A stretch of DNA of 64,000 bases from Fistulifera solaris (taxonomy: Eukaryota > Bacillariophyta > Bacillariophyceae > Naviculales > Stauroneidaceae): NCBI GenBank assembly GCA_030295235.1, contig AP026162.1, forward strand, positions 2,418,001 to 2,482,000, in the 5' to 3' direction. A model generated the notes under the pieces. The model was given only the letters and a program-made list of their open reading frames with translations. It ran no database searches and was not told the DNA's origin. The translations under genes and the position numbers were made by a program. Every line of letters begins with the position of its first letter. Within the stretch, counting starts at the first letter, position 1. This document shows, one piece after another, positions 1-64,000 of the stretch.

Positions 1-1
1 T

Positions 2-454
2 GCCATTGATCAAGCGGCTCCCAATCCGACCCTCTGTGCCAAATTGGGAGCGTCCGCCATGGCCTTTGATCAACGTGTCTTTGTTTCCTTCAATCCTTTT
101 AATGTCTATGTCTCACAAGCAGATGTGAAACCTGCCTGTGTGTTGCGGGAAGCCAATGTGGTGCCCGTCTTACGGGCGAAAGGTCTGATCAATGATCAAG
201 AAGTCCGGGCGTGCAAACAAAATATGAATACGTGGGCCTTTGTTGGAAATTTAGAAGATACACCCCAATTGAGTTGTGTGTACAAATCACAAGATGCGCA
301 AAACGAATTCTTGTCCAATCCCAAACTGGGAATTGGAGAAGATTATTTAGACGATGATCGGGCGTTGGGCAAGAACATCAAAGGGACCATGACGGAAGGA
401 CAAGTGGCGCGGAAACTGAACAATGCGGGGGCATTTGAATTTCCGATTCAATAA
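2..454 (+). CDS. DUF3172-like protein, C-terminal part
   Basis: The frame is open from the first bases of the window, so the gene starts upstream and only about 150 C-terminal residues are seen. The stretch APNPTLCAKLGASAM followed by VFVSFNPFNVYVSQ, a single Cys in KPACVLR and a second near CKQNMNTW resembles the DUF3172 family of cyanobacteria and plastid-bearing algae. I recognise this from memory of the family pattern; no search was run. The function of the family is not established. In an alga a plastid location would be expected, but the N-terminus that would show it lies outside the window. The stop is at 452-454. The next gene lies tail-to-tail on the other strand 84 bp away. Confidence 0.6.
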   Translation, partial: AIDQAAPNPTLCAKLGASAMAFDQRVFVSFNPFNVYVSQADVKPACVLREANVVPVLRAKGLINDQEVRACKQNMNTWAFVGNLEDTPQLSCVYKSQDAQNEFLSNPKLGIGEDYLDDDRALGKNIKGTMTEGQVARKLNNAGAFEFPIQ

Positions 455-538
455 TAAGAGTAGTATGAAAGAAATAAGAAGGAAGAGACAATTCTTTTAT
501 GATTTGTGGCCTCTACTTCAATTGATATCGTTCTACAG

Positions 539-1181
539 CTACGACTTGTCGTTTACTTCCTCCTTCGGCGCCGGCCGATGGATCAAAGCGGCGCCATTGA
601 TACAGAAACGAGGTAGATACGCTCCCCGACCGGGGGTCCGTCACAGGACTTTTTTGCAAAACATCGGCAGAAACAGTTTCGGGACGAGGACCATCCATAA
701 AGACATGACCCAAATGGGACGAACACCTCCGACAGCGACATTCCAAACGATTGTCCCATTCTCGTTTGTACGACACCGATGTTTCTTCGAACGAACGCCA
801 AAACGAAGGCCATCCGGAACCGGAATCGTATTTTGCATTCGCCGCAAAAGAGGTGCTCCGCAATACGCGCACGCAAAAATATCGTCGGGTGCATATTTGC
901 CGTAATTGAGGGGGGGACGTCATGGCCAGTTCTGTGAGACCCAATCGTAAGACCAACAATCGCAGAGGATTCCATGTTTGTACTTCATAATCGTCCTTTG
1001 TATTTACATTTTCGCTGCTTTTCGGCGAAAACATGGGAAGACAGGGCATGGTCTTATTATTTGAACGAGTGTTTCGATGCGCCAGGGGAAAGGAATTTGA
1101 AAGGGTAGCCAAAACGAAAACGAAAATCAATAACGATAGCACACTTCTTGTTCGTTTGCTGAGGTGAGCACAGGGATTCAT
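539..1181 (-). CDS. msrB: Plastid-type methionine-R-sulfoxide reductase (MsrB/SelR), frame broken
   Basis: MsrB enzymes reduce methionine-R-sulfoxide in proteins with thioredoxin. The N-terminus has a hydrophobic segment (about residues 14-27) followed by NS-FPLA, fitting a signal peptide plus ASAFAP-type plastid transit motif. The SelR signatures YDSGSGWPSFW and SSHLGHVF-DGP lie in the main frame (open 513-1181). The zinc-binding CAYCGAPL stretch is only in another frame between a 7-G run (910-916) and a 4-A run (846-849, plus strand). The catalytic-Cys block RFCINGAAL is again in another frame, at about 580-611, ending at a stop at 539. Three one-base changes are therefore needed for a normal protein. 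As given, the ORF lacks one zinc Cys pair and the resolving RFC-type Cys. It is either a recent pseudogene or sequencing error. Family assignment is firm; integrity is not. Confidence 0.75.
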
Positions 1182-1252
1182 GGCTAAACAACTATGTCAA
1201 AATCGTTATGATGAGATGAAATGAAGAGAAAAAGGAAAGTGTTATAACAAGA

Positions 1253-1767
1253 ATGAATCATCATCATCATCATCGTCCTCATTCTTTTCATCATCATCGT
1301 CAGTCGCATCGATCTTTACCGTTGTATATTTCACACTGTAGTCCGATACCGGACAGACGAACAGTTATACTTTCTGCACCCGGATCCTTTTCTCAACAAC
1401 AGAAAACGAAAAGCAACACCGGAGACAAAAGCAACGCTCTACACGAACCGAACTTCGCCGCTCACCAATTCAACTTGCCGCAAAATTTAATTCCTATGAA
1501 CATGTAGGTGATTGATGAAAAGAAAAAAGAATATACTGGTACGGAGTATTATAAAAACGCACTCGCCGTGCGGTGCGCTGTTATATGGCGTGATTGTGAC
1601 GTACGACGGTTAGACGGACCGCGACCGCGCGATGCGATATCGCCGCCTTTTTTCGTTGAAGATCGCCAGACGCCGAAATTCTTGCCCGTGGTGAGCGGGA
1701 ATAAGCACACTCTTTTCGTCGATCGAATGAATAGAATGAATCATCATCATCATCATCCAACAGAATC
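1253..1767. other. Intergenic stretch with duplicated CAT-repeat block
   Basis: No convincing gene is seen. A short block made of a GAATGAAT-type lead followed by five to six ATC/CAT units occurs at about 1250-1274 and again at about 1735-1757, immediately upstream of the first family gene. Short ORFs here encode His runs from these repeats and are not supported as genes. Confidence 0.5.
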
Positions 1768-3252
1768 ATGTCGATGACTCTTCCTTCGAAACAAAACAAG
1801 ACTTCACTCATGGAACTCATTCATCGCTCGCGACTTGAGCCGCAACAAATTGCCGTGCGCAAGGGCGAAGAGTTACCGACCTACAAGTTGTTGCGGACGC
1901 CCGAGACACTCGACGAGTTGAATTCGGACACCGCAATTTGGATGGAGAACGGGACACTGGTGGTCGTGGGTGGCTTTTTTCATGCCATCCATGGCGACTA
2001 CTCAGTTTCCGAAATGTTTGGAACTGAGATCTTTTGTCACCATTGAAATCTTTGGCGATGCGGACGATGCGATTGTCGAGACGGCGGTGTACTTTGGAAG
2101 TTTGCGCACTTCCAGAAAAGACGAAGTAAAAGATCTTTCCATCAAATACAGCGAGGAAATCGACTTTGACGCTGCCCGCTCGGAGCGGCTGGCTGCGTTG
2201 TTCCAGCCGGCGTCACAAATGAAGATAACATTCCTCTCAAAAGTGGACAAGTTTCTCTCGGCGGTTCTTGCAACGCGACCATATCCGATTGATTTAGAGT
2301 TCGAGACATCGCCGTTTGATGCAGGGGCATTTTTGAGCACCTCGAAAGCCGTACCACATCGTTCGGATCTCTTTCGTTGGGTTACTTGGAGCTCAGCAAG
2401 CAGCTTCAACAACGCCTGTTCCATCATCTGCATTTGTTCGAGCACCTACAGATCAACGGTCTACCGCGTGAGCTGATTCTCAAACTCTTGGCGGCACCGA
2501 TGAAAAGTATTGGTTTTACTCTGAATCACAAAACGGCGCGGATGAATGTGGCAAAGTCCGACATTGTGGCCACGATCATCCGTATCGAATCCTTCAATGA
2601 TGTAAACCCGAATCCGTTTCTGCAGTCATTTTTGAAACGAGTGACGGAGACGCGTCATTTGGAAAGCCTTTCGCTGACGTTGCATGAAGGTTATTATGAC
2701 ACCGTTACGATCGAACAGACGTTGATTCGAGCAGTGCGTGTGAATCAGAATCTGAAGCACTTGGAATTCATGGCTTGCGAACATCAATGGGGAAGATGCA
2801 TCCAGCAGCTCTTTGTTGTCGCGGAAACTCATGAAAGCCTGCGTTCCATGAAGATCAAAAGCTACCCGGATGGTTACGACCCCCAGTACAAGTGGCTGAA
2901 ACGGTTGCTGACACGAAATCGGTATCTGAAGGTGACCGATATTCTTTACGGTGAAATCGAAGCTGACGAAGAAACCTTTCGCATCTATAATTTGAATCAG
3001 TTCTTTCGCGATTCGAAGAAACTCAAAGAAGCGCCGGCAACCATTCGACCGTCTCTAGTGGGAATGGCTTTGACGGATGAGTACATGAACGACCACCAGC
3101 GTACGGGGCTCTTGTTGTCCGATCACGTCGATGTATTGTGTAAGCTGGTGCACCCGGTAGTGAACTTTGGTGAAGAAATCGTCGGTGAAGTGGATATGGA
3201 GGATGAAAATTTGTCATCGGCTGCAGCGTTGCGGAAGAGAAAGACCACGTGA
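1768..3252 (+). CDS. LRR/RNI-like family protein, copy A (type I), two frameshifts
   Basis: First member of the window's LRR-like family. The N-terminal block (ELIHRSRLEPQQIAVRKGEE, then PTYKLLRTPETLDEL and WMENGTLVVV) is in the frame starting at 1768. The middle block (EIFGDADDAIVETAVYFG through ATRPYPIDL) is in the next frame. The C-terminal LRR-like part (LESLSLTL, NQNLKHLEF, DPQYKWLKRLLTRNR, LNQFFRDSKKL) is back in the first frame. The two switches coincide with a 6-T run (1975-1980) and a 5-T run (2330-2334). The protein would be close to the intact copy at 5717-7234 in length. It ends in a basic RKRK cluster, possibly a nuclear localisation signal. The molecular function is unknown. It belongs to the type I subgroup. 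Confidence 0.6.
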
Positions 3253-3702
3253 AGTGACACAATCCGTAATCCGTAGTCAATGCTTGATACACCTATGATC
3301 GAAAAGTAGCGCACATTATATCTCTATATTTCTAGGCGTTCTGGCTTTCCGATTGCTTTAGATGTAGGATGTAGTTGGTTTCTTCGTTTCATCCTCGCGA
3401 AAAACTAAAGAGCCACGCGACCCGAAGCCCTTTCTTATTCCATTCCTCTACTGCCTCTACATCTACAAAGTATTCACCCAAGATTCCCCAAATGGAATCA
3501 CGATTTAGTGTCGTACCAGCATCAAAAAGCACTTTCTGGGGTACAGTAATGACCAGTGACCTTTTTGGACAGAATGACCGATTTTTTTCGCACACGGGAC
3601 AAGAAGCCGCATTTCGGTGATGTCAATCGAAAATCGAAGTGCACTTTTGCATTCTCTCTTGTACAACACAAGTAAATCATTTCTTAGCGGTTACTAAACA
3701 TC
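3253..3702. other. Intergenic spacer between copies A and B
   Basis: About 450 bp separate the stop of copy A from the start of copy B. Small ORFs occur on both strands but match nothing recognisable. No repeat or RNA gene was seen. Confidence 0.4.
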
Positions 3703-5311
3703 ATGTCGAGTGCAATCGATGATTCCTTATTCGAGTTGATTCCGGAATCCCAAGTCGCGCCCGATCAAGTCACCAAGTATCGCAGCAATGGCGAAGTATG
3801 GCCGGCTTACAAGTTTCGGAGAACTCCAGAAAGCGTCAGCGATTTCGGCGTGAGCAACTTCGGCGAAAGCAAGCCTGAGATCTCAGTGCTACAAGAAAAC
3901 GGAACACGTATTTTGATGGTTGATTCCTATATCGAATGGTATTGCGATGCCATAGCCATTGATCCAGCTACATTTCGCTTCAAACGTAATGTGAAACTCG
4001 CCAAGGATGAACGGTGCTGTTTATTGTTCTTGGACGAATGGAATTTCGCAATCATCGGGACATCCGATCATGCGATTGCGGAGACGGCTACGTTTCTCTG
4101 GAGCTTAAAAAAGACGGTGGTTGGATGTGAGAATCTTGGGTCCGAAGAATCATTTTGATTTCAGCGTCGTTTCACTCGACCAGCTGACTGTTCTGTTTCA
4201 ATCCCGCCCGCGAATGGCGATCAAATTGCAGGTACACAACATTAACCCCGATCAGTCTCGTTTTCTAGCGGATTACCCAGATCGGCTTGATTTGACCTTG
4301 GATCTTTCGAGTGAGGCGTTTGCTGATGGCGGTGATACGTTTGTGGATGTGTTGCTAGAAAGAGAATCTTGGTTTGGTAACTTGACGTTGTTCAACAAAG
4401 ACTATTCAAACAATGAGAATTTTGATCTTCTCCTCCAAGCAGAAGCGCTCGACTCATTAGTTGTGCCATGCGTGCACTCGCCAGAGCTAGTACACCAGGT
4501 TTTTTCTGCATTGGTGAACGAAATTAACGTGACGATTGAAGTTCCAAGAGTTCTGGGTCTCGACTGGACGACAGTAGATATAACTCCGAAGGACATTGCC
4601 GTTAGCTTTCAATTGTTCTATGAATCCGAGGATCAGACTGAGTTTGTGTGCTCCTTTTTGCGTCGGCTGGCGGAGCTGGGGAATTTTCGGAAGTTTGACT
4701 TCAGTCTGTCCCACATGCGTCGAGAGCTGCCCAGGAGGGTAGCCGACGCGCTAGTTGATGCTTTAGTTGCAAACCAAGGATTGGAAGAGCTGGCACTGCA
4801 TCGATCGTGGGAAGCAACGCCGTATTTTGACTCCATAATCAAAGCTGCCGAACGCCATGAAGAACTTGTCTTTCTCAGAATTGATTCATACCCAAAGAAG
4901 ACCGATCCGCAATATGCCATGCTAAGAGGTCTTTTAAACCGGAACAGAAGTATTCGAGTGGTCGATTATGATTTCGAAACGGTGACAAATGGCGATGAGA
5001 TTGATCGGTTGTATGCATTCAACCGTTTCTTTCAAGACTTGCAAAGCTTTCCAATGGAGACTCTTTCATTGCAATCATCACTTTTAGGTGAAGCGTTAAC
5101 TCAAAAAGCTGCTAGTGACTTTCGATGGTCTTCGTTTCTGATGGCGAATCATATGGACTCTCTATGCGAGCTAGTGCAGTATTCATCGCTTCTGTCTTCG
5201 GATACACACGATAATGACACCCCTGAGTGGCCGGCCGACGTTGAGCATGTACTTGCACGTAAACGCAAAATAGGATGTCTGTCATCTCGCCCATGCAAGC
5301 CAAAGCGGTAA
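3703..5311 (+). CDS. LRR/RNI-like family protein, copy B (type II), one frameshift
   Basis: The first frame (3703-4158) carries the type II N-terminus: LFELIPESQVAPDQ, PAYKFRRTPES, and the highly conserved IIGTSDHAIAETATFLWSL. The second frame (to 5311) carries FDFSVVSLDQLTVLF, the block SRFLADYP and FADGGDTFV, and the LRR-like C-terminal part ELALHRSW, LVFLRIDSYPKKTDPQYAMLRGLLNRNR, RLYAFNRFFQDLQ and FLMANHMDSLCELVQYSS. The switch falls at a 6-A run (4107-4112), where five A would join the frames. The tail ends in basic clusters (ARKRKIG, KPKR). Nothing else is broken over about 530 residues, so this is either a functional gene hit by a sequencing error or a very young pseudogene. Biochemical role unknown. 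Confidence 0.65.
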
Positions 5312-5716
5312 AAATGAGCAGGAATCGGTCTTGAAGATATTATGAGCGTAGTACGGAAGACATTGGTTGCTACTATCCATTACGCATAATAAAAACGGTG
5401 AGTCTTAGACCTCCTTAAATAAAATCAGAACTTTAAATAGCTTTGCTGGAGTGATTACTTGACCAACTGCTAAGATGCCTAGAGACTTCGGGTATCGCCG
5501 TTCTCTATTTTCTTTCTTTACTTTTCTGTCAATCTCATAGACCTTAGCTCGTGTAGGACTGTCGCACCGCGTCACCGGTCTTTTTTTTTAAAAAAACACA
5601 CACACACACACAAAATGTAGCACGAAAAGTCGAAAGTGTTCAATTGCGCGCGATCCGACTCTGTTGCTAATTGCTCTAGTAGACCCTATTATTACTTCAA
5701 CGAGACGGATTTCTCA
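5312..5716. other. Upstream region of copy C with T/A runs and CA microsatellite
   Basis: An 8-T run, a run of A, and about eight CA units lie at 5581-5612. The open frame of copy C extends back to 5636, but the family N-terminus begins at 5717, so the stretch 5636-5716 is probably leader. No other feature seen. Confidence 0.45.
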
Positions 5717-7234
5717 ATGGCGATTAATCTAGAAAGAGCCCCAGAGTCACTTTTCGGCTTGATTCCACCCTCCCAGTATGCGTCGAGGAAGAAAGCCGGC
5801 GCAAAGGACAGCAAACTGCCCCTCTTTCAATTCTTACGAGTACCTCGAACGATCGAAGAGCTCGAGCCGTACCAACATGGCGTCGTCGTTTCCATGGACA
5901 ACGGGACAATGATATATATCAACAGCGGAAAGAGAACGTCACCAATTCGTGGTTTCGAAAAGTCGTTCACGGTATCCAATTCTCATGTATGTGTTGACAT
6001 AATGCGCGATTCCGATGACTCGGTTGTCGAGACGGCTGTTCTCTTTGGCACCCTGGAGAACACCGACGAGAAAGTTACTTTCGGTTATAACAAAAATATG
6101 AACATGGATTCCACTCGCGCCGATCAACTCGCTTTTATGCTTGACAAAAACTGTGAGAAGAAAATGTGGTTCGACCATACCGATTTCAATCAAGCAGCTC
6201 TGAAAGTTATCGCTACAAGGCCGTACCCGATGGACCTGACCTTAAAATATTGCTTTTTGGATTTTCACGCTTTCACTCATCACCTTGAGGAACGAAGACT
6301 ATCCTTTGGATCCTTTCATTCTATGAATGAATCGCTAGATGAAGAGGAAGTCAGGCCGCTCTTCAACGAGAGTTTTCACGTTAATCTTCTGCCGGTTGAT
6401 CTTGTCCCGAAAATCTTAGGCGCTCCCACGAAAAGTGTCGGATTCTCTTTCATCAACGACGACATTCGGTTATTAGATGTGGTGAATTGCCCTAAAGCTA
6501 TTCGAATCGACTTCGTGTACGAGGAGTTTCCAACAGAGTTCTTGCAATCCTTCTTTGACAAAATTCACGAGTCAGGTCATTTAGAGAGCCTTGAACTCTT
6601 TTTCTTCAGTGACGGACCAGTTCCTAATCATGTCGGAAAGGCATTGCTTGCTGCGGTCGAAGCCAATAGGAAATTGAATAACCTGGTTTTGGCCGATTGT
6701 GGTAGTGATTGTGATGCTTTCGTAAAAGATCTTTTTACGGTCCTCGAAAATCACCAAGAACTGCGTACGTTTGGAGTTTGTCGTTATCCCGTGCGTCTCG
6801 ATCCTGATTTTCTGTGGATGAAGCGACTCCTCGAAACAAATCGAAACTTGGAAATCACGGATACGGATAAGACGAAACTGAGATTTGGCGACGATGAAGT
6901 GCACAATATTATTTCGCTGAACCGCTTTTTTCGTGGATCAAAAAGCTTGATGAGAAAGTTGATGCCTCTCCGATTATCGCTCGTAGTAGCCGCATTGACC
7001 TACAAAGCCGCGCACGATTTTGAGCGCGCCGGGTTACTGTTGAATGATCATTTAGACCTTTTCATTGAGCTTTTGGACGAGAGAACATCCATTGCTTCAA
7101 GGGAAGCTATTGCGGAAGAAATGACGGTTGTAGATCTCCCACCAAATGCTGCTTCCGTAGCCAGCGCTGAGAGTAGTGGGGGACGCCCGCGCAAGAGGAA
7201 GATTGATTCGTCAACTCCTGACGGCACAGTATAG
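5717..7234 (+). CDS. LRR/RNI-like family protein, copy C (type I), intact
   Basis: Single open frame of 505 residues from the ATG at 5717. An upstream in-frame ATG at 5636 would add 27 residues with no counterpart in other copies. Order of blocks: LFGLIPPSQYASR near the start; QFLRVPRTIEEL with SMDNGTMIYI (about 40-75); DSDDSVVETAVLFGTLE (about 100-115); ATRPYPMDLTL (about 170-180); SVGFSF; then three LRR-like units around HLESLELFF, NRKLNNLVLADC and HQELRTFGVCRYP; then DPDFLWMKRLLETNRNLEI; then SLNRFFRGSKSL. The C-terminus has an acidic-to-basic tail ending RPRKRKIDSS, a plausible nuclear signal. No signal peptide or membrane segment. The leucine spacing suggests a ribonuclease-inhibitor-like fold by inference only. 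It is the best type I reference copy here. Confidence 0.8.
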   Translation: MAINLERAPESLFGLIPPSQYASRKKAGAKDSKLPLFQFLRVPRTIEELEPYQHGVVVSMDNGTMIYINSGKRTSPIRGFEKSFTVSNSHVCVDIMRDSDDSVVETAVLFGTLENTDEKVTFGYNKNMNMDSTRADQLAFMLDKNCEKKMWFDHTDFNQAALKVIATRPYPMDLTLKYCFLDFHAFTHHLEERRLSFGSFHSMNESLDEEEVRPLFNESFHVNLLPVDLVPKILGAPTKSVGFSFINDDIRLLDVVNCPKAIRIDFVYEEFPTEFLQSFFDKIHESGHLESLELFFFSDGPVPNHVGKALLAAVEANRKLNNLVLADCGSDCDAFVKDLFTVLENHQELRTFGVCRYPVRLDPDFLWMKRLLETNRNLEITDTDKTKLRFGDDEVHNIISLNRFFRGSKSLMRKLMPLRLSLVVAALTYKAAHDFERAGLLLNDHLDLFIELLDERTSIASREAIAEEMTVVDLPPNAASVASAESSGGRPRKRKIDSSTPDGTV

Positions 7235-7247
7235 CCGGCAAAAGAGG

Positions 7248-7315
7248 CATGCTGAGCTTGGCTATGTGATCATGATCTCGAGACATGCTGAGCTTGGCTA
7301 TGCGATCATGATCTC
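7248..7315. repeat. 36-bp tandem duplication
   Basis: A unit starting CATGCTGAGCTTGGCTATG occurs at 7248 and again at 7284, with one internal G/T versus G/C difference near the unit middle. It lies just 3' of copy C. Confidence 0.8.
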
Positions 7316-7479
7316 AATTCTTGGCACATAATAACACCCGGTCCAAAAATGCATCAGTCTTTGACTTACACCGGGGGCAGTACTCAGGTTCGAGTTAGCC
7401 GTAGCTCGTGCAACTTTTTTCCGTCTGCGCCAATCAACGAAACAGTGTCTCCAAATCTTTTCAGCACAAGCTTACAACT

Positions 7480-7859
7480 GATGAATTTATAGTTTAAGGA
7501 CTGGAAAGCCTCGAGATTGCTCAGTATGATTGCCGACCACCTCCGGCTGTGGTCGGAAGGGCGTTTCATTATGCTATCACATCCAACAAGAAGCTAAGAA
7601 ACTTTGAACTAGACGGGATCCTGCACAAGTGGGACACTATTATCCAGGATCTTTTTGCTGCCTTGAGAAACACGAGGGACTACGAATATTTCGCATCACC
7701 CCTTACTTCCAAGAGCTCGACCCCCAGTTCGCATGGCTCAAGCAGTTGCTCCGGCGGAATCGAAATTTTGAACTCAATAATACACCCATGTGGATACTAG
7801 AAGTGGATCGTGAAAAGCACGAAATCCAGGTATTGAACCGTGCTTACCGGGAACAATAG
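7480..7859 (+). pseudogene. LRR/RNI-like family fragment, copy D (type I)
   Basis: Only the last third of a family gene can be recognised, in two frames. One frame gives NKKLRNFELDGILHKWD followed by IIQDLFAALRN. The next frame, from about 7660, gives LEKHEGLRIFRITPY, LDPQFAWLKQLLRRNRNFE and EIQVLNRAYRE. It lacks the N-terminal half and the conserved end. It is most similar to copy F (LEKHEALRTLRITPY). A decayed remnant. Confidence 0.75.
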
Positions 7860-8227
7860 GGCATAAAATACGATCGTTGCACCTAGGCGCTGACGCATAG
7901 TGTTTCTTACGAATGCCGGCGTAATGAACTTTTTGTCGACGTATCCTTGATGAGATAAGAAGATTTGAAGTTTAACGTGAAGGATAAAGTCATAATAATT
8001 GTGTCTATAGAAAGGGAATATGCATTGGAATTATGTCGTATACAACAACAACAAGCTTACGGGACTGAGTTCTAAGTCAAGGGTCGTCATTGGTCTGTAC
8101 CAGTACGACGTGCGACCAGCAGTTTTTGCGCGAACGGCGAGAAACGTTTTCTTTTTTCGACGCGACGACAAAAAGAGAATAATGACTGAAGAAAAAACAG
8201 AGCCATTATCAATCAAGCAAGGAAACA
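7860..8227. other. Spacer between copies D and E
   Basis: No recognisable gene or repeat. Overlapping short ORFs on both strands at about 8020-8250 have no recognisable motifs and are treated as chance. Confidence 0.4.
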
Positions 8228-9847
8228 ATGTCAAAGAGTAACGCGCCTCCACTCCTGGCTCTAATTCCGCCTACCGATCTGGAGCCGCACCAGATCGCAA
8301 CTACCAAGGAAGGTGTTCCTTTGCCTACGCACACTTTCTTGCGCCCGTTGCGAACGATCGATGAGCTTATGGTTTACGAAAACGGGGCGATTGTCTGGAT
8401 GGAAGAGTATGAGACGTTAGTCGTGATCTATCGTCGATACAATACCTTTGGCCCCCTGGATATCAAGTACTTGAAGTTCTTTCAGTTGTATTTGCAGTTT
8501 GACGAGGGAGCGGTAGGAATTCGAATTTTTGGCAGCGAAAATGGTATCATCGACTCTGCTTTACATTTTGCGAACGTCGAAGTTTCTGAAAAAGAAAATT
8601 GACTTCCATTATGATTCATTACAGCGAGCACTTGAGTTTTGACGCTAGTCATGCGATGCATTCAGGCCTCTTGCTAGACGCGTTCTCAACAAAGCGTGTT
8701 GCCCTCAATGCTGTTACCATTAATAATGTCTTGGCCCGTGTTCTCGCTACTCGGCCTTATTCGATTGTATTGACTGTGCCGAACTCAACCATGGATTTTG
8801 AAGCGTTTACGGACCATCTTCAAGGCCGTACGGCAAGTTTTGGTTCTTTGTCTTTGCCAAGTTCATTGGAGGATCACGACATGCTCCGACTTTCCGATCA
8901 TCTGCACCTCTTTGAGAGTATTGACGTCACGGATGCTTCAAGCGAATTTATGTGAAAGCTTCTGTCTGCACCCTTAAAAAAACTTTATTTCACAGTTGGC
9001 CCAAAAACAAGCGAGACGGATTGCTCGACAGTAAACATTATCCCCAAGGAGATTCAGATGCTAGTTGATTCAGCCGATGAGTTTCCGACCCGATTCGTCG
9101 TCCTTTCTCTATCGAGTGGCTCAATGCAAACATTTAGATGAATTCTTTTTGATTTCGAGAAACCTTTCCATTCCAGCGTACTCAGGAAGGGCTCTCGTGG
9201 ATGCTGTGGCCGCTAATCAAAAATTGAGACATTTGAGCTTGATTTTTTCTGGGCGTGAATTTGACCCTTCACGCTGAAAGATCTCCCTCGCCTCACTTAG
9301 CAATCACAGAGAACTTCGCACTTTTGAAGTAGCAGGGTACCCGGATCAGCTTGATCCGGAATGGTTATGGGTGAAGCAATTGCTCAAACGAAATCGGCTT
9401 ATAGAAGAGATTTTCATCTACCGTGGAAGTCAAAGGTTGCGGGACGAAATTGATGTAATTCACGCGTTGAACCGCTTCTTTCATGGATCGAACGGCTGAA
9501 GAAAGAGGAGGCGATTACTCGACCATCTTTCGTAGGAGCCGCTTTGTTTCGCAACGCCGCAGGACGATTCTCAGCGTGCTGGGTTGCTGTTGGCGGACCA
9601 CGTTGATGTAGTATGCGAGCTTTTCCACGAGGTGGATCCCGCCAGCGAGAATGTCGTGACGGAAGCGGGCTCTGAGGAGGACAGACAGATCTCATCGCCT
9701 TCCGGAAGCAGTAGAGAGCTCAAAGCGCCAAGAGAAATGATGAATTCTGAGCCTTGTATGGAGACTTGTATAGACAAATGTATAGTTCGTGTATATATTC
9801 TTTTGTTCGAATTACCGAAATACAGGATGCCCTTTACTATAGACTAG
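8228..9847 (+). pseudogene. LRR/RNI-like family pseudogene, copy E (type I)
   Basis: The start matches the family well: LLALIPPTDLEPHQIA, then FLRPLRTIDEL and WMEEYETLVVIY. The frame then breaks near 8595. It resumes as YSEHLSFDASHAM, ATRPYSIVL and RTASFGSLSL, then meets an in-frame TGA at 8953-8955. The reading continues after that stop (VNIIPKEIQ, DEFPTRF), shifts again to FLYRVAQCKHLDEF and AANQKLRHLSLIF, and breaks again before ELRTFEVAGYP, DPEWLWVKQLLKRNR and ALNRFFHGS. The tail AGLLLADHVDVVCELFHEVD is in yet another frame and ends at 9847. With several frameshifts and at least one nonsense codon this is a genuine pseudogene rather than a single sequencing slip. Confidence 0.8.
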
Positions 9848-10118
9848 GTACTTGTACTCATTATTACTACGTATTTAGAATCGCATGTACCTCTCTAGAG
9901 CTGAAAAGGGCGCGATCGACGCGTCGCTATGTCGCGGTCGCAGAGTGGCATTGAATGATTTGTACCGGCACCCGTTACTTAGGAACGATACGTCTTTGGT
10001 ACGCGCTCGCGCTTATTCTTTTGCCGCCTCATTTAATGCGAGTTCGTCTCCGCCACGCCTCTTGCATGAGGATTGCGAGGAGCAAAATACTTATCGGTGT
10101 GCATGCCTGGATGAAACA

Positions 10119-11617
10119 ATGTCGTTACAAGCAAAATCGAATATGACTTCCCCATTGTTCGGTATTATACCGTCATCGGAACTCCAAGAGCACCAGATTG
10201 CAGGAAGAACGGGCAGGATCTACCGACCTACCAGTTTTTACGAGCGCCCTCGACGATCGACGAGCTGGCGCACTACCAGAATGGCGCAGTCATTTGGATG
10301 GAAGAGACTCTCGTTTTGCTGAATCACGGCGAGATATTCGAAGAGTACTCGTTACCGAAAGTTCAACTCACGGAATACTATTTCGCACTCAGCTTTCTGC
10401 TCAGTGATCACACCAAGGTCAATTGTCGGATCTTTGGCGATGTGAAAGGAGTCTTGAAGACAGCTGTCTTCTTTACCAGCTTGGAAGTTTCTGAAGGGAA
10501 GCACTTCATAAATATATCCATCAGTTATCACCGCGGCTTGGTGTTCGATTATTGTCACACGAAGGAGTTTGAGTTGTTGTTTGAATCCATCGCAAACCAG
10601 AATTATCTTTTATCCCTCTTATCTGAACGACTTTGCCACTTATTTCATTACGACACGACCATATCCGATGCATTTGACTTTCCTTGCCACCTACGTGGAC
10701 GGAGAGGAGCTGGTGACGAGTATGCAGGAACGTACGACACCGTTTGGCTCCCTGGAGTTTCACGGCATTTCGCCGATGTTGGAGGCTATACAAGAGATCT
10801 GCCGACATCTTCAGTGGTTCGAACACCTTCAATTCAGTGAATTTCCCGGTGATCTCGTAATCAAGTTACTATCCTCGAATGTCCCCAGTATCGGTTTTGA
10901 TATCGACCGCCGTACGGAAACGTTGGACCTGTCAACGGTAAACATTGTTTCCTCCAAGATTCGTCCTTTCTTCGAGCCGAGAATTTCCCACGAAATTCAT
11001 GTTATCGTTTTTGCATCGAGTGGCCGAACTAGGTCAGCTGGAATGCTTCGAATTCAACCGAACGGATGGCCCTCCGGTTCCGGACGATGTCAAGAATGCA
11101 TTGCTGGCTGCCGTGAGCGGCCAGCAAGAAACTGACCAAGCTGACGTTATCTTCGAGCGACGAATCTCTGATGTGGGACGGTCTAGTGGAAGATCTGTTT
11201 GGCGTTTTGGAAAAACACGAGGCGTTGCGCACATTGCGCATCACCCCGTATCCTACAACACTGGATCCACAGTTCGCTTGGCTCAAGCAATCGTACAAGC
11301 GAAATCGATACATCGATGTCACGGATTCATCAGGAGACAAACTGGAAGCAGACGATGAAGTAGATCAACTGCTTGCGGTAAATCATTTCTTCCGCGGATC
11401 CGAAAAGCTGAAGAAAGAGCCCACAGCTACTCGACTGTCCCTCCTAGGAGCCGCTTTAACGCATAGCGCTGCATCCGACTTGCCACGGGCTGGGCTGCTT
11501 CTGATGCACCATCTGGATTTGATTTGCGAGCTTGTGCACGAAAATGAGTCAACTGGTGAAGCAGAAGATGTCATAATGGAAATGATTGGTAGTGACAGAT
11601 ATGTCGCGCCAGCTTGA
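10119..11617 (+). pseudogene. LRR/RNI-like family pseudogene, copy F (type I)
   Basis: It opens with LFGIIPSSELQEHQIAGR in the frame of the ATG at 10119, then shifts within about 40 codons. AHYQNGAVIWMEETLVLL and CRIFGDVKGVLKTAVFF follow in the second frame. The third frame has ITTRPYPMHLTF, RTTPFGSLEF and SIGFDIDRRTETLDLSTVNIV. The next has EFPTKFMLSFLHRVAELGQLECFEF. The last (11171-11617) has LEKHEALRTLRITPYPTTLD, PQFAWLKQSYKRNRYIDV, HFFRGSEKLKKEP and LLLMHHLDLICELVHENES. At least four frame changes. Nearly the whole family architecture can still be traced. Confidence 0.8.
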
Positions 11618-11983
11618 GTCAAGCAGCGCTGATGGTGAGAAGGCCAGCAGCAATCGCTTCGTTAAGGCTGCTAGAACCAAGCAATTATACGTATTGAACT
11701 TCTGGTGTCATGTTGTTACGTGGTCGCTCATAGACAAGATTTGGCAAGATGTCGATCATGTCGATTGGCTATTTGTTACTCCGTATAACTATACCTTCGT
11801 ACAATGAATCTTGCGTGACTGAGGAGCTCTATGATGTAAGCCCTAACCCTTTATGCGGGTATAGACTCATTTTTGCGCAGAAAATCAAGATCTCATCGCA
11901 AACAACGCGTTTCTTTCATCACAACAAGAGGGACATAAACTTCAGGTCACCTTGAAACTACATTATTTCATCTGCCAAAGTCA

Positions 11984-13473
11984 ATGTCGTTCTACAATTC
12001 TCTTCTCGAGCCTCTCCCGGCATCTAAGCTCCAGCCTCATCAGATTATCAAGTTCGAAGATGGTGACGTTTTGCCTGTCTACCGATTTCGAAGAAATCTT
12101 TTGAGCATCGACTGTTTCGCGGGAGATTCTTCCATTCATTCCATTCTACAGGACAATGGTACTCTCATATCGATCACGTGTTCACGTGTGCAGTGCTATG
12201 GGCCACAAATCGTTGTTTTTGAAGACCCTGAGACCGCAGAGAAGCGGGTTGTCAAGTTGGTCGACCAAAGGTGCTTCTTTCTCTATTTCAATCAAGTGAA
12301 TTGCATGATTTTAGGAACGTCGGATCACGCGATTGCCGAGACGGCTCAGTTCCTCTAGAATCTAGAGGAAGACGATGATTCGTGGCGCATGGAAATCCGC
12401 AGCTCGAGACGTCGTTTTGATTTTGGTGTCTTTTCGTTCGCGCATCTTGCTTCTTTGCTGCGCTCACGCCCGAACATTCCAATCACATTGAGTGTTATGG
12501 GCATCACTCCCGATCAATCACGATTACTAGCGAATTACCCGGAAACGGTGAACATGCGTTTCAACGAGCTATTCTGCAATGTCTTTACCGATGAAGGGAA
12601 CACCTTTGTGAACGCTCTCGTCGAAAGAAACTCGTCGTTCGGCACTCTATGGCTATGGAATGAAAGCAATCTACAGGGTGTTACTTTCGAACGTATTCTA
12701 CAGGCAAAAGCAATCGACAAATTAGTTATGCCCACCGTCAGCGTTCAGCAGATACCTCGTGTTCGGCTCTGGTAAAGGAGGTCGACTTCACTATTGATGC
12801 CCGAGACATGAAGGCATTTGATTGGTCGAACATGAACATTGTTCCGAAGAAGCTGTCTCTGGAGTTCAATTGTGCTCATAGCTCTAACGAATCTGACGAG
12901 TCTATTTGCATGTTCTTCTTCCGTCTCGCTGAACTAGGCGATTTTACCAAATTCGATTAGAATTTCGAAGGAAACGGCAACATACCCACTCCAGTTTTCG
13001 AAGTGCTGATGTGTGCCGTCGAGGATAACCAAAAGCTGAGAGAATTGGCCTTGCATCGACTGTCTTACAAAGTTTGTCCGTTTCTTCAGCAAATTTTTGG
13101 AAGAGTCATGGCACGCCACCAAGGATTGCATTCCTTGAGTATTTCTGATTCAATCTTGCGAATGGTGGATCCCAAACATACTTTGTTGAAGCAGCTCTTG
13201 AATCGCAACAGGAAAATCCAAGGGATTGGTTTTGGAGACGCCCATGATAAAGTGGGCTACTATGAGACCGAGATTCGTAAGCTTTATGCGTTCAACCGAT
13301 TCTTTCAAGACTTTGCGCATCTACCGATGGAATCACTGTCTCTTGTGCCGTCGCTCCTCGGAAACGCGTTGACCGGCTGTGCTAGCCGTGACTTTCGATG
13401 GTCTGCTTTCCTGATGGCGTACCATTCGGATGCTCTGTGTCAACTCGTGGAGAACTCACCTTGCCTTCGATGA
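11984..13473 (+). pseudogene. LRR/RNI-like family pseudogene, copy G (type II)
   Basis: It starts with LEPLPASKLQPHQIIKFEDG and reaches MILGTSDHAIAETAQFL. A TAG then stands at 12356-12358, where other type II copies have the Trp of FLW. The same frame continues with FDFGVFSFAHLASLL and SRLLANYPETV to 12775, then shifts. A second TAG lies at 12958-12960 (after FTKFD). The C-terminal part is clean: DNQKLRELALHRL, HQGLHSLSIS, LLKQLLNRNRKI, KLYAFNRFFQDF and FLMAYHSDALCQLVENS, ending at 13473. Two nonsense codons at non-homopolymer positions make true inactivation likely. Confidence 0.8.
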
Positions 13474-13882
13474 GTGCGAGTGAATTCGATAATATTGGTA
13501 CTGTACCCGAGCCTAGCACGATGGAGAGTTTTCTCCAGTCTGTCCGTAACGAATTCTTCTGTTACGACGATATGTCGCTCTAGTTTGCGAACTGAAATAC
13601 TATAACGCGAAGTTGGCGACAGATAAATAATTTCATATTACCTTCTCTCTTCGATAACTTGGCATCTTAGTACTCATAGTTGCTGCGGACCGGTATATCA
13701 TGCACACCTCATGCTTGTCTACTTGATCCTTTTGATCAAAACGAGACCTTAAAATCTGAAACACGACTTTGAGTGCTCCGCAATCGCGTGCATTCCTGGG
13801 TGCATCGAAGTGCTCTATTGCGGTCACCTTCATTTATTCGTTGCATACCGCGCTTTTGTCTCTCGACTGTCCTATACCCCTT

Positions 13883-15121
13883 TCAATGCTCTTCAAATCC
13901 AAACGACGTTTCCGTATCCATGGCATGATTGGCCAACCAATCCGCCCGTTTGTTGTACTCGCGCGCAATGTGCGTGACGCTAATGTCTTGAAATTCCTGC
14001 ATGACGTCCCGCGTGGGTCCCCACAATTCTTTTAACTTTGGATCCCGCACTTGATACACCCCATTCAATTGTTTGACGACCAATTCGCTATCCCCCTGCG
14101 CTTGAATGCGCTGAATGCCCAACGATTTCGCACACAACAATCCCAATAATATGGAATGATATTCGGCCATGTTGTTGCTCATCGGCGGCAAAAATTTCCA
14201 TCCACACCAGACTTCGTGTCCTTGATCATCAAATAAGACCATGCCACACCCCGATTTCCCCGCCGGATTGCCCCGGGCACCTCCATCGAATTGCAACAAA
14301 TAAGTGCGTTGCGGATCAATGATGGTGGTGGTGCTTGTCGTATCCTGATTCTCGTTAGAAATGGTTGGGTTGTCATTACTACTACTTTCATTCGGAATCG
14401 CCGGCCACACGCCTTTGTTTTCGTCCGAAGACGCCTGTTGCTGCGATGCCGTCATCGGAATGAGCACAGGCGGCACCGATGGTTTGCGTTGTTTCCCTTG
14501 TCCCGTGAATGCATGTCCCATGGGATCTCCTTGTGGTTGTGACAAGGACGATTTGTTGGTCGCCAAGGCCCGTTTCGCCAATTCCGTCGCTTCCTCGACG
14601 TTTGGCACGATGCGGACCCGAAACGTTTGGAGGCGTTCTTCGACCAAATGCATGACTTGCCAATAGAGCGGTTTCATAATGCGTTTTTCCATGGGAAAGA
14701 TGCCTTGCAATTGTTTCGCCAAGACGGCATGATCCGTTTCCAACATCAAATGTTGGACTCCCAACTGAATGGCGTAATGCAATCCGACAATGAGTGCGGA
14801 ATATTCCGCCAACGACAGTGCACGATCACTGGGAAAATAGTGTCGGGCCGTCAATGTAGAACTAGAATCTTTCAACACAATCCCGATCCCGGTGCCATCG
14901 GCATTGAGTTTACTGTATCCTTTGGTTTGTAAAATATACGTGTGTTGGGGATTGAGAAGAAGTGATGAAGTCGTCGAGTGAAAGGCCGATTGAGGAGAGG
15001 ATGGGACTTCGAGAGAAGCTTCTAAAAAGGAAGGAGTGATGGTCGATGCACTTCTCCGAGCGGATCTCCATATTCGATCCAGAAAAAAGAGAGGACGACG
15101 AGTCTGATTTAGGATCATCAT
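13883..15121 (-). CDS. Double RNase H-like domain protein
   Basis: The frame is open from 15268, but the ATG at 15121 (MMILNQTRRPLFFLDRIW, then RSARRSAS) gives a basic, acid-free N-terminus typical of mitochondrial import and is preferred; 412 residues. The C-terminal domain is a standard plant/bacterial RNase H-like fold (RVT_3 type): QFDGGARGNPAGKSGCG, NNMAEYHSILLGL, QGDSELVVKQLNG and REYNKRADWLANHAM, which supply the expected acidic residues. A second, N-terminal copy (KLNADGTGIGIVLKD, LAEYSALIVGL, LETDHAVLAKQLQG) keeps the fold signature but lacks the first FDGG Asp. The two are joined by a Ser/Gln/Asn-rich linker. It probably processes RNA-DNA hybrids, with the first domain possibly only binding. 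It is not part of the neighbouring transposon, whose end lies 0.2 kb away. Confidence 0.8.
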   Translation of the reverse strand: MMILNQTRRPLFFLDRIWRSARRSASTITPSFLEASLEVPSSPQSAFHSTTSSLLLNPQHTYILQTKGYSKLNADGTGIGIVLKDSSSTLTARHYFPSDRALSLAEYSALIVGLHYAIQLGVQHLMLETDHAVLAKQLQGIFPMEKRIMKPLYWQVMHLVEERLQTFRVRIVPNVEEATELAKRALATNKSSLSQPQGDPMGHAFTGQGKQRKPSVPPVLIPMTASQQQASSDENKGVWPAIPNESSSNDNPTISNENQDTTSTTTIIDPQRTYLLQFDGGARGNPAGKSGCGMVLFDDQGHEVWCGWKFLPPMSNNMAEYHSILLGLLCAKSLGIQRIQAQGDSELVVKQLNGVYQVRDPKLKELWGPTRDVMQEFQDISVTHIAREYNKRADWLANHAMDTETSFGFEEH

Positions 15122-15313
15122 GGCGGATGTCGGGAGAAAGAATGCAGTTATTATGAACGAATAAAGAAACAAATAGGGCCGTTTCCTATCCGCCTGCACC
15201 ATGCATAAAAGAAATAAGTATGTCGAGAAAGAGGATACAGACAGAGAATGAGGCTCCAGCAACGTCAAATATCAGAGGATGGTTTGCTGTTATAATAACG
15301 TGATGTTATTGTT

Positions 15314-15443
15314 GGGAGACTTCCGTTAGGTCTCCAACCAGGGTGAACCTCTTCCGATAGCTCTCCCGTTAGGAGAGACGTTAACTGACTACATTCAACT
15401 TTACAGTAGAGTACGCGCCATTGGATGTGGTACTAATTACTTA
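15314..15443 (+). repeat. Left terminal inverted repeat of the MULE
   Basis: 130 bp, reverse complement of 21045-21174 with no mismatch seen. Within it GGGAGAC, a short spacer and GTCTCC form a small inverted repeat right at the tip. Confidence 0.93.
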
Positions 15444-15548
15444 GAATCTACTTAGGTTGCTCGATAAAGTAACAAAGCCTTATGAATGACAGTCCCGGAT
15501 GATTCATGAATCACCCCTCTAAGATAACCAAATCCTCAATAAACAATA

Positions 15549-15695
15549 GTCAGCGAGCGCGACCGCTCTTGATAAAGAAAAGTCAGCGAGCGCGACCGCT
15601 CTCAATTGTCAATAAAGAAAAACCAGCCTACGTGACCCTGATGCAGCGAGCGCGACCTTCCAATAAAGAAAAACCCAGCCTACGTGACCTTCCAC
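15549..15695 (+). repeat. Subterminal tandem repeats of the MULE
   Basis: CAGCGAGCGCGACC recurs at 15551, 15593 and 15643. It alternates with AATAAAGAAAAA(C)CAGCC and TACGTGACC blocks. Subterminal arrays like this often hold transposase binding sites; that role here is inference. Confidence 0.7.
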
Positions 15696-15806
15696 CGATC
15701 AAGGCTTTCGTCGAAAACTACTTCGTAAATAATCAAAACCCAATCTACACAATTTCAGTTTCAAACTAGACTTGGTTGATTAATATCACACATTACTCTA
15801 TACGTG

Positions 15807-16355
15807 TCATTCAGCCAATTGAAACATAACATCAAATACAAAAGGTCGGAGATCATCTCCGACTCCAATCTCCGAAATAGAGTCAAGGAACCATGTCCTC
15901 TCATTGAGGGCACGTCGACCATGTTTCAGAATTGTCGCCGCATAAAAACATACATATGGTCCGCAACTATGGCCATCATGTTGCAATAGTTTATTGGGAA
16001 GACGCATTTCTTGGTATTCCCACGGAGCGAAATCGGGTAATGTTGATTCCTGCTGCTCGCTTGTTGACGGCATTCTAATTGCTGCCTCACCGCACGCGAA
16101 TTTAAATAAACCTGAAAGCCAGACAGCATTAGAGTAGTGATCGTCCGGATCTTCGAGGGAGTCGAGCGAATAAATAACTCGATTATCGGCATCAACCACC
16201 ATCAACCACCAGTGCCTCTCCTTGCACATAGGGAATAAATGAATGCCCAAATTGTTCGATTTTGTCATAGAATTCAATGCCACAAACGCTGAACTAAGCT
16301 GCAGTCTACCCTCTCTCTTAATATTTTGGTTGGCGGAATCCCACAGATTACTCAT
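15807..16355 (-). CDS. Ulp1/C48-type cysteine protease domain (transposon-borne)
   Basis: The open frame gives a Ulp1-like peptidase domain, the family that cleaves SUMO. The catalytic His is in KERHWWLMVVD, the Asp in YSLDSLEDPDD, and the Gln-equivalent/Cys block is DGHSCGPYVC, in the correct order and spacing. The visible start is inside the domain, so the N-terminus must come from upstream through an intron or a lost frame; nothing convincing was found at 16356-16760. The stop is at 15807. It lies within the MULE, on the same strand as the transposase and downstream of it. Ulp1-like domains captured by MULEs are known in plants, but their role in transposition is not settled. Confidence 0.8.
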   Translation of the reverse strand: MSNLWDSANQNIKREGRLQLSSAFVALNSMTKSNNLGIHLFPMCKERHWWLMVVDADNRVIYSLDSLEDPDDHYSNAVWLSGLFKFACGEAAIRMPSTSEQQESTLPDFAPWEYQEMRLPNKLLQHDGHSCGPYVCFYAATILKHGRRALNERTWFLDSISEIGVGDDLRPFVFDVMFQLAE

Positions 16356-17039
16356 GACATACGACGGGTGTGCAATAACTCCCTCATCCGTTCACGGTCT
16401 TGCTTGTTATGCTTTCAAGGAAACTGTTCACAATCGCGTCATTGAAATAACATTGCGAGTTCATAATTTCAAGGCATTCACTGGTTATGGATGCCGTGGC
16501 ACCACTTAGCACCTTGATATGATGCTTCTTTCCCTCTTCAGGTCGTGGACGACTCCGCGACCTTTATCAACGCCCTTTGCACTGGATTGCAAAAAGGAGT
16601 GACCGAAGAGATCCCCTGGCATCTTCTTTGTTGTAAATCAGATCGTTTCCATTCTTTCTTGTCCCTACAGTGATAAATGATTCTATTCCACTTCTTTCCT
16701 TTTGCTGTCTCTGCAAGAGTATTCCGCGACGTGGATTGCAATATTGTTCTCACTCACAAGTCCTCGCTGGTTTGCTTCATGCTTTTCGGGTTGAAGCCCT
16801 TCTTTTCATCGTTAAATCATTTGTTTCCGTTTTCCGTAAATGATTCTGGAATATCAAACTCGTGTTCTTGAACCAAACAATTTAATTGCTCAATGGTTCC
16901 CACAAATGGATAAGCTGTGTCGTAAAAATAGGATACGATCTTTGATGGTTCATCAGTAATGACTGGGGGTTGCAAAGGGGCTACTCCAATTTGCCTTACT
17001 TGTTGTCGACGTAATGAAAATTGATTTTCATTTCTGGGA

Positions 17040-18100
17040 TCTACAATCTTACCGTCTCAGGTCGAAGGGTGTTCTCAAGAATTGTGATGAGGTCCCACTA
17101 GTGGCAGTAGCGGGACTTGTTATAGCTCTCACGAAGTTCTTCTGGTTTTCGGAATACCCACTGAAAATGAACTTGAGAGCGCTTCATTTTGTGCCAAGTT
17201 CTTTCTTCGCAGATCTAGCCGGCATTTTCAGGAAATGCGACGAATCGTCACTGAGATTACCGGATTTGGCGGGACTTGCATTCTTCTTTTGGATGTCTAA
17301 TCGCCTTTTAAATACATGTGATGAATCGTCACTAGCAGACGTGGGCGGGACTTGCATTAGTGGGTTCTGTCTTCGGTATCTTTATAATCATATCTTCAGG
17401 AATCGTGATACTTCGGTTGTTGGACTGTTTCGAATGAGATCTTGGCAGTGCTCTCAGATTACCCCTCTTCATAGTTGGCATCTCAACTATGGAAGAAACT
17501 GCTGTGGCGGGACTTCCTGCTTTTGCTTCTGCAATCGGTGGCGGTTTCAACTTCTTTTTTACGGGCATGAGTCGGGCCTTTGGCTCTGGAATTTGCTGTC
17601 AGTTTCGATCTTTTCCTTTTTGTGTTGTATTCTCATTCATTGAAGACTCGATAGTCAAGGCATGAGCTCTGATATCAGGTGGTGGCTTCAGATTTTGACT
17701 CTTCATGGTCGGCCTCTCAAAGATTGACGAATCAGTTGTGGCGGGACTTGTTCCTTCAGCTTTTTGATTTGGTGGCTGTTTCGGCCGCTTTCCTCTTTCT
17801 CGTTGCCATTTTGACTAATGAAAAATCTGTTGTTGCTGGACTGGAAGCACAAGCTGTTGTGGTCGGCGGTGGTTTCAAATTCGGTCTGGATGCGGTCGCT
17901 GTCTTCAATATCGATGACTTTGGCGGTAGATGGACTTGCCTTCATGCTTTTTAAATTCAAGTTACTTGTTTGGATCTCCTCTTTGTTCTAGTTGTTGGCA
18001 TTTCATTTACTGAATATTCTGTTGTTGCGGGACTTGAGGCAAAAGCATTATGTGCGGTGCTTGGTTCCACATCTTCATCCTCTAGAATTGTCGACAGATG
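17040..18100 (-). repeat. Degenerate coding repeats in the MULE linker
   Basis: On the plus strand the motif GGCGGGACTTG (or close variants) recurs about eight times between 17110 and 18040. On the minus strand, the coding direction of the transposon, it reads as SPATT- or SPATA-type peptides followed by S-rich and MPTMK-type segments (AGSPATAVSSIVEMPTMK at about 17500; ASSPATTEYSVNEMPTTR at about 18000). This looks like a decayed low-complexity repeat domain between the transposase zinc knuckle and the Ulp1 protease. Several frames are involved. Confidence 0.5.
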
Positions 18101-18389
18101 ACCCGAGTGTGCACTGTTCAGACGGGAATCGTCATGGATGCCTACCTCGACATCATCAACCATGGTCAATTCTTGTTCGTGACTTCTTCTTTCCGTGTAA
18201 TCCTTGTCACGAATAATTACTACAATATCTCGGTTACTACCTGACGGAGCAAGGTCCATATCCAGAAGATAGTTATTTTCGTTGTCGTCTTCAGCGTGAA
18301 TTTCTGCAGCGTCTTCTCCAGTAAGCTTTAAAATCCGTGACTGGACAATGGCATTGGCTGCATCAGAGTCTTCTACTAAGCCAATCTTG

Positions 18390-20870
18390 TCAATATTGTG
18401 AAGGCCATGTCCTCCCGGAGGTATCATCGTTGTCCAAATCTTCAGAAGTAATTCCTGCATCCATGTCAATGACGCATGTTGGGAAATGGTTGACCAGAAT
18501 TGCGCCAGTTTCAAGTAATGCAGGATCCATGTACCTTCGATCATCTTTGAGGTAGTCCAGACACTGTCGAATTGTGTGATTCGGTGATCTGCAGTGAAAG
18601 CAGTGCCGAGGTAAGGGCTTGCCGTCTCTACGCTTTGCGTCCAAGAGTTGATTCTAGCTGTTGCATGTGTTCCGCCTTTGGTTTGGTCCCAAAATCAAAC
18701 AGACCATCGGGCGGCAATCGCTTCTGCTATTGCATCGTTATTTCGACTGAGCTTGTTCTTTGAACTTGGCTCATACTCCTTTGTCATTCGTGCTGATTCC
18801 AGCGCCGATTGCTTCTTTTTCTTTGACTTACGTGGTCCCGGTTCACCATTACTGATTATTCTGTTCCCCGAGTTAAGCTTGTCAGTGTAAGTTGGTGATG
18901 GATAAATGTTTTCTGATTGATAAGCAAGCTTGATATCCCCAAATCCCCGGACGCCAAGTCGCCGGATAGTTGTTAAGAAACTCTGTAAGGAAGCCGGCGA
19001 TCACCACTTGTCGGAACTTTTCCAAACTCTTCGTGAGAATTGCGAAAACACAGAGGGTGGGATTGAGGGCCAAGTTGAGGATCTTGTACGTGAAACAAGG
19101 TTGATGTGGCCGCAGTAGATTTCCGCATCGCTGTTCTACTGCAGGAGCAGTACAGGGACGGAGTGCTCGTGGGTTCATAAGTAACATACTCCGTCTTCTT
19201 GTGCTTTTCAGCTGCATAATTTGAATTTCAAACTGCCATCGGGCATCCTTCAGCATCCTCTATTACAAAATCTAGATCTTCATTGCCTGTATCTTGCAAG
19301 CTTCGAAAGTATATGGTGAGGAACCTAGCAGATTTGGTTGTTATTTCATCTCGAAATTGTCGAAGAGATTCGGCAGCCGCCATCAAAAAAGTTAGAAATG
19401 GCTAGTGGAGGGGTATTAGTCCTCACTTCATGATGTAGAAGCCACTGCTGGGCCGATTCGACATGATTTGTTGAACAGAAACCATATAAAGGGAACTTGT
19501 TTCCAACTGGCACGTGATCGTTGAGCAACCACCTCCATTCGCCGACGTCTCCACTTATCTCTGTGAAGCCATTCACTTCAGCTAGATAGGTAAAATATAG
19601 GGGCTCCCACATAGATTCATGTTGACTCGGTGTATTTCCAAACACAGTCCAATGAGTAGGATGAATTGTCCCAAGAACATAGATAACAATTCGCTGCACC
19701 GGTACTAAGAGTTTCGTTTTCTTCAATTTGTGGAAGCGCTTTGACAAGCTTCTTCGCAGCATCCAAGAAGGCGTTAACATCTGGAGCGCTTTGCATCTCG
19801 CGCGATAAACCAAGCGACCGCTCTGCCCTCTCAGCGATCGTTGATTGATATTGAATAGATGGTAAATGTTTCAAGAATATGAATCAAGCAATACTTCACG
19901 GAAACAACCAGTCCATAATGTTCTGCCAACTGCCGGCGAGAATGTGTCCTCGGTCAGTGAATACTGGAAACTCTTCGAAATTGAACCCAGCTTGATACAT
20001 CATGAGAAGGATATATATCATCCCTTGCTTGTTTTCCGAGGGAATCAACCCAAAACCAAGTGGAATGTTACTTCCATTTCCATCGACCCCTATGATCGGG
20101 ACTCCAATTCCATCGTGTTCGGGTATACGGATGTGTGTTCCGTCTAAAAGATTGCAGGAATGCAGGCATTTCTAAAGAAGTGCGCGGCATTCTCAATGAA
20201 CACAGTTGACCGAAAAAAGCATGAGTTCTGGTCAGTTTCTAAATTGACGGAGGCATTTGGATTTAGCTCGACATATTTCCGAAGATACTGGGCCAACAGC
20301 TCATTGTACATCAACAAATCCTTTCGGTAGACCTCACGGAAGTGTTTCTTGAGATTTGAATGCATTGTCGGGCCAACTTCGATGTCGAAACCCTCTTTCC
20401 TGAGGACGGCGTTGAGATTCTTGCGAGTAGCATGACTGTCGAAGTTTGGTGCCTGGAAGCATGTTTTGAAGAAGTCTTGAACAGCAGGAATGTTCTGCAC
20501 TATCATTGATTTTCTGCGGCAGTCCTTTGGGAGGTCGTTTGTTGGAGTGCAAAACAAACTGTGCCTGAAGTTAGTACTAGGATGGTCGTGTAGCAATCGA
20601 AGTTCGCCGTTTTCTTCCTTGAACTTAAGTGAGAACGTTTTGCAGCAAGTGCACACGTAGCAAGGGCTTTCTCCGTGCTTGCTGACATCTCGTAAGAGCT
20701 TTCGATCGCATTACACAAAAGCGATGCTGCGGAGAAGCTCCTCGTGATCATCCTCAGGGATCGGTTTGTCATAGAGAAACTTTTCAAAATCATACGGACC
20801 GGTTGGAGGAAGTGCCCCATATTTTTGCATAATCGTGACGAATGATCGTCGCCCTTCGTTTCAATGATCG
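18390..20870 (-). CDS. MULE transposase, frame interrupted
   Basis: Read on the minus strand from about 20870 downward. An N-terminal Cys-rich part (YVCTCCKTFSLKF) carries a TAA just upstream. Then comes a helical part ending RNACIPAI. The catalytic core begins with LLDGTHIRIP (Asp at about 20144), GVDGNGSNIPLGFGL, then FTDRGH (Asp at about 19955). In the next frames come CSTNHVESAQQWLLHHEV (third acidic residue of the DDE triad) at about 19450 and a CCHC knuckle HCFHCRSPNHTIRQC at about 18590. The stop after ACIPAIF is removed if the 4-A run at 20146-20149 (plus strand) had one more base. Two further stops follow the DRGH block, so other lesions or introns exist. Assignment to the Mutator transposase family is firm; an intact protein is not visible. 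Confidence 0.8.
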
Positions 20871-21044
20871 ACATGTTAATGTTGTAAAAGAGCAACAGTA
20901 GGAACGGAAGGGCAACTATGACAATAAGGAATGCAGCGTTCTGATCATCTTGTCGGCAGTCGGAACGGAACAAACGCACAACGCGAACGATTGTGCGGTT
21001 ATTGTGCGTGACCTAAGTAGAACTAATGATGGATGGAAGGCCTT

Positions 21045-21174
21045 TAAGTAATTAGTACCACATCCAATGGCGCGTACTCTACTGTAAAGTTGAATGTAGT
21101 CAGTTAACGTCTCTCCTAACGGGAGAGCTATCGGAAGAGGTTCACCCTGGTTGGAGACCTAACGGAAGTCTCCC
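21045..21174 (-). repeat. Right terminal inverted repeat of the MULE
   Basis: 130 bp, inverted copy of 15314-15443. Followed directly by the second copy of the 9-bp target-site duplication. Confidence 0.93.
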
Positions 21175-21563
21175 GTTATTGTTGTTTTATTATGCCCGCC
21201 GCCACTGCAAAATTTCGAAAAATGCGTCGGTCAATCATCCACAGAGGTTCGGGTTTGATGAGGAGGAGGTCAAACGTCAAACGCTCACTCCCGTCAACTG
21301 TATTCATGAATATGACATCATCAAGACACGATGCGCGTTGCTCGACATCATCCACGCGTACGAAATAATGACGTCACATTGTGATGGCGGCCGCCCAAAA
21401 TCTTTCGTTCCAATCAAAACCCTCGACGACGACATCCCTTCTTGCGGTTGTTGATGTTATTATTGTTGTTGCTGCAGTAATATATTCTTCTTTTCTTCTT
21501 ATTTAGCGCAACGCAGAGAACCAAATTACGCTTCCTAGGCATCATCATCCGAAAATAAGAATA

Positions 21564-22862
21564 ATGTTGGTATCTTTGTTGCAGAAAAGCAGTCGCCCGA
21601 TGATGTCGATGCAGAAGACTCTTCCAAAATTCTTGTCGACCATGGCGCGTACGACATCCGCGGCCGTGCACATTGATCGTTTCACTCCTTCTTCGACTAC
21701 TAGTACTACTACACACTACGACCAGCGCCTTCCGAATGAAGTGAATCAACGCAATGCCTTGTATCAAGACGAAGCCGCCCGGACCTTGGGTGATGTCACG
21801 GCGTCCGTGCGTCACGATTGGACGAAAGACGAAATTGCTGCCATTTATAGTTTGCCGTTTTATGAATTGATGCATCGCGCCAGTATGGTCCATCGCATGT
21901 ACTGGAATCCCGCCGAAGTCCAACAATGCACCTTACTGAGTATCAAGACGGGCGGATGCACGGAAGATTGTAAATATTGCAGTCAATCGACGCGCTATAA
22001 AACGTTTGTGAAACCGACGCCGACGATGAAAGTCCAAGAAGTCTTGCAAGCGGCCCAACGGGCCAAAGACGCCGGATCGACCCGATTTTGTATGGGTGCC
22101 GCGTGGCGGGAATTGGGCAACAAACAAAATGCGTTCGGGCACATTCTCGAAATGGTGAAGGGCGTCAATGCCATGGGATTGGAAGTGTGTTGCACATTGG
22201 GCATGTTGACAGCCGAACAAGCCCGCCAATTGAAACAAGCGGGATTGACGGCGTACAATCACAACCTGGATACGTCACCCGAGCATTACCCGAACGTCAT
22301 TACGACCCGCAGTTATGAAGATCGATTGCAAACGATTGCCAATGTACGAGATGCCGGCATTAGTGTGTGTTGTGGTGGTATTTTGGGATTGGGTGAGAAA
22401 GAAACGGATCGAGTGGGATTGTTGCACGTATTGGCGACCTTACCGGAACATCCGGAATCTGTGCCGATCAATGCTTTGGTGGCCGTCCAAGGAACGCCTT
22501 TGGGTGATCAACAACAAGAAGAAGATGATGATGCCATGAAGTCGGTCGATGTCTTTGATATGGCCCGCATGATTGCGACGGCTCGGATTGTCATGCCCCG
22601 GACGATGGTCCGTCTTTCGGCGGGACGATTGTCGTTCAGTGATGCAGAACAATTCCTCATGTTTCAAGCCGGTGCCAATTCCATTTTCAATGGTGACAAA
22701 TTGTTGACCACGTCGAATCCAGAATTTGACGCCGATCAAGCCTTGTTTCGCAAATTGGGCTTTCAAGGAAAACCCGCCCACCAAGGTCCTTTGGTCGCAC
22801 CGGCCGAAGCAGACGGACATGTCATTGTCACGCACGTGCGGGCGGAAGCGCAGTTGGCTTGA
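21564..22862 (+). CDS. BIO2/bioB: Biotin synthase, probably mitochondrial
   Basis: Radical-SAM enzyme that inserts sulfur into dethiobiotin, the last step of biotin synthesis. The cluster motif is GGCTEDCKYCSQS (CxxxCxxC, about residues 133-145). Other BioB hallmarks follow in order: RFCMGAAWRE, AYNHNLDTSPE(H)Y, TTRSYEDRLQT, CCGGILGLGE, PINALVAVQGTPL and RLSAGR. The intronless 432-residue frame is longer than bacterial BioB (about 345). The extra 70-80 N-terminal residues, rich in Ser/Thr/Arg and poor in acids at the very start, look like a mitochondrial presequence, as expected for eukaryotic biotin synthase. A short Gln/Glu/Asp-rich insert follows TPLGDQQ. Other start Met residues exist within the first 35 codons. 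Confidence 0.95.
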   Translation: MLVSLLQKSSRPMMSMQKTLPKFLSTMARTTSAAVHIDRFTPSSTTSTTTHYDQRLPNEVNQRNALYQDEAARTLGDVTASVRHDWTKDEIAAIYSLPFYELMHRASMVHRMYWNPAEVQQCTLLSIKTGGCTEDCKYCSQSTRYKTFVKPTPTMKVQEVLQAAQRAKDAGSTRFCMGAAWRELGNKQNAFGHILEMVKGVNAMGLEVCCTLGMLTAEQARQLKQAGLTAYNHNLDTSPEHYPNVITTRSYEDRLQTIANVRDAGISVCCGGILGLGEKETDRVGLLHVLATLPEHPESVPINALVAVQGTPLGDQQQEEDDDAMKSVDVFDMARMIATARIVMPRTMVRLSAGRLSFSDAEQFLMFQAGANSIFNGDKLLTTSNPEFDADQALFRKLGFQGKPAHQGPLVAPAEADGHVIVTHVRAEAQLA

Positions 22863-23009
22863 AACAAGAAATAAGACGAAAAAAGAGACTAAAATTATGA
22901 TAAGTAATCACAGAAATACATATTGTTATAGTTGGTTTCCCACATCGTATTGAGTTCAACATGCATTGCTTGTTACATTTTCAACTCCACAGCCCCCTCT
23001 CTCTTTTTT

Positions 23010-23846
23010 TTAGTTGGACATGTTGTGTTCGACACGATCGACATCATCCAATTCCTCCAAAGCATCAATGATTTCCATATTCTTTTCAAATTCTTCGTCG
23101 GAACATTCGACGGGCGCTTTACTGACATAGATTAAGGACATTTCCAAACCTTGCTCGTATCCCATGGACTGAATGGCTTGAAACATGTTGGAGGTTTCCG
23201 ACGGATCGGTATAGACGCGAGTTGTTCCTTCTTCTACCACCAATTCCATATCGGAACATCCCGCTTCAATGGCGGCTTCCAAGACGGCTTCTTCTTCCAA
23301 CACGGCCGGTACTTGCACACATCCCTTCCGATCGTACAGGAACAAGACACTACCGGCTTCGGCCATTTTGCCTTCTCTCTTGGAGACAGTCGATCGGACA
23401 TCGGCTGTCGCGCGATTGTTGTTGTCGGTCAAGACATGAATGACCAACGAAGCACCCCCGAATCCGTATGCTTCAAAGATGGATTCCTTGAAATCACCAA
23501 CATTGCCTTCCGAGGCCTTTTTGATGGCCCGTTGAATGTTATCGACCGGGACACTTTGAGCCTTGGCCTGTTTCATGACATCCGCCAAGGCGCGATTGGC
23601 ATTGGGATCGGGACTGCCGCCTTGTTTGACGGCCATGATGATTTTTTTGCCAAAAATGGCGTTGGTTTTGGCTTTTCGGAGGTCGGTCTTGGCTTTGGTG
23701 GAGGCCCGGACGGCGGCGGCGCGGCCCATATCAAGTTGTGTAGTACTTGTAGTTGTCGTGGGTAATTGTGTTTGTGGTGTCACCATAAACGCCCAAGTGG
23801 GCGTGGCGAAGAACAGGGTCAATAGAATGAAGAGAGATTGTTGCAT
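23010..23846 (-). CDS. yebC: YebC/PmpR/TACO1 family protein, plastid-targeted
   Basis: 278 residues. The family pattern is clear: MGRAAAVRASTKAKTD (in place of the bacterial GHSKW start), KQGGSPDPNANRALADVM, VPVDNIQRAIKKA, EAYGFGGASLVIHVLTDNNNRA, TADVRSTVSK and GSVLFLYDRKG, then the C-terminal EAAIEAGCSDMEL region. These proteins act in translation (TACO1-like relief of ribosome stalling) or in transcription in bacteria. The N-terminus MQQSLFILLTLFFATPTWA-FMV is a textbook bipartite plastid presequence with Phe after the signal cleavage site. The stop is 148 bp from the biotin synthase stop, tail to tail. Confidence 0.92.
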   Translation of the reverse strand: MQQSLFILLTLFFATPTWAFMVTPQTQLPTTTTSTTQLDMGRAAAVRASTKAKTDLRKAKTNAIFGKKIIMAVKQGGSPDPNANRALADVMKQAKAQSVPVDNIQRAIKKASEGNVGDFKESIFEAYGFGGASLVIHVLTDNNNRATADVRSTVSKREGKMAEAGSVLFLYDRKGCVQVPAVLEEEAVLEAAIEAGCSDMELVVEEGTTRVYTDPSETSNMFQAIQSMGYEQGLEMSLIYVSKAPVECSDEEFEKNMEIIDALEELDDVDRVEHNMSN

Positions 23847-24749
23847 GGTGTCGACGAGATGCGAGAGAAGTAATAATTTGTTCTGGAACGATTGCTACAA
23901 CGTCTTTGCTTCGATTCGTTCGTCAATTACAATTCGTTCTCGTCAGCTTTGAGTGATCTTTGATAAAGTAAAGACGTTTCGTTTGCTGCCCTGCTTGCTT
24001 TTGAACGATGTATTGTCGTATTGTCGTTGTTAAGGTCGTTGTCACTTTTTTCTTCGCCAACCAAATCGGCGGCGGAGAAAACGTGAAAGACACACCGTGC
24101 GTCAGTCTCGATAACTGTGTCGTAGTGGTACAATACTTTAGTCATGTGTGAGTCATGAGTCATGAGTCATGAGTAACGAAAGAAAGCTTGAGCATCGAGC
24201 AACAATTTTGTCAGAGTGCGACTCACTATCGATAAGAGTGTACTCGAGGAACCCCATCGAAACACTTTTTGTCGACCGCACCGAAACGCTTCGTCGCCCA
24301 CTGTTTCTTTTATACAAGCGAGTCGGCCGGAAATCGTTTTTCGAACGCCGCACAACGACGCAAGTAAATACTCGCAAAAGGCACCATAAAAGCCTCTCTC
24401 GTTCTTCTGGAGAAAGAGACATCGATCGTTTGATTTGCTAATTTTCTTGCAAGGTTCGACGACACGAGTTACGATTGTGGGGTGCGGCCCGTCGCGAAAT
24501 GAAATTGGATAATTGAAACGATTCTATTTTTTTTTAATTTGTAGTAATTATCGACTTCACCGCCGCACAGAGATCGAAGAGCCTCTCCGTTTCACGCACA
24601 TGCTGAGAGAACAACATCATTTTTACAGGGAAGAATTCATAAGAAAGAAACGCGGCAACATATTCTTTTCCTGAATTAACGGCGAAGAAGGACACAATGG
24701 TACGCGCAGAGAACGAAAAAAAAGAATTCATCGTTCTTGATCTCATTTT
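23847..24749. other. Intergenic region between yebC and the P450
   Basis: The two flanking genes are divergent, so both promoters should lie here. A tetra-repeat of GAGTCAT-type units occurs at about 24149-24172. ORFs on both strands at 24150-24440 have no recognisable motif. No RNA gene seen. Confidence 0.45.
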
Positions 24750-27696
24750 ATGCTCTTTATAAAGGTCTTTTGCTGCATTGCCATTGTAGCTATCGCCATT
24801 GTGTATTTCATTGGATTATGGATTCGACAATTGTTTTTGGGACGGCGTCGCGATCCCTATTTTGCGGCATGGCCACCCCCACCCCGCGCGTTGGCGGGCA
24901 ACGGGGCGTGGCCGGTCTATGGACATACGCGATTGTTTCGACGGCACGTCGGTGATGTCATGCTCAGAATTTGAACCGCAATGGACGGAATATGCCATCG
25001 CGGGTCGTTCTCTCGGCCACTGTTTTGCGATTTTCATTTGGGGACAGTGGCGGGTGGGCATTCAGGGACCGGAACGCGCCCAACAATTCTTTCAACAGCC
25101 CTTGCAAGAAGGATGGCCGTGGACCCCGCCCGTGACGTTATTGGGAAAATCGTGCCTCGCATTGTTGCAACAAGAAGATATCGGACAAGCCAAGAGTTTG
25201 CGGGGGATGTTGGAAAAGCCATTGTCGGCGAACGCTCTGCAACGATTCGCTCCGGTGTTTGCGCAAGCCGCCGAGCAGTGTTTATTGGCGGTCGAACAAG
25301 GTGTGTTTCGGAAAACGCGGTCGCCACAAAAGCAACCACCGGATCAGTGTGCGGCGTCACCGACGGATGAGGAGGATTGTTGTGAGGACGAAGAGGAAGA
25401 CGAACTCGAAGAAGGTGCTTGTTGTAAACTCAAATGGGAGGCATTGCGGTCGTACAGTTTAGATTTAGTGAATGGGCCTTTGTTTGAAATGAATTTATGG
25501 AGCGAAGAGACCGTCAGTCCTTTTAAAGCAAGCTCCCACGAGGCATCCTTTCAAAGAGAAGAAGAACCACCGACTTGGAAAGCCGTGTTAACAAACTGGA
25601 ACACACCGAAACATGCGAGAAAGGAAGAACCGCCGACTCGTGAATTGATGTTATTGTGGATGGAACGAATAAAACTAGGTTTAGATGTCATCAAACTGAC
25701 GTTTGGACCGGAATGGATGTATGTTTGGATGTTCAATGAATACGGGAGAGCCGTCAATGCACGCATGTACGTGGAGAAGCTCATTGGGGGACATGTGGAG
25801 CGCATGGCGGCGTTAGATCCGCAAGTAACGCATGAACGGGGACACGTCTACCACGAGCCCACCACGCAGCCCTTCCCTCTCTTGGCGCTACATCAGAATT
25901 TAGTACACAGTAAAGAAGGCATCTTTGGAGACTTTTCGGTGTATCCGACGCCAGCGAAATCAACTGCTGTTGGAGTCGAAGAAGTGACACCGGGAAACCG
26001 AACACGTTGCAACAGCATGCCCAATACTTCGGTCGCCGAATTGTCACCCGTGAAGGACGCTTGTTTCGCGTCACCGTACGTGACACCCTTTAAGACAGAA
26101 CAAGATTTGGCTCGAGCCAGTCCGATACGGAAGCCGGAGAGTATTTCACCGGAAGGTACGAAGTGGGGATTGAAAGAAATACGTTTAGAAGGGTTTCCAC
26201 AAGGTGCATCCATGTCACCATTGAGTGAAGTAGGCACTTGTCCGGTTCCACAATGGAAGAGTCGTCCCATGGCAACTCCCCTGGCCGACACAGCTGAAGC
26301 GACAGATGGAACCAGGAAGCCTCACCAGAAGAAAAATGTCAGTGAAGTATTTCGAGAAATAAAAGCGAATAGAGAGAAGCAGAAGCATCTCTCAGATGAC
26401 GGCCAAGTCGTTTATAGCTTTTTCAACCCCACACAGCGGAGATCATTTGACGAAGCCGATGACTCTCCAGTAATCAAAGCCGTTAAGTCGATGAATGGGA
26501 AGAATTTGACGGAAACAAAAGAGATTCCTACCCATATTGCACCAGACACTAGTGAGACAGCAGAAGAGATTTGCAAAGAAAACGCATCACAATCGACCCA
26601 ACGGATATCAAATGTACATAAACAAATCGAACAACGATCAGTGACAAACGGCACCCATCTGAAAACCTTGTCGTCGTCTTTTTCTTCGAATAAGTCGGGT
26701 ATTTTAGCTGGGTCAACTTCTGCACCATTAAAACGCTTTGCAACACCCCAAATACCAATGACAACACCCTTCCGACAGCAGAAGAGGGTTCGTAGTACAG
26801 GAAAGAAGAAACCGATTCCGGATACAGGCGATACCAACGTGCAGTCGCTTCTACAAGCATTGTTGCAACAACGAGGTCCAGAGGGAAAGGGTATATCGCA
26901 AACGACCTTGATGGAGCTGATCATCAACATATGGATGATGTTAGAAGTTGGAAATGCTTGGACTGCCATGGCCATGACCCTGCTAGCATGGGACGAGACA
27001 GCACTGAGTGTAATTCAAGAAGAGTTAGATGTTCTAGAACTAGAGTTTGGCGGCGAACTTCTTTCTCCTGCAGCGCTGGATCGTATGAAATATCTCGATG
27101 CTCTTATTTACGAATCAATACGCCTGATTCCTCCGTTCTTGGGAGGACTGAAGTCGACTACTGAAACGGTTATTTTAAAGGATGCCGGTGTACAAATTCC
27201 AAAAGGATCCCACATTTTCTTCTGTCAGCCATCGCGACAAGAATTCGATCTTTTCGCAGCTGTCGGCAAACGTCCGGAATGTCTGGGTCAGCAGTATCCT
27301 TGTATCGAACTCTTTGGCTTTCTACCACTACAAGGGCTCGAGGTACCACTGATGGTGTTGCAGTGCAAGGTTTTTCTGGTTGTGACGCTTCGAAACTACG
27401 CACCCACTGTTTCGAAACGAAATACGTTTATACGTCGAGTCAAATCCGCCGTGAGCTTTCGAAAAAGTCAGCATGTCGAAACACCCGAAGCATCATTGCG
27501 ATCCTGGGCGGGACTCACGGATGTTGCCGAAGGTTCGAACCATTCCATCGGCGCGTGGGATGTGGAAGACGGGCCTGCCGCGGCCGCGGATCAAAGCAAT
27601 CACAGGATGACCCCTTCGGAAGCGCTGAAGCAGTTTACGAAAATTCCATTTCCGGAGCCCAAGCGGGTGATTCAGTTGAAACCACGGGGTCTTTAG
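24750..27696 (+). CDS. Cytochrome P450 with large internal insertion, one frameshift
   Basis: The true start is probably the ATG at 24750. It gives a membrane anchor (VFCCIAIVAIAIVYFIGLWI) and the Pro-rich hinge WPPPPRALAGNGAWPVYGH, but this frame stops at about 24973. The main frame carries the rest from WTEYA onward. The join is a 3-T run (970-972 of that kilobase) that would need to be two T. Later P450 signatures are the I-helix region IWMMLEVGNAWTAMAMTLLAW at the usual AGxxT position, the K-helix YESIR, PKGSHIFF and a heme loop AVGKRPECLGQQYP. In the heme loop the Arg is three residues before the Cys instead of two. A low-complexity Ser/Thr/Lys-rich insertion of roughly 250 residues (about 26000-26850) splits the catalytic domain. 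Substrate cannot be predicted. Confidence 0.75.
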
Positions 27697-28108
27697 GAAT
27701 TGAAGTTGACCTCGGAAAGTTTTAGGAAATCTGACATAATAATAATGCATATTATTTACATCGTGTTACCGACCCTCAATTAGTTTTCATGCTCCTGCTG
27801 ATTTTAGTAGCCTCTAGAGTGATCAAGCTTTTTAGCAATGACATTTGATGACATAGCCCTCGAAAGTATGTTTTATGTTAAAAAATACTGTACATAGATG
27901 AGTCACGAACATAACAAACAGTGACCCGGCGTCTGGCCTTGGTGCCGCACGTACTTGCGCCGCATCTCGCATTTTATTTTGTTATTCACAACAATAAAAA
28001 CGAAGAAGAACATCAAACAAAAGCATCAAGCAATACCTTCAAGCAACGTTCTAAGAGATTATCTTGACTGTTGAGTTCTAGGCTGATCTAAGCTGTTAAA
28101 ATAGCCTC
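27697..28108. other. Intergenic region between P450 and uS17m
   Basis: A-rich stretch ahead of the uS17m start; no gene, repeat or RNA recognised. Confidence 0.45.
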
Positions 28109-28573
28109 TTGTTGACGAGAATGTTCCGCTTTCCTTCCTTGCTGTCTCCCACCCCTCGCACGCTCGCCCTGCGACCGTGTTGGCTTTCCTCAATGTCAAC
28201 AAACACCGCTGCTTTCTCATCTACGAATGCAGAAAAGAGTATCCACGACATGTCGAATGAAGAATTGGCGGATACATCGACTATTCCCGGTTGGGAATGG
28301 ATTCATTCACCTCCCCGCAAATTCCCTCGGGGCGCCTTGATCGGGACAGTCGTATCGGATCGCATGCAAAAGACCGTGAATGTAGCCGTCGATCGATTCC
28401 GTATCATTCCGAAATTGCGATTACGACGACGCTATACACGAAAATTCATGGCACACGATGAACAAGAAGTGGCGAAGATTGGAGATTTGGTGATGATTAC
28501 ACCGTGTCATCGTATTTCGAAGCACAAGCATTTCATGTTGCGAGAAATCTTGCGCCCGAAAGATAAATTGTAA
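28109..28573 (+). CDS. mrps17: Mitochondrial small-subunit ribosomal protein uS17
   Basis: 154 residues. The C-terminal 85 form a standard S17 OB-fold: GTVVSDRMQKTVNVAVDR, then RRYTRKFMAHDE, GDLVMITPCHRISKHKHF and LREILRP. It binds 16S-type rRNA in the small subunit. The N-terminal 65 residues, with MLTRMFRFPSLLS and further Arg/Ser residues, look like a mitochondrial presequence; no signal peptide with the plastid Phe motif is seen, which argues against a plastid copy. Intronless. Confidence 0.93.
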   Translation: MLTRMFRFPSLLSPTPRTLALRPCWLSSMSTNTAAFSSTNAEKSIHDMSNEELADTSTIPGWEWIHSPPRKFPRGALIGTVVSDRMQKTVNVAVDRFRIIPKLRLRRRYTRKFMAHDEQEVAKIGDLVMITPCHRISKHKHFMLREILRPKDKL

Positions 28574-28781
28574 TGTTTATAATGCTTCGTTTTCATTTTT
28601 TTGTTCTACAGTAAGCGAGTGAATTTCTTTCCAGCCTCTTAAGTATCGAGGATCGTTCCGATGCGAATGTTACTGGTATTCCGTTTTAGATTACAGTTAT
28701 GCATATCCTATGTTCTCTAGCCAGTCGTCATTCTTAAACGGTAGTTAATCGTCTTACCAGGTATTCGATACGTTAAACATC

Positions 28782-30286
28782 TCAATAAAGGAAGGGCGAA
28801 AACTGCACTAACTCACATAGGATGTCCGTATAATTCGCAAGCAAGAGCGAGGATCGTCGAAAGTCACCGCTAGCACTTTGCATCAGCGTCTCGCCGACGA
28901 TCACTGGTTGAAGCGAAAGAGGTTCCTGCGTGAGCCCTTTTAAGCCGCGAAAGAAGCAGTTGATAACGTACAAATCATCTATCTCTGCACCGTCTGTCAC
29001 TCTGTTTCCATCCTTATCCATTACCTCAATGTACGGATTGCGCTTAAGCAATTGTTTCAGCAACGCATAGCCTGGATCCGCCTCTTCTTGATAGTTATCA
29101 ATTTTAAAATAGCGCAAGCTTTTGTGACTCTCCAACGTTGCGAACATGCTCTCGAGATGTTGATCAAATTGAATGAGAGAGTGATGCAACTGCAGCTCTA
29201 CCAGACTTTGATTAGCCTCGACAGCACGAAGCAGCTCCTCTACCACCGTAGCTAGTATTCTGTCAGACGCGTTGTATTTGAAGGTGAACTCTAATTTCAC
29301 AAAGTGTCCCAGTTCCGCGATACGGCCGAAAAATGCACAGAAAAAATCTTTGTATTTCTCGTGGACGTAAAGTGATCGAAATGATACTGAAAGTTCTTTC
29401 GGAACAATGTCAACAAGAGACCAATCCATCTCCAGAACTGTTTCTTCATGAATTTCAAAACCGACGCCCTTGACCGAGGCGGTCAAAAGCTGGTACATTT
29501 GACGCGGCGTTTCGCATGCAAAAATATGCAGCTTGTCAATTGTTCTGGCTCGTAAGAGGCGATGGAAAATGTCCTCGTCTTGCTCTCGGAAATGCCACAA
29601 TTTTAAATATCCGAACGGCGTAACTCGCTGTAGCAGGATCTCAGCAAATGTAGCGCCCCCATCGGAAAAGTGATCGTCCAGATTTTCCTCGAACGAAAGG
29701 AAAATGGGATGCGGCTGCCGAGCTAAAAACACCGATTGTGCTGGGCTGATGATGTTGGATCCTGCAAACAAAACTTCAGTTTCGACACCGTTTTGAAAAA
29801 GGAGACTCAGTTGATCGGGGGAAAACACACCAAAGTCAATAGGCTGCTCCGAATCAGAAATATACCACCTTCGACAAGTGCTGCCTAATATGCCCCAAAT
29901 AAAGGCCGCTGTCTCCGCAATCGCATGATCTGATTTCCCAATGATTGTACAGTAAAAGAACTGGAGACGATACTAAAGTACCTGTCATCCTCTTCCAAGA
30001 TAGCATTATATTCCGAACCATCTTCATAGTAGTCTCTGTCATCAAAAGTAAGCACTCCATCTTCACATTCGCTTGGTAAATGTGTCATAATAAGAGTGTC
30101 ATTCGGTCGCCAAATTGCATATAAAGCAGTATCAGTAAGCTGCTGGAGGTCCTCAACACTGGGTGTTCTTTTGAATTTGTGCCTGGCCAAGCGTAACATC
30201 ATGAAAGCGGTGACGTCCGGCACTCGCTGTTGGTCCATTTCAGAGAGCGGAATGCGTTCCAAGACGTCTTCAATTCTGGGCAACAT
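28782..30286 (-). CDS. LRR/RNI-like family protein, copy H (type II), one frameshift
   Basis: Starts at 30286 with MLPRIEDVLERIPLSEMDQQ, then FKRTPSVEDLQQL and WRPNDTLIMTHL. The frame then breaks just before the conserved block. IIGKSDHAIAETAAFIWG and FGVFSPDQLSLLF are in the next frame, which stays open to 28782. Past the break come FLARQPHPIFLSF, FSDGGATFAEILL, DWSLVDIVPKELSV, the LRR-like ANQSLVELQLHHS and HKSLRYFKIDNY, GYALLKQLLKRNPYIEV, INCFFRGLKGL and LLANYTDILCELVQFSP. The only lesion is at the 4-A run 29954-29957 (plus strand), which would need five. Function unknown. Confidence 0.68.
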
Positions 30287-30620
30287 TTTTGCGGAATAAT
30301 CAAATTATACAATCAGTTATCAAGGCTATAGACAGTCACAATTGCAAATGCAATGCTTATCATTATTATTTTTTTTGATGGTGCTCATCGTCGCGAACCT
30401 CGCCCGACATACTCAATCTGACTCAATGCGACATTTAATTCGTTTTGAAATCTAGGGTCGTAAAATAAGATCTCCCACTTCACCTAAGGCGTACGCTTCG
30501 CAAATCGATAAGAATGATAATAAGACAATGATGTTACACAAAGTATTAATCATGAAGAGCCAGTTCTCATTTTCAGAAATTCGTCTGTAGTAACAAAACT
30601 GCACCAAGCTCTTTTCCTCA
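30287..30620. other. Spacer between copies I and H
   Basis: AT-rich, with a short T run at about 30366. Nothing recognisable. Confidence 0.4.
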
Positions 30621-30622
30621 GG

Positions 30623-32148
30623 CTAGCCAGAGTAAAATGCATCTGAACGAAGCAGCGATGGGTATTGTACCAGCTCACATAAAGCATCGGTATGATTCGC
30701 CATCAGAAAAGCCGACCGTTGAAAATCACCGCTTGCACTGCCGGCCAGCGTCTCACCTATAAGCGGTGGTAATAGTGATAGTGTCTCCCGCTTGAGACAC
30801 TGGCAATCTTGATAGAAACGGTTGAATCGATAGATTCGGCCTACTTCATCACCATCTGTCACTCTGTTTCCATGGCGGTCAAACACTTCAATGAATCTGT
30901 TCCGATTTAGCAGTTGCTTTAGCATAGCGTAGCCTGGATCGAACTCCTCCGTATACTCGGCAATTGTAAAGCGGCGTAATCCTGCATGGCTTTCCATCGT
31001 GGCGAATAAAAGATCGCGGTGTTCGACAGTTTGGGTATGCGCATAGCGCAAATGCAACTCTTCTAAACTGTGATTGGCGGATACAGCAGAAAGCAGCTCA
31101 TCGAAGACGCTGCAGGGAATGATCGCGTGCAACTTGCGAAACATTGTGACTCCAAGCTTCCTAAAATCTACCAGTTCGGCGAGTCGTCGAAAAAAAGAAC
31201 ACATAAAGACGATGTGAGTCTCGACATCTAGGTAGGACAACTCCACGGTCAGTTCGTTCGGAACAATGTCGACACGAGACCAATCCAGTTGCAAGCAACT
31301 CTCCACTTTCATCGAAAAGCCAACACCTTTGCTAGAAGAGGACAAGAGCTGCAGTATTTGTTGCGGTGTAGCGCAACCAAGCTCGAAGTTACTGAACTGT
31401 TGTAGCCGTTAAAAGAAAATGAAAGCTGTCATTTTGGCGTTTTCCTCAACCTTCCACAACTTGAGGCTCCCAAAGGGCGAATCCCTTCAAGAAGACTATT
31501 CACAAATAATTCACCCCCGTCCGAGAAACAGCGGAGAGAATCTTCTAAAGTCAGAGAGATAGGAAACGGCATTTGAGCTAAAAACACGGATTGCACAGCA
31601 CTGATATTCGACACTTCCAGCGTGATCTCCATCATCGGAATGTCTCAAATAGAAGCGCCAAGTTGTTGTGTCGAAACAATGCCAAAATTAAAATGTTCAT
31701 TCCAGCATCGGACCTCCCGAAACCGGCTATCGGTGTCGAGTTCCCATAGAAAAGCCGCTGTTTCCGCAATGGCGTGGTCGGACTTTCCAATGACAGTACA
31801 GCGCAGAGAACCAGAACAGAACCAAAAGCACCGGTTGTTACCCAAGGTAACGCATCGGATCGAACTTGTGTCTGGATCATGATAGACGAGCAATCCGATC
31901 CCATGCACCGGCCGGTTCATCTGTCAGAATGAGTGTTTGATTGTCTTGCCATATTGACCATAAGCCTTTCAGCTGCTGAAGGTCTTGGATGGAAGGAATC
32001 CTTCGAAACCGGTAAGTTGGCAACGCGTCCCGACGATTGCGTACAACAATGGGAACGCGTGCTGCAACGCTAGTTGAGTCTGAGGAACGAGTTCGAGCAA
32101 CGCTGATTCTCCGTTTGCAATGCTCTTTTCGATCCGTGATGCATCCAT
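30623..32148 (-). pseudogene. LRR/RNI-like family pseudogene, copy I (type II)
   Basis: The start is at about 32148 (MDASRIEKS, then LLELVPQTQLALQ). The frame shifts within 40 codons. TYRFRRIPSIQDLQQL and WQDNQTLILTD follow, and a second shift near 31910. VIGKSDHAIAETAAFLWEL and FNFGIVSTQQL come next, then a third shift to EITLEVSNISAVQSVFLA and CFSDGGELFVNSLL, and a fourth. The last part, 31345-30623, is open: GVGFSMKVESCLQLDWSRVD, LHLRYAHT, HAGLRRFTIAEY, GYAMLKQLLNRNRFIEVFD, FNRFYQDCQCL and FLMANHTDALCELVQYPS. Too many lesions for a single error; probably a true pseudogene. Confidence 0.75.
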
Positions 32149-32409
32149 GCTCGAACGTTAGCTCTGTTGACGATATCTACAATGGTCAGCGTGAAGTGAC
32201 GGTTCTGGATGAGACCGTGCACGTTATTTGTGTCGATTGGAAGAGCCACCTTGGTCTAATCTTTCACGGGATGCGAATGAAAATGAATAATTATTATGCT
32301 CTGCGTCGCATGTGGATGCGTTCTTGGTGTTCTTTTTTTCGGACTTTCGGATCAAAAAGATCCTCAGCGCCAAAGTACTCTTTGGATGATAAACTATACA
32401 AATGACGTC

Positions 32410-32756
32410 AAAAAAGCGGCACTCAGCCATCAACGCCTTCTCATTCTGTGTCGCATCGTTTCATCGTAATTTCTAGCTTCCAGCTATATAGACGTCTTCA
32501 TGTTTTATCGATACCCTAACTTTATTCAATAAAAGCCCTCCCCATAAACAGCAGGTTCAATTTTTAAAGATAATTGTTATTTATGAAATAAATAAATGAA
32601 TGCGAAGTTCTAAATGATTTCAAAAAAATGAAGATGAAGGAAGGGCATTTCTCGAGTGCAATCAGAGTTTATACCCACATAAGCATAAAGGGTTCGGGAT
32701 TTGGGACAGTGAGCAGTGAGCCACAAAGATTGCGAACCATGATGATCGATAACGAT
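32410..32756. other. AT-rich non-coding spacer
   Basis: No gene or clear repeat recognised between copy I and the MITE-like element. Confidence 0.4.
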
Positions 32757-32758
32757 AG

Positions 32759-33102
32759 GTCTAGTGCCTCATAGCAGAGCGTATCCAAAACACGCGTATC
32801 CGAATATAGACGTATAAAGTACGAATTGAGTACCGTTTTGGATACGATGGATACAGGGAAAATATATAGGATATAGTGTACACGATATTACAAAAATTTT
32901 CCTATTTAAGGATAAGGATCATCAGATTTTGTTGTCTATTCTCTATTCATCATCGCCGAAACAAGATAGAAGATGGTTTACACATAAGACGGGTGTATCC
33001 AATTGGATACATCGTTTGTCGTACTGGTATATTTGGATACACTTTTACTACTGTTCTATCCGCTGTATCCCTGTTGATACGCTCTACTGTGAGGCACTAG
33101 AC
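32759..33102. mobile_element. MITE-like element with 27-bp inverted ends
   Basis: The ends 32759-32785 and 33076-33102 are inverted repeats matching at 25 of 27 positions and beginning GTCTAGTGCCTCA. The 344-bp interior is AT-rich and contains many GGATAC/GTATCC hexamers on both strands (about 32780-33080). It has no coding capacity. It is the size of a miniature inverted-repeat element; I could not define a target-site duplication. Confidence 0.65.
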
Positions 33103-33318
33103 TCACTGATACTGGTACTGTACCAGGGACGAAGTTAACTATGTCTCCCATTGTACTTAAAATCCACAGTCACATTATTACTTCGGACAAGGGTCAAAGA
33201 AACGGGAATCAAAGATAGTACTCCGTACATTTTTGTAGCATTTGTCAATGTAATGATTTTTGGATATTTAAGCCTGTACAATACTATATTGTAGCTAAAT
33301 AAGTAAATATATTTTTTT

Positions 33319-35360
33319 AGTACTAGCGAAGACATCGTCTCCGAACGAAGACTTCGTCTCCCTAATCCGGTTAATCCTCACCAGTTTAGTACCGGAAGAC
33401 ATGTCACTACGACATTTATTGAGGTTTACAAATTTTGCCACGTGTAACTTTTCGGTGTATTTTTGTTTGAAAACCTTTTGGCCCGGCCCGCTCGCTACCA
33501 CCGTTTGTTTTTCTAATGAAAGAGCCGACGGGCGCTTCAGCATCAGCTTTTGTTTGTTTCAAAAATCGTCACACCTCTCACTCTCACTCACTCTCATTAT
33601 TTCGTCGCCGTTCGAGGTTCATAGTCTAATTCATACACCGTACCATGTAAACCAGAAAACGTTCACAGTTATTCAGCGGTTCGCGTACCAGGTAAGTTTT
33701 GTTTCGTGCAATGGCATTTGCTTTGCGAAGCACTCACCATGGATGTCGATTATCTCTGTTTTCAGCAATGGCCACGCACGTCGAAACATATTGTTCATAT
33801 CGCTTGGGCGCACGCTTTAAAAGGCGGACGATAGATGATGAATTTCTCATCATTGGCTCGTGGCTTCCTTGCTTGTTTGTTTGTTTGGTAAAGTTGAATA
33901 TGCGTATCACTAGGCCGTTTGATTGCAAGTCGTTCGAAGCTCTCGTTTTGTCTGTTTGATGTCCGTGTTGAAATCACCCGGTTATTGATGGTGTATCGCG
34001 TATCGCCCATCAGTTTTGCGTCAACCGCCAACATAACGTTTATTGAGATCGCTTTCATTGGTTGATGTGCCGTCGAGTAGAGGTCATTTGTGCTCGAAAG
34101 CATAACGCAGTCTTGCGGTTACTCTATTCCTTTCACTCCTCAATCTCACCATAATGATTAAACAAATGGATAACTGACATACGATAGCTCTCCTTTATAA
34201 AAAGCAACTTGATAGAGACTTTTTTTTTAGAAAACATAGTTGTCATAATGCAAACTCTGTGTGTTGCGTCGTTGCGTATAAGCTTACTGAACTTCTGTGT
34301 TACCCCCACGGAAATTCTGTCTGGTTTGTCTCCCATTAGCAGAAATTCTGTGTGATGAGTCAGTCGTTGATTAGAAAACAAGATAAGCTTATTATGATGC
34401 TAATTGTTTGGGAACTTTACTATTTCTACAGTTTAAAGTTTAAAAATGATGAAGTCTACCTGGTACTATTGAGGAAAGTAATGAAAGTCGGCTGCTGATC
34501 ATTGAAGGCAAACGACAGTCAAGCTCTGGCAATCAACGCAAACAGAATAGTGAAAATGGCGGACTTTCTCAACGCGTCAAGATCATATTTGACTGATCTG
34601 CCAAACCATTGAGCAATTTAGCAATGAAAAAGGCTTGAGCGACTTTCAAAGAGAACCAATAAAGCCTTTCTGTAACAAAACATGCAGACCTCCGCTCGAG
34701 TAATGACGAAAACATCCTTAGTGCTTCTCCCGTCACAATCCATGCCGCCCCATGCCGCGTCATGCATCATACGCGTTCTCATTTTCCGTCCCGGCAGATC
34801 AAGATGGCTGAACAGTCTATAGCCTGCAATCAGAAACAAAGGTGTGTGAGTGTGATAACATCAGAAGAGACACTGGGCGATGGATGCAGATTTTAGCTAA
34901 CTTACTCCTTTTGCCGTCAGTACTCGTATCTCTCCTTCTTCCATTTGCTTGTGTTGTATTATGATTCATGCGAGTATCGTTCGAAGGAATGTTTGATACG
35001 GAGTAATTGATAATTGAACGACAACGATTGTTTTTTTTATGACGACGCTTGATTTTGTGTTGCTGTTGCTGATCGAGAACGTGGAAAATGAAACGTCGGA
35101 ACGACCGTTTTGAATTTGTCTAAGTAAAAATCTTTACTTAGATATCAACGGCAAACGAACGTTGGAGCTTGCTCGCGCGATAAGAGCTTCTGAAATACGA
35201 GTGACGGACGAACTATTTCGGTGGGGAGGACGGACTATCCGGTATTCAAACTGGTGAGGATTAACCGGATTAAGACTTCGTCTTCGCTACTGGAGACTTC
35301 GTCTTCGCTAAGGTAGACTTCGTCTTCGCTATGGGAGACTTCGTCTTCGTCTACACAAAA
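33319..35360. repeat. About 2-kb segment with inverted ends and hairpin minisatellite
   Basis: A perfect 25-bp inverted repeat starting TAATCCGGTTAATCC lies at 33363-33387 and 35248-35272. Outside each copy sit units of a 21-23 bp minisatellite with core AGACTTCGTCT; four such units lie at 35273-35360. Between the arms (about 1.86 kb) no gene is recognised; the short ORFs there show no motifs. This may be a non-autonomous mobile element, or two insertions of one repeat in opposite orientation. Confidence 0.5.
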
Positions 35361-35875
35361 TCGAAGACATTTCGTTCATACACGATGTCTTCTTTCGAAG
35401 ACATATTGCTTTTCTTCGCGAAAAACGTTGTTTCTCTCATACAAAAGAGTAGCGAAAGGTATTGGTATTTTTCGCTTATTATTTCCGAAAAAATCATCAA
35501 GGACAAACGGCGATGACGAATGACGACTCCTCCCTCGACTTGAGGGCACATGCCGCATTATTCATACCTTCCTTCGGCTCCGCCCCTCTAAATGAACCAG
35601 ATTGGAACAAGAGCTGTTTTTACCATTATTCGTGCGCTTTGGTTACGCCGAAACAGTATTCTCCATGAAATAGACGCGGCAGGCAGGAAAAGGCCGAGGT
35701 CGCAACGTTAGGCGACGAATTACGACCCAATATCTCCTCGGCCCAAACGGCCTCTTACCGGGAGGACCGCCCGTTGCTCGACGTTTCTCTCAAAGCAGCT
35801 GTCTCTCTCTCTACCGGATCAACGTGCTCTGTTGATTCAATTGAGGCATTTTCGTCTCCCAACTCCCAACTCTCC

Positions 35876-35970
35876 CAACGAAGACTTCGTCTCCCAATGG
35901 GAGACTTCGTCTCCTAAACGGGAAACTTCGTCTTCCTATGGGAGACTTCGTCTCCTTTTATGGGAGACAT
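35876..35970. repeat. Second block of the hairpin minisatellite
   Basis: At least four units with core GGGAGACTTCGTCTCC. GGGAGAC and GTCTCCC are reverse complements separated by TTC, so a unit can fold as a 7-bp stem with a 3-base loop. Same family as the array at 35273-35360. Confidence 0.7.
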
Positions 35971-36404
35971 TTTTCGATACAAGACAGTACATGCTGAGTC
36001 GTGGAAAAACACATGGGGCATACATTTCAAAACGTTTAAGTAAGTAGAGTCACTGGACAACCGAAGTATCATGCCCGATAGTAAAAATTCTACTTAAGTA
36101 CACTATAAGTGCCTGTCAAGTACCGTCACGTTGAGTACTATGGAGATATATTTAACTTCGTCCCAGTAAAACTATTACTATTGCGCCATTTTTTAAACGC
36201 TAACCCTACAACCAATGCTCCAGTCTTGTTTTACAGAACTCGCCATCAAACCTTTTATTCCACGCAGCTTCCGAGTTTGCTTCCGAGCTCACTTCTCACC
36301 TCTCACCGGAGAAGCACGAATCACTGGAGACCATCGTTCCTTATCATTTCTTCACAAAAATAGACAATCTGCATTCATTTGTAAGGAGAGTATATTTATT
36401 CATC

Positions 36405-37366
36405 ATGGGAACAGAAGACAACTTATTCACGTTCTTGTCCTTCAGACATGTAATGGATAGAGCATTCATTATCTACTTGAGCCACTTGCTCTTGTTCACT
36501 CAACTGGCAATCATTGTGATCATCCCCCAGGTGGCAATCGCAGTCGCCTTGAGCAAAACAATAAGCGATCCTCCCTCAGAATCTATTGGGATAGCCTTCA
36601 ACTATATGGTGGAACGTGTCTTATGCTACCCAATCGCTATCTTCGTGCAAGCTGGCATCATTCATGTCGTGGCCAACCTCTACACGCAAACGATTGCCAC
36701 ACTCAAGAGATGCATGGTGTTTGCTTTGAGCCGATTTTGTGCTGTTTTCTGCTTCGATTTGCTCTATTCAGTCTTGTTTTACATTTTCTTCATTGGGATT
36801 GTGGGTCTGGCTATTTTCTTGTATGAGCTGTTTGAAGATATCCCGCATCTGAGTTATATTCGAGTACTACCTTTGATTACAGCTTCAGCATTGATAATTT
36901 ATGTCATGACTTCTTTGACGATTACATTGCCGATTTTTGTGGTAGAGAAGCGGTCTCCATGCGATGTTATCAAACGATCATTTGACCTTTTTTCTGGATA
37001 TCGCCGCTACATCTTTTGGATCTTTCTGCTTTTCTTCACGTCATACTTTGTTTCTTTGATGTATCAACGCCTCATTGGGGCAATATTTGGATTTTCCACT
37101 TTGGCGGTGGTTCTCAGTCGCCTTCCAGGAATAGTGACTCTGCCGTTACAGACAATGTAAGCATATTTTATTGAGTCATTCATGTCATTATTTCATGTGT
37201 AGCTCTCCTCACAAACTGTTACTTTTCCAGCATTATCACCATTCTCTACATCAGTTTACGCGTGCAAACGGAAGGTTTGGACATGGAAGTACTGATGAGT
37301 GATGTGCAAATGCCGATCAATGGCAGCTCAAGTCAGGAAAATGCGGTCCTAGCGGAGGTGGTGTGA
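36405..37366 (+). CDS. Multi-pass membrane protein, one intron
   Basis: Exon 1 is 36405-37156 and exon 2 is 37231-37366. The 74-bp intron begins GTAAGC and ends TTTTCCAG and splits an Ile codon in phase 2. The product is 295 residues with about six hydrophobic segments (LLLFTQLAIIVIIPQVAIAV near 30-50; YPIAIFVQAGIIHVVANLY near 78; FDLLYSVLFYIFFIGIVGLA near 125; VLPLITASALIIYVMTSLTI near 160; YIFWIFLLFFTSYFVSLMY near 205; a last one across the splice junction). The segment SPCDVIKRSFDLFSGYRR between the last helices is typical of broad membrane-protein families with a repeated helix-loop core, but I cannot name the family. The tail is polar and cytosolic-looking. Confidence 0.72.
37157..37230 (+). 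other. Intron of the membrane-protein gene
   Basis: GT-AG intron, 74 bp, with a pyrimidine-rich stretch before the acceptor CAG. Without splicing, the protein would end at the TAA inside the donor. With it the frame continues through a seventh hydrophobic stretch to 37366. Confidence 0.75.
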
Positions 37367-37700
37367 AACGAAGTATTGCATTCATTCATTTAAAAACGAG
37401 AAGTTTGATCACAGACTGAATGCACTTCAATGGTACCTTTCAAAGGTGGTTTAAAATAAATTGTTGCTTTCAATCAAACAATCGAGTGGCGCTTTTATTA
37501 TTAAGTCTATCATCTACTTTTTGAACTGTCGATCGAACAAGTTGATGCATTCCTTAGCTCCTCAGCGTTGTTTTCGTTGCTTGTTTCCCGAGACAAAGTC
37601 TCAACTCAGAGCAATAATAAACGAGATTCTCAAGCGAATATCACAACAATATCCGCAACAACGATACAACTTGGAATCAATGCGCTTACCGATCTCTCCT

Positions 37701-38459
37701 TCACGTGAAATGCTCAATAAACCACCAATATTTGCAAGCAATATGCTTCGTTCTCAGTGTCATCTTTGGATACTCATTGTTCATCATTATCAATGCTCCA
37801 TTGTTGTCCTCCCATACGGTAGAAACTGTAGAAGCAGAATCTCTGTCTATCCCAAAATGAATAGTAAGCTCTTCCATCACCTCTCTGATAGGCAATAACT
37901 GTCTCATCGCAACCGATGCTGCAATAAACTCTGCTTCCGTAGTAGAAAGCGAAATTTCCGATTGTAACTTTGAACCCCACAGCACAGGAACATCACCGAG
38001 TGTGATGACATATCCCGTTCGACTCTTAACACAGACCGGATCATTTGCATCTTCCGAATTCCACAATCCAGCAAAATCTGCATCCACAAACAAATCCAAT
38101 TTCAGATCATTCGTGGGATGTATAATCATTCCTCTCGTTCTCGTAGCCTTCAAATATCGACCAATCGTCTTCAACGCTTTCTCGTGAACTCGTTTCGGAC
38201 AATGAGTGAATCGCGCGCATTGATGCACAGCACATGCAATGTCAGGTCTCGAATTCGATGCCAAATACATCATCATTCCAATAACACTTGCATACGACCA
38301 ATCTTCGACACAATCTTCACCGTTCTCATCCTTTCCAAGCATAGTCGGGCTCGCGGGAATTTGATTTTCTCTACTATCCTGCAATCCCAGCGTCGCAACA
38401 ATACGATCAAAAAGCCCAGTTTGCAACAACTCCAGAGTTTCGTCCGTCTTTTCGCTCAA
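37701..38459 (-). pseudogene. Copia RNase H domain and RT thumb
   Basis: Retroelement RNase H: SYASVIGMMMYLASNSRPDI, AVHQCARFTHCP, LDLFVDADFAGLW (first catalytic Asp), SKLQSEISLSTTEAEFIA (Glu) and VWEDNNGALIM (Asp), ending TKHIACKYWWFIEHF at the stop. The unit is largely open but is cut from the upstream RT by a frameshift at about 38440. Confidence 0.85.
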
Positions 38460-39234
38460 TCAATATACCAAGAAATCCAGCAACACTTTCATCTTCAACC
38501 TTAAGCTGAAATCTCTGATACTTCTCATTGTGACAAAGATCATGAATGACCTCATCGATATCAGACACATCGTGTGCAAAGAACAAGCAATCATCCACAT
38601 AAGTCAAACACAACACCTTATCTGAAAGAAACAAGCACAGCTCATTCTTCGATTGACGAAATCCTCTGTCTTCCAATCCTTTCTTCAATGTCTTAAAGAA
38701 ATTCAGCGGGCTTTGGGCGTAAACCATAAACACTCTTCTTCAACTTGAAAATATAACCTGGTCTCTCGTGAACGCTTTGGCATCTCACAATAGACCTCTT
38801 CGTCAAGATCAGCTTGAACAAAGGCTAACGTATAATCAACCTGTCGTGTCGCCAATCTCAAAACTATCGACATAATCAACAATAGACGCACGGTACTCCA
38901 CGAAACGACCGGTGCATACGTTTCAAAGAAATCGACTCCTTCAATCTGTCGGTCTCCTCGAATACACCAGCGCTTTGTATTTCTTGACAGTCCCATCAGG
39001 ATATCTTTTGCATTTGAATGCCCAAGTACTTGGCAATATGTTGGCTCCCTTTTCTATCGCTTCCGACCTCGGTACTTCATCCCACGGGTCTAACGCCTTC
39101 AACGAGTAGTACTCATCGTCCATTGCTTTTTCGTAACCAATTGCATCCGGACCATTCATCACTTGATAAAAGTTCGGAGCATCCTCATTGTTCACCTTCG
39201 CAGCAAAAGCAAACGGATGTATGTCCTCAATCAA
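38407..39234 (-). pseudogene. Copia reverse transcriptase, broken
   Basis: Three overlapping frames carry RT motifs in order: YEKAMDDEYYSLKALDPWD and WAFKCKRYPDG (about 39150-38990), then FFETYAPVVSWSTVRLLL and VDYTLAFVQADLDEEVYCEM (about 38970-38780), then LEDRGFRQSKNELCLF and LTYVDDCLFFAHD (about 38690-38560). The catalytic YVDD box is preserved. At least two frameshifts prevent translation as one protein. Confidence 0.85.
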
Positions 39235-39238
39235 GTTG

Positions 39239-40672
39239 TCATCGTCGCTGTGTCTGTATCATCGAAACATGTGCCCAATAATTTCCAACAGCCAACGGTT
39301 CCTCATCAAAACTCAATGTCGACAAGAGAGCATCATTCGAAGACAAAACTCCAAATTCAGCTTCAATCTCATGCAACAGTCTCTCTTCTTCGCTCAAACC
39401 AAACTCAGATTTGACGAAGTTCACATCAGTTTCGTCTTCGGGACCAAAGTAACGATCACCTTTCACTGGCTTATTTGCGTAATCGGGACCATAAAACTTT
39501 CGATTCCAATGACAATTTCTACCACTTCTCCTTGGTGGCTGGGGTTCTTCATCTTCATCCACTATGTCACATCTCCCTCTGGAAACGACAACGGAACTTC
39601 TACTTCCATTTCATTCGATTTGTTCTCCACAGGAATTTTTGGGCTCAGGCTCATCGGTATTCGGATTCTGCACCAACGGAATTGTCGTAAACCTTTCGTC
39701 CTACACCACATGAAATTGTGATGAGACCGCACCAGTTCGCAAGTTCCTGATCAAACCAATCGTACTCGCATGTCAGGTAAATATACCCAAGAACTGTCCT
39801 CTTCGACTTTTCGGGTTGCCAACGAGGTAACTTCTTTCCGTCCTGAACTTTTGCATCCAAAACATAACACGGACATCCAAAGACTCTCATCTTCTGTAAA
39901 ACCTCCAAGTTCATGGTCACTCCTGAGAATAACTCAATCGGTGCCAAACCTGTATCTTTCTTCGGAAGTCGGTTCCAAAGATAGACTGCGTAATCCACAG
40001 CAAATGGCCACAACTCAATCTTTGTCTCTGCGGGCCAGTGAATCATCGCATGTAGCAGCATTGTTCGGGCACTTTCGGTAATAGTTCAGTATCGCGTTCT
40101 CGGCAATACCATTCTGATGATGCGCTCCAACACCAGAAAACTCAATGCTCTGTCCTTTAAGCTCTAAATCCTTCATGAATTCCTGTGACTTGTAAACTCC
40201 TTGATCGGTACGGTATCCGTGAATTTCAACACCATACGATCTTGCTTCCTGCTCAAATGCATGCTTTGCTCTGAGCGTCTCTGCAGCCGTCGTAGTAATC
40301 TGATTTTTAACTTGTCGCTGTATCAACGAATATAGTTCCGTAGCCATATTTCTCATTCTCTTGCTCCTTTCCATGAGTATCTTCCCTTCGACCACGTTCA
40401 GATGAAGTAAACTGATTGGATGAAATAACTTGGCCAGGCGTCAAGATGCCAGCCTTTAACACACCGTCTCTACTCGGGACTTTTGACTGCTTTTCGGTTT
40501 CAATTGCACGCCTTTTTGCTTTTCCATATTGACATGCAGCAAAAACTGGCGGCTCGCACGAGGACGTCTTCTCATATCGGGTAGGAATAAGTGGAACATT
40601 CGTCTTATCCCCCTCAGCGAACTCGCGTGAGTTGCTGAATCCACTGAAAGTTAAAATGCCCCAGACGATCAT
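39239..40672 (-). pseudogene. Copia integrase, broken
   Basis: The part at 40672-40307 has the CQYGKAKRRAI zinc-finger end and PGQVISSNQF (first catalytic Asp apparently replaced by Asn). The part at 40395-40015 gives AKHAFEQEARSYGVEIHGYR, TDQGVYKS (second Asp) and GVGAHHQNGIAEN (catalytic Glu). The part at 40061-39651 gives LWPFAVDYAVYLWNRLP and FGCPCYVLD. An acidic C-terminal linker (39562-39239) includes RRSGRNCHWNRKFYG. These are integrase core and C-terminal landmarks in three frames. Confidence 0.82.
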
Positions 40673-43146
40673 GAATCAACTTTAATTCACATTGCGCGGG
40701 CGTCAGGTTCAAATTCGCTTCCAACGTTACTTGAATAGAGCTAGGAGCCACAGCAAATCCTTGATTGACCGTATATCCTTGATTGACCGTCAGATCATCG
40801 CACATGGTAAGACGATCTTTGGTAGCGTAAAACGTAAGCTTGGACTTTGTAAAAGGAAACCTGAAAACACATCCATGTTCATTGACCAGGAATGATCCCT
40901 TGCCCCCTCTGGCTTCAATCTGGAAATGAACTTGAGGGCTGAACAACCGTACCTGCGCCGAAGGAACATACAGCTCAATGACGGATTGCTTGAACTTGTC
41001 CGTTATCGTCACGAATTGACCACCTGACAAACCCCCAACCTTTCACTTGGGCCTTCTGTGCAATACCTGTTAAGTTGCCGCCGGAGTTGTGAAACTCCTC
41101 GAAATCTTCTCAATGTGGCGTCACTCCGGTAGATGCTCCAGTATCAAAAACAATTGGCGTCTCTGACACGTTCCGAAGTAGACACTTTGTAGATGAAAAC
41201 AACCATCGACCGGATGACCTTGACCTGTATCCATCAATGGGTAAAGCGTAGCAATGTAGCTTGATAAACTTCCCAATAAACAAAGATCGCATCACAAACG
41301 AACTGGGCACTTCCATAACTTCATTGAAAGCACAACCAATAATCACTCCAAAAGAAACAAGCCAAAGTAGAAAGACAAGCGTGTTGATGATTGCGCTCAC
41401 ACTCATCTTCTCAATTCTGGAAAGTTTGGGCCATCTGCTCCATCGGTCCAGAAAACCAATGAAGCGGCCCATTAAAAACGCTGGCGTCAACTTGCCGGCG
41501 TAATTTCCTTGACCACCTTCTTTATCTTTATCCTTCGCGTCAGAGTCTGAATTCTTCTTGCCTTCCGACTTTGTAGAATCATCCGACACAAAGTTAGCCA
41601 CCATCGCGCGGTGCGTATCGGTGTCATGATCGTTCCATCTGTTGCATCGACCACACCAATAGACCATTTTGCCATCATTAACTTTCTTGTGCGGTTCGCC
41701 TTTCTTTGGAGGAGTGCGATACAGGTCTTTGTCGCCTTTATTGCTGGACTTATCATTTTGTTTTCCGCTACCTTGGCCTTGGCCTCCACGACCACCTCGA
41801 CCACCTTTTCCTCCGCGTCCGCGACCACGACCTCCACGGCCTTCTCTATGACCACCACGCTCATTATTATTCTCTTTCTTCGGCGCTTTGCAGTCTTTGG
41901 CCATGTGCCCTTCCTTTCCACAATTGTAGCAATTGCCGGCAAAGAATCCAGTTTCATCCTCTCCGTCGCCAGCTGCCCACAAACTCGCACCAATCAATCC
42001 AGAATAGAGATTGTTGGCTTTAGCAGTAATGTCTTCCACAGTGCATCTGTCTCCCGCCACAGCTCTAAACGTCGTAAGCTTGCGGTTAAACTCTTCCGTC
42101 GAACTCTTGACTAGTGAACGTTCGATGATAATCACAAAGTCAGGCACAGTCGCATTTCCTGTAAACGTATCCACATTCGAAAGCATATTGAACACTCCAT
42201 GTGCAACCGTGCAATAACTGCGAACGTTTTCGCCAGGAAAGTCGGTTACACTCAAGCTCTCAAACTGATCAATCAAACCACGGAGCGTCGTCGAGTCTCG
42301 CACAACAACGAATTCCATCATCATTTTAAAGTAAACAGGGCCAGTTCGATGAATCTCCGGGAGGCCTTGTGCCTGAGTTTTGATCCTCGTGCGAAGCTCT
42401 TCGGAGCAACTGTTGAGAATCAATTCTCCAGACCAAGCCAAATTTTCCCTTTTGTATTTCTGTCGAGAAACACTCGCCAAAAACACTGAATGTTTTTTAA
42501 TATTCTCCATGCTCACTTCCGAATAACGCAAAAGAAGCGAAGAAATCTTAGCATCTGGCGCTGGGACCTCAATTCCATATCCAGGATGATGCACAAAGCT
42601 CGTCGGAATGTCGAAAACATCCAACATGTCGTACATTCTCATCTTTTCGCAATGTCCCGATACGAAGATCCACACGATACCACTTCACAATGTCTCCGCC
42701 GAGCCCGCAACCTTCAAATTCACAGTGTCCATGGAATCAAACTGCGGTTCAATCCCTTCCGTGGCATGCTCGCGAAGATAGTTTTACTCCTTAGTACTCA
42801 AATCCTTTCTGTCCTTCTTTGGGAATGGAATATTCCCTTCCAACTGCTCAGCGACGCTTAGAATGGTCGCCGGAGGCGCTTCTCCATCCAAGTGATTGCT
42901 CAAATAATCAAACGGATCAGCCATGTTGATTGTTTCGGTCACAGGTTCAGTCGGATTCTGATCTGTCACAAATTCCAACTGTTCTTGTTCAGCTTCCGAT
43001 TCGATGACGTCTTCGAAAGATGAAAGTTCCCTCTCTTCAAAGACTTCTTCCTTTTCTTCGTCACCCACTTCCTCTCTCAAAGCAGGTACTTCCTCTTGTT
43101 GCCGATCTTGTGGTGGGTCAGCACTTCTGGTTCGCCGTGTTGGCAT
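40614..43146 (-). pseudogene. Copia Gag, protease and pre-integrase region, broken
   Basis: The N-terminal acidic leader begins MPTRRTRSADPP at 43146 and meets TAA and then TGA in the same frame near 42784-42680. The main Gag frame (42675-41110) contains a UBN2-like helical core and the zinc knuckle CYNCGKEGHMAKDC at about 41940-41900. A Gly/Arg-rich stretch (about 41870-41770) follows. The protease motif IVFDTGAST lies at about 41150-41110, just before a stop. The downstream frame (41030-40614) has the pre-integrase block LIHDRLGHFNFQWIQQL. Confidence 0.82.
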
Positions 43147-43267
43147 TCAATTCCTCGTCTATCAAACAGATCCAACACTCGCGCGTGAATCTGGGCTCAT
43201 AACCAGCAATAATAAACGAGATTCTCAAGCGAATATCACAACAATATCCGCAACAACGATACAACTT

Positions 43268-44018
43268 CGAATAACAAAGTCAATTCTAACACATTAATGA
43301 TTATCTTACAATTGTTGTTGCATCGCAACAAGTCATTCCGATGACGTCGACTTTTCAACCAACTCGTGTCCTAGTCAGTAACGTATACTTGAACGAGACT
43401 GCCCATTCATCTTCACTAGTAGACTTAAACCAGCTTAGTAAAGATTATTGCTTCTCTCTTTTGAAAGCTTTCAGCTGATTTCTTGACAAGAATTATTAGA
43501 GCAGCCCGGTCTTTGCCAACAATTCGCGACTTCCCACCAGGTACACTGCTTTTTTGGAATTGATCCCCTCTGCTAGGTTCAAAACAAGTGCTCTGGTCCA
43601 ACAGTAGACGTGTGAGTGTGCTCAGTTTTAATGTAGAAAGATCAACCTTGAGGGCTAGAAATGAACGGCGTATGTTCAAGTAAACATGAAATCTGCTCGA
43701 GCTCGGCTAGAACGTCCGTGTGGTTCGCGAGTAGAAGCCCGGAACGCTTAAAAATCAGTCACCAAACACGGTGATATTTGTGCAAGACCCTCGCAACCCT
43801 ACAAGCAGTCATTTTCAACGCGTATATTCAATCAATCTTGTCGGCGTATGCTACTCTTCTTCCAAAAAGTTGGGGTTAGAAGACTACCTTAGGCTGGCTT
43901 AAAACAACCACAGGGACCCACACTTAGTATCAACAAAGAAGCATTCTGAGAGAGTTCGTAATGGTTAGTCTCTTATGCTCGTGATTTCTCAAGAGCCATC
44001 ATTGTCCGCTTTTATCAC
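43268..44018. other. Spacer between Copia element and copy J
   Basis: About 750 bp without a recognisable gene. Short ORFs only. No repeat structure noticed. Confidence 0.4.
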
Positions 44019-45551
44019 TCAAGCATGCATCGTAAAAAACGATGAATACTGCGCCAACTCGCATAGGGCATCCGTATGATTCGCCATCAAAAGCGCATTG
44101 CGCTGAAAATCACCTCTTGCACTGCGAGCCAGCGCCTCATTGACTAGTGGTGTTACAAATGACGTTGAGCTTTGTGCCAGGCTTTGGGAGCCCCGAAGGA
44201 AGCCGTTAAATGAGTAAATTCGGTCAATCTCGTCACCATCTGTTATCCTTTCTCCGAAATAATTAAGCACTTCGATCGACCTATTCTTCTTGAGCAGTTG
44301 TTTCAGCATTGCGTGGGTAGGATCCACCTTTTCTAGGTACTGGTCGACTTTGAAGCGGCGCAATCCCTTGTGGTGCTCCATTGCTGCGTATATCTCACCG
44401 AGATGTTTGTCGTATTCGATAAAAGTGTAGCGCATGTAAAGTTCTTCCAAATTTTGGTTGGCGTCTATAACACGAATGAGCTCCTCCGCAATACTTTCGG
44501 GTATGCCTCGTACCCACTTGGGGCAAAGAGCAAGTTTAAGCTTCACAAGATCTCCTAATGCAGCGAGACGACGGAGAAAGGAAGCGATAAAGTCGACGTG
44601 AGCCACCGATTCACAAGATGAGAATTCAACCGACACATGTTTCGGAACGATTTCAATTGTAGTCCAATCCAGCCTCAAGGAGTCGCTGATATCAATAGTG
44701 AAGCTTACTGCTTTCGCTGAAGCCAAGAGCAGCTCTCGTATCAGCAATGGTCCAACGAAGCAAGACATTTCAAGGTTGTCGATTGATTCGCACAGCAGAA
44801 GCCGTTGGAAGCAAACGCCAAGAGGTGCATGTATTTCCCCACCTAGCCTTAGACTACCAAAAGGTAATTTTCTTCCATGGAGTGCTTCCACAAACGCGTA
44901 ACCCCCATCTGAAAAAGAGCCGAGCGAATTCCCTAATTCAAGCGCAATGGGATGCGGTACCTGGGTAATATATTTCGCTTGGGCTGGGCTGATGTTCGAT
45001 ACTATTAATTCTGTCTTGGACTGCCTGTTTCGGAGAAGGAGATCAAGCTGCTCATTCAACACGGCACCAAAGTCAAATCGTTCATTGCAATGTACGTGCA
45101 TGATTTGAATATTGCTTTCTAAACCCCAGACAAAGGCTGCTGTCTCCGCAATAGCGTAATCTGACCTTCCAATGATTGTACAACCAAAAGAGCCGGATTT
45201 GGTATAAATGTATTTTTCATCATAGGCCAGGGTGACCTGCTGTATCAAACTTCCTTCGAAGGCATGATTGCCCTGAAAAAAGAGCTCGCGGTCCACGCAA
45301 CCGAAGGACACACCAGTCACAATGAGTGTATTGTTAGCTTGCCGAATCGCCAATAAACCAGTAAGTTGCCTTAGTTCTTCAGCACAGGGAGTTCTCTTAA
45401 ACTTGTAAATGGGCAATACTGGTCCATTACGATACTGCAGGTACGGCAGATGTCGTAAATTGAGTCGTGACGGAGGAATTTCTTCCAAAACGGACTCGTT
45501 TGCGGTTAGCATTCTTTCTAACCCACGAAGCTCGTCTATCAAACACGCCAT
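44019..45551 (-). CDS. LRR/RNI-like family protein, copy J (type II), intact
   Basis: A single open frame of 510 residues and the reference copy for type II. Order: LEEIPPSRLNLRHLP near residue 22; YKFKRTPCAEELRQLTGLLA; QANNTLIVTGV; IIGRSDYAIAETAAFVWGLE (about 125-145); FDFGAVLNEQLDLLL; VSNISPAQAKYITQVPHPIAL; FSDGGYAFVEALHGR and FGSLRLGGE; then AVSFTIDISDSLRLDWT and EIVPKHVSVEF; then LRR-like units around LGDLVKLKLALCP, NQNLEELYMRYTF and HKGLRRFKVDQY; then HAMLKQLLKKNRSIEVL, GERITDGDEIDRIYSFN, and LLMANHTDALCELAQYSS at the end. No signal peptide, membrane span or catalytic motif. Unlike type I it has no basic tail. The function is unknown; an LRR-type binding role is inference. Confidence 0.82.
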   Translation of the reverse strand: MACLIDELRGLERMLTANESVLEEIPPSRLNLRHLPYLQYRNGPVLPIYKFKRTPCAEELRQLTGLLAIRQANNTLIVTGVSFGCVDRELFFQGNHAFEGSLIQQVTLAYDEKYIYTKSGSFGCTIIGRSDYAIAETAAFVWGLESNIQIMHVHCNERFDFGAVLNEQLDLLLRNRQSKTELIVSNISPAQAKYITQVPHPIALELGNSLGSFSDGGYAFVEALHGRKLPFGSLRLGGEIHAPLGVCFQRLLLCESIDNLEMSCFVGPLLIRELLLASAKAVSFTIDISDSLRLDWTTIEIVPKHVSVEFSSCESVAHVDFIASFLRRLAALGDLVKLKLALCPKWVRGIPESIAEELIRVIDANQNLEELYMRYTFIEYDKHLGEIYAAMEHHKGLRRFKVDQYLEKVDPTHAMLKQLLKKNRSIEVLNYFGERITDGDEIDRIYSFNGFLRGSQSLAQSSTSFVTPLVNEALARSARGDFQRNALLMANHTDALCELAQYSSFFTMHA

Positions 45552-45829
45552 AGAATAGTGGGGTCGCTAGTTTGTTGGAGGATCTAGAGTCGGCGCATAC
45601 CTGATTATGTCAGTATCACAATCAAATTATGATTTCCGCGCATTTTTTGTTACAAATTTTATTGCATCATCATGGTTTTTATTGACGACTCCTCATCATA
45701 CAAACAAGTCGCTTGTCGCATAGAGATTTAATTCGCGTTTCGCGTTTCATTTCTAGGTGCCAATAAAGCGCTGCGACCTGCGACCTGATGAGGGTTTACT
45801 GATTATCAGTCCCATTTACAAGTGACTAA

Positions 45830-46195
45830 CTATGTGACCAACACCTGGTAAGCAGTCTTGATATTTTGTCTCGTAACCCTTCATGATCCTCCATAGCTGC
45901 AAATAAATCCTTGAGATTTCCTTCAAATCACTGAACGCAAAACAAAGCCATAGTTCCTCAAAATTCTGATTGGCGACTACAGCGTGAACTACCTCTTGTG
46001 CTATACCGTCGGTGCATGATGGTGTCCAAAGTATGATCGAGGTGCAGTTCAAGGCTCACAATATGTTTCACTTCGGAGATACAACGAAGAAACGAATTGA
46101 TAAAGTCAATGTGAGCCTCTTACTCGCAACGCGAGGATTGTACTATCAGTTTTACGGAAGCATGTCAACAAAAGACCAATCCATTCACTGGTAAG
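45830..46195 (-). pseudogene. LRR/RNI-like family fragment, copy K (type II)
   Basis: A short remnant. AHIDFINSFLRCISEVKHIV with VSLELHLDHTLD (about 46110-46020) is in one frame and VVANQNFEELWLCFAF is in another, with LAAMEDHEGLR-like sequence after that. It corresponds to the middle LRR-like part of copy J. Both ends are missing. Confidence 0.65.
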
Positions 46196-46199
46196 GATA

Positions 46200-46546
46200 A
46201 AGAAAAATGGGAAATAGAATCAAGACGTTTGTAATGTTTCGAAGTCCTCTTATTAGGTGACAAGACTAATCGCTGTATTCGAAAGCGTGCAAATCCTTAT
46301 AAGATGCAGTCCCGTGCCCAATTAACCTTTTGTTGTGGCCAGTGCAGCCAGACAGGGCCCACCTTGGCTTTCGAAAATCGCATGTACTTGGTAACAGTCA
46401 CCTCATGACCCCACAGACGATTCGCAATATTCTGAACTCCCAGAAGCAAAATTGATTCATCGGATCTAGATGCAGTGGTTGAGAGACGCTCACAATCTTC
46501 GTCACTCGTTCTTCTGGCCAAACTTTTCGGCTTCAAGCAAGCTTAC
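46200..46546. other. Spacer with an unassigned minus-strand ORF
   Basis: A 79-codon minus-strand ORF (46297-46536) was noted but shows no family motif. Nothing can be named here. Confidence 0.35.
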
Positions 46547-46810
46547 CTAAATCCCTCCTCCTGCGACTGAGGGTGATGCCATCTCGGTCATGAGCTCACA
46601 TAATACGTCGGTGTGATCCGACAATAGTATCCCAATACGAGGAAAGCTGCCTGCAGCACTATGTGTCAACGCAGCGACAACAAGGAAGGGACGGAGGTGA
46701 TCCAGTTGTTCCCGTAGAAGTAGTGTTTTACGGAAGTATCGGTTAAGCATGATAACATCCTGAATGTCTTTGACCACCATTAACATTGGATCAGAGTCGC
46801 CACGTCGCAC
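46547..46810 (-). pseudogene. LRR/RNI-like family C-terminal fragment, copy L (type I)
   Basis: Carries only the end of a type I copy: IMLNRYFRKTLLLREQL, RPFLVVAALTHSAAGSFPRI and ILLSDHTDVLCELMTEM, with a stop at 46547. It abuts the tail of copy M, which is type II, so a breakpoint between two different copies lies at about 46800-46815. Confidence 0.7.
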
Positions 46811-46814
46811 AAAG

Positions 46815-48206
46815 GGGACGTATTGTTTGCCATCAGAAATGCCAATCGTTGAAAATCATTGCCAGCACTGTGGATTGAAGCTTCGCAAACAAGCGCTGGC
46901 ATTATTGACAGGGTTTCCTTTCTAAGACCTTGGAAGTCCCAAAAGAACTGATAGAATGCATAAATTCAATCGATAGTATCCTCGTCGGTCACTCTTTTCC
47001 ATCGCTGTCTACAATTTCAATATTTCTATTTTGCTTCAGCAACTGCTTCAGCATCTCATAGCATGAATCAAGTTCGGTGGGGTACTCGTCAATTTTTCAG
47101 ACAGCGTAGACTCTCATGTCGCCCATAGTCGTGAACAGTGAACACGTCCCGAAGCTTTGTACCGAGTTTTCGCAGCACGAAAGACAAGTGCAACTCCTTT
47201 AATCCTTGGTTTGCAGCAACAGCATGAATCAGCTCCTCTACGGCTCTAGTGGGCACTTGTGGAAACCAAAATGTAAACTCGAGCTTCACGAAATCTCCCA
47301 TTCCGGCAAGACGCCAGAGAAACGAACACAAAGAGTCGGTGTGGTCCTCCTCATCAAACAAATCTAGATCCAGTGACAGCTCTTTGGGGATAATGTCAAC
47401 AGATGACCAATCCTTCCATAAATCATCCCCTTCGCAGAGAATACGAATACACTTGACCGAAGCAGTGAGAAGCTGCCGTATTTGACTCGGGGTCCCGACT
47501 CTCAACTCGACTTGTTCAATGGCTTTGGCTTCCAAAAGACGTTGAAACGTGTCACTTTGTGACTCCAGTATTCTCCACAGCTTCAGAGGCCAAAGAGGAA
47601 TCTCTTCGCAGAAGCGATTCGACGAATGCATTACCACCGTCCGAAAACGAGTCAGAAGATTCCTGCAAGTAGAGAGATATGGGATAGGGAAGCTGGGCAA
47701 TAAAATCAGATTGCATTGGGCTTATGGTCGACACATCCAATGCAATTTGCGCGTTTTCATGTGTTCGGAAAAGAACTGCAAGCTGTTCTAGTGAGAAAAC
47801 ACCAAAGTTGAACTCGCCACAGCTCGTACAGGTCTCTGGCTTCAATGTTATGAAATAACTCCCACAGAAAAGTTGCTGTTTCTGCAATAGCGTGATCTGA
47901 TGTTCCAACGATGGTATATCGAAGAGAACCAACACTGAACCAAAGAAACCTTTCATCGTCGGCCAAGTCTATAAAGCTTGTACATCCCTTTTTGGAGTCT
48001 TGCTGGTCAAGATATGATATCGATCGTCCCTCAATTTTAGCCGGATTATCTGTCACAATGAGTGTTCGATTTTCTTGCCAAATCGACCACAAACCATTCC
48101 GCTGCTGAATGTCTCGGCTAGTGGGTGGCTTTCGAAATATGAAAGTCGGTATTACCGCCCCATTTTCGTCCACAACTACTGACATCTTTGTAGCTTGAGC
48201 TGACAT
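46815..48206 (-). pseudogene. LRR/RNI-like family pseudogene, copy M (type II)
   Basis: Starts at 48206 with MSAQATKMSVVVDENG, then FRKPPTSRDIQQRNGLWSI, QENRTLIVTD and TIVGTSDHAIAETATFLWEL. It shifts to FGVFSLEQLAVLF, VSTISPMQSDFIAQLPYPIS and FSDGGNAFVESLL, then shifts again to LLTASVKCIRILCEGDD, DWSSVDIIPKELSL and ANQGLKELHLSFVL, and stops at 47089. Further on, LLKQ-like sequence, TDEDTID, a stop, IYAFYQFFWDFQGLRKETLS and FLMANNTSPLCDV can be read to about 46815. At least three frame breaks and two stops. Confidence 0.72.
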
Positions 48207-48733
48207 TCTGGAACAAGGTCAAGCAAAGATTGAAATTGGTTCGACATTTTCTTTTCTATTCACTTTTGCCTTTCACACGGATACCATCCGGGGTGGCGAA
48301 CCACGGGCCATTCGGTGAACTGTTTCAAAGAGGGTCGCAAACGGCTTTCGAGATCAGTCAAGAAGCTGAAAAAGCTCTTCAAACTACTTAATATGTTACA
48401 CTTCATAGATCAAAGTCCTGCAAGATCCACTTTTTATGTTGCTTCTCTGCTACCGCGATTTGGGCTGTCGCCTCATACTCATCTCGCACATTTTTTGGTA
48501 CAAGTATCTGTGAGTCACGCTTTGATTAGTGCGAGTCATAGATAAGGAAGACGAGGTGCCCAAAACGTGAAAACGATTCGACCAAAAGAGTATCAGATTC
48601 CATATTGATAAAATAACGGATGAATTAGACATGGATGGAGTACGGTGTTAAAACGCTACGGCGAACCAGTCTACATTTTGGTAAAGCTTCATTGTAGGCT
48701 GCACCCGAACCGGGCACACTCAAAGGTGTGAAC

Positions 48734-50274
48734 TTATTTCCACTGTCGCTTTCGGCGTGGTCCTAGCTCCGAATCTGCTGGATTACCCTCGTCGTCGTCG
48801 TCTCCCTTCCGTTTCAAAAGACTGCTATCATCGTGAGCTTCATTCGCCAAATCGATCTCGTGCAAAACTTCGCACAAGATGTCTGCCTGATCTCCCAATA
48901 ATGACGCGGCACGCTGGAAATGGTTTACGGCGCCATAAGTCAAAGCGGTTACCAGGACTAACGTTCGGATAGACAGCGGCTCTTTGGTCACCATGTGCGA
49001 TCCATGAAGGAATCGGTTCAATGCGTAGAGTTTCTCGAGTTCGCGATCGTACTTCCAATCCAAACCGTGGTTATTAGTCACATGCACGCGTCGATTTCGT
49101 TGCATCAAGTGCTTGAGCCACTTGAATTGAGGGTCGAGCATTTTAGGGTAAACACTTATACTGAGAACCGTGAGTTTGTCGTGCTTCTCAATAACGTCAA
49201 AGAGATCTTTAATGAATTGGTCATCCAGTGCCTCCCCCGAAACTGGTAACTTGAGAGACTTCAGGTTTTTGCTTGCACCAAGAAGACCAAGTAACGCCAT
49301 TCCAGCTTCAGCAGGGATGGGATCATCTACACATAGAGAGAGCTCGAGACTTTCCAAATGGCCTAGTTGGGCGACTCGGCGAAGAAAAGATAACATGAAT
49401 GTTGTTGGAAACGCGGCTTCGTATAATGTTTGGATGCGAATTTCTTTGGGAAGAATGTCCGCTGCCATCAAATCAAAATCGTTGTTTTCTTCACCGACTG
49501 TGAAGCCCACACTTTTCACGGGCGCGGACAGCAGTTGTAAAATTAGATCATTGGGCAATCTGTTGACGCGGAAGTGTTCGAATAAATTCAGTTGATGGAA
49601 AATCGTCTTAAAAAGACTCGTCGCAAGGGACTGTTCAGATGTCAGAGAACCAAAAGGTGTTGTACGGCCTTGAAAATGCTTCAAAAAAGCATCGTTATCA
49701 ATTGACGCGGTTTCGAGGTATAAATTGAGTGGGTACGGGCGTGTTGCAATCATCGCGGAAACGGCACTGTTGAGCTTAGAACCAATGAAACATATTTTCC
49801 TGGACTGATTTTTATCCATAATCAGAGCAAGCTGTTCCGCACGGGCATCATCAAAGTCCAAGTTATTCTTGTAGCTGATCTCGATCTGTTTTTGGAAGCT
49901 CTCCAATGTCCCAAAGAAAGTAGCCGTTTCTAAAATGGCATCATCCGAGTCACCATGGATTCGTATGCACACGCCCGGATGGAGCTCAAAAATTTAGTGA
50001 ATCTGGTAGGCGGTGGAAATCGACCGCCATTGTTGATGTAAGCCAACGTTCCATTGTCCATCCAAACCAGCACGCCGCCCTGGCCAGTGCTGTATGGCTT
50101 GAGCTCTTCGATCGCGGAGGGCGCTCGTAAAAACTTGTACAAGTGCCATTCCTTACCCTTTTCCGTCACTGCAAACTGGTTCGCTTGGAATTCAGAAGGT
50201 AAAATTAAGGCTAGTAATGAATTTGGGTTCCTTCCTGGAGTGATCGCCATTGTCATTTGTCTCGAATCAATCAT
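48734..50274 (-). CDS. LRR/RNI-like family protein, copy N (type I), one frameshift
   Basis: Starts at 50274. The first frame carries LLALILPSEFQANQFAV, YKFLRAPSAIEELKPY and VWMDNGTLAYINNGG and runs to FTKFL. The next frame then continues without a break to 48734: CIRIHGDSDDAILETATFFGTLE, DARAEQLALIMDKN, MIATRPYPLNLYLE, RTTPFGSLTS, LFEHFRVNRLPNDL, SVGFTVGEEN, LESLELSLC, ASKNLKSLKLPVSG, DPQFKWLKHLMQRNRRVHV and LYALNRFLHGSHMV. The tail is acidic then basic (KRKGDDDDEG, RRKRQWK), a likely nuclear signal. The break is a 5-A run (988-992 of that kilobase, plus strand) that would need six. Probably a functional gene if that run is miscalled. Confidence 0.7.
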
Positions 50275-50551
50275 TTTTATTTTTATAAGACTGTTATCGC
50301 ACAGGAAGAATGTTAAACTACTCTCTAGGGCATAGTTTTGGTGTCCTAAGACATTTTTAGTGTACTAAGCAGTACCGTATTGAGAAAATAATGGTACTTT
50401 CATACGCGCATTGACTTTCACAAGTTTAATTTGGTAAACGCAAAACACAAATGGAGCTACATTTTTCAAACATAGGAATTCTCTCATTTCGGCGAGGTAT
50501 GTTTGCGAAGAGCGGCGATGTCGCGAAATACTAAGATGTTAATTACGTCTC

Positions 50552-50583
50552 GAGACGTCTCAGAGACGTCTCTGAGACGTCTC
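50552..50583. repeat. 32-bp perfect palindrome within a GAGACGTCTC cluster
   Basis: The 32 bases are their own reverse complement, built from GAGACGTCTC and CAGAGACG units, and are preceded by a second palindrome ACGTCTCGAGACGT. A related block starting ATGTTAATTACGTCTCGAGA recurs at about 50870-50910 (also found at about 50536). Cruciform-forming or a remnant of an inverted-repeat element. Confidence 0.75.
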
Positions 50584-50589
50584 AGAGAC

Positions 50590-53250
50590 GAATTTAACAC
50601 GTCTCAGGATTACGTCTTGAAATCGGAAACTTTGATTAGGGTTTTTCTGCACATACGAAACAAGATCGCAAGGAACGGAAAACGGATCGCCCATCGTAAT
50701 CGTAAATGCCGAAGCATTTGCACGCAGCTTTGACCGACAATGCTCGTTATTTCTTCGTCTACTTAGTAACCGCTCATCATGCCCAAACCAGAACCTATTA
50801 GTAATAAAGAAATACTACGTAATCGTTACGGAGTAGTCTAGATGGTATTAAAAACCCTAATGAGAAACTCATGTTAATTACGTCTCGAGATGTCTCAGAG
50901 ACGTCTCTCTCTACATGTACGTCTCAGGCCGAGACATCGCCGCTCCGAGTGGTTGGACGGCTCGCCGAAACCCGAAAAAGCGAAGTGTTGAAAAATGTAG
51001 CCCTATTGGTTATACGTGTTGGTAGTTGAATATCATATGCTATCCAATTTCACTATTTTTGCGATACCATAACTTTTCGAAAACATGTCGGATTGCTTTC
51101 GTTTTTCAATATAATAAAACAATTTATTGAGCTTGATTTATATAACAAAGAATAGGCTCGATACGACGTCGGTGTCAAAAGTTGAGGTGCCCCGAAAGGG
51201 ATAGCATATGGGATAGCATATTAGCTAAAACTTGCGTTGAAAGTGACATAAAGCAAGAATGTAAAGGCTATAAGGACAGGAAACTCTCTGTCTAAGCCTG
51301 TTGGGTGCAAAGGCAAACCTGGGCTATTCACGGGACAGGAAATCGTGGCTTTCGTATCAAAGAAACGATTCAATTTCAAATGCTATCAAATTTCCTAGGT
51401 CGTGGCTCTTGAGACGAGTTAACTCCTGTCCATATCGCTCGCCAATTCTGTTCTTACTACTAATGAACTTATGAAATACGCAGTCCTTGCTTGGGGAAGA
51501 ATGTTAACGGCACAATTCCGCTCTCATCTACTATTAATCGGTTTTTCCGAGTGAAGGCTACTTTGACTTCATGCGCTTGGCGCCATCACACTGCTTTTAA
51601 GGCCATAGATTTATTGTTAATGGCTAAAATGCTTTTTTAGTAATACATCATGTACTTCCGACGAAAAAGCGCGACATTCATACTCGAAAAGCTGCGCGAC
51701 GTGCCGCTGAATATTGCTACTTCAGTTTAAGCCGACTCTCATGTTGCTACCACCTCTTTTCCTCCAAATTATTCTATGAGTTAGTTTAACCGTGTTTAAA
51801 CGGTTTGAATGTGCAAACGAACCACGGCAATTGTTTCTTCTTAAAAGCGCTGGATGAGGAAATGAGATATTTCACGAGTGCTTCGGTCTCACCTACGAGA
51901 AGTAAATTGCCGACTTCTTTTATCCACAATCACATAGATCTCGCTTACTTTTTGTCGAAGCATAGAGTAACCGTAAGAAAAGCTGATGAGACGGAAGCAG
52001 TTGCGTTGATTCAAGGTGTAAAGGAAGTCAAGACGTTCTTTATAATACGAATTGCGCTGAGCGAGTATCATTTGCGCCGTGTGGACTCGTCTCACCGTCT
52101 TCTGCTTTCATTTTCACAGTCAGATCTTGTATACCGGTTATTCTCATTACAGCAAATGTTGCAATAAACTGTAGGCTTTGACTGTGACACACAAATTCAT
52201 TCTGTTGGCCTTTATGCTGGCGATGCCACGGCGACGTGGTCAAGGCGTCAACGCTGCTATCGCTCAGCGACTGTAACAATTATTTATTTGTTTTCGTGTG
52301 ATATGAAAGAATTCAGAGTCTTCCTGTGATCAAAGGGACACGCTGCTGCTCAGAACCGTCGTCTTCATGGCCGCAAGGTGCTATTTTGACGCTCGTCGGC
52401 TCACGTGTGCTTTCGGTCATTTTCAGATTTTTGCGATAAAATCACGTTTTATCGAAACCGGATAGACAACTAGTCAGAGATAAAATGTACTTTGGGTACC
52501 GGATTCAGATGTGAAAATTTTCAACAAAACGTGCGGACGAAACTTCCTCCAGGTCGCGAGCAGGTCATTTTCAACGTTGACCTGGGGGTATACGATTGTT
52601 CTTATGGATCAAAACAAGCTTCTAGTTCTTTGTTTAGCACCAACGGACTTAAATTGAACAGAATACGAGTTGCGCAAAAATGTACTTTTGGATAGCATTT
52701 TAGGTAGCATATTAGGGTTCAAAATGCTATCAACACGTATAACCACTATGTATAATTTCCGTTGAACATGTGTATTAGCGATGATGAATGCGCGTATGAA
52801 ATCAATGGGCTTGAACATAAGCGGTACTCAATTGTACATACTAAACATACTATTGTGTCTTACGACACCAATACTATCCCCAAGAGAGTACTTTAACATT
52901 CTTCCAGCAATAAACGCAGTCGATAGGAGATTTCCGGAGATAAAGTCGCATCGGCAATCGTCTGGGCTAACTCCACCCAATTCAACAATTTTGGTAACAA
53001 AAACAATTTGAGATTATATCTTAAGTCCATCCAAGTAGTTGGGATTTACTGCTGCCGATAAAAGCACTAGAACCGATTCAGACTGGTGTCACGAATAGTA
53101 GAGGCTTAAGATTCTTGTGCATTTTCCCACTGGCGCTGCTGATTTGTAACTATAACGGTCGGTCTACCCAGAGCAGTTGGGCAGTCAACATCCATTTTAC
53201 TAATTCATTACTGCGTTGTCTTTTTGAATGATTAAGACCGGTGGATCGAT
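50590..53250. other. Repeat-rich gap without recognised genes
   Basis: No family motif, RNA or host gene recognised across about 2.6 kb. A 14-bp perfect inverted repeat GGTTATACGTGTTG lies at 51008-51021 and 52731-52744. Near both ends CTATCC/ATAGCAT-type hexamers recur. A plus-strand ORF of 120 codons (51805-52167) lies between them but has no recognisable domain. Confidence 0.4.
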
Positions 53251-53259
53251 TTGGGATAG

Positions 53260-54740
53260 CTAAAATGAATACTGCATCAGCTCGCATAGAGCTTCAGTAT
53301 GATTCGCCATCAAGAATGCAGACCGGCGAAAGTCGTGACTAGCGCATTGGGTCAAAATCTCTCCCACCAGTGACGGTAACAACTCCATCGATTCTTCCAA
53401 GAGATCCTGGCAATCCCCAAAGAAGTCATTGAAGGCATAGAGCCGGTCTATTTCGTCGTCGTCTGTAAATGTGTACCAATTGTAGTCGATCACTTGAATA
53501 TTTCTGTTCGTCTTTAGTAGCTCTTTCAACATGTTGTACTGGGGGTCGGTCTCAGCAGGATATGCATCTAATCTGAGGAACTCCAATCCTTCGTGACGCG
53601 CCACTGCCGCGAATATGTCCTGGAGATACGGAGTAACTTGACCATGTGGTTGATAAAGGGCCAGTTCCTGCAGATTTTGGTTCGCGTCAATTGCATCGAT
53701 CAGCGCGGTAACAACCCGACTGGGAACACTGGAGTCGCTCTCATAGCACAAATCGAAATCGAGTTTCACAAAATCTCCCAATTCGGCAAGGCGACGGAAA
53801 AACGAGCAAACACAATCTGTATGAGCCTCCGAATCATATTCGACTTTGAATGCAATAGTCAATTCTTTGGGCACAATGTTCATTCTGGACCAATCTAGAC
53901 CCTGTGCCGCGTCAACTTCGATCGTCAAGTCGACTTCGGCTACCAAAGCGGAAAAAATCAGATGTATCTGCTGCTGTGGTCCAACATATGGTAATACAAG
54001 CTTGTCAATAGCTTCCGCTTGTAAAAGGAGACGGAAATTTTCATTTTGTGTGTAATCCTTGGCAAACAATACCAAAGCCCCAAACGATGATTTCCTTTCT
54101 CGAAGACAATGAACAAAAGTGTCACCACCGTCAGCAAAAGCCTCGGCGGATAGATCTAAAATCAAGTCTATTCTATCCGGATATTCAGCTAGAAATCGCG
54201 ATTGAGCCAAGCTAATGTTGGTTACATCCAACTTGATACGCACATTCGGGTGTGTTTGGAAAAGACCGTTCAGCTGGTCGAGTGAAACGACACTAAAGTT
54301 AAAACGACGAGTGGAGCAACAAATTTCGATGCGCCACGACTCATCTTGTAAGCTCCACAAAAGGCAGCCGTCTCTGCTACAGCGACATCGGATTTGCCAA
54401 CAATTGTGCAGTTCACGTGGTTGTACATGAGGAAAAGACATCGGTCATCGTCGGCGAGGGTAACCAATCCTCCCGGATTCTTTGCGTCGACGGCTTCGAA
54501 TGAAACAGCATCCGACCCTATTTCCTGTAGAGGACCCACAAGTATACGTGTATCATTCGTTTCCTGTAAGATAGAAAAGATAGAGTGACATTCTACCAAC
54601 TCTTCTAGACTCTCTGGAGCTCGGAGGAATTTGTAGGTCGGCCAGTAATCACCATCTTTGTAGCAAATCCTCTGATGCTGATGGCGCTTTAATTGAGACG
54701 CCGGAATAAGCTTTAGCAGCTGAGCGTTTGGAGATGACAT
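53260..54740 (-). CDS. LRR/RNI-like family protein, copy O (type II), one frameshift
   Basis: Starts at 54740: LLKLIPASQLKRHQHQR, YKFLRAPESLEELVE, and TIVGKSDVAVAETAAF before the break. The next frame, open to 53260, carries WSLQDESWRIEIC, FNFSVVSLDQLNGLF, VTNISLAQSRFLAEYPDRID, FADGGDTFVHCLRER, FGALVLFAKDY, LDWSRMNIVPKELTI, ANQNLQELALYQ, HEGLEFLRLDAYP, DPQYNMLKELLKTNR, LYAFNDFFGDCQDL and FLMANHTEALCELMQYS. The break is the 4-A run 54359-54362 (plus strand), which would need five. It is closest to copy B. Apart from that base the gene is whole. Confidence 0.7.
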
Positions 54741-55606
54741 ATCGGTTCAATTGTCAAAACTTTGAATGCAAACGGCATAATGCGCGCGGCAGTAAATTAT
54801 TATTCGTTTTCGTCGCAAAAAATAATACAGTCACACCGTTTCCACACTACAACAACGCACAAAGCACAAACAAACACCCGTTTCATGTAAACAATAAACA
54901 ATAAACCGCACATGGGGAAAACGCGTAAAAAATGAGAAACAGTCGAATTATGAATTTTTATTGCGTTTTTAGGAAATTACGAAACTTCCATTGAGAAAGC
55001 GGCTTCGAATCTGAAAAACGCCGAAAAACGATCAACCCCCAAGGAATGAATCGCAGGTCGAGCAGGGTTCGTGATATTTGCGAACCAGCTAATAAGGTAC
55101 GGTACTGTACCGGTACCGTACCTCAGTTACAAGTAAAAGGTGGGGGCTTAGTCTATAGCAAGCTGAAAAACCGAGAGACTTAGCCTTTTAGGCCATCTCA
55201 CATAACTTCTTGAAACCAAGACACAGATCTGTAGATTCAAGCAGCAGGCTTGCACTGACATTTCAACCTCCGCCTTGGCGCACCAGGTCGGCTGTAGCAG
55301 CAACGGCAGTTGAAAGATCATATTCTCCCGTTAAATACTGCACTTCGAACAGGTGCTTCAGGCGATAGGCTGTAAAGGTTCGACCATATAAAGAAGTATC
55401 CATGTTTCTGTGTTCGTAAAAACATCGGTTCATCGCAAACAAAAAAAAAGAAACCTTAATCTATGTGTTAAAATGGGTTTGTCCCTTTCAAGCTGTGAAT
55501 GGAAGATCACGCCGTTTTCAACCCGAATGATTCTGGCGGCGAACGACCCAAACCAGAATTAGCTCCCGATGACGCCACAACAGTAAGCCGTGAAAGATCG
55601 ACTCTT
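54741..55606. other. Intergenic region with one strong hairpin
   Basis: An 11-bp stem, 7-base loop inverted repeat (AGGTACGGTAC with its complement) lies at 55095-55123. An A run is at about 55441-55450. No gene recognised. Confidence 0.5.
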
Positions 55607-55609
55607 ATC

Positions 55610-56203
55610 TCATTTCGCATGCACTCGGATCAGTGCTTTTTGTCCTTCAATTTGGGGTGGATGCATCAATTCCGCGCTCGGCGGCAATTGCTGTAACACC
55701 GTATCTAACAACAGTAGAGGCATTTTCAAGACACAAATATGTCCCTTTTCCAGAAATTTTGTCACTTGCTGTAATTTGCGTTCCAAATCATGGTCCGCAA
55801 TCTTGGGCTGGAGATGAATTTCTTTGATCGTTTTGCGTTTCGGAGCGGAACTTTCTTTTTCTTGTTTGTACAAGAAGGATTTCCAATTCTCCATACGGAC
55901 GACAGGAATCTCTTGTTGCAAGGAAATGCCAATCAAATCCAGTTTCTGTTGGACCGACAATTGTACGGCTTGTGGTAACGACAACAATTGTGTGGAGTTG
56001 GGATGTTGTAATAGACGCACTTGTATCTCTTGCGGCGGTAGATTGCGGGCTCGTTTTCGTATGGCTTGCACGAGTGCTTCATTGACGAGATATTGTTTTT
56101 GGTTACTGCTTTTCGTGGCCAAGGTGGCTGCTGGATAACCAAGTCTTGGTAGTATTCTGCTGCTAGATGATGAACATTGGGCGGCTCTTGCTAGCAAATT
56201 CAT
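55610..56203 (-). CDS. Mitochondrial-type translation initiation factor IF-3
   Basis: 197 residues, intronless. The N-terminal IF-3 domain starts YLVNEALVQAIR. The linker region has ENWKSFLYKQEKE, equivalent to the usual DYGKFKYEQ-KK block. The C-terminal domain begins KTIKEIHLQPKIADHDLERKL and KFLEKGHICVLKM, the hallmark of IF-3. IF-3 binds the small ribosomal subunit and guards start-codon selection. The first 35 residues (MNLLARAAQCSSSSSRILPRL) are basic and Ser-rich without acids, a mitochondrial presequence. The C-terminal domain is divergent after KMPLLLL, so an organellar paralog rather than a bacterial-like copy. Confidence 0.85.
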   Translation of the reverse strand: MNLLARAAQCSSSSSRILPRLGYPAATLATKSSNQKQYLVNEALVQAIRKRARNLPPQEIQVRLLQHPNSTQLLSLPQAVQLSVQQKLDLIGISLQQEIPVVRMENWKSFLYKQEKESSAPKRKTIKEIHLQPKIADHDLERKLQQVTKFLEKGHICVLKMPLLLLDTVLQQLPPSAELMHPPQIEGQKALIRVHAK

Positions 56204-56431
56204 GTTTTAAGGCTTTCGAGGGAAGGGTATAACCACTGAGTGTTATGAATTTGCGTGTTTTTGGAATGTCAGCGGAATGAATAATACCCATCCTCAATGT
56301 TTCGTTTTTTCGTCAGTTTGGCTTTTTGTGATTGTCGTCATCCCCATCATCCGCGAACCGCGAACGGAAAAAGGAAACGAAGGGCGAAGTAAGAGCGCGA
56401 AGAGGCGCAAACAAAAAGTGCGACTGACAGA

Positions 56432-56799
56432 TGTTGAATAACCAGTCACGCACGTGTCTACAATAAACGGAAAGACATGTGCACTACATATTACATGATA
56501 CTGAAAACGAGAAGCGAACAGCAATCTACCTAATCCCGAATCCTCGTTATTCAAAGAACTAACAGCTGCCGAAGGAACCTAAACTATTACTGACAAAGAA
56601 CAATGCCAGCAGCTTCTGCATATTCTACATGAATCAAATGAGAACAATGAAGAGACAAACAAGAATTCAAATCAATAGGATAACTTCATTTACTAGCTCA
56701 TAATTTTAACAAGCAATCCGTTTGCAGCAATCCGTTTGCACCAAGTTAATTTTGTCAAGCCCAATCCATAGACGGCTCCGGCACCTGTGGATTTCAAGA
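56432..56799 (+). repeat. 5' LTR
   Basis: 368 bp, identical as far as I can read to 61284-61651. Preceded by the target repeat GACAGA. Confidence 0.92.
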
Positions 56800-56862
56800 C
56801 GCTTCCTCTGCGCCAAGTGACCATAAAGCTCCGCACTTTATAACAACTACTTCGTTCGACGA

Positions 56863-57793
56863 AATGGCTGACGCTAACGCGAACAACGCCAACCAAAACC
56901 TCGCTGCTCCCGTAGCAGTAGCCTTTGCTCTAAGCCCGGCTTGAGCACCCACCATGTCATCGACTTCTCTACTCGCGAAGGATCTCGCCTCTACGAAATG
57001 GCGACCAAGCAGATTGGAGATGAACGATTCGACTGCGATCCCGGTCGCATGCGCTCCTTCATCGAAGGACTTAGCATCCGTGCTAGCAACTTTGGTTGGG
57101 GGCCGATCTTCAACATCCCCCGACGATATCGAAGCCATCGAGCCTGTCCAGAACACCACCAACCTCCTCTCCAACTACGGAGACATTACTTTGGAGCACA
57201 TTCAAGCTCACGCACGCACATACATCGGTACCCAGACCCGTGCAGCTTAAGACTCCTACATGGCAGCCAACTGCCTCATTTCCTCTCTAAGCCCAGCCGC
57301 CATCGATCGCATCACGATCTGGCGGGACCAGTACACCTTTGATGGTATCCCCAGCGGGCCTTGCCTGTTCAAAGTCATCATCCGTGAGACTTACATTGAC
57401 ACAAATGCAACGGTCACGCACATTCGCACGCAGCTCTCCAGTTTGGACCAGTACTTACCTAAGATTCAGCACAACATCACCAAGATGAACCAGCAAGTTA
57501 AACAGCTATTGGAAGGCTTGGCAGCGCGAGGGAGAAACCACAAACGATCTTCTTGCGAATCTCTTTAAGGGTTACAAGGCAGCCTCCGATCGCACCTTTG
57601 TCAACTACATCCTGAAGAAAGAAGAAGATTACCACGAAGGTCTTCCGATGACACCGGATCACCTCATGAACCTAGCAGATAACAAGTACAAGACCTTGGT
57701 ACAACTTTCTCTGTGGAACGCGCCTTCGCCGGAAGAAGAAAAGATTCTCGCATTGGAGGCAAAACTCCAAAAGATTCGTAAGCAAAAAGTTCC
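56863..57793 (+). pseudogene. Copia Gag, truncated and frameshifted
   Basis: The ATG at 56863 gives MADANANNANQNLAAP, with a stop at 56941-56943. The next frame has DIEAIEPVQNTTNLLSNYGD, followed by MAANCLISSLSPAAIDRI, YTFDGIPSGPCLFKVIIRE and TYIDTNATVTHIRTQLSSL. A further shift gives LLANLFKGYKAASDRTF and LNLADNKYKTLVQLSLWNAP-type sequence up to about 57780, where the inverted block begins. This is a diatom-type Copia Gag core without the zinc knuckle. Confidence 0.75.
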
Positions 57794-59102
57794 CCTTTGA
57801 TGTCGGCCGATGATTGACTGAGTTCACTAGCGAACATTGCGATCATGATCTCTATTAATCGAGTAACGGGACGTCGTTGGCGAGTGCTGCGTCTCTCCCT
57901 CTGAGATTGTGGTGGCGATGGAGAGGAAAGTGGTTCAGGTTGACGATCGGTGGACGGAACATTGTCATCAGGTGGTGCGGCGGTCGGCAGCGGCATCGGT
58001 AACGGAGAGAGGTCGGCGGGTGTAGTAGTAGGTGTATCCGACAATGTAGGCGTGGATTGTTGAGGATTTGCGCTTGGAGCGGCAATAAAACCGGCTTTGA
58101 GTTGCCACAAACATGTTTTCGCAAGGTCCGGAACAGTTTGGAATTTCGAATCAAATTTGACGTGAAACTGGGGACTGACGAGTCCTGTGTCTGGGTTCAG
58201 TACCAGGGCGACAGAACGGCTGTGTACTGGAGAACGTCCCAAATAAATTCCGAGATGTGAGCGCAGACGCCATTTGTGAAATATCCGACTTTTTCCTCCT
58301 TGAAGCGCGGCGTCAAGAACAAATACTGGGCAACCGAATGGTTTCCAATGAATTGGATTCGAATGAATATCCGTGTTGGCGAAGAGTTGATAAGGAGTAC
58401 GGCGCTCAGGGTGCTTCATGTTTGGCATGTGGTTGATGGAATCGTTTGCCATGCGCAAAGCATAAGGCCACAGGTGAGTTGTGATGGCTTGCGGCCACTT
58501 GTGTTGTGCATCGATCAGCATCGCTCGAGTGAGTTCTTGCAATTGTCCTATGCGGCGTTCAGCTTTGCCATTTTGATGATGTGCTCCAACTCCTGCAAAG
58601 GAAAGTCCCTGACCGTTTGTTACGCAATCGTTGACCCAAGTGTTTGAATTGAAAATTCCATTGTCGGCATGATAGTGTTTGATCTTTTCGACTCCACAAT
58701 TTCGAGTGTATTGTTCAAAAGCGTGTTTTGCTTCCAAGGTCTCACTCGCACTTTGTGTCTTTTGCAGGTGAACATAACTCAAGCTGGAATAAAGGTCGGC
58801 GAAGACGGTGGGCGCATACAAATAGCGTTTTGTCGTCAAGATTCCTGTGAGCTGCGCAATGAGGCCAGGCGTGGGTGATACCATTTGATCCACAGCAACA
58901 ACTTCGCCGGGGTGAGTAGGCTTGTGAAGGGTTTTGCTTTGTTTAGCTGGTTTCGTTCGCCACTGACGCTTTGTTGCTTTTCCGTAAAAACAGGCGGTGC
59001 ACACCGGTGCCGGACACGTTGCAAGTCGGTGGAATAACTCCTTGCTTCGCCAATTCCTGAAGCTTCTCCATCGGATATTTCACAAATGGCGTCTGCGCTC
59101 AC
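57664..59102 (-). pseudogene. Integrase segment of the Copia element, inverted
   Basis: On the minus strand, opposite to the rest of the element, the frame from 59004 reads CTACFYGKATKRQWRTKP, GEVVAVDQMVSPTPG (first catalytic Asp), HYHADNGIFNSN (second Asp), GVGAHHQNGKAERRIGQL (Glu), FGCPVFVLDAALQGG and SHLGIYLGRSP, then a Pro/Ser-rich C-terminal region and an LFAYES block shared with the plus-strand copy at 59590. All integrase catalytic residues are present, but the orientation makes it untranslatable from the element's own promoter. Confidence 0.85.
57772..58288 (-). repeat. Left arm of 517-bp inverted duplication
   Basis: Reverse complement of 59071-59587 with no mismatch seen. It encodes the end of integrase and the linker to RT. 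The two arms are separated by 782 bp, which hold the only copy of the integrase core. Confidence 0.88.
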
Positions 59103-59587
59103 ATCTCGGAATTTATTTGGGACGTTCTCCAGTACACAGCCGTTCTGTCGCCCTGGTACTGAACCCAGACACAGGACTCGTCAGTCCCCAGTTTCACGTC
59201 AAATTTGATTCGAAATTCCAAACTGTTCCGGACCTTGCGAAAACATGTTTGTGGCAACTCAAAGCCGGTTTTATTGCCGCTCCAAGCGCAAATCCTCAAC
59301 AATCCACGCCTACATTGTCGGATACACCTACTACTACACCCGCCGACCTCTCTCCGTTACCGATGCCGCTGCCGACCGCCGCACCACCTGATGACAATGT
59401 TCCGTCCACCGATCGTCAACCTGAACCACTTTCCTCTCCATCGCCACCACAATCTCAGAGGGAGAGACGCAGCACTCGCCAACGACGTCCCGTTACTCGA
59501 TTAATAGAGATCATGATCGCAATGTTCGCTAGTGAACTCAGTCAATCATCGGCCGACATCAAAGGGGAACTTTTTGCTTACGAATCT
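59071..59587 (+). repeat. Right arm of 517-bp inverted duplication
   Basis: Direct-orientation copy in frame with the downstream RT region. The plus-strand frame 58997-59884 runs through it. Confidence 0.88.
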
Positions 59588-59589
59588 CT

Positions 59590-60680
59590 TCAAACCGCCT
59601 CAGCAAAACTCAATCCACCGGATCCATTCTATGTTTTCAAAACGAGCGCCGACCCCGATTCAATGTATTTGCATCAAGCTCGCAAACAACCCGATTGGCC
59701 GGAGTTTTCCAAAGGCATGGACGCCCGAGATCGAGGATCAAATGGCAAATGGAAATTTCTCATTGTTTCCAAGGAGTCAAGTTCCAGAGGGAGCAACGAT
59801 TCTACCAACAGTATGGCAACTTCGTCGCAAACGAGACATTATGACACGCCCGAAGTCAAGAAGTGGAAAGCGACTGACTATTGATGGGTCACGGATGAAA
59901 TATGGTCGCGACTATGAATTGACCTACTCTCCGGTTGCTAATTGGACTTCAATCCGCTTGTTACTAGCAATGGTGATCATACATGGTTGGCATACTGAAG
60001 CAACTTCCGATTATGTTCAGGCATTTCCTCAGAGCCGTAGCGACAAAGAAATTTATCTGTCCATTCCGAAAGGATATACAATACACGGAGCATCCCCGGA
60101 CGATTATGTTCTGAAAGTCCACAAGAATGTTTATGGAGCAAAGGATGCAAGTCGAACATGGTTCCTTTATTTGCGAAAGAAACTATTTGAGATCGGTTTC
60201 AAGCAATCGGAATACGACGAATGTGTGTTTTACTACAAGAGCACGATGTATGTTCTATATACCGGCGACAGTATTCTTGGAGGTCCTAATGAAAAGGAAA
60301 TTGAGGAAATTATTGAAAAGATGAAACAGATCAAACTAGACATTACAGTTGAGGGAGATTTATCGGATTTTCTGGGAGTTAATATCAACAGGATCGGTGA
60401 ATCAACAATTGAATTGAAACAGCCACATCTCATCGACTCGATAATCAAAGACATGAAATTCGACCAGAAGGAAGTTAAAACAAAGGATATTCCAATGGCA
60501 TCATCGAAGCTACTTTCGCAGCATCCCAAATCGCCGCCATTTGACAAAAGTTTTCATTACACTTCAGTCATCGGAAAAATGAACTACCTGACGCGAGGAT
60601 CCAGGCCAGACATCGCCTATGCGGTACATCAATCGCACGCTTTGCATCAAACCCAAGGAAAGAACATGGAGATGCAATGA
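59590..60680 (+). pseudogene. Copia reverse transcriptase with altered catalytic box
   Basis: RT motifs run through two overlapping frames (to 59884 and from 59532): LPTVWQLRRKRD, KYGRDYELTYSPVANWTSI, RLLLAMVIIHGW, SDYVQAFPQSRSDKEIYLSI, YGAKDASRTWFLYL and YDECVFYYKSTMYVLY. The active-site box reads YTGD where YVDD or YTDD is expected, so one of the two catalytic Asp is Gly (about 60258-60270). The end has TSVIGKMNYLTRGSRPDIAYAV and is then cut by a frameshift before the RNase H domain. Confidence 0.82.
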
Positions 60681-60699
60681 GATGGCTTACAAAGTATCT

Positions 60700-61263
60700 G
60701 ATAGGGACAAGGGACAAAGGAATGATTCTGCACCCAGACGTCTCTAGAAGCTTGGAAGTTCATGTCGACGCCCGATTTCGCAGGCAATTGGGATCCAGAG
60801 ATCGCTTTTGAGGACCGAAACACAGCTCGCTCCAGACACGGATTTTTCATCACCTATGCCGGAGTATTGTTGCATCACAAGAGTCAACTTCAGACAGAAA
60901 TTGCATTGAGTTCCACCGAGCGAATTCACCGGATTGAGCTACGCACTCAGAGATGCAATTCCTATCATGAACACTTTGAAGGAGATGCAATCACTCGGAT
61001 TTGATGTGAAAGAGTGGAGGCCAAAAGTCCATTGCAAAGTATTTGAGGACAACTCGGGAGCTCTGGAAATCGCAAAAGTTCCGAAGGCTCGACCAAGGAC
61101 GAAGCATTTGAATGTCAAACTGCACCATTTTCGGTCATACGTTGACAGCGGAGATATAACAATCCACAAAATCGATACTCTCGAACAAGTTGCGGATATT
61201 CTAACGAAACCACTCACATTTGATCTCTTTGCCAAACATCGGAAGGCAATTCTCGGATGGTGA
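60700..61263 (+). pseudogene. Copia RNase H domain, frameshifted
   Basis: VHVDARFRRQLG-like sequence precedes DFAGNWDPEIAFEDRN, SRHGFFITYAGVLLHHKSQL and TEIALSSTE in one frame. LSYALRDAIPIMNTLKEM, VFEDNSGALEIAKVP, RTKHLNVKLHHFRSYV and EQVADILTKPLTFDLF follow in the next. It ends at 61263, 20 bp before the 3' LTR, the normal position. Confidence 0.82.
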
Positions 61264-61283
61264 GATCGCAGTTCGAGAGGGAG

Positions 61284-61651
61284 TGTTGAATAACCAGTCA
61301 CGCACGTGTCTACAATAAACGGAAAGACATGTGCACTACATATTACATGATACTGAAAACGAGAAGCGAACAGCAATCTACCTAATCCCGAATCCTCGTT
61401 ATTCAAAGAACTAACAGCTGCCGAAGGAACCTAAACTATTACTGACAAAGAACAATGCCAGCAGCTTCTGCATATTCTACATGAATCAAATGAGAACAAT
61501 GAAGAGACAAACAAGAATTCAAATCAATAGGATAACTTCATTTACTAGCTCATAATTTTAACAAGCAATCCGTTTGCAGCAATCCGTTTGCACCAAGTTA
61601 ATTTTGTCAAGCCCAATCCATAGACGGCTCCGGCACCTGTGGATTTCAAGA
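61284..61651 (+). repeat. 3' LTR
   Basis: 368 bp; pairs with 56432-56799. Followed by the second GACAGA target repeat. Confidence 0.92.
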
Positions 61652-61946
61652 GACAGACACTTAAGGTTTTCACTATGGTGATAAAAGTCGGTGAGTTACT
61701 CGTTTCGTACATTTGGGTTGGTACACAAACGAGACCGCAGCGTGATGATGTTTATTATGCTGCGATGGGTCATTTTCGCCTTTTGCGGCCCTGCAAATAA
61801 TACTCCGTACCGAAAAAAAAGAGAAACGATAATAGAGAGCAAAGGCTTTTACTTTCCTATCGTTTCTTAACATAAAAGAAAAACCGACTTGCCTGGCGTA
61901 ACGATTGAAGAGTAGTAGTGTCTATCGCCGGAAAGAATCAAGCAGA

Positions 61947-63358
61947 ATGGTGCAAATGAGTCGACAAGACCAGGCGGTCGTCCTGGCGTTGCCCGGAAAT
62001 GCGCAATGTTGTGATTGTGGTATGAAAAATCCTCAATGGGCTTCGGTGAGCTTTGGGAATGTCTTTTGTCTCGAATGCAGTGGTGTTCATCGGTACGTAT
62101 TTGCGTGAGAGAAAGTAAAGACGTGTAGAAGTGACTGACGTTATGCCTTATTATTATGGGTCTTTTTCTTGTTATTCAACACTTTATTTATTATTTATCA
62201 ATCAACAATCTACAAAAATAATACAGTTCCCTCGGAGTTCACATTTCCTTTGTCCGTTCCATTGCCATGGATTCCTGGACGGATGCCCAATTGGCACAAA
62301 TGAAATTGGGCGGCAATGACAAATGCAATGCCTACCTGCAGCAACACGGCATTGATCCCCGCACACCGATCAAACAAAAATACGAAAGTCCGGTCGCGCA
62401 ATTGTACAAGTTGCAACTCAAAGCACGAGCCGAAGGCAAACCGATACCGACCGAATTGCCGGCCGCCGCGCCGCGCAGTGGGAACCTGCCGAGCAGTCAC
62501 AACAGCAGTAGTAGTAATAATAGTGCAGGTGATCCCCAAAGCATGGAGCGATTGCCGGGAGAATCGGAACAACAGTACGTGGCACGACAAACGCGATTGC
62601 GGGACGAAGCGCGGGCACGCATGGCGGCCAAGTTTGGGAATAGTGGTGGCGGTATGGGTTCGAGCAGTATGCAAGGAATCGGGAGCGATCCATCGTACAA
62701 TCCGCGCGCCGGAGGTTATTCCTCGAACAACAACAGCACCGACGTCTTGCAAACGTTCAGTTCGGGATTGGGTGCTGCCTTGGGTGTCGCAGGATCGTAT
62801 GCGGGAAGTGTCGCCGCCAAATTACAATCGGAAGATACCTTGCAATCGGTCAAAACGGTCGGATCGTCGTTTTGGGGGACTTTGACGTCGTCCGTGTCGA
62901 GCGTGGCGGCGACGTTGACGACGGACGAAGATGATGGATTGAGTGATTTGCAACGACAATTCGCGTCACAGAAACCAACACAGAGTAAATATGCGGGATT
63001 TGGTAGTGGTGCTCCCACGAGTAGTGGTAGTAGTTTTGGTGCACCGGCGGCGAGCAATCCATCATTTGCGTCAAACGTCGTCCAGGAAGCACCCGGATTG
63101 CCCGGAGAAGACCGCAATGGAGTCGAGCGTTTGACGGGAGAGTCGGATGAACAGTATGTTGTTCGTCAAACCCGATTGCGAGATGAAGCGCGGGCACGCA
63201 TGGCGGCCAAATTTGGAGGTGGTGGTGGACTGTCGTCCGTGGCCAGCAGTCCTCCGCCGGCGTCGGCGCGTCCGACGCCACCGCCATCGCTGGTGAAGCC
63301 TCCATCCAGTGGAAATAATGTGAATGCGACGGATTTCTTCTCTTCGTTTGGTGCGTAA
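61947..63358 (+). CDS. ArfGAP-domain protein, one intron
   Basis: Exon 1 is 61947-62092 and exon 2 is 62227-63358. The intron (GTACGT...ACAG, 134 bp) interrupts the zinc finger between GVHR and SLGVH and splits the Arg codon. The 425-residue product has the ArfGAP finger CCDCGMKNPQWASVSFGNVF then CLECSGVHR (CxxC-x16-CxxC with the arginine finger) and SLGVHISFVRSIAMDSW. It stimulates GTP hydrolysis on Arf at Golgi/COPI membranes. The C-terminal half is Ser/Gly-rich and holds two copies of a motif, ERLPGESEQQYVARQTRLRD and ERLTGESDEQYVVRQTRLRD, each followed by EARARMAAKFG. An in-frame ATG at 61905 would add 14 residues; the downstream one is chosen because it starts next to the domain. Confidence 0.92.
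62093..62226 (+). other. Intron of the ArfGAP gene
   Basis: GT-AG, 134 bp, AT-rich. Reading through it would stop the finger at 62108; splicing restores a continuous ArfGAP domain. Confidence 0.9.
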
Positions 63359-63487
63359 GGGTAATGATCATTGGGCCTTTTTGTTTCTATGAATGGAGAA
63401 GAATAGGATACAATAAACTGAAATAACACCCATAACGGAAAAGATGCATATTGGGAATCAAAGTGTAATTATCGGAATATTATGTTT

Positions 63488-64000
63488 CTAGCGCTTTTTC
63501 TTATTCTTTTTGCGTTTGTTTTGCTTCAATTTCGGTTTGACTTCGGTGGCCGTTTCTTCTATAGATTCGTCATCTTGGCGATGTTGGATGATAGGAGGCA
63601 TTGAACTTCGAAGTTCTTGAAACGACTCAGCAATGCGTTCTTCATAGTCTTCGGCAGAAGCAAATACACTTGACTCAAACTTCGATTTCTTTTTGCTGCG
63701 GAAGCTAGCCACTTCTTCCAGATCGTCCTCGTTGTCATCGTCATCGCCATCATCCATGCCCCCGGCCATAAACAAAAGTTCAGCGTCGTCGTCCTCCTCG
63801 TCTTCTTCTTCTTCAACGCCCTCGTTGAAGCTATCTTCGTCGTCGGATTTATCTTTTTGGTCCTCGTCATCCTCATCGTCCTCCAACACAAGCTTTGGTG
63901 GCATCTCTGCATCACTATCCGAGTCATCACTTTGATCCATGAAAGCATCGTCGTCATCATCGACATTGTCATTATCGTCTGGACTTGACGAAGAATCGTT
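63488..64000 (-). CDS. Noc1/Mak21/CEBPZ-like protein, C-terminus
   Basis: Open from the window edge, so the gene extends beyond 64000. The visible 170 residues are an Asp/Glu-rich tract with an LLFMAGGMDD break, then SKFESSVFASAEDYEERI. The motif resembles the (S/P)xFASAxDY C-terminal segment of the Noc1/Mak21/CEBPZ family, which helps export 60S pre-ribosomes from the nucleolus. The end is a Lys-rich KPKLKQNKRKKNKKKR cluster, fitting a nucleolar protein. The conserved CBF domain would lie outside the window, so the assignment rests on a short motif and the composition. Confidence 0.6.
   Translation of the reverse strand, partial: NDSSSSPDDNDNVDDDDDAFMDQSDDSDSDAEMPPKLVLEDDEDDEDQKDKSDDEDSFNEGVEEEEDEEDDDAELLFMAGGMDDGDDDDNEDDLEEVASFRSKKKSKFESSVFASAEDYEERIAESFQELRSSMPPIIQHRQDDESIEETATEVKPKLKQNKRKKNKKKR

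Follow-up and report, generated by a model that had tools for sequence, protein, structure and literature searches.

A large family of predicted leucine-rich repeat proteins with many diverged copies in the diatom Fistulifera solaris

By structural comparison, the closest described relatives of the family presented here are ribonuclease inhibitor and other leucine-rich repeat (LRR) proteins of its type. RNH1 and RanGAP/Rna1p share approximately 10-17% identity with the diatom proteins in structural alignments; unlike them, the diatom family adds an N-terminal beta domain and a C-terminal helical cap, and is present as many diverged copies in one genome. The LRR domains of the NLR receptors NLRP3, NLRP5 and NLRP9 are also among the closest, but no NACHT or NB-ARC domain occurs among the Pfam matches (E up to 1) of 22 diatom members. 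Two further comparisons come from stramenopiles. In PMC11378527, ROCO proteins of brown algae are described as candidate immune receptors with a ROC-COR GTPase and shuffled LRR exons. The diatom proteins are likewise stramenopile LRR proteins for which a recognition repertoire is proposed; however, each of their open copies is one continuous frame, and none of 22 members has a GTPase domain match. In the pennate diatom Seminavis robusta, LRR-containing proteins head the tandem duplicates listed in PMC7335047, a likeness to the Fistulifera family that is drawn by description only.

The family has no name in any of the four libraries tried (Pfam, PHROGs, NCBIfam and PADLOC) despite its presence at 202 or more places in one genome, and a partial literature search found no published description of it. 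It resembles a repertoire for recognising partners, in an organism that lives free as a single cell, and to our knowledge little is known about intracellular recognition in such organisms. Fistulifera solaris is an allodiploid pennate diatom. Since the paired clusters of an allodiploid genome share one nucleus, each copy can be followed for gain, loss and selection, and since a CRISPR editing method has been published for this species (PMC13276009), the function of the family is open to direct testing. RNA-seq of F. solaris over a culture time course is described in PMC5935921.

Copies in the window and across the genome

The window is the whole stretch of DNA analysed, 64,000 nucleotides in length. 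A profile hidden Markov model built from 22 family members (alignment A1) matched 42 segments in its six-frame translation and none in the reversed window that served as a control. Frameshift-aware alignment resolved these segments into 16 copies or fragments between positions 1789 and 54740. A previous sequence-only reading had described a cluster of up to 15 copies at 1768-54740; the multicopy cluster and its end are upheld, while its start and the count are corrected. The short sequence blocks by which that reading recognised the family were again seen to recur in fixed order across the copies.

Copies A to G and fragment D lie on the forward strand, and everything from copy H to copy N lies on the reverse strand. 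Twelve copies are long, two of them fully open: copy C (5717-7231), which encodes 505 amino acids from the chosen ATG and has a tail with a basic RKRK motif, and copy J (44022-45512), which encodes 497 amino acids from the chosen ATG. Four others carry a single frame break, namely B (3718-5221; profile position 119), H (28797-30271; profile position 91), M (48821-50232) and N (53266-54740; profile position 110). The remainder have two to seven lesions: two frame breaks in A (1789-3153), four frame breaks and two stops in E (8234-9688), four frame breaks in F (10134-11569), one frame break and two stops in G (11996-13458), six frame breaks in I (30638-32038), and six frame breaks and one stop in L (46801-48247). 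With A at two breaks, the original tally of two open copies and five more within one or two bases of open is reproduced. The four fragments are D (7510-7850; profile 311-426), Jx (43654-43752; profile 455-487), K (45871-46119; profile 287-371) and K2 (46580-46771; profile 413-476).

A multigene family was thus correctly recognised, but its scale goes far beyond one window, with at least 202 places, fragments counted, on 28 of the 61 contigs of the genome. Open copies lie on contigs C30, C42 and C17 as well as in the window. Its members are highly diverged, pairwise identity among 59 sequences having a median of 30% (5-95% range 25-43%). Queries that each start from six short peptide patterns of one protein, and reach close relatives only, found no relatives of J in viral contigs and none of another member, L029, in prokaryote genomes; no relatives of J were found in plasmids.

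Predicted fold, surface and tails

The AlphaFold model of copy J is a confident LRR horseshoe (pLDDT 85.9) of about 12 ribonuclease inhibitor-like repeats in beta-alpha order. Most of the 12 LRR strands in the model alternate hydrophobic and variable positions. The top Foldseek and VIA structure matches are LRR proteins, with low TM-scores (0.28-0.40, taken over the query, for the ten leading Foldseek matches), and ribonuclease inhibitor gives a weak sequence-profile match (E 0.0026). The LRR/RNI-like nature proposed from sequence is supported by the model and by the PDB fold matches. The first 100 or so residues are modelled mainly as strands and match nothing convincingly in Pfam, PDB or BFVD. 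Since the horseshoe begins near residue 105, most of the N-terminal 300 residues are predicted to be LRR. The earlier statement that no named domain covers those 300 residues therefore needs dividing: no Pfam model reaches its cut-off there, but from about residue 105 onward an LRR fold is predicted.

Sequence libraries place the family nowhere. The best Pfam match of eight open frames from the window is LRR_14 (E 0.039, below cut-off) and among the 22 A1 members LRR_R13L1-DRL21 is matched at a sub-threshold E of 0.11. No curated LRR model rises above cut-off for these members, whose LRR matches are sub-threshold in Pfam and absent from NCBIfam, PHROGs and PADLOC. A known domain recognisable by sequence was rejected as well: the best E-values are 0.014 (Pfam), 0.1 (PHROGs), 0.032 (NCBIfam) and 0.0046 (PADLOC), and each match occurs in a single member with none repeated, and was taken as chance or as sub-threshold LRR similarity. 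No kinase domain appears among the Pfam matches, and the searches of the four libraries named no characterised family for the 22 members.

When positions are mapped on the predicted model, variability in the solenoid is highest on the concave strand face, a pattern compatible with each copy recognising a different partner. A basic motif resembling a nuclear signal occurs in 14 of 34 tails. Judged by hydropathy alone, the data speak against a membrane segment or signal peptide, the marks of LRR receptor kinases or secreted LRR proteins, in nearly all members tested (21 of 22 members below 1.6 and 26 of 29 N-termini below 2).

Real or apparent frame breaks

Of 16 single frame breaks, 9 coincide with runs of four or more equal bases, compared with 20% of background positions (p=0.0014), and a conserved YebC gene on C2, the contig with the homoeologous cluster, has a run-length frame break. 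An assembly named Fsolaris_ONT appears in the reference list of PMC12159174. The assembly may carry homopolymer indels, a caveat that rests on six neighbouring gene pairs and the run context of the breaks, and for this reason a copy with one break need not be a dead gene. Copies B, H, M and N could be intact genes misread by the assembly, in which case the window would hold about six working genes rather than two. We place this somewhat short of an even chance; it is compatible with the role proposed below. Genuine slippage favours runs too: in multi-lesion copies, runs are the site of 12 of the 32 breaks, no different from the single-break group (p=0.24). Moreover, the break in M is common to both homoeologs. 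Introns were rejected as the cause of the breaks in B, H, M, N and the paralog L016, as the frames join with no family sequence lost, and other members consist of one uninterrupted open frame.

With M and its homoeolog counted apart, 9 of the 16 single breaks cluster at profile positions 81-127, near the border of the N-terminal domain and the LRR. N and L016 break at the same site, as do L051 and L061, in pairs that are only 35-42% identical. Programmed frameshifting was considered for this clustering and set aside, since slippage or assembly error is simpler and the fetched set may favour copies with a whole C-terminal part.

A proposed binding repertoire and its alternatives

The computational results establish that the family exists, set a lower limit on its size and predict an LRR fold for it. 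They also show that its concave strand face varies in excess and that purifying selection acts on the J pair and on several open paralogs. On balance, there is about an even chance that the family consists of soluble intracellular LRR proteins of about 500 residues that form a diversified partner-binding repertoire, partly nuclear. A full-length member would be organized as a small N-terminal beta domain (residues 1-100 or so), about 12 ribonuclease inhibitor-type LRRs and a helical C-terminal cap, to which part of the family would add a flexible tail with a basic, nuclear import-like motif. The concave face of each copy may hold a different partner protein, the better conserved cap may be common to the copies, and many copies may work in the nucleus. 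Together they could make up a diversified set of recognition proteins or adaptors, whose most plausible task would be to detect or sequester variable intracellular proteins. Recognition had already been suggested from sequence; variable concave strands and purifying selection on J are compatible with it.

A concave face could also choose substrates for a ubiquitin ligase on which another part of the protein docks, as in F-box/LRR-like receptors. The F-box is helical, whereas the N-terminal domain here is predicted to be mainly strands; the conserved helical module sits at the C-terminus and no F-box is found among the Pfam matches of 22 members, making such receptors unlikely.

Less likely again is a mostly decaying family with little present function, numerous through old tandem duplication. 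Ten of the 12 long window copies are broken. Among the 59 long copies examined, a fetched set biased toward good matches, 30 have one or more lesions but 29 have none, and assembly error may account for some of the single breaks. The dN/dS ratios are similarly divided. Values of 1.09 for the homoeologs of L, a pseudogene, 0.74 for N and 0.80 for the C41 tandem pair L012/L016 suit decay, while the J homoeologs, the sole window pair open on both sides, are under purifying selection (0.26), as are L041/L055 and L048/L052; the M pair stands at 0.40.

Returning to the binding repertoire, a more specific and rather improbable form of it is a largely nuclear, intracellular non-self repertoire of about 200 LRR genes and pseudogenes without a nucleotide-binding domain, in which a new N-terminal fold accompanies a concave face diversified in the manner of immune LRRs of animals and plants; viruses with nuclear replication are one example of what it would guard against. 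Mating or species-recognition factors, which the species-specific roles named in the earlier reading would allow, are very unlikely. Clustered, variable binding proteins suit recognition in general, but hydropathy gives no sign of a signal peptide or membrane segment in nearly all members tested, part of the family has basic nuclear-like tails, and no link from the locus to mating was seen.

As for its history, the window cluster would have originated by old tandem duplication. In the tree, J, I and M each pair with their own homoeolog, and median identity is 30%, so that copy births look mostly old as judged from sequence, and recent change in the cluster would be mainly loss. Each subgenome may since have been eroded separately by deletion, insertions, mutation and probable recombination between neighbours. 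Birth and death within clusters, as first suggested, is supported by the differing presence and absence of copies: the homoeologous C2 cluster has no counterpart of copy C, retains only about the last 30 bases of E, and holds N only as a decayed fragment. Lesions differ as well, with one frame break in the C2 homoeolog of F and two in that of I.

Copies in the window and across the genome

The best-supported reading of the family is a soluble LRR repertoire whose members would engage different partners on their predicted concave faces; part of this repertoire is probably nuclear, and in the open copies tested it is under purifying selection. An HMM built from 22 family members (alignment A1) finds 42 family segments in the window (C1:2418001-2482000) and none when the window is read backwards. 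Frameshift-aware alignment resolves the window into 12 long copies and four fragments, with A-G on the plus strand at 1.8-13.5 kb and the remaining copies and fragments on the minus strand at 28.8-54.7 kb. By the same alignment C and J are fully open, while B, H, M and N carry a single break each. The remaining long copies hold two (A), three (G), four (F), six (E and I) or seven (L) lesions, and copies with at least four are most likely pseudogenes.

According to PMC13276009 and PMC5935921 the genome is allodiploid and its chromosomes come in pairs; PMC5485032 puts the F. solaris genome at 50 Mb with 46.1% GC, and an assembly named Fsolaris_ONT_v03 appears in a listing within PMC12159174. The genome searched comprises 51.7 Mb in 61 contigs, and the window has a GC content of 41-49% in 2-kb bins. 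The guide target printed in PMC13276009 for both homoeologous apt genes of the species has two exact matches, on C38 and C39 at near-equal positions, in a search allowing two mismatches; its reversed-pattern control gives none in the same search.

Seven protein queries, each scored on its best 81-85 of 418-570 candidate places, together yield at least 180 distinct family places on 28 of the 61 contigs, in a union compiled by hand with adjoining pieces merged and one place extended separately. This list captures 78% of what the HMM finds in a scanned subset of the genome DNA (107 copies or fragments, 24 absent from the list), and queries and HMM combined set a lower bound of at least 202 places. 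Counts are highest on C17 (30), C30 (23), C42 (21), C1 (18) and C2 (16), the last carrying the homoeologous cluster. Since median pairwise identity is 30% and nearest in-set relatives mostly lie at 36-56% (45 of 59 sequences), the members appear to be old. In a midpoint-rooted FastTree phylogeny of 59 sequences, the 12 copies of the window form one group (support 0.98) together with four C40/C41 copies and three homoeologs from C2; the group consists of two interleaved subclades, A-C-E-F-M (1.00) and B-G-H-I-J-L-N with the C40/C41 copies (1.00). At one locus elsewhere (L062:1444-3786:-), a 781-aa open frame runs in a single reading frame through two joined family copies, one partial and one full.

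The predicted concave face and cellular location

Entropy was calculated over 58 aligned copies, broken copies included, with exposure judged from the hydrophobic fraction in the alignment. Exposed LRR-strand positions, comprising the concave face, average 3.07 bits (n=36) versus 2.52 bits for exposed helix positions (n=53, p=3e-5) and 2.60 bits for loops (n=100, p=1e-3), an order that holds at four exposure thresholds; among the exposed classes, the helix positions of the C-terminal cap vary least (2.35 bits). In seven close pairs, pN/pS is 0.48-0.71 in the N-domain (classes of at least 39 sites), 0.25-0.43 in the LRR and 0.19-0.37 in cap helices, and no structural class reaches 1. Because strand entropy is highest yet no class attains that value, the data support concave-face diversity, not positive selection.

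A basic nuclear-signal-like motif, its pattern chosen after the tails had been inspected, occurs in 14 of 34 C-terminal tails, all among the 22 of at least 25 aa, and lies within the last nine residues in 11 of the 14. Shuffled versions of the 22 tails contain a mean of 1.8 motif-bearing tails, with a maximum of 7 in 5000 shuffles. B and C carry the motif, whereas it is absent from J, from H, from N and from those C40/C41 tails that were tested. By hydropathy, 21 of 22 members have no membrane-like segment, the exception being the C2 homoeolog of J, and 26 of 29 N-termini have no signal-like stretch.

Two live alternatives would cast the family as ubiquitin-ligase adaptors or as intracellular immune-type detectors, and the evidence favours neither over the other. 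Possible counterparts of the F. solaris family are the tandem LRR families reported for Seminavis robusta (PMC7335047) and the LRR domains reported as enriched in Nitzschia putrida (PMC9054022).

Constraint, decay and frame breaks

A decaying family is a further live alternative. In a tally of 59 long copies, 29 have no lesion, 18 have one and 12 have two to seven; 47 of the 59 are fetched loci, and the set is biased toward good matches. The comparison of dN/dS between copies proposed in the sequence-only reading comes out as purifying selection in J, whose homoeologs give 0.26 (p=1.6e-12; NG86, window values being homoeolog pairs). M gives 0.40 (p=2e-4) despite one break common to both homoeologs, and the other pairs give 0.26-0.29 (I), 0.21 (F), 0.35 (D), 0.39 (H) and 0.37 (G), with 0.32 for B over 262 codons and 0.13 for A over 161 codons. 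Values are highest for N (0.74) and L (1.09), and L behaves like a pseudogene. Outside the window, dN/dS is 0.27 for L041/L055, 0.32 for L017/L026 and 0.19 for L048/L052; the tandem pair L012/L016 gives 0.80, with no departure from neutral (p=0.24). Seven control genes from the same region were tried and six compared, one having no match: bioB (0.04), YebC (0.05), rpS17 (0.07), P450-like (0.14), RNase H-like (0.24) and SelR (0.33). Set against these values, the 0.26 of open J means that it is under constraint, weaker than that on conserved housekeeping genes.

Runs of at least four equal bases hold 9 of 16 single frame breaks versus 20% of background (p=0.0014), and 12 of 32 breaks in multi-lesion copies (p=0.016). 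Since both groups favour such runs and do not differ in run context (p=0.24), assembly indels and real slippage are indistinguishable here. The YebC/TACO1 gene on C2, homoeolog of window 23013-23894, has a one-base run-length frame break, reflecting either an assembly error or the loss of one homoeolog; frame differences between the C1 and C2 versions also occur in other neighbouring genes, most of all in the P450-like gene. Nine of the 16 single breaks, with M and its homoeolog as separate entries, fall within profile positions 81-127, close to where the N-domain meets the LRR, and the same site is broken on different contigs in N and L016 and in L051 and L061.

Gain and loss between C1 and C2

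In blastn matches scoring over 150 bits, 31 kb of C2 aligns collinearly with the window at 71-94% identity. This part of C2 lacks copy C (2.6 kb on C1 versus 0.6 kb on C2) and almost the whole of copy E (1.7 kb versus none), each a change that could have run in either direction. At the E site on C2 the end of D joins the end of E directly, the two matches overlapping by 7 bases, as recombination between neighbours would leave. Window 15.3-21.6 kb and 32.1-44.0 kb are also mostly missing from C2, and an Ulp1-type (C48) protease open frame lies at 15810-16391 in the first, 6-kb stretch. At 44044-50278, C1/C2 identity is 91-94%, against 71-87% for the rest of the window apart from the 36.3-kb segment, and dS is 0.11-0.22 versus 0.33-0.61 in neighbouring genes; a recent exchange between subgenomes is possible.

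Inside copy L, C2 has a 2.1-kb stretch that is absent from C1 and flanked by imperfect repeats of ~15 bases. Window 36346-37590 is 93% identical to part of it, and the two are perhaps an undescribed mobile element; Pfam gives no match for a 318-aa open frame at 36204-37157. Judged by eye from their motifs, 37701-42684 and 57664-60680 hold Copia-like retroelement pieces. At 57.7-59.9 kb, both strands encode the same protein stretch.
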